From: Streptomyces scabiei 87.22
Lineage (GTDB): Bacteria > Actinomycetota > Actinomycetes > Streptomycetales > Streptomycetaceae
Assembly (NCBI RefSeq): GCF_000091305.1
Contig: NC_013929.1
Location: 1,116,001-1,180,000 of the forward strand
Length of the DNA stretch: 64,000 nt
Direction of reading: 5' to 3'
A model generated the notes under the pieces. It worked only from the letters and a program-made list of their open reading frames with translations, was not told where the DNA came from and did no database searches. Positions within the stretch are counted from its first letter, which is position 1. The number at the start of each line of letters is the position of its first letter. This document shows, piece after piece, positions 1 to 64,000 of the stretch. The translations under genes were made by a program, and so were the position numbers.

Positions 1-2283
1 GAACTGGCCGGTCCCGGCCTGCCGCCCGCCGAGACGGCCGCGCTGCACGCCGCGAGCGAGGGCAACCCGTTCTACTTCCTCACCCTCCTCCAGGCCCGCA
101 GGGACGGTACGACGCCCGAGTCCTCGCCGCCGCCGGGGCTCGGCACCCTGCTGCTGGACGAGCTGACCGTGCTCGCCCCCGCCCGGCGCGGCATCGTCGA
201 GGCCGTCGCGGTCCTGGGCGAGCACGCCACCCCCGCGATGGTGAGCCGGGTGACGGGCCGGCCCGGTACCGCGTTCGCCGACGACGTCCACGCGCTCACC
301 CGCCGCGACCTGCTGCGCACCACCTCACAGGGCCTGCTGACCCTGCGGCATCCGGTCGTGCGCACCCTCGTCCACGAGAGCACGCCCTTCCTGCGGCGCG
401 CCGAGATCCACCGGCTCGCCGCGCAGGAGCTGGCCCGCGTCGGCGCCTCGGCCGCCGAGCGCGCCCATCACGTGGAACGGTCGCTGACCGCCTGGGACCC
501 GGAGGCGGTGGCCGTACTGGACGAGGCCGCCGCGCAGACGGCCCGGACGGCCCCGGCGAGCTGCGCCCACTGGCTCGACGTGGCCCTCCGCCACCTCCCG
601 CACACCCCCCACCATGCGCTCCGGCGACGGGAGTTGACGCTGAGGCGGGCCCGTGCGCTGGCGGCGTGCGGTGGCCTGCGCGAGAGCCGCGACCTCCTCC
701 AGGAACTGATCGCCACCCCACGGCGGTCACCCGAGGGGCCGACGGCCGGCGAGGACCAGAGCCTCCGCGTGCGCGCGGTCGTCCTGTGCGCGGTGGTGGA
801 GCGTCATCTGGGGCGCTCCACCGAGGCCGTCGCGGTGCTGCGCCGCGAACTGGCCCGCGACCCGGCCCCGGCCCACGTCGTACGGCTCGGCCTGGAGCTC
901 GGCTCGGCCGCGCCCCTGGACAGCGAGACCTCCTACGCCCGGGTCCGCACCGAGGTCGAGGCGGCCCTCGCGGCGGCCCGGTCCACGGGGGACGAGGTCG
1001 GGGAGGCGGGCGTCCTCGCCGTCGCCGCCCTGGGAGAGGCGTACGAGGGCAACATGACGGCGGCGCACCGGCTCGCCCGGCAGGCCGCCGCCCTGGTCGA
1101 CTCCCTGCCGGACAACGACCTCACCGCGCTGTGCGAGCCGCTGGCCCGGCTCGGCTGGGCGGAGGCGTTCCTGGAGCACTATCCGGACGCGGAGCGGCAC
1201 GCCGAGCGCGGCCTCGACATCGCCCGCCGCAGCGGTCAGCTCTATGTCGTGCCCCATCTGCTGCTGTGCCTGTCCCATGTCCGGGTCCAGACCTGCCGGA
1301 TCCCCTCAGCGCTGGAACTCGCCGACCGGGCCGAGGACATCGCGCGCGGGATCGGCAGCGACCAGTTGCTCGCGTTCGTCCTGGCCAGCAGGGCCGCGGC
1401 GCTCGTCGCCGGGTGCCCGCCGGGCGATCCGCGCCCCCTGGCCGTCGCCGAGGAGGCGGTGGCCGCGGCCGGCGGCGGGGTCGACTGGTGGGCCTCCACG
1501 GCCTGGTGCATCTTCGGCTGGGCCGCGCTCATGGCCGGCGATCCGGTGCGGGCCCGGGACGCGATGCTGCAGGCGGGCGGCCCCGAACTGCAGCGGATCC
1601 AGCCCTCGATGCGGCCGCTCTACCTGGAGATCCTCGTCACGGCCGCCCTGTTGACGGGGATGCCGGAGGAGGCCCGTGGCTGGGCCGAGCGGGCCCGGAA
1701 GGAGGCGGAACAACTGGGGCTGCCGATGCAGCGGGCGTCCGCGCTGCGCAGCGCCGCCCATCTGCCGCTGGCGCAGGGGGACACCGCGGCTGCGGCGGAC
1801 CTGTGCGCGGAGGCCGCGGCGGAGAGCGCCCGCTGCGGCGCGGTCTTCTGGGAGGCCCAGTCCCTGTTGCTCGGCGCCCCGCTGGAGGCGGCGGCGGGCC
1901 GCGACCGGGCCGCCACGCACGCCTGGCTCCGGGGGCGCCGGCTCGCCGAGGCGGGCGGCAGCGGCATGCTGGTCGGCCTCGCCGACGCCACCCGGCCGCC
2001 CGGCGGCGGCCCGCAGGCGCCGTTCGGCTCCGCGGACCGCGCCGAACGCACCGAACGGCTGGCCGCCCTGACCGCCCGGGAGCTGGAGATAGCCGAACTG
2101 GTGGCGCAGGGGCTCACCAGTCAGGCCATCGCGGACCGGCTGTTCGTCAGCCGGCGCACCGTCGAGACCCATGTCTCCCGGACCTTCCGCAAGACCGGGG
2201 TCTCCTCCCGTACGGCCCTGGCGGCGCTGATGGCCCGCCGCCGCGCCGGGGGCCGGTTCGGGGACGCCGGGCCGGTCACCTGA
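1..2283 (+). CDS. Large LuxR-family transcriptional regulator (5' end outside window)
   Basis: The reading frame is open from base 1, so the gene starts upstream; 760 residues are visible. The first residues (GNPFYFLTLL) match the end of the STAND-type ATPase module of large LuxR (LAL/MalT-like) regulators, so the Walker motifs lie outside the window. A long alpha-helical, TPR-like middle follows. The last ~65 residues are a LuxR/GerE helix-turn-helix with LTARELEIAELVAQG, the recognition stretch SRRTVETHVSRTF and a typical KTG ending. Members of this family are ATP-dependent activators; the target here cannot be told. The gene converges with the next one and their ends overlap by 8 bp, so there is no room for a separate terminator. 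An internal ATG at 169 is not a credible start because homology continues upstream of it. Confidence 0.9.
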   Translation, partial: ELAGPGLPPAETAALHAASEGNPFYFLTLLQARRDGTTPESSPPPGLGTLLLDELTVLAPARRGIVEAVAVLGEHATPAMVSRVTGRPGTAFADDVHALTRRDLLRTTSQGLLTLRHPVVRTLVHESTPFLRRAEIHRLAAQELARVGASAAERAHHVERSLTAWDPEAVAVLDEAAAQTARTAPASCAHWLDVALRHLPHTPHHALRRRELTLRRARALAACGGLRESRDLLQELIATPRRSPEGPTAGEDQSLRVRAVVLCAVVERHLGRSTEAVAVLRRELARDPAPAHVVRLGLELGSAAPLDSETSYARVRTEVEAALAAARSTGDEVGEAGVLAVAALGEAYEGNMTAAHRLARQAAALVDSLPDNDLTALCEPLARLGWAEAFLEHYPDAERHAERGLDIARRSGQLYVVPHLLLCLSHVRVQTCRIPSALELADRAEDIARGIGSDQLLAFVLASRAAALVAGCPPGDPRPLAVAEEAVAAAGGGVDWWASTAWCIFGWAALMAGDPVRARDAMLQAGGPELQRIQPSMRPLYLEILVTAALLTGMPEEARGWAERARKEAEQLGLPMQRASALRSAAHLPLAQGDTAAAADLCAEAAAESARCGAVFWEAQSLLLGAPLEAAAGRDRAATHAWLRGRRLAEAGGSGMLVGLADATRPPGGGPQAPFGSADRAERTERLAALTARELEIAELVAQGLTSQAIADRLFVSRRTVETHVSRTFRKTGVSSRTALAALMARRRAGGRFGDAGPVT

Positions 2284-3136
2284 CGTCGACGTAGTCGCCG
2301 GAGGCGGTCGCGGAGCCGGTCGTGGTGGTGCCGGCGAAGACGAAGCGGAAGTAGCCGTCGGAGCGGGCCCGGGTGGTGGTGCTCAGGGTGCCGCCGCTGC
2401 CGGTCCTGACCGTCTTGAGGGTGGTGTAGGTGCTGGTGCCCCGCTTGCGGAACTGCAGCTGCACCGGCTGGTCCGCGTATCCGGCGTTCTTGCCCGTGGC
2501 CCAGTTGGCGCGGCTCAGCTTGCCGGTGACCTTGATGTTCCTGCCCGCCGTCACGGGCTCCGGGGAGGCGTCCGTGGTCAGTTTAGCCGCCCGCTTGATC
2601 CTGCCGTGGGCGACGTCGTCGTCGACGCTGACGTTCGCGTAGAGGTCGTAGGCGCCCAGGAAGAGCTTCCAGGTCCCGGCGGTGCCGTTGCCGTCCTTGA
2701 AGTCGACGGCCGGGTCGATGGTGAAGACCGTGCTGCAGCTGTAGCGGTAGCCGCCCTGGACCGTCGTCTCGGTGCAGGCGGGGTCGTCGTCCGACCCCAG
2801 GGCGCCGGTGATGGTGTCCGTGTCCGAAGGGTCGGTGCCCTGCCACAGGAAGGCCTGGGTGAGAGCCAGGCCCTCCTCGTCGAACGCGGTGAAGGTGACG
2901 GGAACGGCCTTCTTGCCCGTGACCCCGAGCACGACGTCCTTGCCCTTGTTGACGACCCCCTTCGTGAAGGTGGTGCCGCCGATCGGGTCCTGCGGCCGGG
3001 CGCGCTCCGAGGCGAGGGCTCCGAGGTCCTTCGCCGCCCCGGAGTGCCCCACCGCCTGGGCGGTGCCCGGAAGAACGAGGGTCGAGAGGACGGCCGCGCC
3101 GGAGACGACGGTGGCCGCGATGCTGGATACGCGCAT
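2276..3136 (-). CDS. Secreted Ig-like domain protein of unknown function
   Basis: This encodes 286 residues. The start is the ATG at 3136, preceded by a GGGGGGA ribosome site 4-5 bases upstream; it opens a clean Sec signal (MRVSSIAATVVSGAAVLSTL, cleavage near GTAQA). The mature part is rich in beta-forming residues and ends in a repeat-like Ig or fibronectin-like fold, with GRNIKVTGKLSRANW followed by a YADQPVQLQFRKRG strand pattern that is common in Streptomyces secreted 'calcium-binding' or DUF5707-like proteins. Two cysteines (CTETT and YSCST) may form a disulfide. No catalytic motif is visible, and function is not assigned. It is transcribed toward the LuxR gene and overlaps its stop. Confidence 0.75.
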   Translation of the reverse strand: MRVSSIAATVVSGAAVLSTLVLPGTAQAVGHSGAAKDLGALASERARPQDPIGGTTFTKGVVNKGKDVVLGVTGKKAVPVTFTAFDEEGLALTQAFLWQGTDPSDTDTITGALGSDDDPACTETTVQGGYRYSCSTVFTIDPAVDFKDGNGTAGTWKLFLGAYDLYANVSVDDDVAHGRIKRAAKLTTDASPEPVTAGRNIKVTGKLSRANWATGKNAGYADQPVQLQFRKRGTSTYTTLKTVRTGSGGTLSTTTRARSDGYFRFVFAGTTTTGSATASGDYVDVR

Positions 3137-3329
3137 GTGGTTCCCCCCTGGATGAGGTCGGACGGCCCCGCGGGACTGCCTTGGTCGCGGGGCCTGTTGA
3201 TGTGACGCGCGAACCGGTGAGCGGGCCGGTGCCCGGCAGCACACCGCTGTGGTCACGAACGCAAGGAAACGGCACGGCTGCCGGGGGCGCGTCGGTAGGA
3301 GTACGTATTCCGGGTACGTACGCGCCGTC

Positions 3330-3366
3330 GAGGGGGAGCACCGGACAAGACCCGGTGCTCCCCCTC
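3330..3366. terminator. Strong hairpin terminator
   Basis: A perfect 15-bp inverted repeat (GAGGGGGAGCACCGG, loop of 7, complementary arm) lies 17 bp past the stop of the subtilase gene. There is no T-tract, as is usual in Streptomyces. It should end transcription of the subtilase and separates it from the promoter of the Ig-like gene. Confidence 0.8.
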
Positions 3367-3383
3367 GGACCGTGCCGCGCGGG

Positions 3384-6300
3384 TCAGTGGGCCGGGGCGA
3401 TGCGGTAGGCGCGCAGGACGGTCTGGGTGACCGTGTTGCCCGCCTTGTCCGCCGCGCTGATCCGCAGGGAGGCGTATCCGGTGCGGCTCGGGTGGTGGAG
3501 CAGGGCGCTGCCGGTGGTGCCCCGGCGGGTGACGTGGACGCTCTTCCAGGTGCGGCCGTCGTCGTAGGAGACCTGGAGGGCCAGCCGGGTCACCGCCGGC
3601 CGTCCGGCACTCGGGGGGCGCTGCACCGTGAGTGGCAGGCGGAAGGCGCGGCCGGCGGGGGCGGTGCTCCGGAGGTCGACGGCTCCCCCGGCCCGTACGG
3701 TGAGCAGCGGCAGTGCCGTGGACGTCGAACCGTGGGGCCGTGCCGAGGTGAAGCCCCAGGTCACCGTGGAGCGGGTGCCGAGCGCCGTCCAGTCGGCCGT
3801 GCGCGTGGTGCGGACGGCCAGGGTGTAGCGGCGCTTCGCGGCGCTGGGGACGGCGAAGCCGATGTCCAGGAGGTCGTGGGCCCGGTGGAGGACCCGTCCG
3901 CCGGAGGACAGCACGACCTCGCGCGACATCCCGGACTCGGCGAGGTCGAGGCGCTGCCCGGTGCCTCGGGCGGCATACGGCACGAGGTCCAGGGATACGT
4001 CGTTGCCCTTGCGGGTGGCGCTGTGGACGGCCGGGCCGACGGGTGCCCGGTTCCAGTCGATGCCGTAGGTGTGTCCGGCCCGGTAGCGGCGGACCGCCGT
4101 GGTCTCGTCGTGTTCCGGGAGACTGCCGTCTGGCCCGTTGTCCGTCGTCCCGAAGAGGTCCAGGTAGTGAGTCCAGGTCAGTCCGGGGGCGACCGAGTAG
4201 TACTCGGTCGCCCGGCTCGGCAGTGCGGTGCGCAGCGTCGGGACGAACGGCATCAAATCCGACGTGGACGACGGCAGGTCGGATCGTACGGCCACGGCCC
4301 GCCTGCCGCCCTGGGAGGCGTACGTGGCGTGCACGGTGGCCAGTTGACGGTCGTGGACGACGGGGTTGGTGTCGGCGGGTATGCCGCCCTTGTGGGTCTG
4401 CCGCAGGGAGTAGCGGTAGGCGCCGCCCGCGTCCTTGCCCGTGAGGGTGGTGAAGGCGGCGTAGGTGACGCCCGGGGCCTGTGCGGTGGGGATGGCGTAC
4501 AGGGTGGCCTTGCTGCCGACGACGGCGGTGAGTGAGTAGTTGTCGATTTCCTTCGCCCCGGCCAGCGCGAGGGTGGCCGAGGTGGAGATCGCGGTGGCGT
4601 CGCGGCGGTCGGTGCGGGCCGAGACCTTGCCTGCCCTGCGGCCGTCGAGGGTCACGTCACGGTCCTGGTCGGTGCGGATGCCGGTGGCGGCGAGCAGGGT
4701 CCGGGTGCCGGTACGGTTCCCGGAACCGTCGAACCCGGCGAGGCTGTCGTCGACGCCGAGGATGACGTAGTCGTCCTCCGGCAGACGCAGCCGGAACGTG
4801 CCGTCGCTCCCCAGCCGGATGTCCTGCCGGATGCCGGTGCGCGGTCCGAAGACCGTCAGCGGCGCACCCGCGGCCGGCTTCCCCTCACGGTTGAGGCCGG
4901 TGACGGTCAGGGTGTGGCGTTCCGGTTCGGCGAACAGCCCGACCGCGGTACGCACCGTGGTGTCTCCGGCGGTGGCGAGGACCGCGCCGCCGTAGCGGCC
5001 GACTTGGGCCTTGGTGGTACGGCCGGTGACGTGCGCGGTGGCGGTGCCGTGCGCGGGGACGGTCACGCTGTTGGCGTCCAGGGAGAACATGCCGGTGGGT
5101 GGCCGCTTGCCGCCCGGGCCGTAGGCGTCGAGGGCGAGTTCCAGGGTGACCGGCTGGTCGCCGTCATTGCGGTAGGTGATCTGACGGGTGGCGGTGGCGC
5201 CGGCGTGCGGCCAGGTGAACAGGCCCAGGCTGGCGGCGCCGGAGGTGGCGTACACCTTCTGCTTCAGGGCGCGGACGATGTCGAGGCGGCCGGAGCCCTG
5301 CTGGAAGGCGGTCAGGTTCTTCAGGCCGTGCGCCGAGGAGGTCAGGACCCGCTTGAAGTCGGCGGCCTTCCAGGTGGGGTGGGCCTGGGCGAGCAGGGCG
5401 ACGGCGCCGGTGACGTGCGGGGTGGCCATGGAGGTGCCGGACGCCTGCTCGTAGCGCGGGTTGGGCACGCGCGTGTCCATGTTGGTGCCGTCGGCGCGGG
5501 CACCGATGATGTCCGAGCCGGGTGCCACCAGGTCGGGCTTGACGGCGGCGTCGCCCAGCCGGGGCCCCTGGCTGGAGAAGTAGCTGAGCGTGTCGCGCTT
5601 GGTGGTGCTGCCGACGGTGAGCGCGGCGTCCGCGCTGCCGGGGCTTCCCACAGTGCCGTCGACTCCGTTGCTCTTGGGCCCGGCCTCGTTGCCGGCGGCC
5701 ACCACGAACAGGGTGCCGGTCTGTGCGGTGATCCGGTTCAGGGCGGTGGACACCGGGTCGGTGCCGTCGGTGACGGTGTCGCCGAGGCTCATGTTGACGG
5801 CGACCGCGTGCCGGGCCGCGGCCCACTCCATGCCGGCGATGATCGCGCTGTCCGGGCAGGCGCCGTCGTCGTCGCAGACCTTGCCGACGAGCAGTCTGGC
5901 GCCCGGCGCGACGCCCGCGTACTTGCCGTTCGACGCTGCGCCCGTGCCGGCGATGGTGGAGGCGGTGTGGGTGCCGTGCCCGTACCCGTCCTTGAGGCTG
6001 GTGCCGGCGAAGACCTTCGATTCGGCGATGCGTCCCTTGAAGTCGGGGTGGTTGGCGTCGATACCGGTGTCAAGATCGGCGATCAGCACGTCCTTGCCGG
6101 TGATGCCGGACTTCCAGGCGGTGGGGGCACCGATGACCTTGTTGCTCTCGTCGTCCAGGACCTTCGCCTTGCCGTCCAGCCAGAGCTTGCTGACACGGCT
6201 GGACAGCTGTCCGTCCAGCAGTGACTGCCACAGACCGCCGGTGGTCTTCTTGGGCTGGGTGAGGGTGCCGCCGTTCAGGGCGCGCAGGGTGCGGCCGAGG

Positions 6301-6773
6301 CCGGCTCCGTGTGCGGCGAGGGCGGACCGGGAGGCACCCTTGCCAGCCCGTTCCATGACGATCAACGGCAGTGAGCGCGAGCGCGCGTCGTCCCGGCCGA
6401 TGCGGATCAACTCGGTGACGTCGAACAGCCGCGCGTCCAGCTTCCCGCTGGACAGGGGGCGTTCGGCGTCCTGGGGGATCACGCTGATGTGCTGTGTCCC
6501 GGCTCGGAGGGCGCGTACGACACGGAAGCCCATGTCCTGCCGGCCCTTGCCGGGCAGCACGGACACGGCGGGAACCTTCTTGCCGAGCCGGGGGCGCAGG
6601 GTGACCCGGTCCCCCGTGATGAGGGTGACGGTGGTGGCGGTCTGCGTGCGCTGCCCCACCGACGCGGCTTCGGGGGCGACGGCCTGCGCGACCGGTCCCG
6701 GCACGGCGACCGAGACGGCCACCGCACCTGCGAGGGCGGGGAGCAACCCCCACCTGACTGACTTGGGCGGCAA
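3384..6773 (-). CDS. Secreted subtilisin-like serine protease (S8 family)
   Basis: This is a large extracellular S8 peptidase. I place the start at the TTG at 6773: it has AAGGAG six bases upstream and opens a proper signal peptide (PPKSVRWGLLPALAGAVAV..., cleavage near VAQAVA), giving 1129 residues. A longer ATG-started form would put some 60 unlikely residues before the signal. The catalytic triad is visible: Asp in IADLDTGIDANHPD, His in YGHGTHTASTIAG and Ser in ASGTSMATPHVTG, with the oxyanion Asn in VAAGNEAG. The stretch before the Asp is an inhibitor-like propeptide. The long C-terminal part (about 600 residues) is beta-rich and ends in a module like the Ig-like export or cell-surface domains of other Streptomyces subtilases. 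It stands alone, followed by a strong hairpin. Confidence 0.92.
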   Translation of the reverse strand: MPPKSVRWGLLPALAGAVAVSVAVPGPVAQAVAPEAASVGQRTQTATTVTLITGDRVTLRPRLGKKVPAVSVLPGKGRQDMGFRVVRALRAGTQHISVIPQDAERPLSSGKLDARLFDVTELIRIGRDDARSRSLPLIVMERAGKGASRSALAAHGAGLGRTLRALNGGTLTQPKKTTGGLWQSLLDGQLSSRVSKLWLDGKAKVLDDESNKVIGAPTAWKSGITGKDVLIADLDTGIDANHPDFKGRIAESKVFAGTSLKDGYGHGTHTASTIAGTGAASNGKYAGVAPGARLLVGKVCDDDGACPDSAIIAGMEWAAARHAVAVNMSLGDTVTDGTDPVSTALNRITAQTGTLFVVAAGNEAGPKSNGVDGTVGSPGSADAALTVGSTTKRDTLSYFSSQGPRLGDAAVKPDLVAPGSDIIGARADGTNMDTRVPNPRYEQASGTSMATPHVTGAVALLAQAHPTWKAADFKRVLTSSAHGLKNLTAFQQGSGRLDIVRALKQKVYATSGAASLGLFTWPHAGATATRQITYRNDGDQPVTLELALDAYGPGGKRPPTGMFSLDANSVTVPAHGTATAHVTGRTTKAQVGRYGGAVLATAGDTTVRTAVGLFAEPERHTLTVTGLNREGKPAAGAPLTVFGPRTGIRQDIRLGSDGTFRLRLPEDDYVILGVDDSLAGFDGSGNRTGTRTLLAATGIRTDQDRDVTLDGRRAGKVSARTDRRDATAISTSATLALAGAKEIDNYSLTAVVGSKATLYAIPTAQAPGVTYAAFTTLTGKDAGGAYRYSLRQTHKGGIPADTNPVVHDRQLATVHATYASQGGRRAVAVRSDLPSSTSDLMPFVPTLRTALPSRATEYYSVAPGLTWTHYLDLFGTTDNGPDGSLPEHDETTAVRRYRAGHTYGIDWNRAPVGPAVHSATRKGNDVSLDLVPYAARGTGQRLDLAESGMSREVVLSSGGRVLHRAHDLLDIGFAVPSAAKRRYTLAVRTTRTADWTALGTRSTVTWGFTSARPHGSTSTALPLLTVRAGGAVDLRSTAPAGRAFRLPLTVQRPPSAGRPAVTRLALQVSYDDGRTWKSVHVTRRGTTGSALLHHPSRTGYASLRISAADKAGNTVTQTVLRAYRIAPAH

Positions 6774-7114
6774 TGCATGCTCCTTCGGTGTCCGGCTCCA
6801 CGCCGGAATCTGAGGGGACAGGAGCTCGATCACGTCGTACGCGACGCCGGAGCCGAGGTGGGCGGCGGCAGGATGTGGGTACGCATGGGTGACCAGAACC
6901 TGGAGGAGGGAAGGGCGGGCGCCGTCGGCGGGCGCCGCGGTCGTCCTGGTCACGAGCGTCCAGGTCAGAGGCTTTTTTCAGCGACCCTCGACGACACTCT
7001 GAAAAATTCGGTCCCGGTCCCGATCCCGGTCCCGGTCATCGGTCATCAGTCGCGTCGGCCGCGTGGGGCGCGGAGGAATTTCATGCGGACGCGCTCATGC
7101 GGACGCGTTCGGCC
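6774..7114. other. Upstream region of the subtilase, no gene seen
   Basis: No convincing coding sequence. It contains a short GGTCCC-type direct repeat near 7010-7037 and an imperfect TTTTTTCAG / CTGAAAAA inverted pair (6973-6981 and 6999-7006) that may mark the promoter region of the subtilase or the end of the leftward unit. I see no clear -10/-35 pair. Confidence 0.4.
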
Positions 7115-7168
7115 GTGGCCCGGCAGCGCGCCCGGTCCCGTGTGCCTGCCCTCGTCATCGAGCAACTG
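7115..7168 (-). pseudogene. Relic of a histidine kinase C-terminal ATPase domain
   Basis: On the minus strand this encodes DDEGRHTGPGALPGHG, nearly identical to DDEGGHAGPDALPGHG, the G-box region of the intact kinase at 11261-12463. Nucleotide identity is plain over about 50 bases and then stops. No open frame carries it. With the N-terminal relic at 7800-7949 it appears to be the remains of one paralogous kinase gene. Confidence 0.65.
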
Positions 7169-7266
7169 GATGGGCGGCCGGTCGGCTCGGCTCGGCTCGG
7201 CCGGCTTTGTGGCGGCTGCCGGGACCCTGTACCGCCCCTGCGGTCGTGGTGATCGTCGATCCGGGC

Positions 7267-7716
7267 TCAGCGCAAGGCGCCGGCGAGGTAGGCGTTGCGG
7301 GTTCTGATGAGGCGGGGCATGTACCAGCTCAGGACAGTGCGATCGACGACACGTCCGAGGAGTCCGAACGGCGAGGCAAAGTCGATGACGTCCCTCATCA
7401 CGGTGCCGCCAGTGCCGTCCGGCTCGACGTGATGACGGTGATGCCATCGCTCGAAGGGGCCGGCATCCTGCTCGTCCACGAAGCACCGCGGCGGGTCGTA
7501 CGCCGTGATGCGGGCGGTGAGCCGCCAGGTCAGGCCGAAGTGGCGGGCCTGGAAGGTCACCGTGTCGCCGAGTGAGAGTGCGCCTCGGGTCCTGCCGCCG
7601 ACCGCCCGCTCCGAGGAATCGGCCATCGACCGCGTGTGTGCTTCCACGTCGAGGCATGCCTCGAACACCCGGTGCGGGGGTGCGGCGACGGCTGTCACGA
7701 TCTCGAAGTGCGGCAC
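7267..7716 (-). CDS. SRPBCC family (START-like) small-molecule-binding protein
   Basis: About 149 residues from a GTG at 7716 (PHFEIVTAVAAPPHRVFEAC). The order of beta strands and the PHRVFEACLDVEAHTRSM, FERWHHRHHVEP and LGRVVDRTVLSWYMPRLIRT segments are typical of the SRPBCC/polyketide-cyclase fold, which forms a deep hydrophobic pocket. Length equals the usual single-domain size. Such proteins bind lipids or polyketides or act as cyclases; no partner gene here points to a substrate. It is flanked on both sides by pieces of a decayed histidine kinase in the same orientation, suggesting it arrived by insertion or recombination. The open frame runs far upstream of the GTG, but that stretch is kinase debris. 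Confidence 0.75.
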   Translation of the reverse strand: MPHFEIVTAVAAPPHRVFEACLDVEAHTRSMADSSERAVGGRTRGALSLGDTVTFQARHFGLTWRLTARITAYDPPRCFVDEQDAGPFERWHHRHHVEPDGTGGTVMRDVIDFASPFGLLGRVVDRTVLSWYMPRLIRTRNAYLAGALR

Positions 7717-7799
7717 CTGGCCATCCTGGAAAGGCGTGCTTGATCGCCGGTCGGTGGGGCCTGCGTGGTCGAGTGGTGGCGGCGTCCAGGGGCCGCCCC

Positions 7800-7949
7800 C
7801 GGGCGCGCACGGCGCCACACCACGGACATGCCCAGAGGCCCGGCAACGACGTGGGCTGTCGGCCCGTACATCGTCATGCCGTACCGGGAGGGGGCGATCA
7901 GATCGAGCCCGGCTGCCACGGCGATCACTGCCGCACGGGGCGAGCGCGT
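7800..7949 (-). pseudogene. Relic of a histidine kinase N-terminal membrane region
   Basis: The minus strand reads SPRAAVIAVAAGLDLIA... YGMTMYG ... SVVWRRARP, which aligns residue by residue with the N-terminal transmembrane region of the kinase at 11261-12463 (SHRATVIALAVVAAALDL ... FGVTMYG ... SVMWRRTRP). DNA similarity is obvious over about 150 bases. No start codon or downstream kinase core follows; the SRPBCC gene lies where the core should be. Confidence 0.65.
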
Positions 7950-8158
7950 CGTCGCGATACCACCACGGCGGGTCCGGTCCGGGCCCACCGCACCCACCCG
8001 CCGCAGCGACTGCCCGGCACGGGGAGCCGCAGGGCTCGAAGGACTGACACATGAGGCGGACCGCATGAGTCGCGTCGACTCCGGCAACCCTGACCCGCCG
8101 GAGCTCGAACGAAGCCGTCGGCCATGTTCGGCCCCCAGCGGGCCCGGACGCGCGTGCA

Positions 8159-8611
8159 TCAGCAGGTGGCGGAGGCCACCCACTTGTGCGAGCGCACCCT
8201 GACGTTGGCCTGGCCGTCCCGTTCGCCGTTCTGCCGAAGGCAGCCGACAAGGGTGCCGGTGTAGTTGGCGCCGGAGTAGAAGGCGACCGCCCTGTACGCG
8301 GACGACGTGCCGCGGTTAATTCCGGACCTGACGTTCTGGGTGTCGGACCACGAGCACTGCGTGGAACCGCTCCACCAGTCCGGGTCGGCGTTGCTCCACG
8401 AACAGCGGCTGCCCGTGCCCTCGGTGGCGTTCCAGACGCAGACATCTCCGGTGTCGCAGCTGAAGGCCAGCGGTGCGGCACTGGCGGGGTTCGGGGCCAC
8501 GAGACCGAGGGAGGCCGTGACGATGGCGAGGGCCGCCGTGGCGATGCCCCGGCGGGCCCGGCGGGGGCGGCGGCTGGACTTCCGGTCGTTCTCCTGCTGG
8601 TGCGAGGACAT
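8159..8611 (-). CDS. Secreted peptidase inhibitor I36-like protein
   Basis: 150 residues from the ATG at 8611 (GGGA four bases upstream). A basic N-terminus (RKSSRRPRRARRG) and a hydrophobic stretch ending NPASAAP form the export signal. The mature protein has six cysteines and a beta/gamma-crystallin-like pattern (CDTGDVCVWNATEG, then AVAFYSGANYTGTLVGCL), as in the I36 family typified by the metalloprotease inhibitor SMPI. It probably acts outside the cell, against a protease or as a carbohydrate-binding beta-sandwich. It is divergent from the HTH gene to its right. Confidence 0.75.
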   Translation of the reverse strand: MSSHQQENDRKSSRRPRRARRGIATAALAIVTASLGLVAPNPASAAPLAFSCDTGDVCVWNATEGTGSRCSWSNADPDWWSGSTQCSWSDTQNVRSGINRGTSSAYRAVAFYSGANYTGTLVGCLRQNGERDGQANVRVRSHKWVASATC

Positions 8612-8752
8612 TCCCGGTCCCTTCTGCTGCGGGATCGTGCCGGTGGGCACGGCTGGCGGGAATTCATGTTTCCCGCACCATGCGTCGCTGTCATGCTCAT
8701 GCGAGGGGAGTGAAAACACGCAGGTCGGAGACAGGCGACCATGGGGAACAGG

Positions 8753-9739
8753 ATGCTCCGCTTTCACTTCACACCCGAGGACCTCACCAAGGTGCGCGTG
8801 GCGACCGAGCCCCACGCGCTCTGGGAGATCGCGGTCAGCCTGCACCGGCTCCAGACACGCGAAGGCCGCTGGGCCTACGCCCCCTGGTTCCGTGACGCGC
8901 GGGTCGCGCTGCGCCGGGCCGGGCTCGAACAGACCGTGAAAAGCTTCCTGCTGCCGCTGTTCCCACGCGCCGGTTACTTCCCCGACTTCCTGACGCCCCC
9001 GGAGGGCACACAGGGGCTGGACGCCGGGCTGGACGCCGTCCTGGCGACCCCTGACACGAGGGTGGCGGGCGAGGTCGAGTTGCTCGACCGGGCCGTCGGC
9101 GCCCCCGCGTGGACCCGGCGGCTCGGTGAGCGAGGCATGCGGGAACAACTCGTGTGCGCCCTGCGCGCCTACCACCACGCCGTGATCGCCCCGCACGAGG
9201 AGCACATCCAGCAACGGCTCCACGCCGAACGAGCCCGGCACGCGCACACGCTGTTCCACGCCGGGACCGGGGGGATGCTCGACCAGCTGGGCCCCACCGT
9301 CCGCTGGCGGTCACCGGTCCTGGAGATCGCCCCGTACCCGGACCACCGCGACGTCTCCCTCGACGGCCGAGGGCTGCTCCTGATCCCCTCCCACTTCTGC
9401 TGGCACGCGCCCATCGCCCTGGCCGACCCGGGGCTCCCGCCCGTGCTGCTCTACCCCCTGCACCACCTGCCGGCGACGACGCGTGCCCTCGACTCACCCT
9501 CCCTGAACGCCCTGCTCGGCACCACCCGCGCCGCCATCCTGCGGGCCGGCGCGACCGGCTGCACCACCACCGAGGCCGCACACCGGGCCGGAGTGACCCC
9601 GACGACGGCCAGCCACCACACCGCCGTCCTGCGCGACGCGGGCCTGATCAACAGCCACCGCCACGCCAACACGGTCCTGCACACCCTGACCCCGCTCGGG
9701 GCCGCCCTGCTGGAGCGGAAGCCCCGGCAGGACGACTGA
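8753..9739 (+). CDS. ArsR-like winged-helix transcriptional regulator
   Basis: About 328 residues from ATG 8753 (GGGG nine bases upstream); an ATG at 8741 is an alternative that adds four residues. The N-terminal two thirds (LRFHFTPEDLTKVRVATEPHALWEI) is the typical sensory part of a large Streptomyces family; the C-terminal ~75 residues are a winged HTH (RAAILRAGATGCTTTEAA, GVTPTTASHHTAVLRDAGLI, then HTLTPLGAALLE). It would act as a cytoplasmic DNA-binding repressor or activator. No metal-binding cysteine pair is visible. It is transcribed away from the I36 gene, its most likely nearby target, with 141 bp between them. Confidence 0.85.
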   Translation: MLRFHFTPEDLTKVRVATEPHALWEIAVSLHRLQTREGRWAYAPWFRDARVALRRAGLEQTVKSFLLPLFPRAGYFPDFLTPPEGTQGLDAGLDAVLATPDTRVAGEVELLDRAVGAPAWTRRLGERGMREQLVCALRAYHHAVIAPHEEHIQQRLHAERARHAHTLFHAGTGGMLDQLGPTVRWRSPVLEIAPYPDHRDVSLDGRGLLLIPSHFCWHAPIALADPGLPPVLLYPLHHLPATTRALDSPSLNALLGTTRAAILRAGATGCTTTEAAHRAGVTPTTASHHTAVLRDAGLINSHRHANTVLHTLTPLGAALLERKPRQDD

Positions 9740-9849
9740 GGGCCCGGGCCGCCGGACTCGACCCGTGGCCACATACCGGCCGATAACTGATTGCGGGAGC
9801 GGGGCGTGCCTGACACGGTGCGGGTTTCCGTGACACGCGCGAGGCTCCC

Positions 9850-10347
9850 ATGACGATCTACTTCTACGGCGCCGACGAAGTCCCCCATGGATGCTTCCCG
9901 AACTTCTCCGGTCACGGCTTCGACCTCGACGGGATCTGGTGGCCGACCTCGGAGCACTGCTTCCAGGCTCAGAAATTCAAGGGCAGCCGCCACCCGGATC
10001 TCATCCGGCGCGCACGCACGCCGCTGCGGGCAGCGGAGCTGGGCCGTGACACGTCCCCACCTCTGCGGAGCGCTCTCACCTTCGCCCCCGACGGCTCCCG
10101 CCCGGCGGTCGGCCACCTGACCGGCGGGTCACCCTGGGGTGCAGGAAAACATCTACACCGGAGGGCAGTACTTCGACCGGGACGGCGCGCTGCGGAGCTT
10201 CATGAACGGCGGCCACGCCGGGTCGGCCGCCATCGGCTACACAGGGACCTTCCAGGAGTACAACACGACCGTGTACACCAGCCAGGGGAGCAGTACCGTT
10301 CCCCGTCGCGACGCCCGCCGGATTGTCCGGGCCATCTCCTCGGGTGA
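9850..10347 (+). pseudogene. Truncated NADAR (YbiA/DUF1768) family gene
   Basis: The first ~75 residues are a clear NADAR N-terminus: IYFYGADEVPHGCFPNFSGHGF, then DGIWWPTSEHCFQAQKFKG and PLRAAELGRD. NADAR proteins are N-glycosidases acting on ADP-ribose or riboflavin intermediates and normally run about 150-170 residues. Here similarity stops near 10080; the rest of the open frame lacks the C-terminal WG-G-DG-G-N-LG block and reads over a different gene fragment in another frame. So I call it broken. The ATG at 9850 follows a weak ribosome site (GCGAGGC). Confidence 0.6.
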
Positions 10348-10402
10348 CGTGTGGTGGACCGACGACCACTACGGCAGCTTGCACTACCTGGGCCGGTTCT
10401 GA
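10139..10402 (+). CDS. Unrecognised fragment (possible C-terminal piece)
   Basis: A GTG-started frame of 87 residues (QENIYTGGQYFDRDGALRSF ... GDVWWTDDHYGSLHYLGRF). Composition is that of a real protein rather than a GC-rich shadow: low arginine, many aromatics and glycine. It has no ribosome site, no signal peptide and a stop just upstream in frame at 10118, so it may be the tail of a gene joined by recombination to the NADAR fragment. I do not recognise the family. Confidence 0.3.
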   Translation: MQENIYTGGQYFDRDGALRSFMNGGHAGSAAIGYTGTFQEYNTTVYTSQGSSTVPRRDARRIVRAISSGDVWWTDDHYGSLHYLGRF

Positions 10403-11260
10403 CGCGGGTGGCGACCTGGTCCAGGAGCTGGCGTGTCGGCGTGGGCGCGGTGGATCAGAGGGAAAGCGAGGACGTTGGCCTGGCCGCCTGCGGCCATCGC
10501 GGTGTCGTCCCGGACGATGGCATCGCTCAGCGGCTGATCACAGCGGTGGGTACGTAGCCGTTCCACTCCGTCAACGCGGCCGGCTGACCCGCGTCCGCTG
10601 ACTCGCATCCGGCGCGTCCCGGACGGTGTCGGCGATCTTTCCCCTCCGGGATTCGTTGCACGGGCATGACGCCGCGCAACGCCCGGTCGAGGGTGGAGCA
10701 GTACTCCGAAGAGATCGCCGACACCGCCAGGCCGAATGCCTGGAGCACGGAGGCCGAGAACTACACCTTGGACGTGATCGGCACCCTCACCCAAGTGCCG
10801 TCGGCACTCGGAGCGGAGATTCGCCGCGTCCCTTGCCTCGGTAGGGGCCGCCACCGTCGGTGCACGCCGGCACCTCGGACTCCCTGACAGCCGAAGCCAC
10901 CGGAGCCCTTGTCAGGAGTTCCGGGGCCGCTGCCACACCGTGCCCGCAGCGGCATGGGCTGGGCCAAGGCGGAGCGGTGGCCTTGGCGGATTCCTCCCGA
11001 CTGACCTCATTGCGCTGCCAGGCGACAAGACCGGCGGCGTGCGTCAGGACGAGGAACACCGACAGACCGACGGCGAGGCATCTCGTCCGACGCGCGGTGC
11101 GGGTCTCGGCTTCCCGCTCGGCTCTCTTGCCGGCATGGGTGGACTCGCGGAATCCGGGCCGAACAGGGCGATGGTTGTCACCGCATCACCGGGATGGGCG
11201 AGCAACCATTCGGCCTCGGGCACGATCGAGGCCTTGAGCTCGGCCGGCCATGGTTGGGTG
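10403..11260. other. Gene-poor stretch with degraded sequence
   Basis: 858 bp with no intact gene. One part (10787-11125, minus strand) looks like a remnant and is listed separately. A small forward frame at 10666 (NARSRVEQYSEEIADTARP) has protein-like composition but no recognised family and no ribosome site. It sits between the NADAR fragment and the intact histidine kinase. Confidence 0.45.
10787..11125 (-). pseudogene. Possible remnant of an nSTAND/WD40-type membrane linker
   Basis: The minus strand reads REAETRTARRTRCLAVG followed by LSVFLVLTHAAGLVAWQRNE, a basic coiled segment running straight into one transmembrane helix and then a charged helix. That layout is characteristic of the linker in large Streptomyces nSTAND1-WD40 or AfsR-like proteins. 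No start codon, NTPase or WD40 repeats accompany it, and the frame ends at 10787. The identification rests on pattern only. Confidence 0.25.
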
Positions 11261-12463
11261 TCAGGTCGACCCGAGCGGCAGGGGCAGGGCTGCTTCGACG
11301 GTCCAGCCTCCGTCCGGGCGAGCCCCCGTCGTGGCCCGGCCGCCGCACAGTGCCGCGCGTTCGCGCATGCCGATGATGCCGTGGCCCGGCAGCGCGTCCG
11401 GTCCCGCGTGCCCGCCTTCGTCATCGACACGGAGGTACACACCGTCCGTCCGGTAGTCGACCGTCAGGGTCGCGCAGGGTGGCCGGGCATGGCGGCTGAC
11501 GTTGGCGAGGGCCTCCTGGAGGATGCGGTAGGCCGTCAGGTCCAGCATGCTCGGCAGCGGCACCGGGGTTCCCTTGATGACGATCTCCACCTCGGCACCG
11601 GCCCGGCGCGCGCTGTCAGCCAGTTCGTCGACGTTCGCCAGCGAGGGGGGAGCCGCGGTGTCCGCGCCGCCCCCGTCGCTGCGCAGCGTGCCCAGCATGC
11701 TGCGCAGCTCGCCGAGGGCCGAGTCGATCTCCTCTCCGATCTCGTCGAGGACATCGCTCTCGGATGTCGCCGGCAGCCTTCGGACATGACCGGCGGCGGT
11801 GATCCGCATGGCGACCGCACTCAGCCTGTTGGCGACGACATCGTGCAACTCCCGTGCGAGGCGCAGCCGTTCGTTGTGCGCCGCGGTGCGTGCGTCCAGT
11901 TCGCGCAGCCGCTCGGCCTGCGCCGCCTGCGCGGTGGCCAGTTGGACACGGCCGCGTACGGTGTCGGCGACAGCGCAGAGGGCGAGGGGAACGAATGTGA
12001 ACGTCATGACGTTGTAGAGCGCCATCAAGGGAGGGGTGTCGCTCTGGTTCATCATCCGGATGTGCTGCTGAGCGTCCAGTACGACAGAGACACCGAGCAG
12101 GGCGAGGGCGCTGTGGCGCATACGGGCGGTGCCCTCGGCGATCTGGCTGAACACCACCACCCACACCGCGGCCTGGGCCATGGTGGGTACCAGCCCCGCA
12201 TCGGGTAGGCAGACGACCACGACCCATGCAACCAGGTATCCCGACCCGGCGACGACCAGTGCCGCCACCGGACGCGTACGGCGCCACATCACGGACAGAC
12301 CCAACGAGGTTCCGGCGACGACGCTGACCGGCAGCCCGTACATCGTCACGCCGAACCAGTAGAGGTCGCCCAGGTCGAGCGCGGCTGCCACGACAGCAAG
12401 GGCGATCACCGTCGCACGATGCGAGCGGGGTGCTTCGGGTGAACCGCTCACCGTGCCGAGCAT
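11261..12463 (-). CDS. Two-component sensor histidine kinase (NarL-partner type)
   Basis: 400 residues from the ATG at 12463, chosen because GGAG lies six bases upstream; longer frames read into non-coding DNA. Four or five transmembrane helices occupy roughly residues 15-165. The HisKA_3 dimerisation box has LARELHDVVANRLSAV with the phospho-accepting His, and the HATPase part shows QEALANVSRHA (N-box) and DALPGHGIIGMRERAALCGG (G-box). This is a complete DesK/NarX-type membrane kinase. Its expected response regulator is not next to it: the sequence after its stop contains no receiver domain. The regulator at 17306-17971, whose own kinase is destroyed, is a candidate partner by inference only. 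Confidence 0.88.
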   Translation of the reverse strand: MLGTVSGSPEAPRSHRATVIALAVVAAALDLGDLYWFGVTMYGLPVSVVAGTSLGLSVMWRRTRPVAALVVAGSGYLVAWVVVVCLPDAGLVPTMAQAAVWVVVFSQIAEGTARMRHSALALLGVSVVLDAQQHIRMMNQSDTPPLMALYNVMTFTFVPLALCAVADTVRGRVQLATAQAAQAERLRELDARTAAHNERLRLARELHDVVANRLSAVAMRITAAGHVRRLPATSESDVLDEIGEEIDSALGELRSMLGTLRSDGGGADTAAPPSLANVDELADSARRAGAEVEIVIKGTPVPLPSMLDLTAYRILQEALANVSRHARPPCATLTVDYRTDGVYLRVDDEGGHAGPDALPGHGIIGMRERAALCGGRATTGARPDGGWTVEAALPLPLGST

Positions 12464-12749
12464 ATGAACTCCGTTACGGCACCCCGTCGGGGCGCTGTTG
12501 TCGTTGCGCTGCCGATACCCCGGGTTCCGCTGCTGCGTCATGGGCTCGTCGGCGCTCCCGAGATCGCAGTGGTGGAAGCACTGTCCAACCGGCCCAGGTA
12601 CAAGCTTCAGCCACCGTTCTCTTACCAGAGTGTACGGATCACGGATGTGCTGGTGGCTGAGACACCGACGACCAAGCGCAGTCCGGCCTTGTCCGGCAGG
12701 ACACACATCCTGGGATTTCCTCTGCATCTGTCCATGCCTCCCGGACCTC

Positions 12750-13100
12750 TACGTTCGCCCCCTTTTCGGTCCGGGCGTGGGCGGAGATCAGGATTCTTCG
12801 AGAGAAATCGATCAGATTCCCTTCCTCACACCTCCCCAGAAGCGCTACATGTAGCTGTCGCCACAGGTTGGCCCTGGTCCACATCAGAAAACGGCGGTGG
12901 GCCGTCGACTTGGATACTCCGAAGCACGGCGGAAGCGAACGCCAGGCACAGCCACTGACCAACACGTAGAGAATGGCCGCGAACAGCGCTTCGTCGCATG
13001 TGTTCGCTGTGCCGCCGCCCTGACTGCGCGCTTGGTGCTTCGGAATCAACGGCTTCGCCGTCTCCCACAGTCCTTGAGGCGTAATCCAGTTCCATGGAGC
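12750..13100 (-). pseudogene. Remnant of an IS5-family transposase (DUF4096 part)
   Basis: About 117 codons match the N-terminal part of IS5-group transposases: QGLWETAKPLIPKHQARSQG, the GGGTANTCDEALFAAILYVL stretch, SGCAWRSLPPCFGVSKSTAH and RRFLMWTRANLWRQLH. Similarity ends at ARTEKGAN, before the DDE catalytic residues, and no start codon in context or inverted repeat is evident. The rest of the element is missing, so it is a dead fragment. Confidence 0.75.
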
Positions 13101-13524
13101 ACCACACGGGGAGATCTGTTTTTTCTTCCCGACGTTCTTCGAAATCGCCTGGACATCGAACCCGTGCCCGATGTTCGCATCCAAGGGGATACCGGTGGAA
13201 CCGGTAAACGCAGCCGCCTCGAGCTGACGACTGACCAACAAGCCGTCGCTCAATGCAGCCATGACCGGCCGATTCTCTTTCATGGAGGTGCGCACGTTTC
13301 ATCCAGCTCCATTCATGATCGAAGGGGCTAGGCAAAACTATGGGTTGGACGGGGTCGAAACATTGCACACGCTGCAGAACTGCACCAAGTGCTGGGGCGG
13401 GCGATGAACAGCCCATCCAAAGTGAGGGGAACGAGTTCCTTGACTGCATGCCCTCGCCTTGACTCCATCACGACGACAACTTCAGCCAGGGCGGACGGCA
13501 ACGCTCACTCAGGGGCAGAACAGC
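13101..13524. other. Non-coding stretch
   Basis: 424 bp with no supported gene. Base composition is lower in GC and third-position bias is absent, consistent with old mobile-element debris next to the IS5 remnant. Confidence 0.4.
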
Positions 13525-13562
13525 GACGTGGCCGCTCGGGCTGGTGCCCGAGCGGCCACGTC
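13525..13562. terminator. Strong hairpin terminator of the GQAGN-repeat gene
   Basis: A perfect 16-bp inverted repeat (GACGTGGCCGCTCGGG, loop CTGGTG, complementary arm) lies 23 bp downstream of the stop at 13586 on the minus strand. Confidence 0.8.
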
Positions 13563-13969
13563 GGTGACGTACCGTCCGCCGACGACTATCGGTTCACGGT
13601 GCAGGTGGCCAGAGCGTCGACCTGCTGCTTCGCGGCGGTGCCACCGATGGCCTTGACGATGCGGTCGATGGTCGCGACGCGCTTGTCCTTGAGCGGGTTG
13701 AGGACGGCGTTCTGGACGAAGTTGGCTCCGCCCTGACCGGCCGCGTTGGCGAGGCGCTTGTTCGCATCCTCTATCTGGGTCTTCAGGAGGCCGAGGTTAC
13801 GGTTGACCTCGGCCTGCGCCGCGGCGGGCACGGCGGAGACCCTGGACGCGATGTCAGGACAGTTCACCGTGTTCGCGGCCCCGGCCTGGCCGCCTGCTTG
13901 ATTTCCGCCTCCGTTGTTGCCGGCGTTGCCCGCCTGATCGTTACCGCCGACGTTGTTTCCGCAGTTGTC

Positions 13970-14350
13970 ACCCGCGTTCGCCCCGCCGTTGCCGGCCTGG
14001 CCGTTGCCCGCCTGACCGTTGCCGGCCTGGCCGTTGCCCGCCCCGCCGTTGCCGGCCTGACCGTTGCCCGCCTGACCGTTGCCGGCCTGGCCCTTGCCCG
14101 CCCCGTCGTTGCTGGCCTGACCGTTGCCCGCCTGACCATTACCGGCCTGGCCCTTGCCCGCCCCGTCGTTGCCGGCCTGACCGTTACCAGCTTGACCCTT
14201 GCCCGCCTGACCCTTGCCAGCCTCACCGTTTCCAGCCTGGCCATTACCGGCCTGATCGTTGCCCGCCTGACCGTTGCCGGCCTGGCCGTTACCAGCCTGG
14301 CCGTGACCCGCCTGACCCTTACCGGCCTCACCGTTACCGGCCTGGCCGTT
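13970..14350 (-). repeat. Tandem 15-bp repeat coding GQAGN-type pentapeptides
   Basis: About 25 in-frame 15-bp units encode GQAGN with variants (GEAGK, GQAGK, NDGAG, GNGGA, GQASN). About six more units lie on the other side of the IS at 15674-15760, and the array was continuous before insertion. The codons vary enough to suggest selection on the peptide rather than very recent amplification. It is not a CRISPR: there are no unique spacers. Confidence 0.85.
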
Positions 14351-14381
14351 TGAGGTTCCCCCGTCATGCGGGAGCCGCTGA

Positions 14382-15299
14382 TCAGCTGGTCAGCAGGGGT
14401 TGACGGGTGTTCAGATTCGTTGGTTCGGCCGTCGCCTGCTCGGCGTAGTACTTCTCCTCGAACTCGATCGGGCTGAGGAAGCCGAGCCGTTCCTGGATGC
14501 GGCGGGAGTTATAGAAGCCGTCGATGTACTCGAAGAGCGCGAGATTCGCCTCGGCCCTCGTGGTGAAGGTGCGGCCACGGAGGCCCTCGGTTTTGATGAG
14601 CATCCAGAGGTTCTCCGCGAGGGCGTTGTCGTACGAGTCCCCGACGGAGCCCATGGACGCCTCAACTCCCGCCCGCATCAGCCGGGTTGTGAGCTTGATG
14701 GACGTGTACTGACAGCCGTGGTCGGCGTGGTGGATGAGCTTGCCCGGCTCGACCTCGCGGGACGCGAGCGCGTACTCCAGCGTGGTCAGGACCAGGTCGG
14801 CGTCCGCGCGGGCGGAGGTCTCCCACGCGACCACCCGCCGGGAGAATGCGTCCCGGATCGCGGAGAGCCACAACGGTCCCTCGCCGGTGGAGACCATCGT
14901 GAGGTCGGTGACCCACAACCGGTTCGGCGCCGGTGCGGTGAAGTCCCGGTTGACCAGGTCCGGGGCGAGGCTGGCCTTGGGATCGCGGCGCGTGAAGCCC
15001 TTCCGCCGCGGGCTGATCCCCGCGATGTCGGCCTCGCGCATCAGGCGCTCGACCCGCTTGCGGCCCACGCGTGTGCCCTCGCGTCTGAGGACGGCGTGCA
15101 CGCGCGGCGATCCGTAATTGCCGCCGGACTCCGCGTGGATCTCCTTGATCCGCTCGGCCAGTTCGACGTCGCGGCGTCGCCGTTCGCACGGTTCCTTCTC
15201 CGCGCGGCGCCAGCGGTAGTAGGTGGAGGAGGGGATGTGCAGTTCCCGCAGGACGCACTCGACTCCCAGGCGGGGATGCTCGTCAACGAGCGCCGTCAC
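14382..15299 (-). CDS. IS3-family transposase OrfB (DDE integrase)
   Basis: 305 residues with an rve integrase core. The DDE triad is present: Asp in RLWVTDLTMVST, Asp in LIHHADHGCQYTS and Glu in SYDNALAENLWMLIKTEG. The N-terminal HTH_21 part (GGNYGSPRVHAVLRREG) binds DNA. Its GTG start overlaps the end of orfA by 4 bp, but the likely product is a fusion OrfAB made by -1 frameshifting upstream at 15329-15335. Length is normal for the family and no damage is seen. Confidence 0.93.
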   Translation of the reverse strand: MTALVDEHPRLGVECVLRELHIPSSTYYRWRRAEKEPCERRRRDVELAERIKEIHAESGGNYGSPRVHAVLRREGTRVGRKRVERLMREADIAGISPRRKGFTRRDPKASLAPDLVNRDFTAPAPNRLWVTDLTMVSTGEGPLWLSAIRDAFSRRVVAWETSARADADLVLTTLEYALASREVEPGKLIHHADHGCQYTSIKLTTRLMRAGVEASMGSVGDSYDNALAENLWMLIKTEGLRGRTFTTRAEANLALFEYIDGFYNSRRIQERLGFLSPIEFEEKYYAEQATAEPTNLNTRQPLLTS

Positions 15300-15604
15300 C
15301 TGGGCCGGGTCGGGTCGAGTTGCGCCGCGAAAAAAGCCGAGGCCGTCCGCAGGACGTCGTTGGCCCGCTTGAGCTGGGCGTTCTCCTTGCGCAGGGCCGC
15401 GAGCTCGGCGCGTTCGTCGGTGGTGAGACGGTCGTCGCGTTCGCCGGCGTCCGCCTCGGCCTGGCGGATCCAGCCGCGCAGGGCCTCGGGGTGCACGCCG
15501 AGGTCGACGGCCAGCTTCTTGATCTGCGGCTTCGGCTCGGTGGTGCGGTACATCCGTACCGCACGCTCACGCAACTCGAGCGAGTATTTCCGGGGTGCAG
15601 CCAT
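15296..15604 (-). CDS. IS3-family transposase OrfA
   Basis: 102 residues from the ATG at 15604 (APRKYSLELRERAVRMYR). The HTH_Tnp_1 helix-turn-helix spans about residues 5-55 and a leucine-zipper-like coiled coil follows (ERAELAALRKENAQLKRAND). It recognises the terminal repeats. Translation upstream of this ATG would run into the inverted repeat, so longer starts are unlikely. Confidence 0.9.
   Translation of the reverse strand: MAAPRKYSLELRERAVRMYRTTEPKPQIKKLAVDLGVHPEALRGWIRQAEADAGERDDRLTTDERAELAALRKENAQLKRANDVLRTASAFFAAQLDPTRPR
15329..15335 (-). other. Programmed -1 frameshift slippery site of the IS3 element
   Basis: The minus-strand heptamer TTTTTTC is read T-TTT-TTC in the orfA frame. 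A -1 slip places the ribosome in the orfB frame, which is open from here through the orfB start. This is the classical arrangement that makes the OrfAB transposase. Confidence 0.75.
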
Positions 15605-16267
15605 GGTCACAGGTCCTCTCATGAGTCCCATCTGACCCGCTGTCAACTTCCTCCGCATCTCGGGGGAACCTCAGTTGCCCGCCTGACCGTTACCGGCCTG
15701 GCCGTCACCAGCCTGACCCTTGCCCGCCTGGCCGTTACCGGCCTGACCACCAGCGTTTGCGGCGCAGTTGTCGCCGTCGTTTCCATTCGCGTTGCCGTTT
15801 TCTCCGGCATTGCCCGCGCCGTTGTTGTTGAGAGTGCACGTAGCCAGGACGTCGACCTGTAGATTCGCTGCACCGTCCCCCGCGGCCTTGACGATGCGGT
15901 CGATGGTCGCGACGCGCTTGTCCTTGAGCGGGCTGAGGACGGCGTTCTCGACGAAGTTGGCTCCGCCCTGACCGGCCGCATTGGCGAGGCGCTTGTTCGC
16001 ATCCTCGATCTGGGTGTTCAGAAGTTCAAGGTTGCGGTTGACCTCGGCCTGCGCAGCGGCAGGAATAGCGGAGATCTGGGACGCGACGTTCGGACAGTTC
16101 ACCGTGGACGCGGCGGAATTCTGCGCGCCATTGGAATCGCCGTTCGGCTTGTTCGTCTGCCCGGCCATGGCGGAGCCGGCAATCACCGCTCCGGACAACA
16201 CCACTGCGGCAGTACCGCCGATCAACGCTACGCGACGCTTGCGGTACTTCGGAAGAGCCCTGGACAT

Positions 16268-17305
16268 ACTGATGCCTCACTCTGAATCAGGGGGGTGGTA
16301 TCGACCATTGAGCCGGCCGAAGTATTTCCTGGACGCGGCGCCTGCGTTCACCGAGAAGTACGCGAACCCGCAGTCTCACGTTCAGCAAGCCGCGAGATTC
16401 TTCGAATTTTTTCCTGAATAGCCTTCTAACAGCGTGTCCTATGTGGTAACCACATACGGCTGCCAAGTCAGTTCGACACGGGCGGCATTGGTGGTGAAGG
16501 CGGCAACCTCCGCGCTTTCGTGGTCATCGCCGCGATGGTCACGATGCAGAGCGGCCGGGCCGTCTGTGAGGAGTTCGCCGCATCGAAGGGGCATGGCGCA
16601 CCGCGCCGCGCTCGCCGTCCACGACTGGCAAGATCGAACGGTTGTCGGGCGACTGCTCGAACCCCACCCGAAGGGCGGCCGCGGCGACGATCGCGCCCAT
16701 GAACCTTCGCCGTGCCCGACACGCACCGGCGGGTCTGGGACTTCAGCTCCGACGGCGTCCTGCACTCACAGAAAGCGAGTCTGGACCACCACGCCGAGCA
16801 GGCCCCTACCGAGGCACAACCGGCGCCGGAAAGGCTACGCGGCGAAGGGAACGACGCCGTCGTCAAGGCGATCGGCATCGGCACGAACCGGCGCCCGCGC
16901 TCCCCTCGACGACACGGCGTGGTCCTGTCGAGCCGCCGACCGGTCTCACCGGGAGCTCGGTGTCCTTGGCCGGCGTGTGATGTCGCTGCACCGATGAAGG
17001 ATTCGGCGCCGCTTCGGGGCGCGTGCCCCGGAGCGCCCCTCTGGGACACGTGCCCCGGTCCGGTGAGCGGGACGGCGGTCCGAGGCGACGGTCATGACTG
17101 GTGCACCGGCATCGCCGACGATGGCCGGCCCGCCGATGGCGGACTCGGGACCGACGGGAACCACCACACCTGACGGTGGCTCTCAAGTCCGGCGGCCCGA
17201 CCACGTCGGTGGCGTCCGCCCGAGCGAGGCCGGCCCGATGCCGACGAAAGCGCTCGGATCAGGTCGGGCCGGTACGCCGCTTTCGGACAGCCTCCGCCGC
17301 AACGC
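16268..17305. other. Gene-poor 1-kb stretch
   Basis: No supported gene in 1038 bp. Several frames are open in both directions but have shadow-like arginine-rich or serine-rich composition and no ribosome sites. The first ~100 bp should hold the promoter of the GQAGN gene. I recognise no remnant in the rest. Confidence 0.45.
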
Positions 17306-17971
17306 TCACCTCTGCCCGTCGCCCGAGGAATCCGGCACCATTCCGGCCCGACTGGCGATGAGGGCCGCCTGTACCCGGGTGCGGGCGTCGAGCTTCGTGA
17401 GCAGGTTCTGGACGTGATACTTGACGGTGCTCTCCTCGATGTGCAGGCGGTGCGCGATCTGCGTGTTGCTCATCGCGCGGCCGAGCAGAGCGAGGACGTC
17501 CCGCTCCCGTCGTGTCACTTCGGCCGGTAGCTGGTAGGGGGTGTCCTCCGGAACGGACACTCGCTCGATCAGCCGTCTGGTCGGCCCGGGCGAGACGAAT
17601 CCTTCCCCCCGGGCGACTGCTCGGATGCCCTCAAGCAGGGTGGCGGCACTGTCCTGCTTGAGCACGAAGCCCGCGGCGCCTGCTCGTAGCGTGCCGAACA
17701 GGTACTCGTCGAGATCGAAGGTGGTGAGCGCGAGAACAGCCGGCGGGCTGCTCGCGCTCCTGATGCTCCGCGTTGCCGCCACTCCGTCCATCCTGGGCAT
17801 ACGGATATCCATGACCACGACGTCCGGACGGAGCCGGGCAGCCATGCCGATGGCCGCCTCTCCGTCGGAGGCTTCCCCGACCACCTTGAGGTCGGCCTCG
17901 ACGTCGATCATGATGCGCATGCTGGAGCGCACCATGTCCTGGTCGTCAGCCAGCAACACGGAAACCGTCAC
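17306..17971 (-). CDS. NarL/FixJ-family response regulator
   Basis: 221 residues from the GTG at 17971, which has GAGGAAGGAAG upstream and overlaps the stop of a decayed kinase frame (GTGA). The receiver domain shows the acidic pair (LLADDQD), the phospho-accepting Asp in VVVMDIRMPRMDG, Thr in ALTTFDLDEY and Lys in GFVLKQD. The C-terminal LuxR-type HTH is TRRERDVLALLGRAM ... EESTVKYHVQNLLTKL. It is a complete DNA-binding output regulator. Its cognate kinase, formerly translated just upstream, is now only a fragment, so it must be driven by another kinase, act unphosphorylated, or be on the way to loss. Confidence 0.9.
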   Translation of the reverse strand: MTVSVLLADDQDMVRSSMRIMIDVEADLKVVGEASDGEAAIGMAARLRPDVVVMDIRMPRMDGVAATRSIRSASSPPAVLALTTFDLDEYLFGTLRAGAAGFVLKQDSAATLLEGIRAVARGEGFVSPGPTRRLIERVSVPEDTPYQLPAEVTRRERDVLALLGRAMSNTQIAHRLHIEESTVKYHVQNLLTKLDARTRVQAALIASRAGMVPDSSGDGQR

Positions 17972-18088
17972 GGGACTTCCTTCCTCAAGGGCAGAGACAC
18001 CTCGAACGTGCAACTGCCATCCGGCATAGGGCAAGCGGCGGCCCACGGCTGCTCCGCCTTCGCGTAGCCCGATGGCTCCATGGCCCGG
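17968..18088 (-). pseudogene. Frameshifted tail of the cognate histidine kinase
   Basis: Upstream of the regulator the minus strand reads PGHGAIGLRE in one frame and, after a frame change, PDGSCTFEVSLPLRKEVP followed by TGA. These match the end of the ATPase domain of HisKA_3 kinases (compare PGHGIIGMRE ... PDGGWTVEAALPL in the kinase at 11261-12463). The TGA overlaps the regulator's GTG as in a coupled kinase-regulator pair. Everything upstream of the G-box is gone. Confidence 0.65.
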
Positions 18089-18394
18089 AGAAGAGACACG
18101 CACATGGCGTCCCGCACTCCGTAGTTGCTTACGCGCAACTGCCGGTGATCGCCTCAATGTCCGGGCACAGGACTGCCTGAACCTCTCTGCCGCTCGCTGC
18201 TGTTGACCAGCCCTCGGCTCCGCGAATGGGGAGCGTGTGCGAGTCAGAACCTAGCCCTTCGGAGGGGGACGGCACTACGCCCTCCGTGATGCGATGACTC
18301 GTCAAGTAGTCCTCCCCACACGGACGTTCGGCCATGTGCGTTCCGTCTCGCAGGGGGACTCGACCCCAGACTCCGCAGTCATGGAGGACCATCC

Positions 18395-19978
18395 GTGCAC
18401 CCCAATGCCCCACAAAAGGCGCGCACCCGCAGCAGACTGGCCGTAGGCGTCCTGATCACCACACTGTTCGGCCAGTTGCTCGCCGGCACCTCTGTAGCCA
18501 GCGCCCCGGCCAAGGCCCCGACGGCCGGGCGCATCACCTGGAAACCCTGTGCCTCCCCCGACGGCACGTCCGGCTTCGAGTGCGCCACCCTCAAGGTGCC
18601 CGTGGACTGGAAGAAGCCGGGCGGAGCGACCATCGACCTGGCGCTCAACCGGCTCCCGGCCACCGACCGCGCCCACCGGATCGGCTCCTTGCTGATCAAC
18701 CCCGGTGGCCCGGGCGGGTCCGGCGTCGACTTCGCCTTCTCCGCCCCCGAATCCTTCTCGTCGGCCCTGCGCGCGCGCTTCGACATCGTGGGCTTCGACC
18801 CTCGCGGCGTCGGACGCAGCAATGCGGTGATGTGCGATGCGGATCTGATCATTGCCCAGAACGAGCTGCTCTTCCCGGACGATGCCGCCTCTTTCGCCTC
18901 CCTGCGCAAGACGAACCATGACCTCGGCCGCAACTGCCGGGACCTCTCCGGGAAGCTCTTCGACCACATGGACACCGCGAGCGTCGTCCGCGACATGGAG
19001 GCCATCCGGGCCGGCCTCGGCGAGCGCCGGATCAGCTACTACGGCGTCTCCTACGGCACCGCCATCGGCCAGCAGTACGCCGAGCGTTATCCGCGCCGCA
19101 TACGGGCGATGACCCTCGACTCCAACATGGACCACAGCCTGGGCGCCTGGGCCTACCAGAAGACCGAGGCCGTGGCCATGGAGGGGTCGTTCGGCCAGTT
19201 CGCCGACTGGTGCGCCCGCACCACGTCCTGCGCCCTGCACGACCGCGACGTGCGCGCACTGTACAAGTCGCTCGCCCGCCGCGCCGCCGACGGAATCGTC
19301 CTGCCCGGCGACCCGCCCCACACGTACACCCTCGCCGAACTCCGGAACACCGCGCTCGGGGCCATGTACGACCCGTCCTCCTGGTTCGAGTTCGCTGCTG
19401 ATCTCGCTCGACTGGACGCCGCGAAAGGCAGCCCGTCCCTCACCGAGCGGGGGCACGGCAAGCCCGAAGAGTACGGATACCTGGCGGTGACCTGCCAGGA
19501 CAACGACTTCGGACTACGGTCGTACAAAACCCTCGCGGGCTACGAGCGCAAACTGGCCCGTATCTCCCCCGTCACCCGGGTCAATCCCCTGGCCTGGACG
19601 GACCTGACCGGCTGCCAGAACTGGCCGAACAAGGTGACCAACCCTCAGCACCGGCTGCGGGTCGACGGCACCCCGCCGATCCTGATGACCAACAGCCGCT
19701 ATGACGTGGCCACCCCGCACTCCTGGGGCGCCAACGCAGCCCGTCAGATCGGTCACGAGGCGGTTCTCCTCACCTATGACGGAGTCGGGCACGGCGACTA
19801 CTGGATGAGCCCGTGCGCCCAGGGCGCCATCGACAAGTACCTCCTCACCCTGAAGACACCGCGCAAGGGCGCCCACTGCCCGGCGGTCTGGCCCACCGGC
19901 ACCGCCGCCCAGCGCCAGTCGGCCAGCAGCCTCGTCAACCCGCTGCCGGGATTGCTGGGACCGACGGCGAGCCGGTGA
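18395..19978 (+). CDS. Secreted alpha/beta-hydrolase peptidase (TAP family)
   Basis: 527 residues from a GTG at 18395 with GGAGG nine bases upstream. The signal is Sec type (TRSRLAVGVLITTLFGQLLA, cleavage near SVASA). Alpha/beta-hydrolase motifs: GGPGGSG oxyanion loop, nucleophile Ser in GVSYGTAIG near residue 217, Asp in MTNSRYDVATP near 434, His in DGVGHGDYW near 464. The C-terminal TAP-like domain and NPGGPGGSGVDF are typical of Streptomyces tripeptidyl aminopeptidases, which trim tripeptides from protein N-termini outside the cell. A secreted arginine deiminase follows 120 bp downstream on the same strand, perhaps co-transcribed. Confidence 0.88.
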   Translation: MHPNAPQKARTRSRLAVGVLITTLFGQLLAGTSVASAPAKAPTAGRITWKPCASPDGTSGFECATLKVPVDWKKPGGATIDLALNRLPATDRAHRIGSLLINPGGPGGSGVDFAFSAPESFSSALRARFDIVGFDPRGVGRSNAVMCDADLIIAQNELLFPDDAASFASLRKTNHDLGRNCRDLSGKLFDHMDTASVVRDMEAIRAGLGERRISYYGVSYGTAIGQQYAERYPRRIRAMTLDSNMDHSLGAWAYQKTEAVAMEGSFGQFADWCARTTSCALHDRDVRALYKSLARRAADGIVLPGDPPHTYTLAELRNTALGAMYDPSSWFEFAADLARLDAAKGSPSLTERGHGKPEEYGYLAVTCQDNDFGLRSYKTLAGYERKLARISPVTRVNPLAWTDLTGCQNWPNKVTNPQHRLRVDGTPPILMTNSRYDVATPHSWGANAARQIGHEAVLLTYDGVGHGDYWMSPCAQGAIDKYLLTLKTPRKGAHCPAVWPTGTAAQRQSASSLVNPLPGLLGPTASR

Positions 19979-20098
19979 CCCGGCCTCGTCCACAGCCTGT
20001 CCGACACGTCGGCGCGGGAACTCGACACCCCCTCCCGGAACGGTTCCCCGCCGACCTGTCTGCTGCACGACAACACCCCAACTGAAAGGTGCCGAAAG

Positions 20099-22063
20099 GT
20101 GCGTTCACGCATACGTAGGCGTATCCACCCTGCCGGGCCGATGGTCCTGGCTCTCGCGGCAGCGGGATCCGTGCTGGCGGGCCCCGCACTCCCCGCTTCC
20201 GCCTCGGGCCCAGCCACCCGGGCCGATCTGCGCGCGGACGTGAACCGCGACGGGCGGATCGACGTCAGCGGCGACACCGACACATCCGGCGAGGACGGCT
20301 GGTCCGTCAGTCGTGGAGCGGTGCACCTGCCCAACCTCGACGACGACACCAAGCGGTGCCCCGCCACCGGCCCCGGCGGCAAACCCCTGTCCGACGCCAA
20401 GCTGGCCGCCTGCAACGACGCCTCGGACACGAAGGTCAACGGCAGCGCGGACGCCGCCGACCTCGCCCGGATCCGGTCCCTGCCCCTTCCCGGCCTTCCC
20501 GCCGACGCCGAAGGCAGCCTGAAGGTCACCGCAGGAACCAAGCACACGCACGTCTTTCTCAAGCGCTCCGGGACATGGACCCTGGTGACCTCCCGGACCC
20601 GGCTGACCGCCGCCGAGCTGCGCTCCGGCGTGGAGTTCGGCGTCGAGGCGACCGATGTCATCCGCGACAGCGCCCGGTGGGACGGCAGGGCGGTGATCCG
20701 CCTGACGGTGAAGTCGGGCGAAGGGACGTCGTCCGACTCCGTCACCCTGCGCACCGCACCGCTCCTGACCCAGCATCACCTCCAGGACACCCAGCAGGTG
20801 ATGGTCACCAAGGTCCGCGGCGAGGGCGAATACGGGCGCCTGCAGCGGAAGTTCGTGAAGGACCTGGCGAGGGAGGTCAAGGCAGCCGGTGTCACCGCAC
20901 CACTGGTCACCTTCACCAAGTACGGAGACCCCTGGGCCCAGGACTTCGTCGAACCGGCCTACGTCAGCATGACCGGGCCGGGAGGCCGCCCACAGGTCAT
21001 GCGCGTGATGCTGCGCTCCGCCCAGTTGGACCGGGAGTCGGGCCGGGAACTGTTCGAGAGGATCCGCGGCCGGGACATCGGCGTCGTACAGGTCACCGAC
21101 CCGGTCCCGCCGGCCGACTGGTCACTCAACTCGATGGGCAACCTGGAGACCGTCCCGCCCTACGCGCACAACGGGAAGTCGTACCCGGCCGGGCGCATCA
21201 TCATGGGCGAACGCAAGGGCAGCGACATACGCCCGTCCAAGGTCATGCGCACGATGCTGACGTCACAGGGCCTCCAGAACCCCCTGCTTCTGGACACCTC
21301 CTGGCTGGGCGTCGGACACGTCGACGAGTTCGTGCAGTTCCTGCCCGCCGACACCCCGCGCGGCTGGCGGATCGGCCTCGCCGACCCGAGCGCCGGGCTG
21401 AAGCTGCTGCGCGACGCCGAGCGCGCCGGACACGGCAGTACGAAGGTGTTCTCCGTCCCCCGCACGAAGGGCGCTCCCGCCCCCAAGGAGACCATCGCCC
21501 AGGCGCTCGCCTCCCGGCACCTCGTGGCCGACAACGAGATGGCGGCCGAGCGCATCGCGGCCAACCTGGAGATCCTCAAGCGGGAGACGGGCGTCACCGA
21601 CGGCGAGATCGTACGGGTGCCCGCCCTGTACACGCGTGACGTGATGGAGCAGGCCGCCGACGGGCAGAGCGTTCCCGTGCCACGCCTGACGCGCATGGGC
21701 GGCGGCTCGGCCCTGGTGAACAGCCTCAAGGAGCACGGCCAGCAGAAGTGGCTCGCCGACAACCCTGCCGCCTCGCGCGCGAAGGCTCCAGCGCCGGTCA
21801 TGACCAGCGCATACGTGCCCGGCGCGGTCAACGGCGTACTCCTGGGCCGCGACCGCTATCTGGCCCCCCGCCAGTGGGGACCCGTCATCGGCGGCAAGGA
21901 CATCTTCACGGAAGCGGTCACGGCCGTCTACACGCGAGCCGGTCTGAAGGTGTCGTACATCGACGACTGGTACACCTATCACCTCGGCCAGGGCGAGGTG
22001 CACTGCGGCACCAACACCCTGCGCGACGTGTCGACCGCATGGTGGGCGGGCTCGGCTCGGTGA
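20099..22063 (+). CDS. Secreted protein-arginine deiminase (PAD)-like enzyme
   Basis: 654 residues from a GTG at 20099 (GAAAGG upstream). The N-terminus is a signal peptide (MVLALAAAGSVLAGP) followed by an EF-hand-like calcium loop (DVNRDGRIDV) and a dockerin-like NGSADAADLARI. The remainder matches the C-terminal catalytic domain of vertebrate PADs: Asp in GDPWAQDF near residue 280, His and Asp in VGHVDEFVQF near 407, and the nucleophile Cys in GEVHCGTN near 635. These correspond to PAD4 D350, H471, D473 and C645. PADs convert peptidyl-arginine to citrulline, normally with calcium. Length and all catalytic residues argue for an active extracellular enzyme. Bacterial members are uncommon relative to the free-arginine deiminases. 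Its upstream neighbour is a secreted peptidase. Confidence 0.88.
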   Translation: MRSRIRRRIHPAGPMVLALAAAGSVLAGPALPASASGPATRADLRADVNRDGRIDVSGDTDTSGEDGWSVSRGAVHLPNLDDDTKRCPATGPGGKPLSDAKLAACNDASDTKVNGSADAADLARIRSLPLPGLPADAEGSLKVTAGTKHTHVFLKRSGTWTLVTSRTRLTAAELRSGVEFGVEATDVIRDSARWDGRAVIRLTVKSGEGTSSDSVTLRTAPLLTQHHLQDTQQVMVTKVRGEGEYGRLQRKFVKDLAREVKAAGVTAPLVTFTKYGDPWAQDFVEPAYVSMTGPGGRPQVMRVMLRSAQLDRESGRELFERIRGRDIGVVQVTDPVPPADWSLNSMGNLETVPPYAHNGKSYPAGRIIMGERKGSDIRPSKVMRTMLTSQGLQNPLLLDTSWLGVGHVDEFVQFLPADTPRGWRIGLADPSAGLKLLRDAERAGHGSTKVFSVPRTKGAPAPKETIAQALASRHLVADNEMAAERIAANLEILKRETGVTDGEIVRVPALYTRDVMEQAADGQSVPVPRLTRMGGGSALVNSLKEHGQQKWLADNPAASRAKAPAPVMTSAYVPGAVNGVLLGRDRYLAPRQWGPVIGGKDIFTEAVTAVYTRAGLKVSYIDDWYTYHLGQGEVHCGTNTLRDVSTAWWAGSAR

Positions 22064-22468
22064 GCAGCGGTCAGCGGCCTTGCCGGGCGGCTCGGGTATC
22101 CGGCTGCATCGACCTTGTCGTCGTGTTGTCGTCAAGGTAGGGCCGGTCATGAGCGACCGCGCCACCTCGACCGAAGGGGTGCGGGGGACTTCGAGATCCG
22201 GGAGAACCGGAAGCCGCGGGGCTCACGCCCTGGCGCACGGACGGGAGGCATGCTTCCCGCCCATGCGTCAGGGCGTCAGGGCGTCAGGGCGTCAGCAACT
22301 CCGGAGCCTGCCGGATCCTCGGGAGCAACCGTCGGACAAGCAGGCGCTGGTGTCACGGAACCGAGCCGTACCCGACCCGGCCGGAAGCCATGTCGCCGAC
22401 CGGCTGCGCGAGAAGGCGCAGGTCCGTCAGATCACAACCGAACTCGGCCGCTGCATCCGACCACGTCG
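22064..22468. other. Intergenic stretch with a short tandem repeat
   Basis: 405 bp with no supported gene between convergent units. It includes CGTCAGGG repeated three and three-quarter times in tandem (22266-22295). No strong hairpin was found for either neighbour. Confidence 0.45.
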
Positions 22469-23056
22469 CTACCTGGTGGTCGGATTGTGCGTCGGCATCG
22501 GGACCGGCTCGAAAGTTGAGGAGCGGTACGGCATCGGATCGAGCGTCGTGGTCGGCGTGCAGGTGGGCATCGGGGCCGGCTCGGGAGTCGAAGAACGGTA
22601 GGGCATCGGCTCCGGCCTCGTGGGTGACGTGTAGGTCGGCATCGGGGCCGACTCGGGAGGTGCGGAGCGGTACGGCATCGGGAGCGGCTCGGGAGTCGAG
22701 GAGCGGTACGGCATCGGCTCCGGCCCCGTGGGTGACATGCAGGCCGGCATCGGCATGTCCTCGGCGGTGGACGCGGGACGGGCCGTCGACGGCATCAGGC
22801 CCGCCTCGGCAGAGGTGACAGGGCGGGGCCGGGCGACGGCAGGTCCGCCCTGAGCGACCGAACTCGGCAGAACCATCAGTCCGACGCCGACGCCGAGTCC
22901 GGCAGCGGAGAGCACGGAGGTGGCCATGAAGGCCGTCCGGGTCCGGCGTCGGGTGCGAACGCCGGCTTGCAGTCGGTGGCGGTGCCGGTCCTCGTAGGGC
23001 CTGTCCTCCTGACCGTCACGCATCATCCGTGCCAGGTCCTGCTCGAAGTGATCCAT
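22469..23056 (-). CDS. Single-pass membrane protein with Pro-rich repeats, SigE-family partner
   Basis: 195 residues from the ATG at 23056, 10 bp after the sigma factor stop, with AAGGAG just before it. Layout: acidic and arginine-rich cytoplasmic N-terminus (DHFEQDLARMMRDGQEDRPY), one transmembrane helix near residues 44-65 (SVLSAAGLGVGVGLMVL), then about 110 outside residues made of repeats such as PMPYRSSTPEP and APMPTYTSPTRPEP. Proteins in this place next to SigE-family sigma factors are presumed anti-sigma or co-regulators. No zinc-binding HxxxCxxC motif is present, so it is not a ZAS anti-sigma. The repeat DNA is about 80-90 bp long per unit with high identity. Confidence 0.7.
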   Translation of the reverse strand: MDHFEQDLARMMRDGQEDRPYEDRHRHRLQAGVRTRRRTRTAFMATSVLSAAGLGVGVGLMVLPSSVAQGGPAVARPRPVTSAEAGLMPSTARPASTAEDMPMPACMSPTGPEPMPYRSSTPEPLPMPYRSAPPESAPMPTYTSPTRPEPMPYRSSTPEPAPMPTCTPTTTLDPMPYRSSTFEPVPMPTHNPTTR

Positions 23057-23066
23057 GGCTCCTTCT

Positions 23067-23573
23067 TCATTCCACTGGCTCGACGGCCTCAGCCAGAAGC
23101 AGCCGCAACCGTGCGACGCCGCGGGTCGTGAGCGAACGGACGGTACCGACCGGGCATCCCAGCACCTCCGCGACGTCCCGTTCGGGCAGGTCCTGGTAGT
23201 AGCGCAGCACCACCGTGGCCCGCTGCCGCGCCGGCAGCAGCGCCAACATGGCCTCCAACCGGGTCCGTTCATCCACGGCGGCGGTCTCGTCACCCACCCC
23301 GGGCGGGTCGGGCAACCGGTCCACGGGATGCTCGCCCCACCAGCGACGCCGTGCCGAGCGAGCCGCGGCACGGACAAGAATCCTGCGCACATACGCCTCT
23401 GGCGCCTGCTCGCCCACCTTCGGCCAGGCGAACCACAGCTTGACCAGCGCCTCCTGCAGCAGATCCTCGGCCCGGTGCCGGTCACCGCCGGTGAGCAGCC
23501 GGGCCAGGTGAAGCAACGCCGACCACCGAGCCGTCACGAACCGGTCGAACGCGTCGGCCCGCAACTCCCCCAT
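23067..23573 (-). CDS. SigE-family ECF RNA polymerase sigma factor
   Basis: 168 residues from the ATG at 23573. Sigma region 2 is visible in WSALLHLARLLTGGDRHRAE and DLLQEALVKLWFAWPKV, region 4 in LALLPARQRATVVLRYYQDL and the HTH GCPVGTVRSLTTRGVARL. The length and sequence fit the SigE/SACE_1801 actinobacterial ECF group, which is usually followed by a small membrane protein as here. It would direct a small regulon, often including its own operon. There is no canonical anti-sigma domain downstream, so control is unclear. Confidence 0.88.
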   Translation of the reverse strand: MGELRADAFDRFVTARWSALLHLARLLTGGDRHRAEDLLQEALVKLWFAWPKVGEQAPEAYVRRILVRAAARSARRRWWGEHPVDRLPDPPGVGDETAAVDERTRLEAMLALLPARQRATVVLRYYQDLPERDVAEVLGCPVGTVRSLTTRGVARLRLLLAEAVEPVE

Positions 23574-23777
23574 AACCGTCGCCCCTTACCCCTGCACGCC
23601 CCTGCACCTTCAAAAAGGCGCTGGCCCCTACCCCGCTATGCACTCCCACCATGTGACCTGGCCCACACGAGATCATCCTCGCCGTCCCATTCCGCAACCT
23701 CCCCGCCCTCCCTCGCACAGTCGTCGCAGGATGCCGAGCCGACAGGGCGGGTCACCCTTCCCTCGGCAGCCGTCATC

Positions 23778-24536
23778 GTGCTCCTGGGCTGGGGGGAGCC
23801 GCTGACCATCGACAGCGGTCCAGAAGAAGCGTCACCAGATCGGTGGCCTGCGATGATCGCGGGTCTCCAAAGCGGGCCCATGCTGGCCGGCTTCAGTGGA
23901 TCCGCATCTGCCGTCGAGATCGAACTCACCCCGCTCGGCGCATACCGGCTCCTGAACCTCCCCCTGCACCACCTGGCCAGGACGGTCGTCGACCCGGACC
24001 ACATCATGGGAGTCGGCTGGACTGCCAAGGCCACCGAACAACTGGCCGCCACACCGCGCTGGCCCCGCCGCTGGCAGCTTCTCGACACCCTACTCACCCG
24101 GCGACTCAGCGACGGAACGACGGCCCTCCCACCTGCCGCCGCCCAGGCATGGAACCTGCTGCGTGATCGTGACGGCGCCGCGTCCTTACGCGAGCTGACC
24201 GCAGTCACCGGCCTCGGTCAGCGCCGCATACAAGGGCTGCTACGAGAGCACATCGGGCTGCCTGCTCAAACCCTCTCCCGCATCATCCGCTTCCACCGTG
24301 TGCTGGCTGTGGCATCGAGCGGCCTGGACTCGCTCGCCGGCCTGGCCAGCCAGGCTGGATACCACGACCAGCCCCACATGAACCGCGACTTCCGGGCTCT
24401 CTCCGCTCTGACACCAGGAGAACTGCTCGGCATCATGCGCCGAGCACCAGCGCGGAACAGCAAGGGACACATCCAGTTCTTCAACGACTTCGGGCTCCAC
24501 ACCCGAGAAAGCCACCCTGGCTGCGTTCTCCGGTGA
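23778..24536 (+). CDS. AraC-family transcriptional regulator, 5' end uncertain
   Basis: The C-terminal AraC HTH is clear (ELTAVTGLGQRRIQGLLREH, then FHRVLAVASSGLDSLAGLAS and QAGYHDQPHMNRDFRAL). The N-terminal sensory part (MLAGFSGSASAVEIELTPLG, YRLLNLPLHHLA) matches a common Streptomyces family of about 280 residues. Similarity extends upstream of the GTG at 23778 to about 23736 (EPTGRVTLPS), where I find no start codon or ribosome site in frame; the usual first ~30 residues seem absent. It may start at a rare codon, be truncated or carry a frameshift. It converges with the next gene, 10 bp between stops. Confidence 0.7.
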   Translation: MLLGWGEPLTIDSGPEEASPDRWPAMIAGLQSGPMLAGFSGSASAVEIELTPLGAYRLLNLPLHHLARTVVDPDHIMGVGWTAKATEQLAATPRWPRRWQLLDTLLTRRLSDGTTALPPAAAQAWNLLRDRDGAASLRELTAVTGLGQRRIQGLLREHIGLPAQTLSRIIRFHRVLAVASSGLDSLAGLASQAGYHDQPHMNRDFRALSALTPGELLGIMRRAPARNSKGHIQFFNDFGLHTRESHPGCVLR

Positions 24537-24546
24537 GGGCCAGGTA

Positions 24547-25920
24547 TCAGGAGAGTTCGGCGATGAGTACGTCGGCGACCTCGGCAGCCCGGTCGTCCTT
24601 TCCGGACGGGGAACCCTCGACACAGACCGCCACGGCGACCGGCCGCCCGCCCTCCGCATCCGCGTACGTAATGAACCATGAGGTACCGGACCCCTTTTGA
24701 CCGTCGGCGACCCACGCGGACGTTCCGCCGGACCCGGCCCCCGTCCCACCCCCGAGCGCCGTCCGCAGCGCGTCGGCCGTGCGGCGGGAGACGGCCTGCC
24801 CGGCCCTGCCGCCTGGTGCCTCGGGCTTGACGGTGGTGCCGTCGGCCTTCACCACCCGCTCCACCATCTGCGGGGCCACGAGTCGCCCCTCGCCCGCGAC
24901 CACGGCCGCGACCCTGGCCATCTGAAGCGGGGTCGCCCGGACGTCTCCGCCACCGATACCCGTCAGCGCCGTGTCCGGGGCCGGTACGTCTCCCTGGGGG
25001 TAGCTGCTCCCGGAGGCCTTCACCGGCACGGTCAGCGTGTCGTCGTCGAAGCCGAACTTCTCCGCCGTCGCCCGGAGTCGGTCCGCGCCGAGTTCGGCGG
25101 CCATCTTGACGAAGACGTTGTCGCAGGAGGAGCGCAACGCCTCCTTGATCGAAGCGTCCTCGCAGCGGGGAGACGCGCCGGTCACGCGGGTGACCGTCCG
25201 GGGCAGGACATAGGTGAGCGGGCTGCTGGTGCTCTCGTCCACCGTCTCGTACAGTCCGGCCTCCAGCGCGGCCGCCGCGACGACGACGCTGAAGGTCGTG
25301 CCAGGGGAGCCGATCCGGTGCAGCGCCTGGTTGCGCAGGGGCGAGGGGTCGGCGGCGTTGAGGGTCTTCCACGCTTTCGCGTCCGCCGGTCGCTGTCCGC
25401 CGAACGCCGCCGGGTCGTAGGAGGGGGTGCTGACCAGCGCGAGAATCTTCCCGGACTCGGCGTCGAGAGCCACCGCTGCTCCCTGCCGGTCGCCCAGCGC
25501 GTCGAACGCGGCTTTCTGGGCGCCGGGGTCGATCGTCGTGGAGACGTCACCCGGTGCGTCACCGGATGGGTCTGGGGCCAGTACGTCGTCGTACACGGCT
25601 TCCAGTCCCGCGTTGCCGTACACCATTGTCCGGTAGCCGGTGACCGGCGCGTAGACCGATCCGTCGGAGTAAGTGCGCTGGTAGGGCACCTTCTTGTTGC
25701 CCGAGGGCTTCGACCCTGTGACGGCCCTGCCGCCGACGAGGATGTCGCCGAGCCCGCGGTGCGACGACGGACTGGAGGCAGACTGCGAACCGGGTGTGCC
25801 GCTGGGCTTGTCGTCGGCGGAGTCGGTGGGTGAGCCGCCCCTGCTGCAGCCGGTCGACAGAGCGGCCAGCGCGGCGAGAACACCCGAGACGCCGAGCGCC
25901 CCCCTGATCATCGAGTGCAT
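24547..25920 (-). CDS. Penicillin-binding-protein-like lipoprotein lacking catalytic residues
   Basis: 457 residues from the ATG at 25920. The signal ends in a lipobox (LAALSTGCS), so it is a membrane-anchored lipoprotein. A short linker rich in Ser/Pro is followed by an NTF2/dimerisation-like part and a penicillin-binding transpeptidase fold (TTIDPGAQKAAFDALGDRQG, ALVSTPSYDP). The three active-site motifs are altered: the SxxK site reads GSPGTTFSVV (Ser to Thr, Lys to Ser), SxN reads SSCDN, and KTG reads GQKGSGTSWF. It therefore probably cannot be acylated and may act as a regulator, decoy or structural partner in cell-wall synthesis. Divergent from a membrane protein gene 144 bp away. Confidence 0.8.
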   Translation of the reverse strand: MHSMIRGALGVSGVLAALAALSTGCSRGGSPTDSADDKPSGTPGSQSASSPSSHRGLGDILVGGRAVTGSKPSGNKKVPYQRTYSDGSVYAPVTGYRTMVYGNAGLEAVYDDVLAPDPSGDAPGDVSTTIDPGAQKAAFDALGDRQGAAVALDAESGKILALVSTPSYDPAAFGGQRPADAKAWKTLNAADPSPLRNQALHRIGSPGTTFSVVVAAAALEAGLYETVDESTSSPLTYVLPRTVTRVTGASPRCEDASIKEALRSSCDNVFVKMAAELGADRLRATAEKFGFDDDTLTVPVKASGSSYPQGDVPAPDTALTGIGGGDVRATPLQMARVAAVVAGEGRLVAPQMVERVVKADGTTVKPEAPGGRAGQAVSRRTADALRTALGGGTGAGSGGTSAWVADGQKGSGTSWFITYADAEGGRPVAVAVCVEGSPSGKDDRAAEVADVLIAELS

Positions 25921-26064
25921 GGAGGACAGCCTAGAGAACAGCCCGTGATCGGTGACGCAGTTGTTGTGACTTTCCCGGTCCGAACCGGCGTGCTTCGTGC
26001 CAGGATTCGCGCAGTGCGCCCCGAGTTCGGCGTGTTCGGGAGGGGCGGGGACGGGGGCGAACGG

Positions 26065-26781
26065 ATGGATGAGTTCCTGCAGGGCATACCTCAGCCCGAC
26101 GACGTGGGGGAACTCGCGCTCAAGGCGGGTTTCGGCCCGGGCATCGCCCTCACGGCGTTCTTGGTCTTCGTCCTCGTGACCTCCTGGCTGGGCACCATCA
26201 GGTCGACCGTGGCGCTCGCCCGCGGACTGGGCGGGACGGCACGCGAGGCCCGGGTCCGGCTGGCCGAGATGTCCTCGACGCAGGTCGGGGTGGCCGTGGG
26301 CCTGTCGGCCCTGCTCGTCGTGGCCCTGTGCGGCTGGCTGCTCGGCGTGCTCGTCATCGGGAACCTGATCACCCTCGCGTACACGCACAACGGCCACCGC
26401 TTCCTGGAACTGGAGACACGGGACGCGATGTCTCTCGTCGACTGGCTGCAGTGGAACGCCTTCACCCAGGCCTACGTCGTCGCGGCGCTGGCCGTGCTGC
26501 TGGTCGCCGTCGTCCACCGAGGCCACCCCAACCTGCGCTTCCTGGCCTTCCTGATCGGCATACCGACGATGCCCTGGGGATTCTCGATCGCCGTGCTCTC
26601 GGTGCTCGAGGTGATCCTGGGCTTCTTCAGCTGGATGGGCACGGGGAACTACTCGGTCGGCGCGGAATTCACCTGGCACCTCGCCTTCACCGGGATCATC
26701 GCGGCCTACCTAGGTTCCTGCCTCGTCGCCCTCCGCGCCGGCAGCATCCTGGGCCGGCTGTGGATCACCGCGCCACGGTGA
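26065..26781 (+). CDS. Multi-pass membrane protein of unknown function
   Basis: 238 residues from the ATG at 26065 (GGGGGC nine bases upstream). About five hydrophobic segments: near residues 25-45 (FGPGIALTAFLVFVLVTSWL), 80-110 (VAVGLSALLVVALCGWLLGV), 135-155, 160-190 (FLIGIPTMPWGFSIAVLSVL) and 205-230. No enzyme motif or known family is recognised. It is transcribed away from the PBP-like lipoprotein and could share a regulatory region with it. Confidence 0.7.
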   Translation: MDEFLQGIPQPDDVGELALKAGFGPGIALTAFLVFVLVTSWLGTIRSTVALARGLGGTAREARVRLAEMSSTQVGVAVGLSALLVVALCGWLLGVLVIGNLITLAYTHNGHRFLELETRDAMSLVDWLQWNAFTQAYVVAALAVLLVAVVHRGHPNLRFLAFLIGIPTMPWGFSIAVLSVLEVILGFFSWMGTGNYSVGAEFTWHLAFTGIIAAYLGSCLVALRAGSILGRLWITAPR

Positions 26782-27029
26782 GGGCGCCACGGTGAGCACC
26801 GGAACCAGCCGTCTCAGCCACGGCATTGGTGAAGCAGAACCTGCGGACGCCTGGTCAACCGCGCCGCGATCCACGTGGCGCGGCCCCCTCCAGCTCCACC
26901 GGGTACGGCGCTCGCAGCTTGTCGACCACGGCCACTCGGCTCGGGCCGGATCAACAGGGATGTCGGCCAGGGACCTGATCACCGTTCAGGTGGGCCCGGA
27001 GTCGCAGCTACGAGCCACTGCCGCGATGG

Positions 27030-27821
27030 TCAGGCCTCGCCGACGGCCGCGAGGATCGTGCCGTTGTGGAAGCGGTGGTAGACGGGAGTACCTCCGGGCC
27101 AGCCGGGGTGACGGCCGAACGGAATCTCCGTCGGTCCGTCCGCCCTGCGCAGGTCGGCTACGAGCGCACGCTCGGGCAGCCGGGAGCCGATGTCCGCGAG
27201 CACGGCATCACCCGAGGCACGCGCTGCCTCGGCCGTGACAGGCATCGCGGTCACAGGCCCGGCCGCGCGCGCCAGGGCAGCCGGCGAATCCTCGGGGAAC
27301 TCGTCGTCGGCATCGGCGAAGTCCCCGGAGAACCAGTTGAGGAATGCCGTGGAGAAGCCGCCGAAGTGCTCCGCATCCTCCGAGGCGCGCTTCACCATCT
27401 CTGCCACGGTCACCAGCCAGTGCGCGAGTGACGGCGCGACCAGCTCGGCACCGTGGTCCTCCCAGAACTTGAACACCGGACCCCACGCGCCCGTCCCGGG
27501 ATCGATGTCCACGTAGTACGTCTCCGCGGCTGCGTTGGTGTGCACGACACGAAACGAGCCGGGCTTTCCGCACCGCCGGACGGCCCCGCCGTTGACGGCC
27601 CCGGAGCGGTACGCGGCCCCGAACTCGCCGTGGGGGCCCACCTGAAGCACTCCACTCCGGCGGCAGATCTCCCGGATCGGCTCGGGCACTGAGACCCCCC
27701 AGCCGTTCATCTCCTCATCCCCCACGCCTTCGCCCAGGCGTACGCTCTCCTCGGCGTCCGAGGCATCCCGCATGGCCTGTACCACTTCCCGCCACGCTGG
27801 TGTTTCGCCGCTCCATGTCAT
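27030..27821 (-). CDS. SMI1/KNR4 (SUKH) family protein
   Basis: 263 residues from the ATG at 27821. SUKH-type features: the N-terminal WREVVQAMRDAS helix, YYVDIDPGTGAWGPVFKFWE and the helix VAPSLAHWLVTVAEMVKRAS. In bacteria these domains often serve as immunity proteins against polymorphic toxins; in Streptomyces many are stand-alone with no toxin beside them, as here. No toxin gene is adjacent. Cytoplasmic by composition. Confidence 0.7.
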   Translation of the reverse strand: MTWSGETPAWREVVQAMRDASDAEESVRLGEGVGDEEMNGWGVSVPEPIREICRRSGVLQVGPHGEFGAAYRSGAVNGGAVRRCGKPGSFRVVHTNAAAETYYVDIDPGTGAWGPVFKFWEDHGAELVAPSLAHWLVTVAEMVKRASEDAEHFGGFSTAFLNWFSGDFADADDEFPEDSPAALARAAGPVTAMPVTAEAARASGDAVLADIGSRLPERALVADLRRADGPTEIPFGRHPGWPGGTPVYHRFHNGTILAAVGEA

Positions 27822-27898
27822 GCACGTACCTTCACATGCTGCGCTGACGCTCCGGGCGGCCGGTGGTCTCAGCGAGCAGCATCGCGGGCGTGGGCATC

Positions 27899-27923
27899 TC
27901 CACCCAGCCCGGGCCTGGGTGGA
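27899..27923 (-). terminator. Hairpin downstream of tRNA-Trp
   Basis: A 9-bp inverted repeat (TCCACCCAG, loop of 7, complementary arm) begins 33 bp past the 3' end of the tRNA on the minus strand. No T-run follows. Confidence 0.6.
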
Positions 27924-27955
27924 CTCCAGTCGCCACGAGGAGCATGAGATCTGGG

Positions 27956-28029
27956 CAGGGGCGGCAGGAGTCGAACCTGCGGCATCCGGCTTTGGAGGCC
28001 GGCGCTCTGGCCATCTGAGCTACACCCCT
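27956..28029 (-). tRNA. tRNA-Trp (CCA anticodon)
   Basis: The 74-nt minus-strand sequence folds as a cloverleaf: acceptor AGGGGTG with CGCCCCT (one G-T pair), D arm GCTC...GAGC, anticodon stem CCGGC/GCCGG with loop CTCCAAA giving CCA, a five-base variable loop, T arm GCAGG TTCGACT CCTGC and discriminator G. The 3' CCA is not encoded. No integrase or direct repeat of its 3' end is seen nearby. Confidence 0.92.
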
Positions 28030-28372
28030 TTGACGGGGGAAAGCTTGACATGGCCGCAGGGCCATCACCAACGATTTCTGTCGCTTCAGATTCCTGCGTG
28101 TCCCGCAGGTCAGCGAGACTCCCGTGGCGGTGGCTGTCGCAGTACCCGCGCGTACCGATCGACGACGAGCCCCACTGCCGGTAGCGGAGGGAAGGACCCG
28201 GGCGCCCAGCGTGCCTGAGTCGTGCCTTTGCCACTCCGCTCCCGCACAGCTTGAGTATCCGCGAAACTACGTCAACCGCAGCCCCGTGTACGACTCAACC
28301 CACACCCGTTCAGCGCCCGACACCCCAGCGATGCACAGGTAATGCCCAGTTCACGGCCTTGTGCCACACGCC
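28030..28372. other. Intergenic stretch upstream of tRNA-Trp
   Basis: 343 bp without a supported gene. It must hold the tRNA promoter; I see no clear -35/-10 pair. It also forms the downstream flank of the GH127 gene, with no strong hairpin. Confidence 0.4.
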
Positions 28373-30676
28373 TCAGTTCAGCACGATGCGCCAGCGGTTG
28401 TCGGCGGTGCCGTCGTCCGCGTCCTGGACCGCGAACGCGCCGACCGCGGTGGAGTTGCCCGCGATGGCGAGCAGCCTGCCGCTGTTCACGTTGCGGATCT
28501 TGTAGGTCCCGTCTCCCTGGCCGAGCAGCGTCCACTTGTGGTCGGCGGTGCCGTTGTCCGACCACTGGAGGACGGTCGCGCCGTCTGCCGTGTCCATGTT
28601 CAGGACGCCGAGCACCTTGCCGCTGTGGGCGTTTCGGAACCGGATCGCGCTTCCATCAGTGACCATTTCCCAGTTGTGGTCGGCGGTGCCGTTGTCCGTC
28701 CATTGCAGAGCGCGGCCGCCGTTGGACGTGGACATGTTCTGAATGCCCAGCAGGAGACCGCTGCTCGCGTTGACGAGACGGACGGTGTTGCCGGTGGTGT
28801 TCCAGTAGACGGTGTAGTTGAAGCCGTGCGCGTCGTAGAACGGGCCCAGGTTGACGGTGGAGCCGCTGGAGGTTGCGGTGAAGGCGAGTGAACTGCTGCT
28901 GGTCCGTTTGATCGAGGATGTGGTCAGCGCAGGGAGGGAGCTGAGCGTGGAGTCACCGTAGTTGCCGGACAGGACCACCGGGCCGTAGGTGATCGCGGCG
29001 ACGTTCGCGTTGTCATTGGCCGGTCGGATGCCGATCCGCATGGGCAGGCGGACGGTGACCGTGTCGCCGGAGGTCCACGAGCGGTTCAGGGTGGCGTAAC
29101 TGCCGGGCGTGGTGGTGATGTTCTGCGCGACGCCGTTGACGCTGACGGCGGCCCCGGTGGTCCAGCCCGGTATACGGATGCGCATCGCCCACGTTCCGCT
29201 GACGCTGCCGGTGACCTGCAAGGTCGTGGTGTCGCTGGTCGGGTATGTCGTGGTCTGGGTGACCGTGATGCCGCGCTCCGTCCAGGTGAGCACCGAGGGC
29301 ACGAACATGTTCACGGTCAGCGTGGTGTCATTGTGGAAGTAGATGGAGTCCATCAGCCTGGTGTGCATCTCCAGGCCCGTTCCCTGGCAGCACCAGAAGC
29401 TGCCGTAGTCGGTGCTCCAGGTGCCGCCGCCCAACGCCGGGCCGACACCGCGCCGGCCTCCCGGCTTGAGGGGGGTGAAGTAGGTGACGTGGCCGTGGTC
29501 GTCGGCCGGGTTCTGCTGGCCGATCATCTGGTTCAGCCACGCCCGCTCGTAGTAGTCGAACAGCTCCACGCGGTCGGGGTCGAGCGTGTACAGCTCCCGG
29601 GTGAGTGTCAGCATGTTGACGGTGTTGCAGCTTTCGCAGGTGTCGTTGTTCAGGAAGCCGGCGATGGCGTTCGGGGCGCGGAAATGCTCCGCCTGGCTGT
29701 TGCCGCCGATGGCGTAGGTGTGCGCGGCGACGGTGATGTTCCAGGCGTTGGTGGCGATGTCCCGGTAGCGGGTGGTGCCGGTGGCCTTGTACTCCCGGGC
29801 GGCCCCGATCCACTTGGGTACCTGGGTGTTGGCGTGCAGCCCGTTGAGCTTGTCCTGGTTGGCCGCCAGCGGGTCGAAGACCGCGGCGTGGTCGAACCTC
29901 TGGGCGACGGTGAGCCATCGCGCGTCGCCGGTCTGCTGGTAGAGATCGGTCAGCACGGTGTTCATGCCGCCGAACTCGATGCGCAGCATGGTCTGCATCT
30001 GCTGGCCGGTCAGCCGGCCGGTACGCCAGTCGACCCATCCGGCCAGGGCGAGGAGCACGTCCCGGGCTTGTGTGCTGCCGATGAGGCGCCATACGTCCAG
30101 CAGGCCGGTGAGGGTCTTGTGGATCGTGTAGTACAGCACCTCGCCACTGGTTCCCTGCTCGAGAGCAGTGAAGTTGGACTCGGGGTAGCCGGAGAGGTAC
30201 CCGGTGTTGAAACCGGCAGCGCTGTTGTTGGCCTGGCACTTGGCCAGTTCCGCGACCATGCGGGTCGCCTTGTCCCGGCAGGTGGTGTCCCCGGTCACCG
30301 CGTACAACTGCGCCCACGCCGTGAGGAAGTGCCCCTGGATGTGGGTGCGGAAGCCGAAGTTCGGCGCGTCCCAGCCGCCGTTGGGGGTCGCACCGTTGGT
30401 GGACAGCTTGTGGGTGGCGCGGAAGTTGTACAGCAGCCGGTCGACATCGATGAACCGCAGGTAGTTCTGGGTGCGGTTCTGGTTGTCCAGCCACCGGCTC
30501 GCGGTGAGCCGGACCTGGCCGAGTTCGAAGGGGTGCGCCAGGACCCCGATGTCGGTCCTCGCGGGGGCGATGGCCGCTTGGGCGGAAGACGCACCGACGA
30601 GGGATCCGGTGGCAGAGGCGGCCACGGTGGCCCCGGCCAGTTGCAGAAGACGACGCCTGCTGACGGAGGGAGACAT
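28373..30676 (-). CDS. Secreted GH127 beta-L-arabinofuranosidase-like enzyme with C-terminal ricin-type lectin domain
   Basis: 767 residues from the ATG at 30676 (GGAGGGAGAC upstream). The N-terminus has a Tat signal (SRRRLLQLAGATVAA). The (alpha/alpha)6 GH127 domain covers about residues 40-600. The zinc/catalytic set of HypBA1-type enzymes is present: Glu-x-Cys in DTCESCNTVNML near residue 345 and the Cys-Cys pair in SFWCCQGTGLEMH near 428. The last ~140 residues are a RICIN/CBM13 beta-trefoil with repeated NxxSGxxLGxxN and ADHxW motifs. It would release arabinofuranose from plant arabinans or glycoproteins outside the cell. It is divergent from the GH43-GH54-GH43 genes, which fits a shared arabinan-degradation role. 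Confidence 0.9.
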   Translation of the reverse strand: MSPSVSRRRLLQLAGATVAASATGSLVGASSAQAAIAPARTDIGVLAHPFELGQVRLTASRWLDNQNRTQNYLRFIDVDRLLYNFRATHKLSTNGATPNGGWDAPNFGFRTHIQGHFLTAWAQLYAVTGDTTCRDKATRMVAELAKCQANNSAAGFNTGYLSGYPESNFTALEQGTSGEVLYYTIHKTLTGLLDVWRLIGSTQARDVLLALAGWVDWRTGRLTGQQMQTMLRIEFGGMNTVLTDLYQQTGDARWLTVAQRFDHAAVFDPLAANQDKLNGLHANTQVPKWIGAAREYKATGTTRYRDIATNAWNITVAAHTYAIGGNSQAEHFRAPNAIAGFLNNDTCESCNTVNMLTLTRELYTLDPDRVELFDYYERAWLNQMIGQQNPADDHGHVTYFTPLKPGGRRGVGPALGGGTWSTDYGSFWCCQGTGLEMHTRLMDSIYFHNDTTLTVNMFVPSVLTWTERGITVTQTTTYPTSDTTTLQVTGSVSGTWAMRIRIPGWTTGAAVSVNGVAQNITTTPGSYATLNRSWTSGDTVTVRLPMRIGIRPANDNANVAAITYGPVVLSGNYGDSTLSSLPALTTSSIKRTSSSSLAFTATSSGSTVNLGPFYDAHGFNYTVYWNTTGNTVRLVNASSGLLLGIQNMSTSNGGRALQWTDNGTADHNWEMVTDGSAIRFRNAHSGKVLGVLNMDTADGATVLQWSDNGTADHKWTLLGQGDGTYKIRNVNSGRLLAIAGNSTAVGAFAVQDADDGTADNRWRIVLN

Positions 30677-30849
30677 GGTGAGCCTTTCGATACGGCAGAG
30701 CGGCTGCTTGGACTTTGTGATGTGCCGGCTCACACGTCCGACGGTCGGGCGTGGCGCGTCACGGGCTGGTGTGCTGCCGACGCGGCGCTCTACGGCAGAC
30801 CGGGGGCCGAGGGTCGAGGGTCGACGATATTTCCTCGTGGTTCGATTTT

Positions 30850-31221
30850 TCAGACGTCGTCCGAAATATGGAACACAGGTCTTCGCTGACACATTGGATG
30901 GATTAACGGGTAGGGACGTTGCTGGTGTCCAGCCCGTGAACACACAATTCTCACCGGCTGTCGGGTCATCCCGTAGCTCTGCGGCCACGTGCTGCCGGGG
31001 CGCACTTCCATGCCTCGGTACACGATGACCTGCGGACGAGCCGTGCAGCCGCTCTGCGCATGCAGCTTGGCGGCCGACTTCGCGTACCCGGCGGAGCAGG
31101 GCGCGCCGCAGGTCTTCACCTTGGCGGCCACCGAGGAGGTGCCGACGCCGACGAGACCGACGGCCGCGGCGCCCGCGGCCCTGAGCATGGTGCGCCGACC
31201 GATCTGCTCTGTTGCGTGCAT
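30850..31221 (-). CDS. Possible small Tat-exported protein
   Basis: A 123-residue frame from the ATG at 31221 begins with a Tat-like leader (TEQIGRRTMLRAAGAAAVGL, then GTSSVAAK). The short mature part has several cysteines (KTCGAPCSAGYAKSA, QSGCTARP). There is no good ribosome site, and the C-terminal half has less protein-like composition, so the gene may be truncated or frameshifted. No family recognised. It lies upstream of the GH127 gene in the same orientation. Confidence 0.35.
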   Translation of the reverse strand: MHATEQIGRRTMLRAAGAAAVGLVGVGTSSVAAKVKTCGAPCSAGYAKSAAKLHAQSGCTARPQVIVYRGMEVRPGSTWPQSYGMTRQPVRIVCSRAGHQQRPYPLIHPMCQRRPVFHISDDV

Positions 31222-31954
31222 GTACAGGAGACGGGGGGACGGCGGGGCAATAACAGAAACTGGGCGGGCATTGTGCTGGTGATTGCCCGACGGGGTTGAG
31301 CGCTGCGTTGTGGCTGGTGATCGAGGGCGGTACCGGCTGCCGGCGCGGTGTGCCGGGGGTTGTGCGGGCGGGGGATGTTGCTGGATGCGTGGGAGCGGAG
31401 GCGGCACTCGCAGCCTCCTTGAGCCACCGCGGCCTCCCCGGCTCCGTCCTCGGCCGGCGTTCCCGGTGGTTGCGCTGGGCGTCGACCAGGGAGAGCGTGC
31501 TCACGCCGCCGGCCATGATCGTCGCCCATCCGTACGTTCGATGGACCGAATGTGTCGGATGTATTGACGCGCGCTCTTTTCCGGATCTAGCCTCTGCCCG
31601 ATTTCACGAACAGCGTTCGATATGTCGTCCAACGCCGGATCGGACAGTGAATCGGCTATGCAGGCTTCCGACCGAAGCGCCGCCCACCCGACACGCCTAC
31701 ACGGGCGCTGACAAGCACCGACACCCGGCCCGTGCCGCAACCCCGCCCCACCTGGGTAGACGCACATGCTCGTGCATCCTGACCCGCCGTCACCACGGCG
31801 TCCTGGGCGAAGCGGGAAAGCACCGTCATTCGGATCCGCCCCTTGCGGCTCGCGCGGCAGCCGGGCTTTGCCCCGCCCGTTCCAAGGCCCAGTTCCCCCG
31901 CCACCCCGCTCCCCCTCCGCCCGGCGATGGCACCCGCACCCGACAGGAGATCCC
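31222..31954. other. Long regulatory gap before the arabinan genes
   Basis: 733 bp with no supported gene. It contains a plausible promoter (31564-31593) and two GTTCGAT motifs (31535 and 31616) that recur near 30840 on the other side of the small leftward frame. These could be operator half-sites for a shared regulator. Confidence 0.4.
31564..31593 (+). promoter_or_regulatory. Candidate vegetative promoter for the GH43 gene
   Basis: TTGACG at 31564-31569 and TAGCCT at 31588-31593, spaced by 18 bases, face the GH43 gene and leave a leader of about 355 bases. The match to the HrdB consensus is moderate. Confidence 0.35.
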
Positions 31955-33382
31955 ATGTCTGCGCTCCGCGCCCGGCTGACGGTGATATTGCTCGCCGTCT
32001 GCCTCCTCTTCACAGGGCAAGCCCTGACCACACCCCAACGGGCGGCCGCCGCCGACCCCGGCTATCTGATGGTGCACTTCACCGGCGACTCCGCGACCGG
32101 TCAGATGCTGTACCTCGCGCACAGCACGGACGGCATGCACTGGAACGACCTCAACGGCGGAGCGCCGATCCTCAACTCCAAGATCGGCACGAAGGGGGTG
32201 CGCGACCCCGCACTGGTGCGCTCACCCGACGGCAGCAAGTACTGGATCATCGCGACCGACCTGTGCATCCGCTGCGGCTCGACGTACACCAACGGCAGCC
32301 CCAACTTCGTGGTGTGGGAGTCGACCGACCTGGTGACCTGGTCGAAGCCGTGGCTGCTCGGCGCCGCCGGACTGGTCCCCGGCGGAAAGAATGCGTGGGC
32401 GCCGGAGGCGATCTGGAACCCCGAGACCAACGACTACGTCCTGTACTGGGCGACGAACGCCACGGTCAACGGCATCTTCAAGTACCGCATCTACTCCGCC
32501 CGCACCAAGGACTTCCGCACCATCACCACCCCGCAGATCTGGATCGACCCTCCCGGCAGCACCCCGGTCGTCGACACCCAGATGACCGAGGTGCCCGGCG
32601 GCACCGGCCCCTACCGCTACCTGCGCGCCTCCGGTGACGGCCAGAACAACATCGAGGGCAGCAACTCGATCCTGGGGACGTGGACCAACCTCGGCAACCT
32701 CTCCAGCATCGGCCTCACCGGCAACGTGGTGGAAGGCCCGGTCTGGATGAAGTTCAGGGACCGCGACGAGTGGGCCCTCTACATCGACCACAACAACGCG
32801 CAGGGCGTACGCGAGTACCGGCCGATCCTGACGACCAACCCGTTCGACGTCAGCACCTACCGGCTGCAACCGACGACCAGCTACGACATGGGCGGCACCC
32901 CCAAGCGCCACGGCGCGATCATGACCCTCACGGCCGCCGAGGAGAGCCGCGTGCTCTCCCGCTGGCCCAACACCCCGGCCCAGCGGCTCCAGTCGTACAA
33001 CTTCCAGGACCGGTACGTGCGCCAGACCGACTTCGACGTGCGCATCGACCCGAACGTCACCCCCGTCGAGGACTCCCAGTTCCGGATCAGGCCCGGCCTG
33101 GCAGGCACCGGCACCGTCTCCTTCGAGTCGGTGGCCCACCCCGGCTACTTCCTGCGCCACGCCAACTACGACGTCCAGCTCGTCCTCAACGACGGCAGCA
33201 GCCAGTTCGCCGCGGACGCCACCTTCCGCAAGGCCGCAGGCCTCGCCGACTCCACCTGGTCGTCGTTCCAGTCGTACAACTTCCCCGACCGCTACATCCG
33301 CCACTACGCCTACCAGCTGCGCCTCGACCCGATCACCACCACGACAGCCCGCGGTGACGCCACCTTCCGTGTGACGAACTGA
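31955..33382 (+). CDS. Secreted GH43 glycosidase with CBM42 (AbfB) module
   Basis: 475 residues from the ATG at 31955 (AGGAG five bases upstream). Sec signal RLTVILLAVCLLFTGQA, cleavage near RAAAA. The five-bladed propeller domain covers about residues 35-325 with GH43 acidic motifs: Asp in GVRDPALVRS, the WAPEAIWNPE turn and Glu in VVEGPVWMKF. The C-terminal ~140 residues are an AbfB/CBM42 beta-trefoil (QSYNFQDRYVRQTDFDVRID, HPGYFLRHANYDVQL, QSYNFPDRYIRHYAYQLRL) that binds arabinofuranose side chains. Likely an alpha-L-arabinofuranosidase or arabinan-active enzyme. First of three same-strand arabinan genes; a strong hairpin follows. Confidence 0.9.
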   Translation: MSALRARLTVILLAVCLLFTGQALTTPQRAAAADPGYLMVHFTGDSATGQMLYLAHSTDGMHWNDLNGGAPILNSKIGTKGVRDPALVRSPDGSKYWIIATDLCIRCGSTYTNGSPNFVVWESTDLVTWSKPWLLGAAGLVPGGKNAWAPEAIWNPETNDYVLYWATNATVNGIFKYRIYSARTKDFRTITTPQIWIDPPGSTPVVDTQMTEVPGGTGPYRYLRASGDGQNNIEGSNSILGTWTNLGNLSSIGLTGNVVEGPVWMKFRDRDEWALYIDHNNAQGVREYRPILTTNPFDVSTYRLQPTTSYDMGGTPKRHGAIMTLTAAEESRVLSRWPNTPAQRLQSYNFQDRYVRQTDFDVRIDPNVTPVEDSQFRIRPGLAGTGTVSFESVAHPGYFLRHANYDVQLVLNDGSSQFAADATFRKAAGLADSTWSSFQSYNFPDRYIRHYAYQLRLDPITTTTARGDATFRVTN

Positions 33383-33396
33383 CCCGCGTCGCCAGG

Positions 33397-33428
33397 GGTG
33401 CCGGCGCCTCCGGATCGGCGCCGGCACC
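33397..33428 (+). terminator. Strong hairpin between GH43 and GH54 genes
   Basis: A perfect 12-bp inverted repeat (GGTGCCGGCGCC, loop of 8, complementary arm) starts 15 bp past the GH43 stop. It could be a full terminator, an attenuator, or a processing or stabilising hairpin. Confidence 0.7.
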
Positions 33429-33520
33429 GACGCGTCACCGCAACCCCCCCACATCCGCACGGCCGAACAGCAGGGAAACGTCCGCTCACCCTCACACCCC
33501 GCCTGGTGAAGGAGTCCTTC

Positions 33521-35089
33521 ATGATCAAGCCACTGTGGATACGCGGTGTCAGACACGCGCTGCTCGCGGCCGGTGCCACCGTCGCGCTCGCCGCCGGTCT
33601 GCTCACCGCCACGGCCACCACCTCGCAGGCCGCCACCCAGGGGCCGTGCGACATCTACGCCGCGGGCGGCACCCCCTGCGTGGCCGCGCACAGCACCACC
33701 CGCGCCCTGTACGGGGCGTACAACGGCCCGTTGTACCAGGTCAAGCGCGCCTCCGACAGCGCGACCAAGGACATCGGCCCGCTGGCCGCCGGAGGTGTCT
33801 CCGACGCCGCGCAGCAGGACTCCTTCTGCGCGAACACCAGCTGTGTCATCACCGTCATCTACGACCAGTCGCCCAAGCACAACGACCTCACCCAGGCGCT
33901 GAAGGGCCACTGGCCCGGTCCGGCGGAGAACGGGAACGACAACCTGGCCAACGCCTTCGAGGCCCCGGTCACCGTCGGCGGCCACAAGGCGTACGGCGTC
34001 TACGTCGCCCCCGGCACCGGCTACCGCAACAACAACACCAACGGCATCGCCACCGGCGACCAACCCGAGGGCATGTACGCCATCTTCGACGGCACGCACT
34101 ACAACGCCGGCTGCTGCTTCGACTACGGCAACGCCGAGACGACCGGCAACGACGACGGCAACGGCACCATGGAGGCCATCTACTTCGGCAACAGCACGGG
34201 CTGGGGCTCCGGCAGCGGCACCGGCCCCTGGATCATGGCCGACCTGGAGAACGGCCTGTTCTCCGGCGTCAACCGTGGAGTGAACTCGGGCGACCCGACC
34301 ATCAACCACCGGTTCACCACCGCCATCATCAAGGGCGAGCCGAACCACTGGGCCATCCGCGGCGGCAACGCCCAGTCGGGCGGCCTGTCCACCTTCTACA
34401 ACGGCATACGCCCCACCGCCGGCGGCTACAACCCGATGAAGAAGCAGGGCGCGATCATCCTCGGCATCGGCGGCGACAACAGCAACACCGGCCAAGGCAC
34501 CTTCTACGAGGGCGTCATGACCGCGGGCTACCCCTCGGACGCCACCGAGAACGCCGTCCAGGCCAACATCACCGCCGCCGGCTACAACAGCGGCTCGACC
34601 GGCACCGGAACCCTCACCCCCGGCTCGCGGGTCTCCCTGCAGGCCACCACCTCGCCCTGCTGCACCACGCACTACCTGCGGCACAACACGGGCGACACCA
34701 AGGTCGTCATCTCCAGCGTCAACTCCGCCAGCCCGGCCACCGACAAGGCCAACGCCACCTGGATCGTCCGGGCCGGACTGGCCAACACCTCCTGCCTGTC
34801 CTTCGAGTCCGCCGACAAGCCCGGCCAGTTCCTGCGTCACTCCAACTACCAGCTGTACCTGAACACCGACGGCGGCGGCAGCTCGTTCGCGAAGGACGCC
34901 ACCTTCTGTCCCACCGCAGGCAACAGCGGGGTCGGCACCTCCTTCCAGTCGGTCAACTTCCCGACCAAGTACCTCCGCCACTACAACTACACGGCCTACA
35001 TCGCCGCCAACGGCGGCACCAACACCTGGGACAACACGAAGTCGTGGGCCCAGGACACCAGCTGGCTCACCGCCGCTCCCTGGAGCTGA
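33521..35089 (+). CDS. Secreted GH54 alpha-L-arabinofuranosidase with CBM42 module
   Basis: 522 residues from the ATG at 33521 (GAAGGAG six bases upstream). Signal: ALLAAGATVALAAGLL, cleavage near SQAAT. The catalytic domain (about 40-370) matches fungal and Streptomyces AbfB: GPCDIYAAGGTPCVAAHSTT, QDSFC...SCVITVIYDQS, the nucleophile Glu in NGTMEAIYFGNS and the acid Asp in ILGIGGDNSN, corresponding to E221 and D297 of the Aspergillus enzyme. Conserved cysteines, including the CC pair in AGCCFDYG, support disulfides. The CBM42 domain follows (about 385-522; TTHYLRHN, QFLRHSNYQLYL, KYLRHYNYTAYI). It removes arabinofuranosyl side chains from arabinan and arabinoxylan. Confidence 0.92.
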   Translation: MIKPLWIRGVRHALLAAGATVALAAGLLTATATTSQAATQGPCDIYAAGGTPCVAAHSTTRALYGAYNGPLYQVKRASDSATKDIGPLAAGGVSDAAQQDSFCANTSCVITVIYDQSPKHNDLTQALKGHWPGPAENGNDNLANAFEAPVTVGGHKAYGVYVAPGTGYRNNNTNGIATGDQPEGMYAIFDGTHYNAGCCFDYGNAETTGNDDGNGTMEAIYFGNSTGWGSGSGTGPWIMADLENGLFSGVNRGVNSGDPTINHRFTTAIIKGEPNHWAIRGGNAQSGGLSTFYNGIRPTAGGYNPMKKQGAIILGIGGDNSNTGQGTFYEGVMTAGYPSDATENAVQANITAAGYNSGSTGTGTLTPGSRVSLQATTSPCCTTHYLRHNTGDTKVVISSVNSASPATDKANATWIVRAGLANTSCLSFESADKPGQFLRHSNYQLYLNTDGGGSSFAKDATFCPTAGNSGVGTSFQSVNFPTKYLRHYNYTAYIAANGGTNTWDNTKSWAQDTSWLTAAPWS

Positions 35090-35102
35090 CGAGGGACAGA
35101 AC

Positions 35103-35135
35103 CCGTGGGCGGCTCCGGGCCGGGGCCGCCCACGG
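35103..35135 (+). terminator. Strong hairpin between GH54 and second GH43 gene
   Basis: An 11-bp inverted repeat (CCGTGGGCGGC, loop of 11, complementary arm) starts 14 bp past the GH54 stop. Confidence 0.7.
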
Positions 35136-35178
35136 TTGTGGATCCGCCCGCACGTTCCCCACGCCCTGGAGGCACCAG

Positions 35179-36555
35179 ATGAGCGCAACACCCCTTCCCT
35201 CGCGCCGGCTCTTCCTCGGCATGGCCGCGGCCGTGCCGCTGTCCACCACCGGCGTACTGACCCTCGGCAACCAGTCGGCGAGCGCCGCGACGACCTCCCC
35301 GTTCGTCATGGCCTACTTCACCCAGTCACCGAGAAACCTCGGCACGGACTACGGCCTGCACCTCGCCGTCAGCACCGACGCGCTGCAGTGGATGCCGCTG
35401 AACCAGAACAACCCCGTCGTGACCCCGACCGCCGGCGACGGCGGTCTGCGCGACCCCTTCATCCTGCCCAGGCAGGACGGCACCTACGTCGTCATGGCGA
35501 CCAACCTGAAGGGCACCGACTGGACCAGGAAGACCCCGTACATCCACGTCTGGGACTCCGCCGACCTGCGCTCCTTCGACAACTACCGCCTGCTGAAACT
35601 GCACGACATGGCCACCCACACCTGGGCGCCCGAAGCCTTCTGGGACCCCTCCCGCGGCCAGTACGCACTCATCTACTCGGCCGTGAACAGCAGCGGCCAC
35701 AACGTGATCATGGTGAATTACACGACGGACTTCCAGACGGTGACGGCACCGCAGGTCTTCTTCGACCCGGGCTACGACATCATCGACGGCACCCTGGCCA
35801 AGGACGTGAACGGCGTCAACTACCTGTACTACAAGGGCCGCAACAGCCTGGTCGGTGCGAGGTCCACCTCCCTCGCGCCCGGCAGCTTCACCCAGTTCAC
35901 CTCGGGCCTGGCGCCGCAGGGTGGCATCGAGGGCCCCATCCTCACCGAGGCCTCCGGCACCTGGTACCTGTGGGGCGACGCCAACGCGCTCTTCTACGCC
36001 TACCAGACCGACGACCTCTCCACCGGCACCTGGACCGCCACCGACCGGCGCGTCCACACCCAGCCGCTGAACTCCAAGCACGCCGACATCAAGCCGATCC
36101 CCCAGACGGTGTACGACAACATGATCACCAAGTGGGGAAAGCCTGCCTGGAACCGGCTGAAGTCCTACAACTTCCCCGACAGATACTGGCGGCAGGTCGA
36201 TTCCCTCGGCCGCATCGACCCGTACCCGTTCGACCCCTACACCGACTCGCAATGGAAGCTGGTGCCGGGGCTGGCCGACCCCTCCGGCGTCTCCTTCCAG
36301 TCCGTCAACCAGCCGACCCGCTACCTACGGCACGCTTACTACCAGCTGCGACTGGACGCCAACGACGGCACCACACTGTTCGCCCAGGACGCCACCTTCC
36401 ACAGAACCGCCGGGCTCGCCGACCCGTCCTGGTCGTCGTTCCGCTCGCACAACCACCCGGACCGCTACATCCGCCACTTCAACTACGCGTTGCGCATCGA
36501 CCCGATCTCCACCGCCACCGGCAGGGGCGACGCCACGTTCTCCGTCTGGTACTGA
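35179..36555 (+). CDS. Secreted GH43 glycosidase with CBM42 module
   Basis: 458 residues from the ATG at 35179 (GGAGG eight bases upstream). The leader LPSRRLFLGMAAAVPLS is Tat-like. The propeller domain shows GGLRDPFILPRQDG, HTWAPEAFWDPSRG and GGIEGPILTE acidic motifs of GH43; it differs clearly from the first GH43 here and probably takes a different linkage. The last ~135 residues form CBM42 (KSYNFPDRYWRQVDSLGRID, TRYLRHAYYQLRLD, DRYIRHFNYALRID). Third member of the arabinan set. Confidence 0.9.
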   Translation: MSATPLPSRRLFLGMAAAVPLSTTGVLTLGNQSASAATTSPFVMAYFTQSPRNLGTDYGLHLAVSTDALQWMPLNQNNPVVTPTAGDGGLRDPFILPRQDGTYVVMATNLKGTDWTRKTPYIHVWDSADLRSFDNYRLLKLHDMATHTWAPEAFWDPSRGQYALIYSAVNSSGHNVIMVNYTTDFQTVTAPQVFFDPGYDIIDGTLAKDVNGVNYLYYKGRNSLVGARSTSLAPGSFTQFTSGLAPQGGIEGPILTEASGTWYLWGDANALFYAYQTDDLSTGTWTATDRRVHTQPLNSKHADIKPIPQTVYDNMITKWGKPAWNRLKSYNFPDRYWRQVDSLGRIDPYPFDPYTDSQWKLVPGLADPSGVSFQSVNQPTRYLRHAYYQLRLDANDGTTLFAQDATFHRTAGLADPSWSSFRSHNHPDRYIRHFNYALRIDPISTATGRGDATFSVWY

Positions 36556-36970
36556 GCTTGGGCGAGACTCCCCCGACCGCCTTCCGCCCTGCGGGTCAGC
36601 GCACTCTCCCCCGCCGAGACCACGGTCACCGTCACGGCGGCAGTTGTTGTGGCCAGGGCCACGGCTCCGGCGATGGTCAGCCGAACCTGCCACGGGGACC
36701 TGCGCCTAACGAAGCGTCACCGGTCCGTCCGCCCATGAACCCGGATGCGACGACGGCCTACGGGCATTTCACGGCTACGGGCACGTGGCCGAGTGCCGCG
36801 ACGTGCCCGTCCCGGCCGCGGTGCTCCTCCGTCGGGTCGAGGCCCACCAGGGGCACGCGGCTGCGTCCAACGTGCCGGGCGGCTGCCGGTTCGAGGTCCG
36901 TCTGCCTGCGGCGGTCTGGGGTCGGGGGGGAACGATCGGTGATGGATCGAAAGGAGCGGACCGGCCGGAC
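36556..36970. other. Intergenic stretch between convergent genes
   Basis: 415 bp with no gene. A 10-bp inverted repeat (ACGGGCACGT, 36777-36786, and its complement at 36801-36810) could end transcription of the epimerase gene, though it lies about 160 bp from its stop. No obvious hairpin directly follows the GH43 gene. Confidence 0.4.
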
Positions 36971-38023
36971 TCACCCGGCTCGCAGGGGTGCCGCGGCGAA
37001 CTCCGCCATCCCCTCCGCGAAGGCGACCTGCGGCTTCCACCCCAGTTCCTCGCGGAGACGTCGTGAGGAAGCCGTGATGTGGCGGACGTCGCCGAGCCGG
37101 AACTCCCCGGTGACGACCGGTACCCGGTCGCCGTACGACGCGGCCAGCGCGGTGGCCATCTCCCCCACGGTGTGCGGCTCGCCGCTGCCGACGTTGTACG
37201 CCCGCAGGCCGCCCTCCGGAAGGCCGCGCACACCGTCGAGCGCGGCGAGGTTGGCCCCCGCCACGTCCCGGACGTGTACGAAGTCCCGCCGCTGGCCGCC
37301 GTCCTCGAACACGCGCGGGACCTCCCCGCGCGCCAGCGCGGACCGGAACAGGGACGCGACGCCGGCGTACGGAGTGTCGCGCGGCATGCCGGGGCCGTAG
37401 ACGTTGTGGTAGCGCAGGGCGGACGCCCTGCCGCCCGTCGCCCGCGCCCACGCGGCGGCCAGATGTTCCTGGGCGAGCTTCGTGGCGGCGTACACATTGC
37501 GCGGGTCCGCGGGCGCGTCCTCGTCGACCAGCCCGCCGGTGAGCGGCTCACCGCAGTGCGGACACGGCGGTTCGAAGCGCCCCGCCTCCAGGTCCGCCAC
37601 CAGGCGCGGCCCCGGCCGGACCACGCCGTGCCGGGAGCATGCGTAGTGTCCCTCGCCGTACACCACCATCGAACCTGCCAGCACCAGATGCCTCACCCCG
37701 GCCTCCGCCATGCCCGCCAGCAGCACCGCGGTGCCGAGATCGTTGCAACCGACGTAGTCGGGCGCGTCGGCGAAGTCCTTGCCGAGGCCGACCATCGCGG
37801 CCTGGTGGCAGACGGCGCCCACGCCCCGCAAGGCGTCGGTGACGGCTGCCTTGTCACGGACGTCGGCGTGCCGCCAGTCCACCCCGGGAGGGATCTGCGG
37901 CGCGGTGCGGTGGGCGGCGGGCAGCAGTGCGTCGAGGACGCGCACCGTGTGCCCGGCGCCGATGAGGGCGGTGACGACGTGCGAGCCGATGAAGCCCGCA
38001 CCTCCGGTGACCAGGATCAACAT
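36971..38023 (-). CDS. NAD-dependent sugar-nucleotide epimerase/dehydratase with a Cys-rich insertion
   Basis: 350 residues from the ATG at 38023. Extended SDR: nucleotide-binding VTGGAGFIGSHV, catalytic Ser region LAGSMVVYGEG, and YxxxK in NVYAATKLAQEH. Near residues 128-165 there is an insertion with cysteines and histidine (HYACSRHG and CPHCGEPL) that looks like a small zinc-binding site, as in a subset of actinobacterial 4-epimerases and dTDP-rhamnose epimerase-like enzymes. It probably modifies a nucleotide sugar for surface glycans or a natural product. No glycosyltransferase is adjacent. A small membrane protein lies 52 bp upstream, same strand. Confidence 0.85.
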   Translation of the reverse strand: MLILVTGGAGFIGSHVVTALIGAGHTVRVLDALLPAAHRTAPQIPPGVDWRHADVRDKAAVTDALRGVGAVCHQAAMVGLGKDFADAPDYVGCNDLGTAVLLAGMAEAGVRHLVLAGSMVVYGEGHYACSRHGVVRPGPRLVADLEAGRFEPPCPHCGEPLTGGLVDEDAPADPRNVYAATKLAQEHLAAAWARATGGRASALRYHNVYGPGMPRDTPYAGVASLFRSALARGEVPRVFEDGGQRRDFVHVRDVAGANLAALDGVRGLPEGGLRAYNVGSGEPHTVGEMATALAASYGDRVPVVTGEFRLGDVRHITASSRRLREELGWKPQVAFAEGMAEFAAAPLRAG

Positions 38024-38075
38024 GCTCCGACCGTAGGACCGTCCATCCGCTCGCGGGCCGATCGTCTCGGGAATG

Positions 38076-38714
38076 TCAGCGGTTCGTAAGCCTTTCAGCG
38101 GCTCGCAGCACTTCGGTTCGTGCCGTGTCCTTCGGCGACCGGTACGTCGCCACCGTCAGCAGGGTGAAGGCGACGGCGAAGCCGAGCATGGTGAACACGC
38201 CCCGCGGCCAGAAGATGTGGCTGTCGACGAAGAACCAGCAGGCGGCGAGGAGCACCACGGACCCCGGCAGGATCCGTGCCCCATGTCGGCGCCACAGCAC
38301 CGCGCACGTGGCGAGGCAGGCCACGGCCAGCGCGTACACCCCCGTCCGGCCCAACTCACCGCCGACCGCGAACAGCCGCCCGGCCGCACCTCGGATGCCG
38401 TGATCCACCACGGTGCCGGCCGAGATCCCCGCCACCGCGTCGAGCCCCGAGTAGTACGCCGCGTAGACCAGGCACCCGGACCACGCGAGCACCGTCAAGG
38501 CACCCTCGGCATCCCTGCCGGGCCTGCCCCACAACGGGACGATCAGGCCGAGCGCCAGAAGGGGGAACACGGGCAGCAGGGCGATGTGCAGCCCCGCCCA
38601 GTGACCTGCCGTCGCCGTCGTCAGATGCCGCGGATGCAGCAGACCCGCGACGGCCAGTGTCAGTGGCGCGGCCGTCACCAGCGCCGTCGTACGAAGAACA
38701 CGGAGGGATCGCAT
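38076..38714 (-). CDS. Integral membrane protein of unknown function
   Basis: 212 residues from the ATG at 38714. Five or six hydrophobic helices (LVTAAPLTLAVAGLL, IALLPVFPLLALGLIVPLWG, YALAVACLATCAVLW, SVVLLAACWFFVDSHIFWP, VFTMLGFAVAFTLLTVATY). The HxxDSHIFWP and HPRHLTTATAGHWAGLH stretches are conserved-looking. No known catalytic family recognised. It is followed by the epimerase gene and may form an operon with it. Confidence 0.75.
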   Translation of the reverse strand: MRSLRVLRTTALVTAAPLTLAVAGLLHPRHLTTATAGHWAGLHIALLPVFPLLALGLIVPLWGRPGRDAEGALTVLAWSGCLVYAAYYSGLDAVAGISAGTVVDHGIRGAAGRLFAVGGELGRTGVYALAVACLATCAVLWRRHGARILPGSVVLLAACWFFVDSHIFWPRGVFTMLGFAVAFTLLTVATYRSPKDTARTEVLRAAERLTNR

Positions 38715-39080
38715 CCGGTCACCGTAGGAGGCCCCCCGCCCAGCGACACCGTCCGGCGGGAAGGCGTAAGACACCCGTAAGACGGCGCGACGCGGGTCCC
38801 CGCCCTCCTCAGGTCGGCGGCCGCCGACGGCGGGTGGGTTCCCGCGCGGCCAGGACGAGCACCGTCGCAGCGGCCACCGAATTCGAGGAACCCGGGCCTT
38901 CCACCTCCTGGCAGCGGAAACGCTCGCCGTAGACTCCCGTGCAGCGGCACTCCCGCCCGGACTCCGTACGAGCAGGGCCACGCGGGCGGGCGGCACCACA
39001 CCGTCCGTGAACCATGACGAAATGCTGACGTCCGCGTCGGTCCCGGGCCCGGCCGCGGCCGTCCGGCCTGACGTTCCCCT
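38715..39080. other. Divergent intergenic region, no gene seen
   Basis: 366 bp between two oppositely oriented membrane-protein genes. It must carry two promoters, but I see no clear consensus. Frames across it are shadow-like. Confidence 0.35.
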
Positions 39081-40473
39081 GTGAACCGTGATCTCCGCCG
39101 CGACCTGTACGCGGTCGCCGCCGCCGCACTGCTCGTTGTGACGGCCGCGCTGGTCGGTGTCGCCATCAAGCGGTCGAAGGACGTCCTCCACGTCGGCTGG
39201 CCGCCCCTGTACGCCAACTGGCTTCCCCACATCGGCCCCGGCACCCCGGCAGCGCTGACCGTCGCGGCGGTCGTCGTGGCGGTACGGCCCCACCGTCGCC
39301 GCACGCCTGCCCTGGCGCCGCCTGCTGCTCGCCGCCTGGGCCACCGCCACGGCGTGGACGTTCTCGCTCGCCCTCGTCGACGGCTGGCACCGGGGCATCG
39401 CCCGGCGGCTCACCACCCGGTACGAGTACCTCCAGGTCATCGACCGCTTCGACGACATCCCCGCGACCCTCCGGGACTTCACGAACCACATCCTGGTCAC
39501 ATCCGCCGACCACTGGCCCCCGCACGTCGCCGGACATCCCCCGGGCGCCACCCTCACCTTCGTCCTCCTGGACCGGATCGGCCTGGGCGGAGGCGCCTGG
39601 GCCGGCGTATGGGCCGTCACCACCGGGGCCACCACGGCGGTCGCCGTCCTCGTCGCCACGAGAAGCCTGGCCGATGAAACCCTGGCCCGCCGAGCGGCAC
39701 CCTTCCTCGCGCTCGCGCCCGCCGCCGTGTGGATGGGGACGTCGGCCGACGGCTACTTCGCGGCCGTCGCCGCGTGGTTCGTAGCCCTCGTCGCACTCGC
39801 GGCGACGGCAAGGACGATCCGCCGGTCGTGCACCGCCGCGTTCGGTGCGGGCCTGGTGTTCGGCCTGATCTGCTACCTCTCGTACGGGCTCACGCTGTTC
39901 GCGGTGATCGGGGCGGGGGTGCTGGTCCTCGGGCGAAGGAGGCTCAGGGCACTGCCCTTCCTGATTGCGGGAACCGCCGTCGTACCGCTGGCCTTCACAC
40001 TCGTGGGCTTCGACTGGTGGGAGGCGTACCACCCGCTCGTCGAACGCTACTACCAGGGAGCGGGCGGGTTCAGACCGTACGGCTACTGGGTGTGGGCGAA
40101 CCTCGCCTGCACCGTACTGGTCGTGGGCCCGGCCACGGTGGCGGGGCTGCGGCGGATCGCGGCCCTGGTCGTCCGGGAGCGCGCACGCCTCCTGCCGATC
40201 CGGGCACGCACACGCTCCTTGTCCGTCGCCGTCGAGACCACACCCCGGCACACCTCCGAAGTCCGCCTGGCCCTGCTGGTACTCCTCGCTCTGGGCGCAC
40301 TCCTCGTCGCCGGCCTGTCGGGTATGAGCAAGGCAGAGACCGAACGGATCTGGCTGCCCTTCGCCGTGTGGCTGCTCGCGGCAGGCGCCCTGCTCCCCCG
40401 GCCCCGCGCCTGGCTGGCCGCCCAGGCCGTACTCGCGCTGCTCCTCAACCACCTCCTGCTCACCGGCTGGTGA
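39081..40473 (+). pseudogene. Frameshifted multi-pass membrane protein (glycosyltransferase-C-like topology)
   Basis: From the GTG at 39081 the first ~65 residues read as membrane protein (DLYAVAAAALLVVTAALVGV, KRSKDVLHVGWPPLYANWLP). Near 39270-39290 the sensible reading moves to the +1 frame and stays there to 40473 (RLPWRRLLLAAWATATAW, HIGP upstream, HPPGATLTFVLLDRIGLG, then ten or so helices ending LLLNHLLLTGW). The combined protein would be about 460 residues with 10-12 helices, periplasmic loops with DHWPPHVAGHPPG, and a topology like GT-C or hypothetical integral membrane proteins of Streptomyces. Either a true single-base mutation or a sequence error separates the parts. Confidence 0.7.
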
Positions 40474-40517
40474 AGGTCCGGACCGGCACGCAGGCCGTCC
40501 GGAGGAGCAGCGGACGA

Positions 40518-41186
40518 TCAATCGGCACCCGCGGTGACCAACGTCTTCGCGCTGTTTCGTGTGGCCGCGTGGGCCAGCGCCTCGAGCCCGCTCGTGATCG
40601 GATAGCGCGCGGTGACCATCGGAGTCAGGTCGATTCGGCCCACCGCCTGGAGAGCGATGACGGGGTCGAAGCCACCCAGATGCCCCATGCTGAAGCTGTG
40701 TGTGGTGCCGTTCACCATGGTCACGATCGGATGCATCGGCGCGGCGGGGCCGCCGACCCCCAGATGGACCACGTGCCCGCCGACCGCGACAATCCGCTCG
40801 GCCTCGGGCAGAACCTCCGCTGCCGCGCCGGTGGCGTCGACGACCACATCGAAACCGCGGCCGTCGGTGGCGTCACGCAGTTCGTCGGCCAGTTCGCGGC
40901 CTCGCTCTCCGCTCAGGACCCGGTCGGCTCCCATTCTGCCGGCGATGGCCGCCCGGTCCGCAGCGGGTTCAGTCGCCACGACGAGGTTCGCTCCTGCCCC
41001 CCGGGCCAGGGCGACAGCGGCCAGACCGAGCGGCCCGCAGCCGAAGACCGCCACGTCGGCCCCCGGCGCGAGATGACGATCGGCCCTGAACAGGGCGAGG
41101 TAGGCGACGGCCTTCCGCCTGGTCCTCCCGCAGCCGACTTCGGGCAGGGCCGTCGGCTTTGATGCCTTGCTGCCCGAGCGCCCCAC
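40518..41186 (-). pseudogene. Truncated zinc-type alcohol dehydrogenase (C-terminal half)
   Basis: Only the nucleotide-binding half is present: DVAVFGCGPLGLAAVALARG (Rossmann motif), GFDVVVDATGAAAEVL, and the end SGLEALAHAATRNSAKTLV. The N-terminal half with the catalytic zinc ligands (Cys, His-Glu, Cys) is missing, and similarity starts only near 41115, after which the frame runs into unrelated sequence. It cannot be a working dehydrogenase. It lies next to the dormancy-type gene set, just past its left end. Confidence 0.75.
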
Positions 41187-41222
41187 TGCCCGGAAGAATC
41201 AGAGGATGCGCGGCCCGGCCGT

Positions 41223-42776
41223 TCACGGGAGAGAAGATCCGGCGCCTCGGTCCTGGTCCGGTTCCGCCGAGGGCCGGCGGAACACCGGGGCCTGGTCCGT
41301 ACCCCACGGTCGTACGGCGGCGAGCGCGCGGGAGACCGCGGATTCCAGCGGACCGCTGGTGTCGACCACGACGGCGTCGGGCCAGGGAGGTTCCCGCGCC
41401 GCGAGCGCGTCGGCGACGCCGAGGTCCGCGTCGGACGGCCCGGGGGAGCGCGTGCTCAGGCGTGCCGCGGCGACCTCGTCCGGCACCTGACAGTGCAGGG
41501 CCACCAGATCGGCGCAGGTGCGCTCGGCCACCCTCCCCGCCGCCGCACGCAGCTCCGCGGCGGACCAGGTGGCGTCCAGGACGACGGACTCGCCACGCGA
41601 CAACAGGGCCGCCGCTCGGTCGAGCAGGATGTCGTAGGTCCTGGCCGTCCACTCCGGTGTGTACAGCCCCTCCTCGTACGCGGCCGGCGCAGGGCTCTCC
41701 GGCGGTATGCCCGCGAGCTCCTTGCGGAGGCGGTCGCTGCTGAGCAGGGTGACGCCCAGCCGGTCCGCCAGGGCGCCGGAGAGAGTGGACTTCCCGCTGC
41801 CGGGCAGCCCGCCTACGAGTGTCAGGCCGACAGCGGAGGTACGCAGGTGGCGCAGAGTCGTCGAGACCAGACGCCGTGCCGCCGACCGGACCCCCGGCGC
41901 GCCCTGTTCCGCCTGGATGAGGGACACCTTCGCCCTCACGAACGCGCGATAGGCGACATAGTGGTGCCACAGCGACGGCGGCGCGGGGTCACCCGAGTAC
42001 TCGCCGTACCGGGCGAGGAAACGGGCCGCCGCCGCCGGGGCGCCGAGCTGTTCCAGGTCCATGGCGAGGAACGCGGCGTCGTCGAGCCCGTCGACGTAGC
42101 GCAGGTGGTCGTCGAACTCCAGGCAGTCCAGGACACGGGGACCGTCGTCCAGGCAGAAGATGTCCTCGGCGAGCAGGTCGCCGTGCCCGTCGACCACTCG
42201 CCGCTGCTCGATACGGGAGTCGAACAGCGCCTCGCGGCCGGCGAGATAGCGGCGCACCAGCCGCTGGACCTCGGGCACACCGTCGAAGCCGGAGCCACCC
42301 TCGGTCGTCGCGCGGACCTGCTCGAAGCTCGCCTCCCAGCGTGACGCCAGCGCGTCCCTGGTTCCCTGCTCGTCCACGTCGCGGCCGCGGGGCGCGGTCG
42401 CATGCCAGGCGGCGAGGCGCCGAGCCACGGCACGCAGGACCTCGTCGACATCGGCGCCCGCCCGCACCAGCGCGGACAGGCGACGGCCCGCCGGCATGCG
42501 GCGCATGACCACGAGCGGTTCGGACACCTCGGCGTCAGGGGCGACGACCTCGCCGACGCCCAGGTAGACATCCGGTGCGAAGCGGCGGTTGAGCGCCACT
42601 TCGCGTACGCAGGCCGCCCGTCGTGCCTGCCGGTCGGTGTAGTCCACAAAACCCAGATCGACAGCCTTCTTGACCTTGTAGGCGCGATCACCCGCGAAGA
42701 ACACGATCGCGGTGTGGGTCTCGGCCACCTCCGCGCGTGGCGGCGGCTGCTCCCCCGGGGCTCCGGTTTCACTCAT
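41223..42776 (-). CDS. Bifunctional phosphotransferase/AAA ATP-binding protein (Rv2004c-like)
   Basis: 517 residues from the ATG at 42776, which overlaps the upstream USP stop by 8 bp, so the two are translationally coupled. The N-terminal half is aminoglycoside-phosphotransferase-like (YKVKKAVDLGFVDYTD, VVDGHGDLLAEDIFCLDD with the catalytic Asp region, VLDCLEFDDHLRY). The C-terminal half is a P-loop kinase (VGGLPGSGKSTLSGALADRL; ATWSAAELRAAAG). This domain order is that of M. tuberculosis Rv2004c, a DosR-regulon gene that also sits beside a USP gene (Rv2005c). Substrate unknown. Confidence 0.85.
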   Translation of the reverse strand: MSETGAPGEQPPPRAEVAETHTAIVFFAGDRAYKVKKAVDLGFVDYTDRQARRAACVREVALNRRFAPDVYLGVGEVVAPDAEVSEPLVVMRRMPAGRRLSALVRAGADVDEVLRAVARRLAAWHATAPRGRDVDEQGTRDALASRWEASFEQVRATTEGGSGFDGVPEVQRLVRRYLAGREALFDSRIEQRRVVDGHGDLLAEDIFCLDDGPRVLDCLEFDDHLRYVDGLDDAAFLAMDLEQLGAPAAAARFLARYGEYSGDPAPPSLWHHYVAYRAFVRAKVSLIQAEQGAPGVRSAARRLVSTTLRHLRTSAVGLTLVGGLPGSGKSTLSGALADRLGVTLLSSDRLRKELAGIPPESPAPAAYEEGLYTPEWTARTYDILLDRAAALLSRGESVVLDATWSAAELRAAAGRVAERTCADLVALHCQVPDEVAAARLSTRSPGPSDADLGVADALAAREPPWPDAVVVDTSGPLESAVSRALAAVRPWGTDQAPVFRRPSAEPDQDRGAGSSLP

Positions 42777-43638
42777 GAGGGACGACGGCGACGGGGCAGC
42801 GGCCGTGATGGAGGGCCGCATGAGCCACATGGTCGAGATGGTGCGTCGCGCCGTGCCGGTGCGCCCGTCGTCCGACGACCAGCAGCGCGGCCCCCTTCGC
42901 CGCGTGCACGACGGCCTCGGCGGGGCTCGCGAGATGGATGCTGTCCGCCACCACCACCTGCGGGTACTTCTCGCGCCAGGGCCGCAGGACCCTGCTCAGC
43001 TCCTCCCCCGCCTCCCGCGACAGCTCCTCGCCGACCCCGTGGTCCACGCCCCAGGGCATGCGTGCGTGGAACGGCACGCTGCGCCCATGGACGGCGAGGA
43101 GGGCAGCGCCCCGCGCTGCGGCACTGTGGAACGCGAAGTCGAGCAGTTCGTCGGCGGACCCGCGCAGGTCCATCGCCACGACGATCCTGTCGGCAGGGGC
43201 GGCGTCCGGCTGCTCCTCGGTCGGCTCGGCGCGGACCAGGACCACGGGCCGCTCGGCCCGCGCCACTACCGGCATGCTGACGTCACCCATGAAGTAGCTC
43301 TCGGCGGACGCGAGTCCCCGTGAACCCAGCACCAGCATCTCGGACTCCGAGGCGGCGCGGAGCAGAGCCTCCTGGGCGTCGTCGGCGACGAGACTGCCGA
43401 CGACGGTCAGACCCGGGTGGCGTGCGCCCAGCTCCGTCTGGGCGGTGTGGACGAGGCGCTTGGCCCAGTAGTTCTGGTCGACTTCGGCGGGGGTGTGGGC
43501 CGGCTGCGGTGCCAGCAGCGGCCACGCGTGCAGCAGCCGAAGCGTGAGCCTGCGCCTCTCGGCCTCGTCGGCGGCCCAGCGGGCGGCGGCGAGGCTCGCG
43601 GGTGAACCGTCGAGGCCCACGGTGACGACTGGTTCCAT
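42769..43638 (-). CDS. Tandem universal stress protein (Rv2005c-like)
   Basis: 289 residues from the ATG at 43638. Two USP domains: the first has VVTVGLDGSPASLAAARWAA and LVLGSRGLASAESYFMGDVS, the second DRIVVAMDLRGSADELLDFA and VVGRRAHRHGATHHLDHVAH. The ATP-binding glycine pattern is recognisable in the first domain and less so in the second. USPs bind ATP and modulate growth arrest under stress; the tandem form is typical of the DosR regulon. First gene of a two-gene operon with the Rv2004c-like kinase. A DosR-like palindrome at 43910-43927 lies upstream. Confidence 0.88.
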   Translation of the reverse strand: MEPVVTVGLDGSPASLAAARWAADEAERRRLTLRLLHAWPLLAPQPAHTPAEVDQNYWAKRLVHTAQTELGARHPGLTVVGSLVADDAQEALLRAASESEMLVLGSRGLASAESYFMGDVSMPVVARAERPVVLVRAEPTEEQPDAAPADRIVVAMDLRGSADELLDFAFHSAAARGAALLAVHGRSVPFHARMPWGVDHGVGEELSREAGEELSRVLRPWREKYPQVVVADSIHLASPAEAVVHAAKGAALLVVGRRAHRHGATHHLDHVAHAALHHGRCPVAVVPHE

Positions 43639-44004
43639 GGCGGCGGCCTCCGTCTCGTACGAAGCTGGAGATGCGGGCGGACGAGGCGAACGAGTCCGCC
43701 GACCCACCCGCCCGAACCTGGTCGACACGCCGAGCGGCTGCGGCGCGCCGTCCTTCGAGGAGTACCGCAAACCCCGCGGGCGCGCATGTGGACCGAGGCC
43801 GACGACACGAGAGGCGACACGAAACTCCGGTGTGGGACAGCCCGCCGCCGCGCAGTCGGGTCGGATCCCGCGCAGTCGGATCCCGCGCAGGGCCGGAAGA
43901 CGCCAGGACAGGGACATTCGGCCCTATGACCGGAGACCGCCGGCATCCGAGGGTGGGACCAGGAGGACAGGGAGAACGACCAGCGAGCCGCTGGAGGCCG
44001 ACCC
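43639..44004. other. Divergent regulatory region between two stress operons
   Basis: 366 bp with no gene. It includes two tandem copies of TCGGATCCCGCGCAG-like sequence around 43861-43890 and the DosR-like palindrome described separately. It should hold promoters for the USP/kinase operon and the forward operon. Confidence 0.5.
43910..43927. promoter_or_regulatory. Candidate DosR/OsdR-type operator
   Basis: AGGGACATTCGGCCCTAT is an imperfect palindrome (GGGAC-N4-GGCCC) that closely resembles the mycobacterial DosR box pattern. It lies between two divergent operons of dormancy-type genes. Confidence 0.55.
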
Positions 44005-44604
44005 ATGACCGCACAAGGAACTCCGTACACGCCGGGCCCGCCCTCCCCGCGCGACAGGCTCAAAGGCCCGAACCCCCTGATGCGCCCGTCCGACAGGTTC
44101 GAGTCCTGGCTCCGGCGTTTTCTGCTGCTCGTGCTCGTGCTCGGGCTGCCGGTGGTCGCCTACAGCGCGGGGACGCGGGTGTACGCGTCGTCGGTGCGGA
44201 CCGTACAGGTCCAGAGGGCGGAGCGGCACGAGATCACGGCCCGGCTGGCGGAGGACCTGGAACGCGACAACAACGCGGCGAAACAGCTTGCGCGGGTCAG
44301 CTGGACCGATGAGAACGGCGGCATGCGCACCGGAGAGGCCCTCGTCAAGGCGGGGACGGACAAGGGCGCCTCGGTGCGCGTGTGGCTGGACCGTGACGGA
44401 AACCTCACCGCGCCCCCGATGAACACGCTGAACGCGAAGGCCTCCGGCTGGCTGGCGGGCGGCATGGCGGCCTTCGGCGTGGCCATGGGCTGTTACGCGG
44501 TCCGCTCGGGCACGCGCCTGCTGCTGGACCGCGGGAGGTACGCGCGGTGGGACGCCGACTGGGACAAGGTGGAGCCGCTGTGGTCCGCCCGCTTCCGTCG
44601 CTGA
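44005..44604 (+). CDS. Rv1733c-family membrane protein
   Basis: 199 residues from the ATG at 44005. Two transmembrane helices (FLLLVLVLGLPVVAYSAGT near residues 39-60 and GWLAGGMAAFGVAMGCYAV near 150-170) enclose an outside loop of about 85 residues. This is the Rv1733c topology, a DosR-regulated M. tuberculosis gene of unknown role. It is followed closely by pncB (27 bp) on the same strand, suggesting one operon through DUF1876 and perhaps Hsp20. Confidence 0.85.
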   Translation: MTAQGTPYTPGPPSPRDRLKGPNPLMRPSDRFESWLRRFLLLVLVLGLPVVAYSAGTRVYASSVRTVQVQRAERHEITARLAEDLERDNNAAKQLARVSWTDENGGMRTGEALVKAGTDKGASVRVWLDRDGNLTAPPMNTLNAKASGWLAGGMAAFGVAMGCYAVRSGTRLLLDRGRYARWDADWDKVEPLWSARFRR

Positions 44605-44631
44605 CGAACCGTGCGGGAGGAGGCAGCGGGA

Positions 44632-45987
44632 ATGTCGGACGAGACGACCGTCGACCTGTACGAAGTGACGATGGCCATGGCCTACCTACGGGAGGGGATG
44701 ACCGCCCCGGCGACGTTCAGTCTCTTCGTCCGTGACCTGCCCCCGGAACGCGGCTTCCTGATCACGGCAGGACTGGAATCGGCACTGGACCACCTGACCG
44801 GATTCCATGTCGGCCCCGAGGACGTCGATGCCTTCGCCGCGGCGTTGCACCGGCCGCGCCGGGATCTGGCACCCTTGCTCGGCCTGGAGTTCACCGGCGG
44901 GGTTCGGGCGGTGCCGGAGGGCCGGGTCGTGCTCGCCGGTGAGCCCCTGCTGGAGGTGATGGCCGCGCTGCCCGAGGCACAGCTGGTCGAGACGTACCTG
45001 CTGAATCAGCTCAGCCATCAGACGGCCGTCGCCTCGAAGGCCGCCCGGTGCGTGCTCGCGGCGGCCGGCCGGCCGCTCGTGGACTTCTCCCTGCGGCGCA
45101 CGCACGGTCCGCAGGCCGGGTTCCAGGCGGCCCGGCTCGGTGCGCTGGCCGGATTCGCCGGGACCAGCAACGTGGCGGCGGCCACGGCGCTCGGCATACC
45201 GGCTGTCGGGACGATGGCCCACTCCTTCGTGGAGGCGTTCGCCTCCGAGGAGGACGCCTTCCGTGCCTTCGTCCGCACCCACCCCGGGCCGGTGACCCTG
45301 CTCGTGGACACCTACGACACCGAGGAGGGTGTCCGGGTGGCTGCGGACGTCCTGCGCGACCTGGACCTCGCGGAACAGGCACCCGGCTGCGCCGTGCGAC
45401 TGGACAGCGGCGACCTCGGGGACCTCGCCGTACGGTCACGGTCGATCCTCGACGAAGCGGGCCTGACGGGGGTGCGGATCGTCGCCAGCGGCGGCCTCGA
45501 CGAGTACGCCGTCGACGAGCTGGTGCGCTCCGGGGCGCCGATCGACGTGTACGCCGTCGGCACCCGTGTCGGGGTTGCCGCGGACGCTCCGTATCTGGAT
45601 TCCGCGTACAAACTGGTGGAGTACGAGGGCCGCCCGGTGATGAAACTGTCGTCGGCGAAGGTGACGGCGCCAGGCGCCAAGCAGGTGTTCCGCCGCCCCG
45701 GCTGTGCCGACGTGATCGGCCTCGCCGACGAAAAGCCGACGGACGGCGCCGTGGCGTTGCTGGAGACGGTGATGCGGAACGGGCGGCGTACGGGAAGACC
45801 GTCCACACTCGACGAGTGCCGGGCGAGATGCGCCGACGACATGGCGCGGTTGCCGGCGTCGGCCCGCCGGATCGTAGGGCCGGTCGCGCCGCGTGCCACG
45901 TCCTCGGGGCGACTGAGAGAACTCACCGCTCAGGTCCGGCACCGCGTCGAGAACATGGTCGCGGCACATCGGCCCGCGCCGGGATGA
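44632..45987 (+). CDS. pncB: Nicotinate phosphoribosyltransferase
   Basis: 451 residues from the ATG at 44632 (GGGAGGAGG upstream); a GTG 21 bases earlier is less likely. NAPRTase makes nicotinate mononucleotide from nicotinate and PRPP, the first step of the Preiss-Handler NAD salvage pathway. Motifs: N-terminal TVDLYEVTMAMAYLREGM, the catalytic loop DFSLRRTHGPQAG, NVAAATALGIPAVGTMAHSF, PRPP-binding LLVDTYDTEEGVRVA and RIVASGGLDEYAVDELV. Its place in the set parallels Rv0573c, the second NAPRTase of M. tuberculosis, which belongs to the DosR regulon. Cytoplasmic. Confidence 0.93.
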   Translation: MSDETTVDLYEVTMAMAYLREGMTAPATFSLFVRDLPPERGFLITAGLESALDHLTGFHVGPEDVDAFAAALHRPRRDLAPLLGLEFTGGVRAVPEGRVVLAGEPLLEVMAALPEAQLVETYLLNQLSHQTAVASKAARCVLAAAGRPLVDFSLRRTHGPQAGFQAARLGALAGFAGTSNVAAATALGIPAVGTMAHSFVEAFASEEDAFRAFVRTHPGPVTLLVDTYDTEEGVRVAADVLRDLDLAEQAPGCAVRLDSGDLGDLAVRSRSILDEAGLTGVRIVASGGLDEYAVDELVRSGAPIDVYAVGTRVGVAADAPYLDSAYKLVEYEGRPVMKLSSAKVTAPGAKQVFRRPGCADVIGLADEKPTDGAVALLETVMRNGRRTGRPSTLDECRARCADDMARLPASARRIVGPVAPRATSSGRLRELTAQVRHRVENMVAAHRPAPG

Positions 45988-45998
45988 GGAGGAACGCG

Positions 45999-46286
45999 AT
46001 GGCGCACACAGCGGAATGGAAGGTCCGCCTCCATCTCTTCGAGGACGACGAAGGAGCGACCAAGGCCCATCTGGTGCTGGACACCGGCGTCGCGAGGATC
46101 GTCGGCCGCGGTTCGGCTCACTGTCATCCCACGGACACCGATGTGCCGGAGATCGGCGAGGAGTTGGCGGCGGGCCGCGCCATGAACAACCTCGCCCGGC
46201 AGCTGATCAGGGCCGCCGAGCGTGACATCGAGGGGGTGGGAGCATCACGGCCGAGCAGACCGCAGGCCACCGGATGGCCCTTGTGA
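45999..46286 (+). CDS. DUF1876 protein (Rv1738/hibernation-factor-like)
   Basis: 95 residues from the ATG at 45999 (AGGAGG six bases upstream), 11 bp after pncB. Matches DUF1876 (WKVRLHLFEDDEGATKAHLV, GRGSAHCHPTDTDVPEIGEE, LAAGRAMNNLARQLI). The mycobacterial member Rv1738 is one of the most hypoxia-induced genes and is structurally similar to ribosome hibernation factors. It probably acts on ribosomes in dormancy. Operon position supports this. Confidence 0.88.
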   Translation: MAHTAEWKVRLHLFEDDEGATKAHLVLDTGVARIVGRGSAHCHPTDTDVPEIGEELAAGRAMNNLARQLIRAAERDIEGVGASRPSRPQATGWPL

Positions 46287-46293
46287 AACCCCC

Positions 46294-46308
46294 GGGACGT
46301 GAAGCCCC
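46294..46308. promoter_or_regulatory. Candidate DosR-like half-conserved operator
   Basis: GGGACGTGAAGCCCC has a GGGAC arm and a GCCCC arm spaced as in the other sites, 60 bp upstream of the Hsp20 start. Weaker than the hydrogenase sites. Confidence 0.35.
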
Positions 46309-46368
46309 GTGAAGCCGGAAGGACACACGAACCACGAAGCAGTGAGGGAACCCAGGAGGAAAGCAGCC

Positions 46369-46827
46369 ATGACGCATCCCGCACGACAGGGAACCGCCGC
46401 ATTGCCGGCCGCTCTGCGCGAGCTGGACGACCTTCGTACGCAGGTGGACCAGTTGATGCACGCCGCCTTCGCCGACGGCGGATGGCCTACGTCCGGCTCG
46501 TCCGGACCATGGGCACCGGCGGCCGACATCGAGGACGCCGAGGACGCCTACCTGGTGGAACTGGGGCTGCCCGGCATGGACAAGGAGCAGATCACCGTGG
46601 AGGTCTCCGACGGTGAACTCGACGTCCACGGTGAAGTCCGGCAGAGGGATCGCACGGGTGCGGTGCGCAGGCAGACCCGGCACATCGGGCGGTTCGACTA
46701 CCGCACGACCCTGCCACCGAACACCGAAACCGAACACATCAGCGCCGAACTGGACAACGGCGTACTGACGGTCCGGATCCCCAAGAGCGAGAAGGTCCGG
46801 GCACGGCGCGTCGAAATCACCGGTTGA
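46369..46827 (+). CDS. Hsp20/alpha-crystallin small heat-shock protein
   Basis: 152 residues from the ATG at 46369 (AGGAGGAAAG eight bases upstream), about 80 bp after the DUF1876 gene. The alpha-crystallin core runs from AADIEDAEDAYLVELGLPGM to the conserved GVLTVRIPKSEKVRARRVEI end motif. It prevents aggregation of unfolded proteins without ATP. HspX (Rv2031c) is the marker gene of the DosR regulon; the present gene sits in an equivalent set and a candidate operator lies just upstream. Confidence 0.9.
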   Translation: MTHPARQGTAALPAALRELDDLRTQVDQLMHAAFADGGWPTSGSSGPWAPAADIEDAEDAYLVELGLPGMDKEQITVEVSDGELDVHGEVRQRDRTGAVRRQTRHIGRFDYRTTLPPNTETEHISAELDNGVLTVRIPKSEKVRARRVEITG

Positions 46828-46934
46828 GCCCGTTCTCGCGGGCCGACGGCAGGACACCGTCCGCCCGGATTCGGCGCGGCCACGGCCCCGTTCGTGACCC
46901 GGACACGGAAGACCCTGAGAAGAGGGGCGGCACC

Positions 46935-47858
46935 ATGGAAGCTCGTCTCGGCGACCAGCTCGTCATCGAAACCACCACGTCCGGCGCCACTCGGCGGGAC
47001 GGCGAGATCGTCGGACTCCACCACGAGGACGGAACACCGCCCTACGACGTGCGCTGGTCGGACACGAACGAGGTGACGCTCGTTTTCCCCGGCCCCGACG
47101 CCCACGTCAATCATCTCGCCTCCGCGCCGCCGGGAACGGTCGGCGGCTCCTCCTCACGAGGGGCCGACGGTGGATCCGCCACCGGTGAACGGGCGCCGTC
47201 GTCGGACGCCGTCGGTCCCGGTGACATCGGCCGACGCGTGGTCGCGGAACGACAGCGGCAGGGACTCGGCCGCGAGGAGACGGCCCGACGCGCGCGCATG
47301 TCGCCCGGCTATCTGGCGTATCTGGAGGAGTATCCCGCCGATCCGACGCAGGCGGCCGTCATCAACCTGGCCGACGCACTGGGCACCACCGCCGACGCTC
47401 TGCGCGGAGGGGGCGTCGATCTGCCGCCCGGCCGGGGGCGGGCACTGCGGCATCCGCGGCTGCGGGACCTCGACACGGACGAATGCCACAGGCTGCTGTC
47501 CACGCACGGCGTGGGACGCGTCGCGGTGACGACACCCGACGGCCGTCCGGCGGTCGTCCCGGTCAACTACGAAGCCGTCGACGACACCATCGCCTTCCGC
47601 ACCGCCCCCGACTCGCTGCTCGCCGCGGCAGTCGGAACGGAGGTGGCCTTCGAGGTCGACCATGTGGACGAGCCGCTGAGCCGAGGGTGGAGCGTACTCG
47701 CCGTCGGTCCCGCGAGCGTCGTCACGGAAGCCGACGCCGTGCGTCGTCTCACCGGACAGGCACACACGACGCCATGGGCCGGCGGCGCCCGCGACATGTG
47801 GGTGTCGATCCGGGCCACACGCCTGACCGGTCGCCGGATCACACCGGCGGACGAGTGA
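46935..47858 (+). CDS. DUF1918 - XRE HTH - PPOX fusion protein
   Basis: 307 residues from the ATG at 46935. Three parts: DUF1918 (about 1-62; ARLGDQLVIETTTSGATRRD, YDVRWSDTNEVTLVFPG), an SH3-like small domain also found alone in the DosR regulon (Rv0569); an XRE-type helix-turn-helix (about 95-150; GRRVVAERQRQGLGREETAR); and a flavin-binding pyridoxamine 5'-phosphate oxidase-like split barrel (about 165-300; GRVAVTTPDGRPAVVPVNYE, AVGTEVAFEVDHVDEPLSRG). It could couple flavin or nitro-compound redox sensing to DNA binding. The linker is Ser/Gly-rich. Confidence 0.82.
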   Translation: MEARLGDQLVIETTTSGATRRDGEIVGLHHEDGTPPYDVRWSDTNEVTLVFPGPDAHVNHLASAPPGTVGGSSSRGADGGSATGERAPSSDAVGPGDIGRRVVAERQRQGLGREETARRARMSPGYLAYLEEYPADPTQAAVINLADALGTTADALRGGGVDLPPGRGRALRHPRLRDLDTDECHRLLSTHGVGRVAVTTPDGRPAVVPVNYEAVDDTIAFRTAPDSLLAAAVGTEVAFEVDHVDEPLSRGWSVLAVGPASVVTEADAVRRLTGQAHTTPWAGGARDMWVSIRATRLTGRRITPADE

Positions 47859-47890
47859 GGCGGCGCTCCGGGCGGACGGTGGGCGGCGGG

Positions 47891-47924
47891 CCACGTCCAC
47901 CGTCCGGACGGGCGGTGGACGTGG
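47891..47924. terminator. Hairpin between convergent genes
   Basis: A perfect 12-bp inverted repeat (CCACGTCCACCG, loop of 10, complementary arm) lies between the PPOX fusion gene and the CBS gene and can serve both strands. Confidence 0.8.
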
Positions 47925-47995
47925 GGGCTGTCCACCGTCCGGCCGCACCGCACCCAGATCGCCGGGGCGCCGCCTCCTCCTCGTCGGTCCCCCGG

Positions 47996-48676
47996 TCAGC
48001 CGTCCTTCGCCGGGCCGGGGGCGTCGTCCAGTTCGCCGAGCCTGGCGTGCACGTCCACCACGCCCTCCACGGCGCGGACCAGACGCTCGGCGACCCAGCC
48101 CAGCGTGGGGTCCCGGACCCTCCCGCGCAGGGTGACGACCCCGTCCTGCACCGTCACATGGATCGTGTGACTGAGTGCGGGGAAGAGGTAGGCCACCACC
48201 GTGCGGCGCACCTCCTCCTCGATGTCCTCGTCCGACCGCAGGAAGACCTTCAACAGGTCACCACGGCTCACGACGCCGAGCAACCGTCCCTCGTCGTCGA
48301 TCACCGGCAGGCGCTTGACCCGGTTCACGGCCATGATCCGAGCAGCCTGCGCCAGTGTGACGTCCGGGTGCGCCACGATCGCGGGCGCGCTCATGACCTC
48401 CTCCGCGGTCACCGCGCCCGCCTTGGCGAGGTCGGACATCCGCCGGAGCTGCTCCGCACGGGTGAGGTCGCGGTCCCGGAACTCCTCCTTGGGCAGCAGG
48501 TCGGCCTCGGAGACCACACCCACCACACGGCCGTCGCCCTCCACCACCGGCACGGCACTGACCTGCCGGTCCGTCATGGCCCGCACGATGTCCTTGAACG
48601 GCGTGTCACGCCGAACGGCCACCGCCGGGAGGCTCATCACGTCGCTGACGATGTGGGGGGTGTCGGGCATGGCCAC
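47996..48676 (-). CDS. CBS-pair and BON domain protein
   Basis: 226 residues from a GTG at 48676 (an ATG two codons later is equally possible). Two CBS motifs (VSDVMSLPAVAVRRDTPFKD ... VVGVVSEADLLP and VMSAPAIVAHPDVTLAQAAR ... LLGVVSRGDLLKVFL) form a Bateman module that binds adenosyl ligands; the C-terminal BON domain (IHVTVQDGVVTLRGRVRD) may touch lipid or other proteins. It is a close paralogue of the gene at 55396-56022. CBS proteins such as Rv2626c (Hrp1) are strongly induced by hypoxia. Divergent from a tandem USP gene. Confidence 0.87.
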   Translation of the reverse strand: MAMPDTPHIVSDVMSLPAVAVRRDTPFKDIVRAMTDRQVSAVPVVEGDGRVVGVVSEADLLPKEEFRDRDLTRAEQLRRMSDLAKAGAVTAEEVMSAPAIVAHPDVTLAQAARIMAVNRVKRLPVIDDEGRLLGVVSRGDLLKVFLRSDEDIEEEVRRTVVAYLFPALSHTIHVTVQDGVVTLRGRVRDPTLGWVAERLVRAVEGVVDVHARLGELDDAPGPAKDG

Positions 48677-48877
48677 GGGTCCTTGGGCGCGGAGGATACG
48701 GGATCACGTGCGGTCCAGCGGCCCGGGCGGGCGTTCGACCGCACGTCTCCAGCATCACCGGGTCATGAGCCCACGCAACCCGGACCCGCTCGGCGACCGG
48801 TCCGTGTCGCGACGGTCCACCAGTGGTGCGACGGTGTCTTCAAGGAGTGCCTGCAGCAGGCGGACGGGAAGGCGGAG

Positions 48878-49759
48878 ATGGCGATGGAACTCCCGCTGGT
48901 CGTGGGCGTCGACGGATCCGACTCCAGCCTGCTGGCGGTCGACTGGGCCGCGGATGCGGCCGCGCGGCACGGACTGCCGTTGCGCCTGGTGCACGCGTCC
49001 CGCTGGGAACGCTACGAACGGACCGTGCCGTCCTTCTCCACCGGTCGTCCCGCCGGGGAGGTGATGGCGGAGCACATCGTCGCCTCCTGCGCGGAGCGTG
49101 CCAGGCTCCGCGCCCCCGGGGTGAGGGTGACGGGCGAGACAGTGCCCGACGATGCCGTGTCGGCCCTGCTGCGGACGGCGAGCGAGGCATTCGCCCTGGT
49201 GGTGGGAGAACGTGGGAGGGGCGAGGTGGCCGGGCTGCTGCTCGGCTCGGTGAGTCTCGCGGTGGCGGCCCGCGCCTTGTGCCCGGTCGTCGTGGTCCGT
49301 GGCGCGGAGCCTGCTGCCAGGGGGTCCCACGGCCCGGTCGTGGTGGGCCTCGGCGACGAGCCCGAACGCACGGGCGCCGTACGGTTCGCCGTCCGTGAGG
49401 CCGAGTCGCGCGGCTGTGCCCTCACCGCGGTACGGGCCTGGCGCAGTCCGGACCATGAGCACATGGACCGTCCCCTGCCGGCGGACCGCACGGATCAGGG
49501 ACACCGCGAGAGGGCCTCGGCGGACCTCGACGAGGCGCTGCGCCAAACCGTGCGGGAACACCCGGACGTCGAGATCCGACCCCGGCCGGTGGAGGGCCCG
49601 GCACACCGTGTCCTGCTGGACGCCTCGGTGGGCGCCGACCTGATGGTCGTCGGAGCCGTGCGCAACCAGAGCCGTCTCGGTCTCCAGCTCGGGCGGGTCG
49701 CCCATGTCCTGCTGCATCACTGCGCGTGTCCGGTCGCCGTGGTCCCGGAACTGGCCTGA
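48878..49759 (+). CDS. Tandem universal stress protein
   Basis: 293 residues from the ATG at 48878. Two USP domains, each with a recognisable ATP-binding loop: VVGERGRGEVAGLLLGSVSL in the first and VVGAVRNQSRLGLQLGRVAH in the second. N-terminus VVGVDGSDSSLLAVDWAADA is typical. It is only moderately similar to the USP at 42769-43638. Likely part of the low-oxygen stress set and placed just before the hydrogenase genes. Confidence 0.88.
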   Translation: MAMELPLVVGVDGSDSSLLAVDWAADAAARHGLPLRLVHASRWERYERTVPSFSTGRPAGEVMAEHIVASCAERARLRAPGVRVTGETVPDDAVSALLRTASEAFALVVGERGRGEVAGLLLGSVSLAVAARALCPVVVVRGAEPAARGSHGPVVVGLGDEPERTGAVRFAVREAESRGCALTAVRAWRSPDHEHMDRPLPADRTDQGHRERASADLDEALRQTVREHPDVEIRPRPVEGPAHRVLLDASVGADLMVVGAVRNQSRLGLQLGRVAHVLLHHCACPVAVVPELA

Positions 49760-49910
49760 CGGCGTGGGGACCCGGTGTGCCGTCGGCCTCCGCCGTCGTC
49801 CTCCCGCTTCGAGTCAGAGTGGATCGGGGCACGACGGCCACCGGGCAGCTCACGTGTTGGACGGCGGCATGGGTGACCGGGCCGGGACGCGGGGAACCGC
49901 TCACGGCCCC

Positions 49911-49926
49911 GGACCGTTCGGCCCCT
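49911..49926. promoter_or_regulatory. Candidate DosR/OsdR-type operator upstream of the maturation protease
   Basis: GGACCGTTCGGCCCCT fits the GG(G/A)-CC-N4-GGCCC pattern and lies 36 bp upstream of the protease start. Confidence 0.45.
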
Positions 49927-49962
49927 CGCTGAGCCCGGGCGTCCCTACGAACGGTGCGGACC

Positions 49963-50454
49963 ATGACAAAGGGCAGGCGGATCAGCGTCATCGGTGTCGG
50001 GAACGAGTTCCGGCGCGACGACGGCGTGGGCTGGGCGGCGGTCGCCAGGCTGCGGGAGCGGGCGGAGGACCTTCCGCTGCCGTCGGACACCGTGCTCGCC
50101 ACCTGCGACGGTGACCCGGGCCGGCTGATCGGCCTCTGGGAGGACGCGGGGCTCGCCGTGGTGGTGGACGCCGCCCACGCTCATCCGGGAAGCCCCGGGC
50201 GGGTGCACCGTCTCGAACTCGGCGCCGGTCACCCGGCCCGGTCGGGTGCCACCAGCTCGCACGGGCTGGGCCTGGGCGAGGCCGTCGAGCTTGCCCGCCT
50301 ACTGGGACGGCTGCCGGGGCGTCTGGTCGTGTACGCGGTGGAGGGAGCCGACGGATCCATCGGCACCGGGCTCTCCCCCGCCGTCACCGCCTCGCTGGGG
50401 CCCCTCGTCGACACGGTCCGGAACGAGATCACGCGGTACCGCGCGCGTCGGTGA
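49963..50454 (+). CDS. [NiFe]-hydrogenase maturation protease
   Basis: 163 residues from the ATG at 49963 (a GTG nine bases earlier is an alternative). HycI/HybD-family features: SVIGVGNEFRRDDGVGWAAV at the N-terminus with the Ni-binding Glu/Asp (NEFRRDD), VVVDAAHAHPGSPGRVHRLE with the second acidic residue, and a conserved His in SSHGLGLGEAV. This endopeptidase removes the C-terminal tail of the hydrogenase large subunit after nickel insertion. It fits the hydrogenase operon that begins 400 bp downstream. Hyp accessory genes are not in the window. Confidence 0.88.
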   Translation: MTKGRRISVIGVGNEFRRDDGVGWAAVARLRERAEDLPLPSDTVLATCDGDPGRLIGLWEDAGLAVVVDAAHAHPGSPGRVHRLELGAGHPARSGATSSHGLGLGEAVELARLLGRLPGRLVVYAVEGADGSIGTGLSPAVTASLGPLVDTVRNEITRYRARR

Positions 50455-50740
50455 GGAGGCTGTCGTGAACGCACGACACACCGATCGCGCCATCGCCGGC
50501 AGCGGCACGGCCGCCCCGGACCAACGGCACACAGCGGGACACCGAGGTACGCGGAGGCGCAGGCACACCGGACGCCGGGTGCTGCGCCGACCGTGTCGAA
50601 CCGTGACTTCGCGACAAGGCCCTGACGTGCCCTCGCCCGTCCGGTGCGGTGTCATGGCAGTGGTCGCGCGTTGCTCCATGCCTCTTCGGGGCGCTGCCCG
50701 GCCGCGGCAAGTGTCGCCCGGGGCCGCATCGCGGCTCCGC

Positions 50741-50765
50741 GCACCGGGCCCGATCGGCCCGGTGC
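50741..50765. promoter_or_regulatory. Palindrome 1 upstream of the hydrogenase operon
   Basis: GCACCGGGCC and GGCCCGGTGC form a 10-bp inverted repeat around CGATC; the core GGGCCCGATCGGCCC matches the pattern of the other sites. It immediately precedes a second palindrome, as tandem DosR boxes do. The remaining 50455-50740 of this 401-bp gap holds no gene that I can support. Confidence 0.55.
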
Positions 50766-50783
50766 AGGGGCCGTACGGCCCCT
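50766..50783. promoter_or_regulatory. Palindrome 2 upstream of the hydrogenase operon
   Basis: AGGGGCCGTACGGCCCCT is a perfect 18-bp palindrome adjoining palindrome 1 and 72 bp upstream of the hydB-like start. Together they look like a double operator for a DosR/OsdR-type response regulator. Confidence 0.6.
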
Positions 50784-50855
50784 GCCATGGTGCCCGGCCC
50801 CGGCCGGACGCTGGAAGCGAAGGGCAGGCAACCGCCTCGACGGAGGAGGAACACG

Positions 50856-52010
50856 ATGACCCCAACGGCTCCACCGGCGATTATGGACCGCGACGGCCTC
50901 GACGCCCTGGTGTCGGTACTGGTGGCCGACGGGCGCACCGTCGTCGGGCCGACGGTCCGTGACGGCGCGGTCGTGCTCGCGGAGCTGGGCTCGGCGGCCG
51001 AGCTCCCCTACGGCTGGGGGGTCGAGCTGGAGGCCGGCCGCTACCGTCTCGTCCGGCGCGAGGACGGGGCCGCGTTCGCGCACAGCGCGGGCCCGCAGTC
51101 GTGGAAGAACTACCTCCATCCACCGCGGGAGAAGCTGTGGAGCGCCGACCGGACGGCAGACGGCGAGCCGGTGTTCACCGCGCACCCGCCCGAGGCACCG
51201 GCGTACGCCTTTCTAGGCGTCCGGCCCTGTGACCTGCGGGCCATCGCGATCCAGGACCGGGTCCTGACCGGCGGGCGATACGCGAACGACGGCTACGGCA
51301 AGCGTCGCGGACGGGCGCTGCTGATCGCGGCCGAGTGCACGGAACCGGGCGCCACCTGCTTCTGTGTGTCGACGGGCGGCGGGCCGGCTGCCGATCCCGG
51401 GTACGACCTCGCGCTGACGGAGGTCGTGGACGGGGACGGCCACCGCTTCCTCGTCCGGGTGGGCAGCGACGACGGCGCCCTCCTGCTGGACCGGGTCCCG
51501 CACCGCACGGCCGACGAGAGCACGCGGGACACCGCCCGCGCCTCGGTGGACGCGGCGCGTGAGCGCATGGGCAGGTCCCTGCCCCCGGTCGACCTGCGGA
51601 CGCTGTTGGGTGCGAGCCTGGAGGCCGAGCGTTGGGACGACGTCGCCGCCCGCTGTCTGACCTGCGGAAACTGCACGATGGTGTGCCCCACCTGCTTCTG
51701 CGTGACCACCGAGGAGGTCACCGACCTGACCGGTGACCACACCGAGCGCTGGCAGCGCTGGGACTCCTGCTTCGACCTGGACTTCTCCCATCTGCACGAG
51801 GGGCCGGTGCGGGCCTCGGGGCGCTCGCGCTACCGGCAGTGGCTCACCCACAAGCTGGGCACGTGGCACGACCAGTTCGGCACCTCCGGATGCGTGGGCT
51901 GCGGGCGGTGCATCGCCTGGTGCCCGACCGGCATCGACATCACGGAGGAGGTCGCCGCGCTGGACGCGGAACTCACCGCCGACCGAAGCGCGCCCCCTGC
52001 GGAGGCATGA
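50856..52010 (+). CDS. hydB: Group 3b hydrogenase beta subunit, 4Fe-4S protein (HydB-like)
   Basis: 384 residues from the ATG at 50856 (GGAGGAGGA upstream). Two [4Fe-4S] ferredoxin motifs near the C-terminus: CLTCGNCTMVCPTCFC and CVGCGRCIAWCPTGID. The upstream part (YAFLGVRPCDLRAIAIQDRV, ECTEPGATCFCVSTGGG) is typical of the sulfhydrogenase beta subunit/anaerobic sulfite reductase A family. It passes electrons between the hydrogenase dimer and the flavin subunit. The operon order (B, then G, D, A) matches that of archaeal hydBGDA apart from the cNMP gene inserted after B. Confidence 0.88.
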   Translation: MTPTAPPAIMDRDGLDALVSVLVADGRTVVGPTVRDGAVVLAELGSAAELPYGWGVELEAGRYRLVRREDGAAFAHSAGPQSWKNYLHPPREKLWSADRTADGEPVFTAHPPEAPAYAFLGVRPCDLRAIAIQDRVLTGGRYANDGYGKRRGRALLIAAECTEPGATCFCVSTGGGPAADPGYDLALTEVVDGDGHRFLVRVGSDDGALLLDRVPHRTADESTRDTARASVDAARERMGRSLPPVDLRTLLGASLEAERWDDVAARCLTCGNCTMVCPTCFCVTTEEVTDLTGDHTERWQRWDSCFDLDFSHLHEGPVRASGRSRYRQWLTHKLGTWHDQFGTSGCVGCGRCIAWCPTGIDITEEVAALDAELTADRSAPPAEA

Positions 52011-52013
52011 GCG

Positions 52014-52496
52014 ATGAGCCCCTTCCCTGCCCTGCGCCCCTCTCCCGCCCTGCGCCTCGCCGACGCGCTGCCGCCCGCGCACCGCGACCGGCTGCTGCGC
52101 GTCGCCCGCGAGGTCGATCTGCGGCCGGGCACCCGGCTGTTCGAGGAGGGCGGACGTGCCGACCGCTTCTGGGTCGTGCGGGACGGCCGGGTCGCCCTGG
52201 ACCTGCACATGCCCGGTCGCCGCACGCCGGTGATCGAGACCCTGGGCGCCGGCGACCTGGTGGGCTGGTCGTGGCTGTACGAGCCGTACGTCTGGCAGCT
52301 GGGTGCCGGGGCCGTCACCCAGGTGGCGGCCCACGAGTTCGACGCCGTGGCCGTGCGAAGGATGTGCGAGGAGGACGCCGAGTTCGGCCGGGCCGTCGGG
52401 CTCTGGGTGGGCCGGGTGCTGTCCCACCGGCTCGGCGCGGCCCGCACCCGCCTGGTGGACCTGTACGGCCACCCGCACGGCGGGGGTGCGCGATGA
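52014..52496 (+). CDS. Cyclic-nucleotide-binding-domain protein without HTH, hydrogenase operon
   Basis: 160 residues, starting 3 bp after the hydB stop and overlapping the next gene by 4 bp, so it is firmly part of the operon. It is a cNMP-binding jelly roll (LRPGTRLFEEGGRADRFWVV, RVALDLHMPGRRTPVIETLG, AGDLVGWSWLYEPYVWQLGA). There is no winged-helix DNA-binding domain after it, unlike Crp/Fnr regulators. It may sense a nucleotide or redox signal and act directly on the hydrogenase. The same small protein accompanies some actinobacterial group 3b hydrogenases. Confidence 0.82.
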   Translation: MSPFPALRPSPALRLADALPPAHRDRLLRVAREVDLRPGTRLFEEGGRADRFWVVRDGRVALDLHMPGRRTPVIETLGAGDLVGWSWLYEPYVWQLGAGAVTQVAAHEFDAVAVRRMCEEDAEFGRAVGLWVGRVLSHRLGAARTRLVDLYGHPHGGGAR

Positions 52497-53299
52497 CCAC
52501 CGTGCCCGTTCCGTACCGCGTGGTCGACCGGCGGCGGGAGACCCCGGAGACGGTCACGCTGCGACTGGAGCCGGCCGGCGAGGTGCTGGCGGACTTCGCT
52601 CCGGGCCAGTTCGCGATGGTGCACTGCTTCGGCCGCGGCGAGATCCCCCTGTCGGTCAGCTCCGTGCAGGGCACGGGCGGGCTCGCGCACACCGTCCGGG
52701 CCGTGGGCGCCGTCTCCGACGGGCTGTGCGCGGCCCGTACGGGTGACGTGCTCGGGCTGCGCGGACCGTACGGCACCGGCTGGGAGGTCGGGCAGGCGGG
52801 CGGCCGGGACGTCCTGGTGGTCGCGGGCGGCATCGGCCTCGCCCCGTTGCGCCCGCTGGTCCTGAGCGTGCTCGCCGAGCCCGAGGCGTTCGGCCGGCTC
52901 AGTGTGCTCGTGGGGGCCCGCACCCCGAGCGACCTGATCGGCCGGAAGGAGACCGAGGGCTGGCCGACGGCGTTCACGGGGATGACGGTCGACCGGCCCG
53001 GCCCCGGCTGGCACGGCGACGTCGGCGTGGTCACCCAGTTGCTGGGCCGGGCCCCGTTCGACCCCGGCACCGGCTGGGCGTTCGTCTGCGGTCCCGAGCC
53101 GATGATCCGCGCCACCGCCCGGGAGCTGGTCCATCGCGGGGTGCCCGGCGAGCGGATCCGGGTGTCGCTGGAGCGGAACATGCGCTGCGCGACCGGGACG
53201 TGCGGGCACTGCCAGCTGGGTCAGCTGCTGGTGTGCCGGGACGGTCCGGTCGTGAGCTGGGACCGGGCCGAAGCCCTGCTGTCCGTGAGGGAGTTGTGA
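52493..53299 (+). CDS. hydG: Group 3b hydrogenase gamma subunit, FAD/NAD(P)-binding (HydG-like)
   Basis: 268 residues from the ATG at 52493, which overlaps the upstream stop (ATGA). Ferredoxin-NADP reductase fold: flavin site [23 protein letters not shown](P) site [19 protein letters not shown], and a C-terminal [2Fe-2S] set C-x4-C-x2-C...C in [18 protein letters not shown]. It exchanges electrons with NAD(P)H. With HydB it makes the diaphorase half of the enzyme. Confidence 0.88.
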
Positions 53300-53300
53300 G

Positions 53301-54056
53301 ATGGCCGTGCCGAAGCTCGCCGTGTTCAAACTGGCTTCCTGCGACGGTTGTCAGCTGACCCTGCTGGACTGCGAGGACGAACTCCTCGCGCTGGCGGGGC
53401 AGGTGGACATCGCCCACTTCCTGGAGGCCTCCAGCGCGGTCGGGGACGGACCGTACGACCTGGCACTGGTCGAGGGTTCGGTCACCACCGCCGAGGACGC
53501 CGGGCGGGTCCGGGAGATCCGGTCCGCCTCGCGTCGTCTGGTCACGATCGGCGCGTGCGCGACCGCGGGCGGCATCCAGGCACTGCGCAACTACGCGGAC
53601 GTCGACGAGTACCGGCGGGTCGTCTACGCCCACCCCGAGTACGTCTCGACCCTGGCCACGTCCACACCGGTGTCGGCCCACGTGGACGTCGACTTCGAAC
53701 TGCGCGGCTGCCCGATCGACAAGCGGCAGCTCATCGAGGTGATCACCGCATATCTCGCCGGACGCCGGCCGGACGTCCCGAACCACAGTGTGTGCTTCGA
53801 GTGCAAGCGGCGCGGCACGGTCTGCGTCACCGTCGCCCACGGCACGCCCTGCCTCGGACCGGTCACCCACGCCGGCTGCGGGGCCCTGTGCCCCGCGTAC
53901 GGGCGGGGCTGTTACGGCTGTTTCGGGCCCTCGGGCACGGTGAACCTGCCCGCGCTGATCCCCGTGCTGCGACGGGACGGCCTCGACGACGCCGCCACCG
54001 ATCGATTGCTGCACACCTTCAACGCCCTCGCTTTCGACGAGGAGGTGCCGAAGTGA
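53301..54056 (+). CDS. hydD: [NiFe]-hydrogenase small subunit (HydD-like)
   Basis: 251 residues from the ATG at 53301, 1 bp after hydG. The cysteines for three Fe-S clusters are visible: [12 protein letters not shown] near residue 13, [25 protein letters not shown], and [14 protein letters not shown] with [12 protein letters not shown]. There is no Tat signal, so the enzyme is cytoplasmic, as expected for group 3b. Followed by the large subunit with a 4-bp overlap (GTGA). Confidence 0.92.
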
Positions 54057-55384
54057 CCCATCGCGGCTCCCGAGTCCTGCATGTCGGTTCGCTCGCCCGG
54101 GTGGAGGGTGAGGGCGCGCTGCGGCTGAGCGTCCACGACGGTATGGTGCGCGAGGCCCGGCTCGACATCTACGAACCGCCCCGTTTCTTCGAGGCGTTCC
54201 TGCGAGGCCGGGCGTACACCGAGCCGCCCGACATCACCGCCCGGGTGTGCGGAATCTGTCCGGTGGCGTATCAGATGAGCGCGTGCGCGGCCGTCGAGGA
54301 CGCCTGCGGCGTCACCGTCGACCAGGGGATCCGTGAGCTGCGCAGGCTGCTGTACTGCGGCGAGTGGATCGAGAGCCACACCCTGCACGTCTACCTGCTG
54401 CACGCGCCGGACTTCCTGGGCCGGGCGAGCGCGATCGAGCTGGCACGCACGCACCGGGCGGAGGTCGAGCGGGGGCTGAGGCTGAAGAAGGCGGGCAACT
54501 CCGTGATGGAGCTGCTGGGCGGACGGGCCGTCCATCCCGTCAACGTACGGCTCGGGGGTTTCCACCGCGCCCCGACCCGTTCCGAACTGCGGCCGCTGGC
54601 TGAAGAGTTGAGGAAGGCACTGGACGACGCGCTGGAGACCGTGCGCTGGGTGGCCGGGTTCGAGTTCCCCGAGGCCCGGGTCGACGCCGACCTGTTCGCG
54701 CTGGCCGCCCCCGACACGTATGCCGTCGAGGGCGGCACTCCGACCGTGCTGCGCTCCGACGGTACGCTCCGGTCCTTCCCGGTGCGGGACTTCACCGGCC
54801 ACGTCACCGAGACCCAGGTGCCGCACTCCACGGCGTTGCACGCCCGGTTGGACGGGCGACGCCATCTCACCGGTGCCCTGGCCAGGTTCGCGGTCGGCGG
54901 GCGCCTGCTGTCACCGGTGGCGCTGGAGGCCGCGCGTGCGGCGGGGCTGGGTGATCCGCGCGAGGGCGCGGTGTGCCGCAACCCTTTCCGGACCATCCTG
55001 GTTCGGGCCGTGGAGGTCGTGTACGCCGTGGAGGAGGCGCTGCGGATCATCGAGGCGTACGAGCCGCCGCCGCGCCCGTACACCGAGGTCCCGCCGGCCG
55101 CCGGCGTCGGCCACGGGGCGACCGAGGCCCCGCGCGGACTGCTCTATCACCGCTACACGATCGACGCCGACGGCATTCTGACCGATGCCCGGCTCGTTCC
55201 GCCCACCGCGCAGAACCAGGGCGCGATCGAGGACGACCTGCTCCGTGTCGCCCAGGACGCGATCACCGGCGGCGACCCGGACGACGCGGAGCTGACGGCC
55301 CTGTGCGAGCGGGCGATCCGCAACCACGACCCGTGCATTTCCTGCTCCGCACACTTCCTCGACCTGACCGTCGTCCGCACCTGA
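54053..55384 (+). CDS. hydA: [NiFe]-hydrogenase large (catalytic) subunit (HydA-like)
   Basis: 443 residues from a GTG at 54053. Nickel-binding cysteines: L1 motif [16 protein letters not shown] near residue 64 and L2 motif [13 protein letters not shown] at the C-terminus, followed by a short tail for the maturation protease. The L1 His seen in most uptake hydrogenases is Tyr here, as in group 3b sequences I know. The bifunctional group 3b enzyme couples H2 to NADP(H) and is oxygen-tolerant to a degree. In Mycobacterium smegmatis the equivalent Hyh is induced by hypoxia under DosR and disposes of reductant as H2. Confidence 0.92.
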
Positions 55385-55395
55385 AGGAGGCCATG

Positions 55396-56022
55396 ATGGC
55401 TGATTCTCCGTACACCGTGAGCGACGTCATGACACACACCGTCGTCGCTGTGGGGCGTGACGCGCCCTTCAAGGAGATCGTCCAGCTGTTCGACCAGTGG
55501 AAGGTCAGCGCTCTGCCCGTACTGGAGGGCGAGGGCCGGGTCGTCGGCGTGGTGTCGGAGGCCGATCTGCTGCACAAGGAGGAGTTCCGGGACGCCGACG
55601 AGCGCCAGGGCGACTTCGCGGACCGCCTCAAGGCGGGCGCGGTCACCGCCGGGGAGCTGATGAACGCCCCCGCCGTCTCCGTCCACCCTGACGCCTCCCT
55701 GGCCGAGGCGGCCCGCATCATGGCGCGCCGCAAGGTCAAGCGGCTCCCGGTCGTCGACCGCGTCGGCATGCTCCAGGGTGTGGTCAGCCGCGGGGACCTG
55801 CTCAAGGTGTTCCTCCGCCCCGACGAGGAGCTGGCCGAGGAGATACGCGGCTCCGTCCTCACCTCGCTCCCGTCCACGGAGGCGATCACTGTCGCCGTCG
55901 CGGAGGGCGTGGTGACGTTGGGCGGTTCGCTCCCCGACCGCGGTCTCGTACCCGTCCTGGCCCGGGCCGCACGGGCCGTGGAGGGGGTCGTCGACATCCG
56001 TCTCGACCTCTCGCATCGCTGA
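55396..56022 (+). CDS. CBS-pair and BON domain protein
   Basis: 208 residues from the ATG at 55396 (GGAGG five bases upstream; an ATG three bases earlier is too close). Two CBS motifs (VSDVMTHTVVAVGRDAPFKE ... VVGVVSEADLLHKEEFRDAD; VHPDASLAEAARIMARRKVK ... LQGVVSRGDLLKVFLR) and a BON domain (ITVAVAEGVVTLGGSLPDRG). A paralogue of the 47996-48676 gene. It begins 11 bp after hydA, so it is the last gene of the hydrogenase operon and may sense adenylate state. Confidence 0.88.
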   Translation: MADSPYTVSDVMTHTVVAVGRDAPFKEIVQLFDQWKVSALPVLEGEGRVVGVVSEADLLHKEEFRDADERQGDFADRLKAGAVTAGELMNAPAVSVHPDASLAEAARIMARRKVKRLPVVDRVGMLQGVVSRGDLLKVFLRPDEELAEEIRGSVLTSLPSTEAITVAVAEGVVTLGGSLPDRGLVPVLARAARAVEGVVDIRLDLSHR

Positions 56023-56051
56023 CCGTGCCGCCCGGTGCGACGGCCCGCCCG

Positions 56052-56720
56052 TCAGCCTGTCGCCGCTCGGTGGAGGCCGTCCAGGACAAGATCGAGTCCG
56101 AAGGTGAACTCGTCGCCGTAGGCATACCCGGGACGCATCACGTGAGCGGTCGCGATCTCCCTCAGGTGCGGATACTCGCCGTCACCGAAACCGCTCGTGA
56201 TGGATTCGGCCAGTTCGGCGGTCTCCTCCGGGGAGTCGAAGGGCAGGCTCTTCTCCTGCAGGGCGAAGCCGTAGATGTAGCTGTCCAGGAGCGAGACGGC
56301 GTGGGCGGTCAGGGTCAGGGAGAAGCCGCCTCGGCGGAGACAGCCGAGCACGGCGTCGTGGTGACGCAGGGTGGCAGGGCCCGGATTGGACCGTGACTCC
56401 ATCAGTCCGATGGCCCAGCGGTGCCGGGTCAGCACCAGGCGCATGGAGACGGCCCGCTGCCGCATCGCCTCCCGCCAGTCGTCGCCGGGCTCGGGCAGCT
56501 CGACCTCGCCGAAGACCAGGTCGACCATGCCGTCGAGCAGATCGTCCTTGTGGGCCACGTGGTTGTAGAGGGACATCGCCTCCACTCCGACGGCCTCGCC
56601 GAGTCTGCGCATGCTGAGCGTCTCCAGGCCGCCTGCGTCGGCGAGTTCGACGGCTGCGCGCAGCACGCGCTGCCGGGTGAGTGTCTCGCGGTTCGTCTGC
56701 GGCCTGGTACGTCGGGGCAC
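56052..56720 (-). CDS. TetR-family transcriptional repressor
   Basis: 222 residues from the ATG at 56720. The N-terminal HTH is [40 protein letters not shown]. The rest matches TetR_C-type ligand-binding cores of Streptomyces ([37 protein letters not shown]). It is divergent from the oxidoreductase gene, and three palindromic operators lie between them, so it surely represses both itself and that gene. Ligand unknown. Confidence 0.9.
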
Positions 56721-56763
56721 GGTGAGCGCTCACTTCCTCTCTCGGTCTCTCGGCGTTGACGAG

Positions 56764-56814
56764 CTTACGCCGTAAGTGCTGTACTTACGGCGTAAGCAAT
56801 ACTTACACCGTAAG
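56764..56814. promoter_or_regulatory. Three TetR-type operators
   Basis: CTTACGCCGTAAG (56764-56776), CTTACGGCGTAAG (56784-56796) and CTTACACCGTAAG (56802-56814) are near-perfect palindromes, starts 20 and 18 bases apart, in the intergenic space between the tetR gene and the oxidoreductase. They cover the likely promoters of both genes. Confidence 0.85.
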
Positions 56815-56838
56815 TACGGAGAGGTGGGAGATCCGACG

Positions 56839-57867
56839 ATGCACAAGACGAGCCGACCGATCGCAACCAGCGGATCCACGACCATGGCGGCCGTGGTACA
56901 GGAGCGCTACGGCACCCGGCCGGAACCCGTGCTTCGCGTGGCGCGGCTCCCCAAGCCCGGCATCGGGCCCGGCGAGGTACTGGTGCGGGTGCGTGCCTCC
57001 AGCGTGGACCGGGGCACCTGGCACATGATGGCCGGACTGCCCTACGCGGTCCGGCCCGTGAGCGGGCTGCGCAGGCCGAGGCTTCCCAATCCCGGCCGCA
57101 ACATCGCCGGCGTCGTCGAGGCGGTCGGGTCGACCGTGACCGGATTCGCACCCGGTGACGAGGTCTACGGCACCGCACCCGCCGCCTTCGCCGACTACGC
57201 CGCCGCCCGGCCCGACAGAATCGCTCCCAAGCCGACGGGACTCACCTTCGAAGAAGCGGCGACGGTGCCCGTCAGCGCGCTCACCGCGCTCCAGGCGGTG
57301 CGTGACCAGGGCAGGATCGAGCAGGGTCAGGAGGTCCTGATCACGGGAGCCGCCGGCGGCGTGGGCACCTTCGCCGTCCAGCTCGCCCACCACCTCGGCG
57401 CCCGGGTCACGGCGGTCGCGAGCACCCCCAAGCTCGACGCCGTACGGTCACTGGGTGCCGACCACGTGATCGACTACACCCGCGAGGACTTCCTCGCCGA
57501 CGGACGACGCTACGACACCATCGTCGACATCGCCGGCAACCGCCGTCTGCGGGATCTGCGGGACGCTCTCACACCCCACGGCAGGTTGGTCATCACCGGC
57601 GGTGAGACGGACGGCCCCTGGCTCGGCGGCACCGACCGGCAACTCCGCGCCCAGATGCTGTCCCCCTTCGTCGGCCAGCACCTCGGCACCTTCATCGCCA
57701 CCGAGCACGCCGTCGCACTGCGCAAGGTGACCACGCTCATCGACACGGGCGCGCTCAGACCCGTCGTGGACCGCGTCCATCCGCTCGCCGAGACCGCCTC
57801 GGCGATCCGACGTCTGCTCGACGGCCGCGTCACCGGCAAGCTGGCGCTCGCCCTCCCCTTCGAGTGA
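56839..57867 (+). CDS. NAD(P)-dependent medium-chain oxidoreductase (quinone-reductase-like)
   Basis: 342 residues from the ATG at 56839. GroES-like N-terminal part (GPGEVLVRVRASSVDRGTWH, GRNIAGVVEAVGSTVTGFAP, GDEVYGT) and a Rossmann NADPH site (VLITGAAGGVGTFAVQLAHH). Zinc ligands are absent, so it belongs with the quinone oxidoreductase/zeta-crystallin type MDRs. It probably reduces quinones or enones. It is under control of the TetR gene next door via the three operators. Confidence 0.9.
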   Translation: MHKTSRPIATSGSTTMAAVVQERYGTRPEPVLRVARLPKPGIGPGEVLVRVRASSVDRGTWHMMAGLPYAVRPVSGLRRPRLPNPGRNIAGVVEAVGSTVTGFAPGDEVYGTAPAAFADYAAARPDRIAPKPTGLTFEEAATVPVSALTALQAVRDQGRIEQGQEVLITGAAGGVGTFAVQLAHHLGARVTAVASTPKLDAVRSLGADHVIDYTREDFLADGRRYDTIVDIAGNRRLRDLRDALTPHGRLVITGGETDGPWLGGTDRQLRAQMLSPFVGQHLGTFIATEHAVALRKVTTLIDTGALRPVVDRVHPLAETASAIRRLLDGRVTGKLALALPFE

Positions 57868-58112
57868 CGATCCCACTCGACACCCGGCCCCACGGCACAA
57901 CCACCGCCCAGGGACATCCTCACGGCCGCCCACGACTGCGCGTGCACCGAGAGTCGCGGAGAAGAGCGCGTTGCGGCGCACGTCTGAGCGGCCGGCACCA
58001 CCCCGGTCAGCTCCGCCCGGGCGGACTCCCCACGTGGTCCTCCACCGGCGCGGTGCCGTCCTGACCGGCGCAGGCCTCACGGGAGAACATCACCCGCCTT
58101 GCGGTCGGGGCA

Positions 58113-59037
<925 letters not shown>

Positions 59038-59071
59038 GCGATGATCCTGCGGCGCCGCACCGCCCGACTCC

Positions 59072-59824
59072 TCAGGTGAGGGCGTCGATGAGCATCAGCG
59101 CTGCCACGGCCAACAGCAGGACGGCGAAGGTGCGTTGCAGCAGGGGGCCCGTGACCTTGGCGGCCAGGCGTCTGCCGTCCCAGGCGCCCAGGACGGCCGC
59201 CCCGGTGAAGGGGCCGATCACCGCCCAGTCGACGCCGACGGTCGTGGCGCCGCGGGTGACCAGGGAGGCCAGTGAGTTCGCCGAGATGACCAGCAGGCTG
59301 GTGCCCACGGCGGCCTGCATCTCGAAGGCGAGCACGGTGACCAGGGCCGGGACGGCGAGGAACCCTCCGCCGACCCCGAGCAGACCGGTCAGCGCACCCA
59401 GCCCCGCGCCGGTTCCGGCGGCCCGGGCGGGCTGCCTCCCGCCGGCCGCCGGACCGATGGCGGCGCGGCCGGGACGCAGCATGCGGACGGCCGCGAGTGC
59501 GGCGATGGCCGCGAATGCGGCGGTCAGCAACGGCTGGGGCACGCGGGATGCCGCAGCTCCGGCTGCGGCGGCGGGCAGGAGGCCGGCCGCGGCGAACAGG
59601 GCGCCGGCTTTCCAGCGGACATGTCCGGTGCGGGCGTGGGCGTACAGAGCGGTGAGCGAGGTGACCGTGACGATGATCAGACTGGCGGTGGTCGCGGCAC
59701 CCGGGGTGAAGCCGAGCAGGTAGATCAGCGCCGGAACGGCCAGGACACTGCCGCCCCCGCCGAGTGCGCCGAGCGCGAGCCCGACCACCGCCCCCGCGAT
59801 CAGGGCCAGGATCAGCGCACTCAC
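59072..59824 (-). CDS. TauE/SafE-family sulfite/sulfonate exporter
   Basis: 250 residues from a GTG at 59824, which overlaps the rhodanese stop by 4 bp (GTGA). About seven or eight hydrophobic segments and the family GGGGSVLAVPALIYLLG and LLGVGGGFLAVPALV repeats. It would remove sulfite or thiosulfate made by persulfide oxidation. Last gene of the leftward operon that begins with the metallo-beta-lactamase fusion. Confidence 0.88.
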   Translation of the reverse strand: MSALILALIAGAVVGLALGALGGGGSVLAVPALIYLLGFTPGAATTASLIIVTVTSLTALYAHARTGHVRWKAGALFAAAGLLPAAAAGAAASRVPQPLLTAAFAAIAALAAVRMLRPGRAAIGPAAGGRQPARAAGTGAGLGALTGLLGVGGGFLAVPALVTVLAFEMQAAVGTSLLVISANSLASLVTRGATTVGVDWAVIGPFTGAAVLGAWDGRRLAAKVTGPLLQRTFAVLLLAVAALMLIDALT

Positions 59825-60189
59825 GCTATGACACCGTCGCTGCCGTCCTGGCCGAGGACCGGCAGCCCCGCACGCGCCCAGGCGGTCATGCCGCCGGCGA
59901 CATCCGTGGCCTGAAAGCCGCGCCCGCCCAGCAACGAGGCGGCCTGCTGGGAGCGGTGACCCGAGCGGCAGATCGTGATCACCAGCCTGCCCTGCACGGC
60001 CGCCGGAAGCGACGCTCCCGCCGCCAGACGGGTCAGGGGCAGGTGCAGCGCGCCGGGCGCGTGGCCGGCGTTCCACTCCGCCGTCTCGCGGACGTCCAGC
60101 AGGACGGCGGTGCCGTCACTGGTCTGCTCGTGGGCCGGCTGAGGGGTGAGACGTCCGCGGCCACGGCCGCGGCGGAGAAACGAGAACAT
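59821..60189 (-). CDS. Single-domain rhodanese
   Basis: 122 residues from the ATG at 60189. A rhodanese fold with active Cys in ITICRSGHRSQQAASLL. A short basic N-terminus (FSFLRRGRGRGR) precedes the domain. It moves sulfane sulfur between thiols in the cytoplasm. Overlaps the downstream TauE/SafE start, and follows the MBL fusion by 38 bp, so all three are one operon. Confidence 0.9.
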   Translation of the reverse strand: MFSFLRRGRGRGRLTPQPAHEQTSDGTAVLLDVRETAEWNAGHAPGALHLPLTRLAAGASLPAAVQGRLVITICRSGHRSQQAASLLGGRGFQATDVAGGMTAWARAGLPVLGQDGSDGVIA

Positions 60190-60227
60190 CGGGGAATCAC
60201 TTTCGTGCGGATGCGCGGCAGGGCGTG

Positions 60228-61604
60228 TCAGTCGGTGCGGCCAGGGCGCATGATCGTCAGTCCCGCCTCGGCAGCGGCGTCGAATCCGTCGTCGACGGCG
60301 ACCACGTCCCGGCCTGCGGCATCGAGCAGGGAGGCGGCGATCGCCGCGCGCATCCCACCGGCGCAGTGCACCCACACCACCCCGTCCGGCACCTCGCCGA
60401 GGCGGCCGTGCAGCTCGTGGACGGGGAGGTGGAGCGAGCCGTCGATGCAGCCGCCCGCACGCTCCGCGTCGCGGCGCACGTCCAGAACGACCACGCCGTC
60501 GCCGCGTCGGCGGGCATCGGCCAGGTCGGCGAAGCGGGCGCGGGGGAAGGAGGCGAGCCGTTCGCCCGCACGGATCCAGGCGGCCGGGTCTCCGGTGGCG
60601 GCTGCGGCCGGGCGGTCGATGCCCACCCGCGCCAGCTCCCGCTGAGCGGCGGCGATCCTCCGGGGCGTCTCGGCGAGCAGGGTGACGGGCTTGCCCCACG
60701 GGATCAGCCAGGCCAGGTAGGTGGCGAGCTTGCCGTCGCCCTCGAAGTTGAACGACCCGGTCACGTGCCCCTCGGCGAAGGCCGTGCGGCTGCGCAGGTC
60801 CACCACCCACTCCCCCGCGGCCAGCCGGGAAGCGATCTCCTCGGCGTCCGCACGCTCCGGAGGGGTGAGGTCGACCGGATCGGGACCCGCGGCGTTGGCC
60901 GGGCCCATGTGCGCGTAGTAGGCGGGCACGTCGTCCAGCCCGGCGAGCGTCCGGGCGACGAAGGTGTCCACGTCCAGGGTCAGCGCGTCGTTGGCCGTGC
61001 GTTCCTTGCCGATGGTGGTCGCGTCCCCCTCGGCATGCGAGGAGGAGCAGAAACTGCCGAACCCGTGGGTCGGCAGCACCGGCACCTCGTCGTCCAGCTC
61101 CTCGGCAAGCCGATGGGCGGAGGCGTGCTGGGCGCGGGCCAGCTGCTCGGTCAGCCGCGGCTCGACCAGATCGGGGCGGCCCACCGTACCGATGAGCAGG
61201 GATCCGCCGGTGAACACCGCCGCGCCGCGTCCGTCCTCGGTGAGGACGTAGGAGGTGTGGTGGGGGGTGTGTCCGGGCGTGGCGACCGCACGCAGCACCA
61301 GCCCCTCGTCGACCGCCACGATGTCGCCGTCGGCGACCGGGGTGCGGGCGAACGACACGTGCGCTCCGGCCGGCACCAAGTACCGGGCACCGGTGACGCG
61401 GGCCAGCTCCAGACCGCCGGTGACGTAGTCGTTGTGCACATGGGTCTCGGCCACGAGAGCGATACGCACTCCACGGCGGGCCGCTGCGGCGATGACCTGA
61501 TCGATGTCCCGCGGCGGGTCCACGACCACCGCGGCACCGGCCCCGCCGGCCAGGTAACTGCGGTTGCCCAGGCCCTCGAACTCCAGGGTGTCGACGAAGA
61601 ACAC
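60228..61604 (-). CDS. Persulfide dioxygenase-like metallo-beta-lactamase fused to two rhodanese domains
   Basis: 458 residues from a GTG at 61604 (GAGAGGAG ten bases upstream). The N-terminal MBL domain (about 1-230) has AETHVHNDYVTGGLELA and ATPGHTPHHTSYVL metal ligands of the ETHE1/CstB type. Two rhodanese domains follow. The first (about 255-350) lacks a cysteine at the active site; the second keeps it in WVHCAGGMRAAIAA near residue 420. Such fusions oxidise persulfide to sulfite and then pass sulfur on to thiosulfate. Two CstR-type operators lie at its promoter. Confidence 0.9.
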   Translation of the reverse strand: MFFVDTLEFEGLGNRSYLAGGAGAAVVVDPPRDIDQVIAAAARRGVRIALVAETHVHNDYVTGGLELARVTGARYLVPAGAHVSFARTPVADGDIVAVDEGLVLRAVATPGHTPHHTSYVLTEDGRGAAVFTGGSLLIGTVGRPDLVEPRLTEQLARAQHASAHRLAEELDDEVPVLPTHGFGSFCSSSHAEGDATTIGKERTANDALTLDVDTFVARTLAGLDDVPAYYAHMGPANAAGPDPVDLTPPERADAEEIASRLAAGEWVVDLRSRTAFAEGHVTGSFNFEGDGKLATYLAWLIPWGKPVTLLAETPRRIAAAQRELARVGIDRPAAAATGDPAAWIRAGERLASFPRARFADLADARRRGDGVVVLDVRRDAERAGGCIDGSLHLPVHELHGRLGEVPDGVVWVHCAGGMRAAIAASLLDAAGRDVVAVDDGFDAAAEAGLTIMRPGRTD

Positions 61605-61628
61605 GGCTCACGACTCCTCTCGGAAATG

Positions 61629-61680
61629 TACCCCCGGGGGTATCTGACGTCCACCTTAACAGCTATACCCAGGGGGGTAT
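61629..61680. promoter_or_regulatory. CstR-type operators 2 and 3
   Basis: TACCCCCGGGGGTA (61629-61642) is a perfect palindrome; ATACCCAGGGGGGTAT (61665-61680) matches the site at 58722. They lie 25-75 bp upstream of the persulfide dioxygenase-like gene, and also upstream of the rightward small frame and ATPase, which they may control. Confidence 0.8.
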
Positions 61681-61745
61681 TCCGAGGCGAAGGGCATCCG
61701 CTCAAGCCCATCGCCCGGTGCCCCTCGGGTACCCGGCTCGCCGCG

Positions 61746-61985
61746 ATGTTCGTCGCCGTCGGCCTCGTCTGCACCTCACATGCGCCGACCGCAGCCGCAC
61801 GGGGGCGTTCCGCCTCCACCTGGGCCCCACCGGCCCAGAGAGAGGGGCCGTTCTTCCCGCCGCCCGGGCTGGACGGCCCCGAGCCGTACCGCCGTGTGCG
61901 CGAGACGCTGGAACCGGAGCCCTGTGCCGGCCGATGGCCCGCCCAGCGAGCGGAGCCACGTCGGACGGGCGAGGAGGCCGGCTGA
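61746..61985 (+). CDS. Possible small protein coupled to the P-type ATPase
   Basis: A 79-residue frame from an ATG at 61746 whose TGA overlaps the ATPase start (TGATG). Composition is plausible (a short hydrophobic leader FVAVGLVCTSHAPTAAARG, then Pro-rich RETLEPEPCAGRWPAQRA) but no family or strong ribosome site is seen. It could be a leader that couples translation, or no gene at all. Confidence 0.3.
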   Translation: MFVAVGLVCTSHAPTAAARGRSASTWAPPAQREGPFFPPPGLDGPEPYRRVRETLEPEPCAGRWPAQRAEPRRTGEEAG

Positions 61986-64000
61986 TGCGTGTACGACTGG
62001 CACGGAGAACGGACGCGCTGCTGTTGGCGGTGACCACGGCGGCGCTGGTCGTCGGCGGGGTCGCCCGGCTCGCCGACGCGCCCGACGTGGCCGATCTGTG
62101 CTGGGCGGCCGGGACCGTGGCGGCGGTGGTCCCGTCGGTGGTCTGGATCCTGCGCGCCCTGCATCAGGGGCACGCGGGAGTCGACGTGATCGCCGTCCTT
62201 GCCCTGGGCGGCACGCTCGCCGTACGCGAGTACCTGGCCGGGGCTCTGATCGCGGTGATGCTCGCCACCGGCAGGGCGCTGGAGGCCGCGGCGCGACGGC
62301 GGGCGTCCCGCGATCTCAGCGCGTTGGTGCGGCACGCCCCACGGTCGGCGCGCCGCCGCACGGGGGTCGAGATACACACCGTCCCCCTGGCCGAGGTCGC
62401 GGTGGACGATCTGCTGGTGGTCGGGCCCGGCGAGGTCGTTCCGGTGAACGGCCGCGTCGTCGATCGCCTCGCCGTCCTGGACGAGTCGGTGCTCACCGGT
62501 GAGTCGCTGCCCGTCGAACACGGCCGGGGCGAACTGGTGCGCAGCGGCACAGTCAACGCGGGTACCGCCTTCGAACTGCGGGCCACCGCCACCGAGGAGG
62601 ACAGCGCCTACGCCGAGATCGTCCGGCTCGCCCGGCAGGCCGGTGCCGAGACGGCCCCGGTGGTGCGTCTGGCCGACCGGTACGCCGCGTGGTTCGTCCC
62701 GCTGAGCCTGGTCGTGGCGGGTCTGGCCTGGCTGTTCGGCGGGTCGGCGACCTCCGCGGTCGCGGTGCTGGTGGTCGCCACGCCCTGCCCCCTGCTGCTC
62801 GCCGCTCCCGTGGCGATCGTCTCGGGCCTCTCACGGGCGGCCCGGCTGGGTGTCGTCGTCCGTGACGGCGGCGCCCTGGAGAGCCTGGGCCGGGCCCGGA
62901 CGCTGGTCCTGGACAAGACGGGCACGCTCACGGCCGGGCGCCCTCGTGTGGTGGACGTCGCCGTGGCCCCGGGCTCCGATCCGGCGGAGGTGCTGCGCCG
63001 GGCCGCCTCCCTCGACCGGTACTCCCCGCACGTCCTGGCCCAGGCGCTCGTGGACGAGGCCCATCGACGCGGACTGGAGCTGTCCTTGCCGACGGACGTC
63101 CATGAGATGCCGGGACGCGGCACCACAGGCATCGTGGACGGCCTGCCGCTGTCCGTTGGCCGGATGCCCGTCGGGGCCGAGACCACCGCATGGGTCCGCG
63201 CGGTCGACAACCGGGCCGTGCTCGACGGCGCGACCGTGGTCTGGGTGGCCGACGACGGTGACGTGACCGGTGCCGCTCTGCTGCGTGATCCACTGCGCCG
63301 GGACGCGCCGAGGACACTGCGCCGGCTGCGTGCGGCCGGCATACGGCGCCTGACGATGCTCACCGGTGACCGCGCCGAACCCGCCCGCGAGGTCGCCACC
63401 GTTCTCGGTCTCGACGACGTGCGCACGGGGCAGTCCCCCGCCGACAAGGTCGCGGCGGTACGAGCCGAACGCTCCCGGGCCGTCACCGTGATGGTCGGCG
63501 ACGGTGTCAACGACGCACCGGCACTCGCCGCCGCCGACGTCGGTGTCGCCATGGGGGCACGTGGCTCCGGCGCCTCCTCCGAAGCGGCCGACGTCGTGCT
63601 CACCACGGACCGCGTGGACCGGCTCGCCGACGCCATGGGGATCGCCGTACGCGCCCGCCGCATCGCCGTGCAGAGCGCGCTGGGCGGCATGGTCATGTCG
63701 CTGGCCGCGATGGTGGCGGCGGCCTTCGGGCTGCTCCCTCCGGCCGCGGGGGCCCTCCTCCAGGAAGGCATCGACGTGGCCGTCATCCTCAACGCCCTGC
63801 GCGCGCTCCTGCCCGACCGCAAGGACGTGCAGGTGCTCACGCCCACCGCGGAGCGGCTGGTCCACCGGTTCGCGGCCGAGCACGACGACCTGCGGGAGGT
63901 CGTGGAGGCCGTCCGTACGGCGGCCGACCGGCTCTCCGAGGCGCCCCCGGACGCGGCGCGGACATCCGTCGAGGAGGTGCACCGGCTGCTGACCGAACGG
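61985..64000 (+). CDS. Heavy-metal-translocating P1B-type ATPase (3' end outside window)
   Basis: 672 codons are visible from the ATG at 61985 and the frame is still open at the edge. Motifs in order: VLDESVLTGESLPVEHG (actuator TGES), VVATPCPLLLAAPVAIVSGL (membrane TPCP in place of the usual CPC), VLDKTGTLTAGRP (phosphorylated Asp), RLTMLTGDRAEP and VMVGDGVNDAPALAAADVG. No N-terminal metal-binding domain is present. It expels a metal cation at ATP cost; which one cannot be told, though TPCP is unlike the copper CPC type. It lies to the right of two CstR-type operators, perhaps by chance. Confidence 0.9.
   Translation, partial: MRVRLARRTDALLLAVTTAALVVGGVARLADAPDVADLCWAAGTVAAVVPSVVWILRALHQGHAGVDVIAVLALGGTLAVREYLAGALIAVMLATGRALEAAARRRASRDLSALVRHAPRSARRRTGVEIHTVPLAEVAVDDLLVVGPGEVVPVNGRVVDRLAVLDESVLTGESLPVEHGRGELVRSGTVNAGTAFELRATATEEDSAYAEIVRLARQAGAETAPVVRLADRYAAWFVPLSLVVAGLAWLFGGSATSAVAVLVVATPCPLLLAAPVAIVSGLSRAARLGVVVRDGGALESLGRARTLVLDKTGTLTAGRPRVVDVAVAPGSDPAEVLRRAASLDRYSPHVLAQALVDEAHRRGLELSLPTDVHEMPGRGTTGIVDGLPLSVGRMPVGAETTAWVRAVDNRAVLDGATVVWVADDGDVTGAALLRDPLRRDAPRTLRRLRAAGIRRLTMLTGDRAEPAREVATVLGLDDVRTGQSPADKVAAVRAERSRAVTVMVGDGVNDAPALAAADVGVAMGARGSGASSEAADVVLTTDRVDRLADAMGIAVRARRIAVQSALGGMVMSLAAMVAAAFGLLPPAAGALLQEGIDVAVILNALRALLPDRKDVQVLTPTAERLVHRFAAEHDDLREVVEAVRTAADRLSEAPPDAARTSVEEVHRLLTER

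Follow-up and report, generated by a model that had tools for sequence, protein, structure and literature searches.

The OsdKR regulon of Streptomyces coelicolor occupies the SCO0167-SCO0219 region; in the available text of its description (PMC5069765), osdRK lies within this gathered cluster, osdR has its own box, and predicted boxes are given for the Crp-like genes SCO0168 and SCO0517, while the word hydrogenase is absent from the main text. In Mycobacterium smegmatis, the third hydrogenase, Hyh, is active in hypoxia and is controlled by the DosST/DosR system, whose dormancy regulator belongs to the same family as OsdR (PMC13098282 and PMC8125079, in part); a fermentative role of Hyh in hypoxia is also described (PMC13098282, in part). 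The link between DosR and a hydrogenase is already published for M. smegmatis Hyh, and the Streptomyces case described here is a variant of it.

We analysed a window of 64,000 nt, covering positions 1,116,001-1,180,000 of the 10.15-Mb chromosome of Streptomyces scabiei 87.22 (Table 1). The genome has the same regulator pair and the same type of box as S. coelicolor, and shares with the OsdKR regulon, as far as the available text of PMC5069765 goes, genes for Usp, a zinc-type ADH, PPDK and Crp-like proteins. Unlike in the S. coelicolor arrangement given there, osdRK is located 0.69 Mb from the hydrogenase island, and an orphan OsdK paralogue lies in the continuation of that island. We consider it likely that the stretch belongs to a dormancy island of the OsdR/DosR type, of which it forms the left part. 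The hydrogenase operon is preceded by tandem OsdR-like boxes; we therefore predict that the distant OsdK-OsdR pair induces it, and the enzyme would likely dispose of excess NAD(P)H electrons by reducing protons to H2 when oxygen is lacking.

Table 1. Genes and OsdR-like boxes of the island within the window (positions are those of the window; PWM, matrix score).
Feature	Position	Strand	Evidence
P-loop kinase (AAA_33), presumably Rv2004c-like	41223..42830	-	Pfam AAA_33 E 3e-26
Tandem universal stress protein, Rv2005c-like	42769..43917 (longest ORF)	-	Usp E 2.7e-33, two stretches
OsdR-like box AGGGACATTCGGCCCT	43910..43925		PWM 16.9; 3 mismatches to printed consensus
Rv1733c-family membrane protein	44005..44604	+	NF050032 178 bits, cut-off 80
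Nicotinate phosphoribosyltransferase	44611..45987	+	NAPRTase_N E 1.3e-21
Rv2632c-like/DUF1876 protein	45999..46286	+	PF08962 E 1e-27
Hsp20/alpha-crystallin	46369..46827	+	PF00011 E 3.3e-21
DUF1918-HTH-pyridoxamine 5'-phosphate oxidase fusion	46824..47858	+	Three Pfam domains
CBS-CBS-BON protein 1	47996..48676	-	CBS E 7e-31, BON E 1e-12
Second tandem universal stress protein	48878..49759	+	Usp E 2.9e-42, two stretches
Weaker OsdR-like box, upstream of protease gene	49910..49925		PWM 12.7
HycI-type hydrogenase maturation protease	49963..50454	+	PF01750 25.4 bits, cut-off 23
OsdR-like box 1 of tandem pair upstream of hydB	50746..50761		PWM 13.4; 3 consensus mismatches
OsdR-like box 2 of tandem pair	50767..50782		PWM 17.5; aligned with 15 relatives
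HydB, Fe-S subunit	50856..52010	+	Fer4_22 E 2e-31; sulfhyd_HydB E 4e-37
HTH-less CRP-like sensor domain protein (cNBD)	52014..52496	+	cNMP_binding E 6e-10
HydG, FAD/NAD(P)-binding subunit	52493..53299	+	NAD_binding_1, DHODB_Fe-S; HydG/ShyC models
HydD, small subunit	53301..54056	+	Oxidored_q6 E 1e-22; ShyD E 6e-51
HydA, [NiFe] large subunit	54053..55384	+	NiFeSe_Hases; Sulfhydrogenase 1 alpha E 4e-70
CBS-CBS-BON protein 2	55393..56022	+	CBS E 8e-31, BON E 7e-7

Pfam and NCBIfam scans of the window ORFs recovered every family named in an earlier, sequence-only reading at the place assigned to it, including the Rv2632c-like family, which we take to be the old DUF1876, the family of Rv1738. Wrong gene-caller frames (positions 15959-19918 of related locus L011 and several window ORFs) were replaced by hand according to domain matches. 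The ORF of the P-loop kinase overlaps its neighbour, so its true start may lie slightly downstream; the first Usp domain of that neighbour begins at approximately 43640, where its true start probably lies. That reading of the stretch as a dormancy island is supported and was largely right, although the island is wider than was proposed and comprises several transcription units. The window ORFs scanned from 56,025 to 64,000 belong to other families, not of the island kinds; island-type genes restart at chromosomal position 1,180,960 and extend, beyond the window, to about 1,212,000. This continuation encodes Usp and CBS-BON proteins, PPDK, pyruvate formate-lyase with a likely activase, alcohol dehydrogenases and an NDP-forming-type acyl-CoA synthetase, in addition to the orphan OsdK paralogue. 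Seventeen of the 24 Usp matches in the genome (domains or pieces) fall inside the island and its continuation (11) or the osdRK island (6), which is more than chance for two islands that together make up about 0.8% of the chromosome. The gathering of these families is not confined to this genome; S. coelicolor also has a gathered OsdR cluster (PMC5069765, available text).

Profile matches confirmed the proposed complete hydBGDA-type operon and its protease, with the small, Fe-S, flavin/NAD(P) and large subunits in one operon, and revealed an additional gene that had been overlooked. CBS-CBS-BON protein 2 starts 8 bp past hydA and is therefore probably part of this operon. HydA retains both CxxC nickel-ligand motifs, L1 and L2 (the latter as DPCISCSAH), and HydB retains two CxxCxxCxxxC motifs. 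The top solved chains for HydA were those of sulfhydrogenase 1 and a cytosolic NiFe-hydrogenase, followed by methyl-viologen-reducing and then NAD-reducing enzymes; with the group labels that we assume for these chains, HydA appears closest to group 3b rather than to 3a, 3c or 3d. Pyrococcus Sulfhydrogenase 1 (9nez, 9e15), which we take to be a group 3b enzyme, shares the four-subunit plan; the Streptomyces operon differs from it in the additional CRP-like gene and in subunit scores that, for all four, fall well short of the NCBIfam equivalog cut-offs. Five Mycobacterium-labelled loci, M. smegmatis not among them, differ in having the operon without the CRP-like gene, with a hydB-hydG gap of -28 to +8 bp, and in having 0 or 1 dormancy families in their flanks, a count from tblastn with Streptomyces queries that may miss diverged members. 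Hyp maturation genes are present elsewhere in the genome, with matches to hypA (84.8 bits, cut-off 88.1), hypB, hypD (the single HypD match) and hypE at 9.717-9.723 Mb.

In the proposed mechanism, Hyp factors encoded at 9.72 Mb would mature the hydrogenase and HycI would trim HydA, and the enzyme would mainly evolve H2 within a fermentation package; this preferred direction, and NADP(H) as the partner, are suggested by analogy with relatives. Alternatively, the hydrogenase could be under OsdR control and serve mainly in uptake, passing electrons from H2 to NADP+ for survival rather than acting as an electron dump. Group 3b enzymes are bidirectional, and a second [NiFe] hydrogenase accompanies the Hyp genes at 9.71-9.72 Mb, so that the genome handles H2. 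Nevertheless, we regard a main role in uptake as unlikely: the fermentation-type enzymes of the continuation would need an electron outlet, and the available text of PMC13098282 describes Hyh in the fermentative role.

The sensor-regulator pair, which the sequence-only reading had placed outside the window, was found at 476-479 kb, with the OsdR orthologue at 478,228-478,980; lack of any DosR/OsdR-type regulator in the genome, named in advance as grounds for rejecting the dormancy island, is thus contradicted. This orthologue scored 522 bits against 165 bits for its next relative in the genome (150 of 191 candidates scored), its top solved relative is DevR/DosR (3c3w, E 1e-79), and the KTVKN helix is retained. 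The adjacent kinase has the architecture GAF-GAF-HisKA_3-HATPase; its GAF matches the GAF chains of DosT/DevS (E 6e-49 and weaker), HPPM is retained, and haem binding is predicted. OsdK is proposed to perceive oxygen by means of a haem that the conserved histidine of HPPM would bind. A one-mismatch OsdR box of osdR lies at 479,015.

Boxes were scored with a matrix (PWM) built from published S. coelicolor OsdR sites, which are their authors' predictions with gel shifts done on some only, and with the published consensus. The island (41,001-56,100) contains five boxes with PWM >=12, four of them intergenic, against 0.32 expected, and none of 200 shuffles had as many; the 41 kb to its left contain one against 0.63 expected. 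Of the four promoter regions of the island that exceed 200 bp, three contain OsdR-type boxes. One box (43910..43925) separates the divergently oriented genes for Usp and the Rv1733c-family protein; the divergent CBS-BON/Usp promoter (48677-48877) has no box (best PWM -0.7). At hydB, the tandem boxes lie at -110 and at -89 to -74 relative to the ATG. The second departs from the printed consensus at four positions, namely both ends and the degenerate centre; the exact consensus misses this best hydB box, and the matrix is therefore needed. With three mismatches, the consensus gave four window sites against 1.15 expected. Genome-wide, all seven sites with at most one mismatch fall in the two islands, and at two mismatches eight of 14 places do so (reversed control, 4). 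A mycobacterial-style pattern, GGGAC-N4-GTCCC, gave 61 matches over the window against 115 expected and is useless in such GC-rich DNA; a pattern built on one box variant had zero matches genome-wide. The tandem boxes lead us to predict OsdK-OsdR control of the hydrogenase operon, in which phosphorylated OsdR would bind as two dimers 21 bp apart; OsdR binding, low-oxygen induction and H2 production here are predictions from sequence.

Conservation of the hydB box was assessed in related loci, the best 80 of at least 570 confirmed, among which close kin are over-represented; L064 (no HydB) and L085 (too short) were dropped from promoter counts (n=78). Within this best-80 set, PWM >=12 was reached upstream of hydB in 24/78 loci compared with 2.5% of 3641 random windows, and a looser rule (PWM >=10 or an exact dyad) was satisfied in 38/78 compared with 5.1% of 1097 windows. 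The looser rule held for 23/23 scored loci of the window's HydA clade in the same set, of which only 17 reached PWM 12 and one, L035, has its site at -246, outside the range of -70 to -145. In an alignment of 16 promoters hand-picked from box-bearing loci, the box arms contain most of the invariant columns. The hydrogenase could instead share the island by history and be no OsdR target, the boxes being due to chance or belonging to another LuxR-type regulator. Such regulators are numerous (at least 81 GerE matches; 150 of 173 candidates scored), and 40 of the 78 related promoters from the best 80 of at least 570 are boxless under the looser rule, including all five Mycobacterium-labelled ones. 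Yet the boxes were obtained with a matrix derived from S. coelicolor OsdR only, far exceed the shuffles, occur throughout the scored clade and hold most invariant columns, which makes this explanation quite improbable. Use of the boxes as a mark of hydrogenases beside dormancy genes was also considered and was unsupported (Fisher p 0.11), box presence showing no association with the number of nearby dormancy families (Mann-Whitney p 0.48), which counts in favour of that alternative.

The overlooked fifth gene of the operon, located between hydB and hydG, encodes a CRP-like protein of 160 aa and is found in 60/79 related operons (from the best 80 of at least 570 loci). Its structure model (pLDDT 87.5) has GlxR/CRP as the top predicted fold, and the sensor fold with a C-helix is shared with these regulators; unlike them, the protein ends after the C-helix, without the C-terminal helix-turn-helix of a DNA-binding domain. 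Glu and Arg residues contact cAMP in CRP; in an alignment to GlxR, these correspond to Trp85 and Trp94, conserved at 97% and 100%, respectively, across 70 sequences. That the protein is an ordinary cAMP sensor linking the hydrogenase to carbon status is very improbable, despite its fold and sequence match to GlxR and mycobacterial CRP, with both cAMP contacts replaced and the HTH missing. It may rather be a co-produced non-cAMP sensor or an accessory subunit of the hydrogenase. A literature search of an open library turned up no paper on this operon member. A second CRP-like copy, preceded by an OsdR-like box of its own, is located at 488 kb. More tentatively, and with some doubt, we raise the possibility that the protein represents a novel type of hydrogenase subunit, in which the DNA-binding domain and the cAMP pocket have been lost; it might use a Trp-lined pocket for another signal, and might dock on the Fe-S/flavin module to gate H2 release. 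OsdR would then deliver enzyme and gate together, and the 488-kb copy could serve another dormancy enzyme in the same way.

Although streptomycetes are considered obligate aerobes, the island and its continuation combine a soluble hydrogenase with pyruvate formate-lyase, PPDK and alcohol dehydrogenases in a setting of OsdR-like boxes. These genes may amount to a fermentation kit that includes an outlet for H2 and that a single oxygen-sensing pair would control, and the mycobacterial DosR-hydrogenase link is carried over to Streptomyces by conserved, testable boxes. A surplus of NADPH accompanies the rise of the OsdR regulon in S. lividans, and the route of its re-oxidation is left open in the available text (PMC6302529). 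In the species that possess it, a hydrogenase linked to NAD(P)H and controlled by OsdR would offer one such route.

The window (bases 1,116,001-1,180,000) belongs to a single contig of 10,148,695 bp and has a GC content of 66-75% (4-kb steps). Its HydA has its closest database match, at 98%, in a protein labelled Streptomyces scabiei. Pfam and NCBIfam profile searches located in the island (window positions 41223..56022) all of the dormancy families that a sequence-only reading had listed there, and, judged by spacing and strand, these genes would form some six transcription units (see table). One protein, encoded at 46824-47858, fuses DUF1918, HTH and pyridoxamine-oxidase domains; some part of it had a tblastn match in 23 of the 80 loci used for comparison, which were the best 80 of at least 570 confirmed related loci. 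All four hydrogenase subunits matched the HydB/HydG/HydD/HydA and Shy models, each below the equivalog cut-off; HydA, whose nearest relative among solved chains is sulfhydrogenase 1, retains intact nickel-ligand motifs. HypD had a single match in the genome, at 9,720,754, adjoining hypA, B and E, and the island hydrogenase therefore presumably shares its maturation factors with a second [NiFe] hydrogenase, whose large subunit is encoded beside these genes (9.711 Mb; chromosome positions 9,711,059-9,712,615).

Features of the island and of the regulatory loci. Transcription units are putative, from spacing and strand; bare positions count from the window start; L013 and L104 are regions around 476-488 kb, L011 lies right of the window, and G000 is the whole chromosome.
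Feature	Position	Orientation	Matrix score	Remarks
Unit: Usp-kinase		leftward		
Unit: Rv1733c-NAPRTase-DUF1876-Hsp20-DUF1918/HTH/PNPOx		rightward		shares divergent region with Usp-kinase
Unit: CBS-BON	diverges at 48.7 kb	leftward		
Unit: Usp	diverges at 48.7 kb	rightward		
Unit: HycI				
Unit: hydB-CRP-like-hydG-hydD-hydA-CBS-BON				
OsdR-like box	41072		12.4	overlaps short-ORF start
OsdR-like box	43910		16.9	intergenic
OsdR-like box	49910		12.7	intergenic
OsdR-like box	50746		13.4	intergenic, -110 from hydB ATG
OsdR-like box	50767		17.5	intergenic, -89 from hydB ATG
GAF-GAF kinase (OsdK)	L013 6350-8083			476-479 kb; adjoins LuxR-type regulator
LuxR-type regulator (OsdR)	L013 8226-8981			476-479 kb
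Orphan OsdK-like GAF-GAF kinase	L011:15959-17704 = G000 1,195,959-1,197,704	(-)		
Second CRP-like (Trp-pocket) copy	L104:2829-3293 = G000 487,829-488,293			64%; sole other close copy in the genome

Several other features of the window were noted. A CsoR-type repressor, a TauE/SafE exporter and a metallo-beta-lactamase-rhodanese fusion (58240-61604) adjoin the island and look like a persulfide-response module. Positions 20099-22063 encode a large domain of the protein-arginine deiminase family (PAD, E 4.5e-113), which is best known from vertebrates, and an arabinan-degradation cluster at 28373-35089 comprises a GH127 beta-arabinofuranosidase with a ricin-type lectin and two AbfB-domain proteins. 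A transposase (HTH_21, rve; 14382-15299), which we take to be of the IS3 type, lies within a lower-GC stretch at 12-20 kb.

A DosR/OsdR-type regulator, on whose existence the proposal of a jointly regulated island depended, is encoded elsewhere in the genome. This OsdR is closest to DevR/DosR 3c3w (E 1e-79), keeps the KTVKN helix, whose residues are presumably DNA contacts, and scored 522 bits; of 191 candidates in the genome 150 were scored, and the next best of these reached 165 bits. The GAF domain of its partner OsdK matches DosT/DevS chains and keeps HPPM, the His of which we assume to hold haem; a box with one mismatch precedes osdR. A second, OsdK-like kinase is 78% identical to OsdK (445 of 574 positions), and no regulator gene was seen adjoining it in L011. 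Its gene and PPDK diverge, and the DNA between them holds an OsdR box with one mismatch.

The island extends into the DNA right of the window (1,180,001-1,215,000; L011 and L012), which encodes CBS-BON, a GNAT-domain acyl-CoA synthetase, GH65, GAPDH, a Usp piece, a nitroreductase piece, alcohol dehydrogenases, an Rv1733c paralogue, PPDK, two more Usp genes, pyruvate formate-lyase (PFL-like plus glycine radical) and a radical-SAM activase-like protein. The organism, presumably an aerobe, carries the last two (L012:6148-9380 (-)) within its OsdR island. Of 24 Usp matches in the genome, 17 fall in the hydrogenase and osdRK islands.

Sites resembling the published OsdR consensus, AGGGCCGATCGGCCCT (PMC5069765), were concentrated in these two islands: all seven genome-wide sites with at most one mismatch (3 at 471-486 kb, 4 at 1,184-1,212 kb) and 8 of 14 places with two, where a reversed control pattern gave 4 places. 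With up to three mismatches, L011 held 4 boxes versus 0.43 expected and L012 held 6 versus 0.28. A matrix derived from 26 S. coelicolor sites (Table 1 of PMC5069765; its authors' predictions, some gel-shift tested) yielded five sites scoring at least 12 in 41,001-56,100, where 200 shuffles averaged 0.32 and none contained five; the 41 kb left of the island held one, versus 0.63 expected, and the window right of 56,100 none. Four of the five island boxes are intergenic, and the two preceding hydB are spaced 21 bp apart, approximately two helical turns. The matrix scan gave no box in the divergent CBS-BON/Usp promoter.

The region upstream of hydB was readable in 78 of the best 80 loci, and 24 of these had a site of at least 12 within 250 bp, against a background of 2.5% among 3641 windows drawn at random from these loci, and of 0.5% in shuffles. 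A looser rule (matrix 10 or an exact dyad) raised the count to 38 of 78, versus 5.1% of 1097 windows. In the HydA tree, the window falls within a well-supported clade of 24 rows, all 23 scored loci of which satisfy the looser rule (17 of them reach 12), with the box at -70 to -145 in 22, the exception being locus L035 at -246; outside the clade a box was found in 15 of 55. The box label requires 9 changes on the tree versus 26 for shuffled labels, and in an alignment of 16 hand-chosen box-bearing promoters most invariant columns lie within the arms of the second box. None of five Mycobacterium-labelled loci had a box by this Streptomyces matrix, which may miss mycobacterial ones. Among the best 80, Usp occurred in the flanks of 56 and a CBS-BON relative in 51 (raw co-occurrence counts), and box presence showed no correlation with dormancy neighbours.

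The 160-aa protein encoded between hydB and hydG has a CRP sensor fold and C-helix without an HTH. Its gene occupies this place in 60 of the 79 loci, among the best 80, with both genes readable, and is missing from the five mycobacterial loci and some Streptomyces. The motif GWSW...W.LGA is largely kept in a set of 70 CRP-like sequences that comprises operon copies together with a few from elsewhere; Trp85 and Trp94 align with Glu and Arg positions of GlxR that we take to be cAMP-binding. The second copy in the genome (487.8 kb) adjoins the osdRK island, and a box scoring 14.5 starts 83 bp before its ORF. Since the predicted OsdR targets of S. coelicolor include the Crp-like genes SCO0168 and SCO0517 (PMC5069765), the family may be a general member of the OsdR regulon.

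Control of a hydrogenase by DosR is already known for Hyh of M. smegmatis (PMC13098282, PMC8125079); for a Streptomyces OsdR-hydrogenase link we found no paper in the open-licence literature. PMC6302529 mentions a hydrogenase once, proposing that NADPH might be re-oxidised by NuoF of 'NADH hydrogenase'. The CRP-like member is the least understood part of the system, in which it may act as an accessory hydrogenase subunit or as a sensor of a signal other than cAMP. In the mechanism we propose from the observed gene content, regulator, boxes and box conservation, the OsdK-OsdR system would sense oxygen, OsdR would bind the boxes and induce the genes, and the island hydrogenase would evolve H2.
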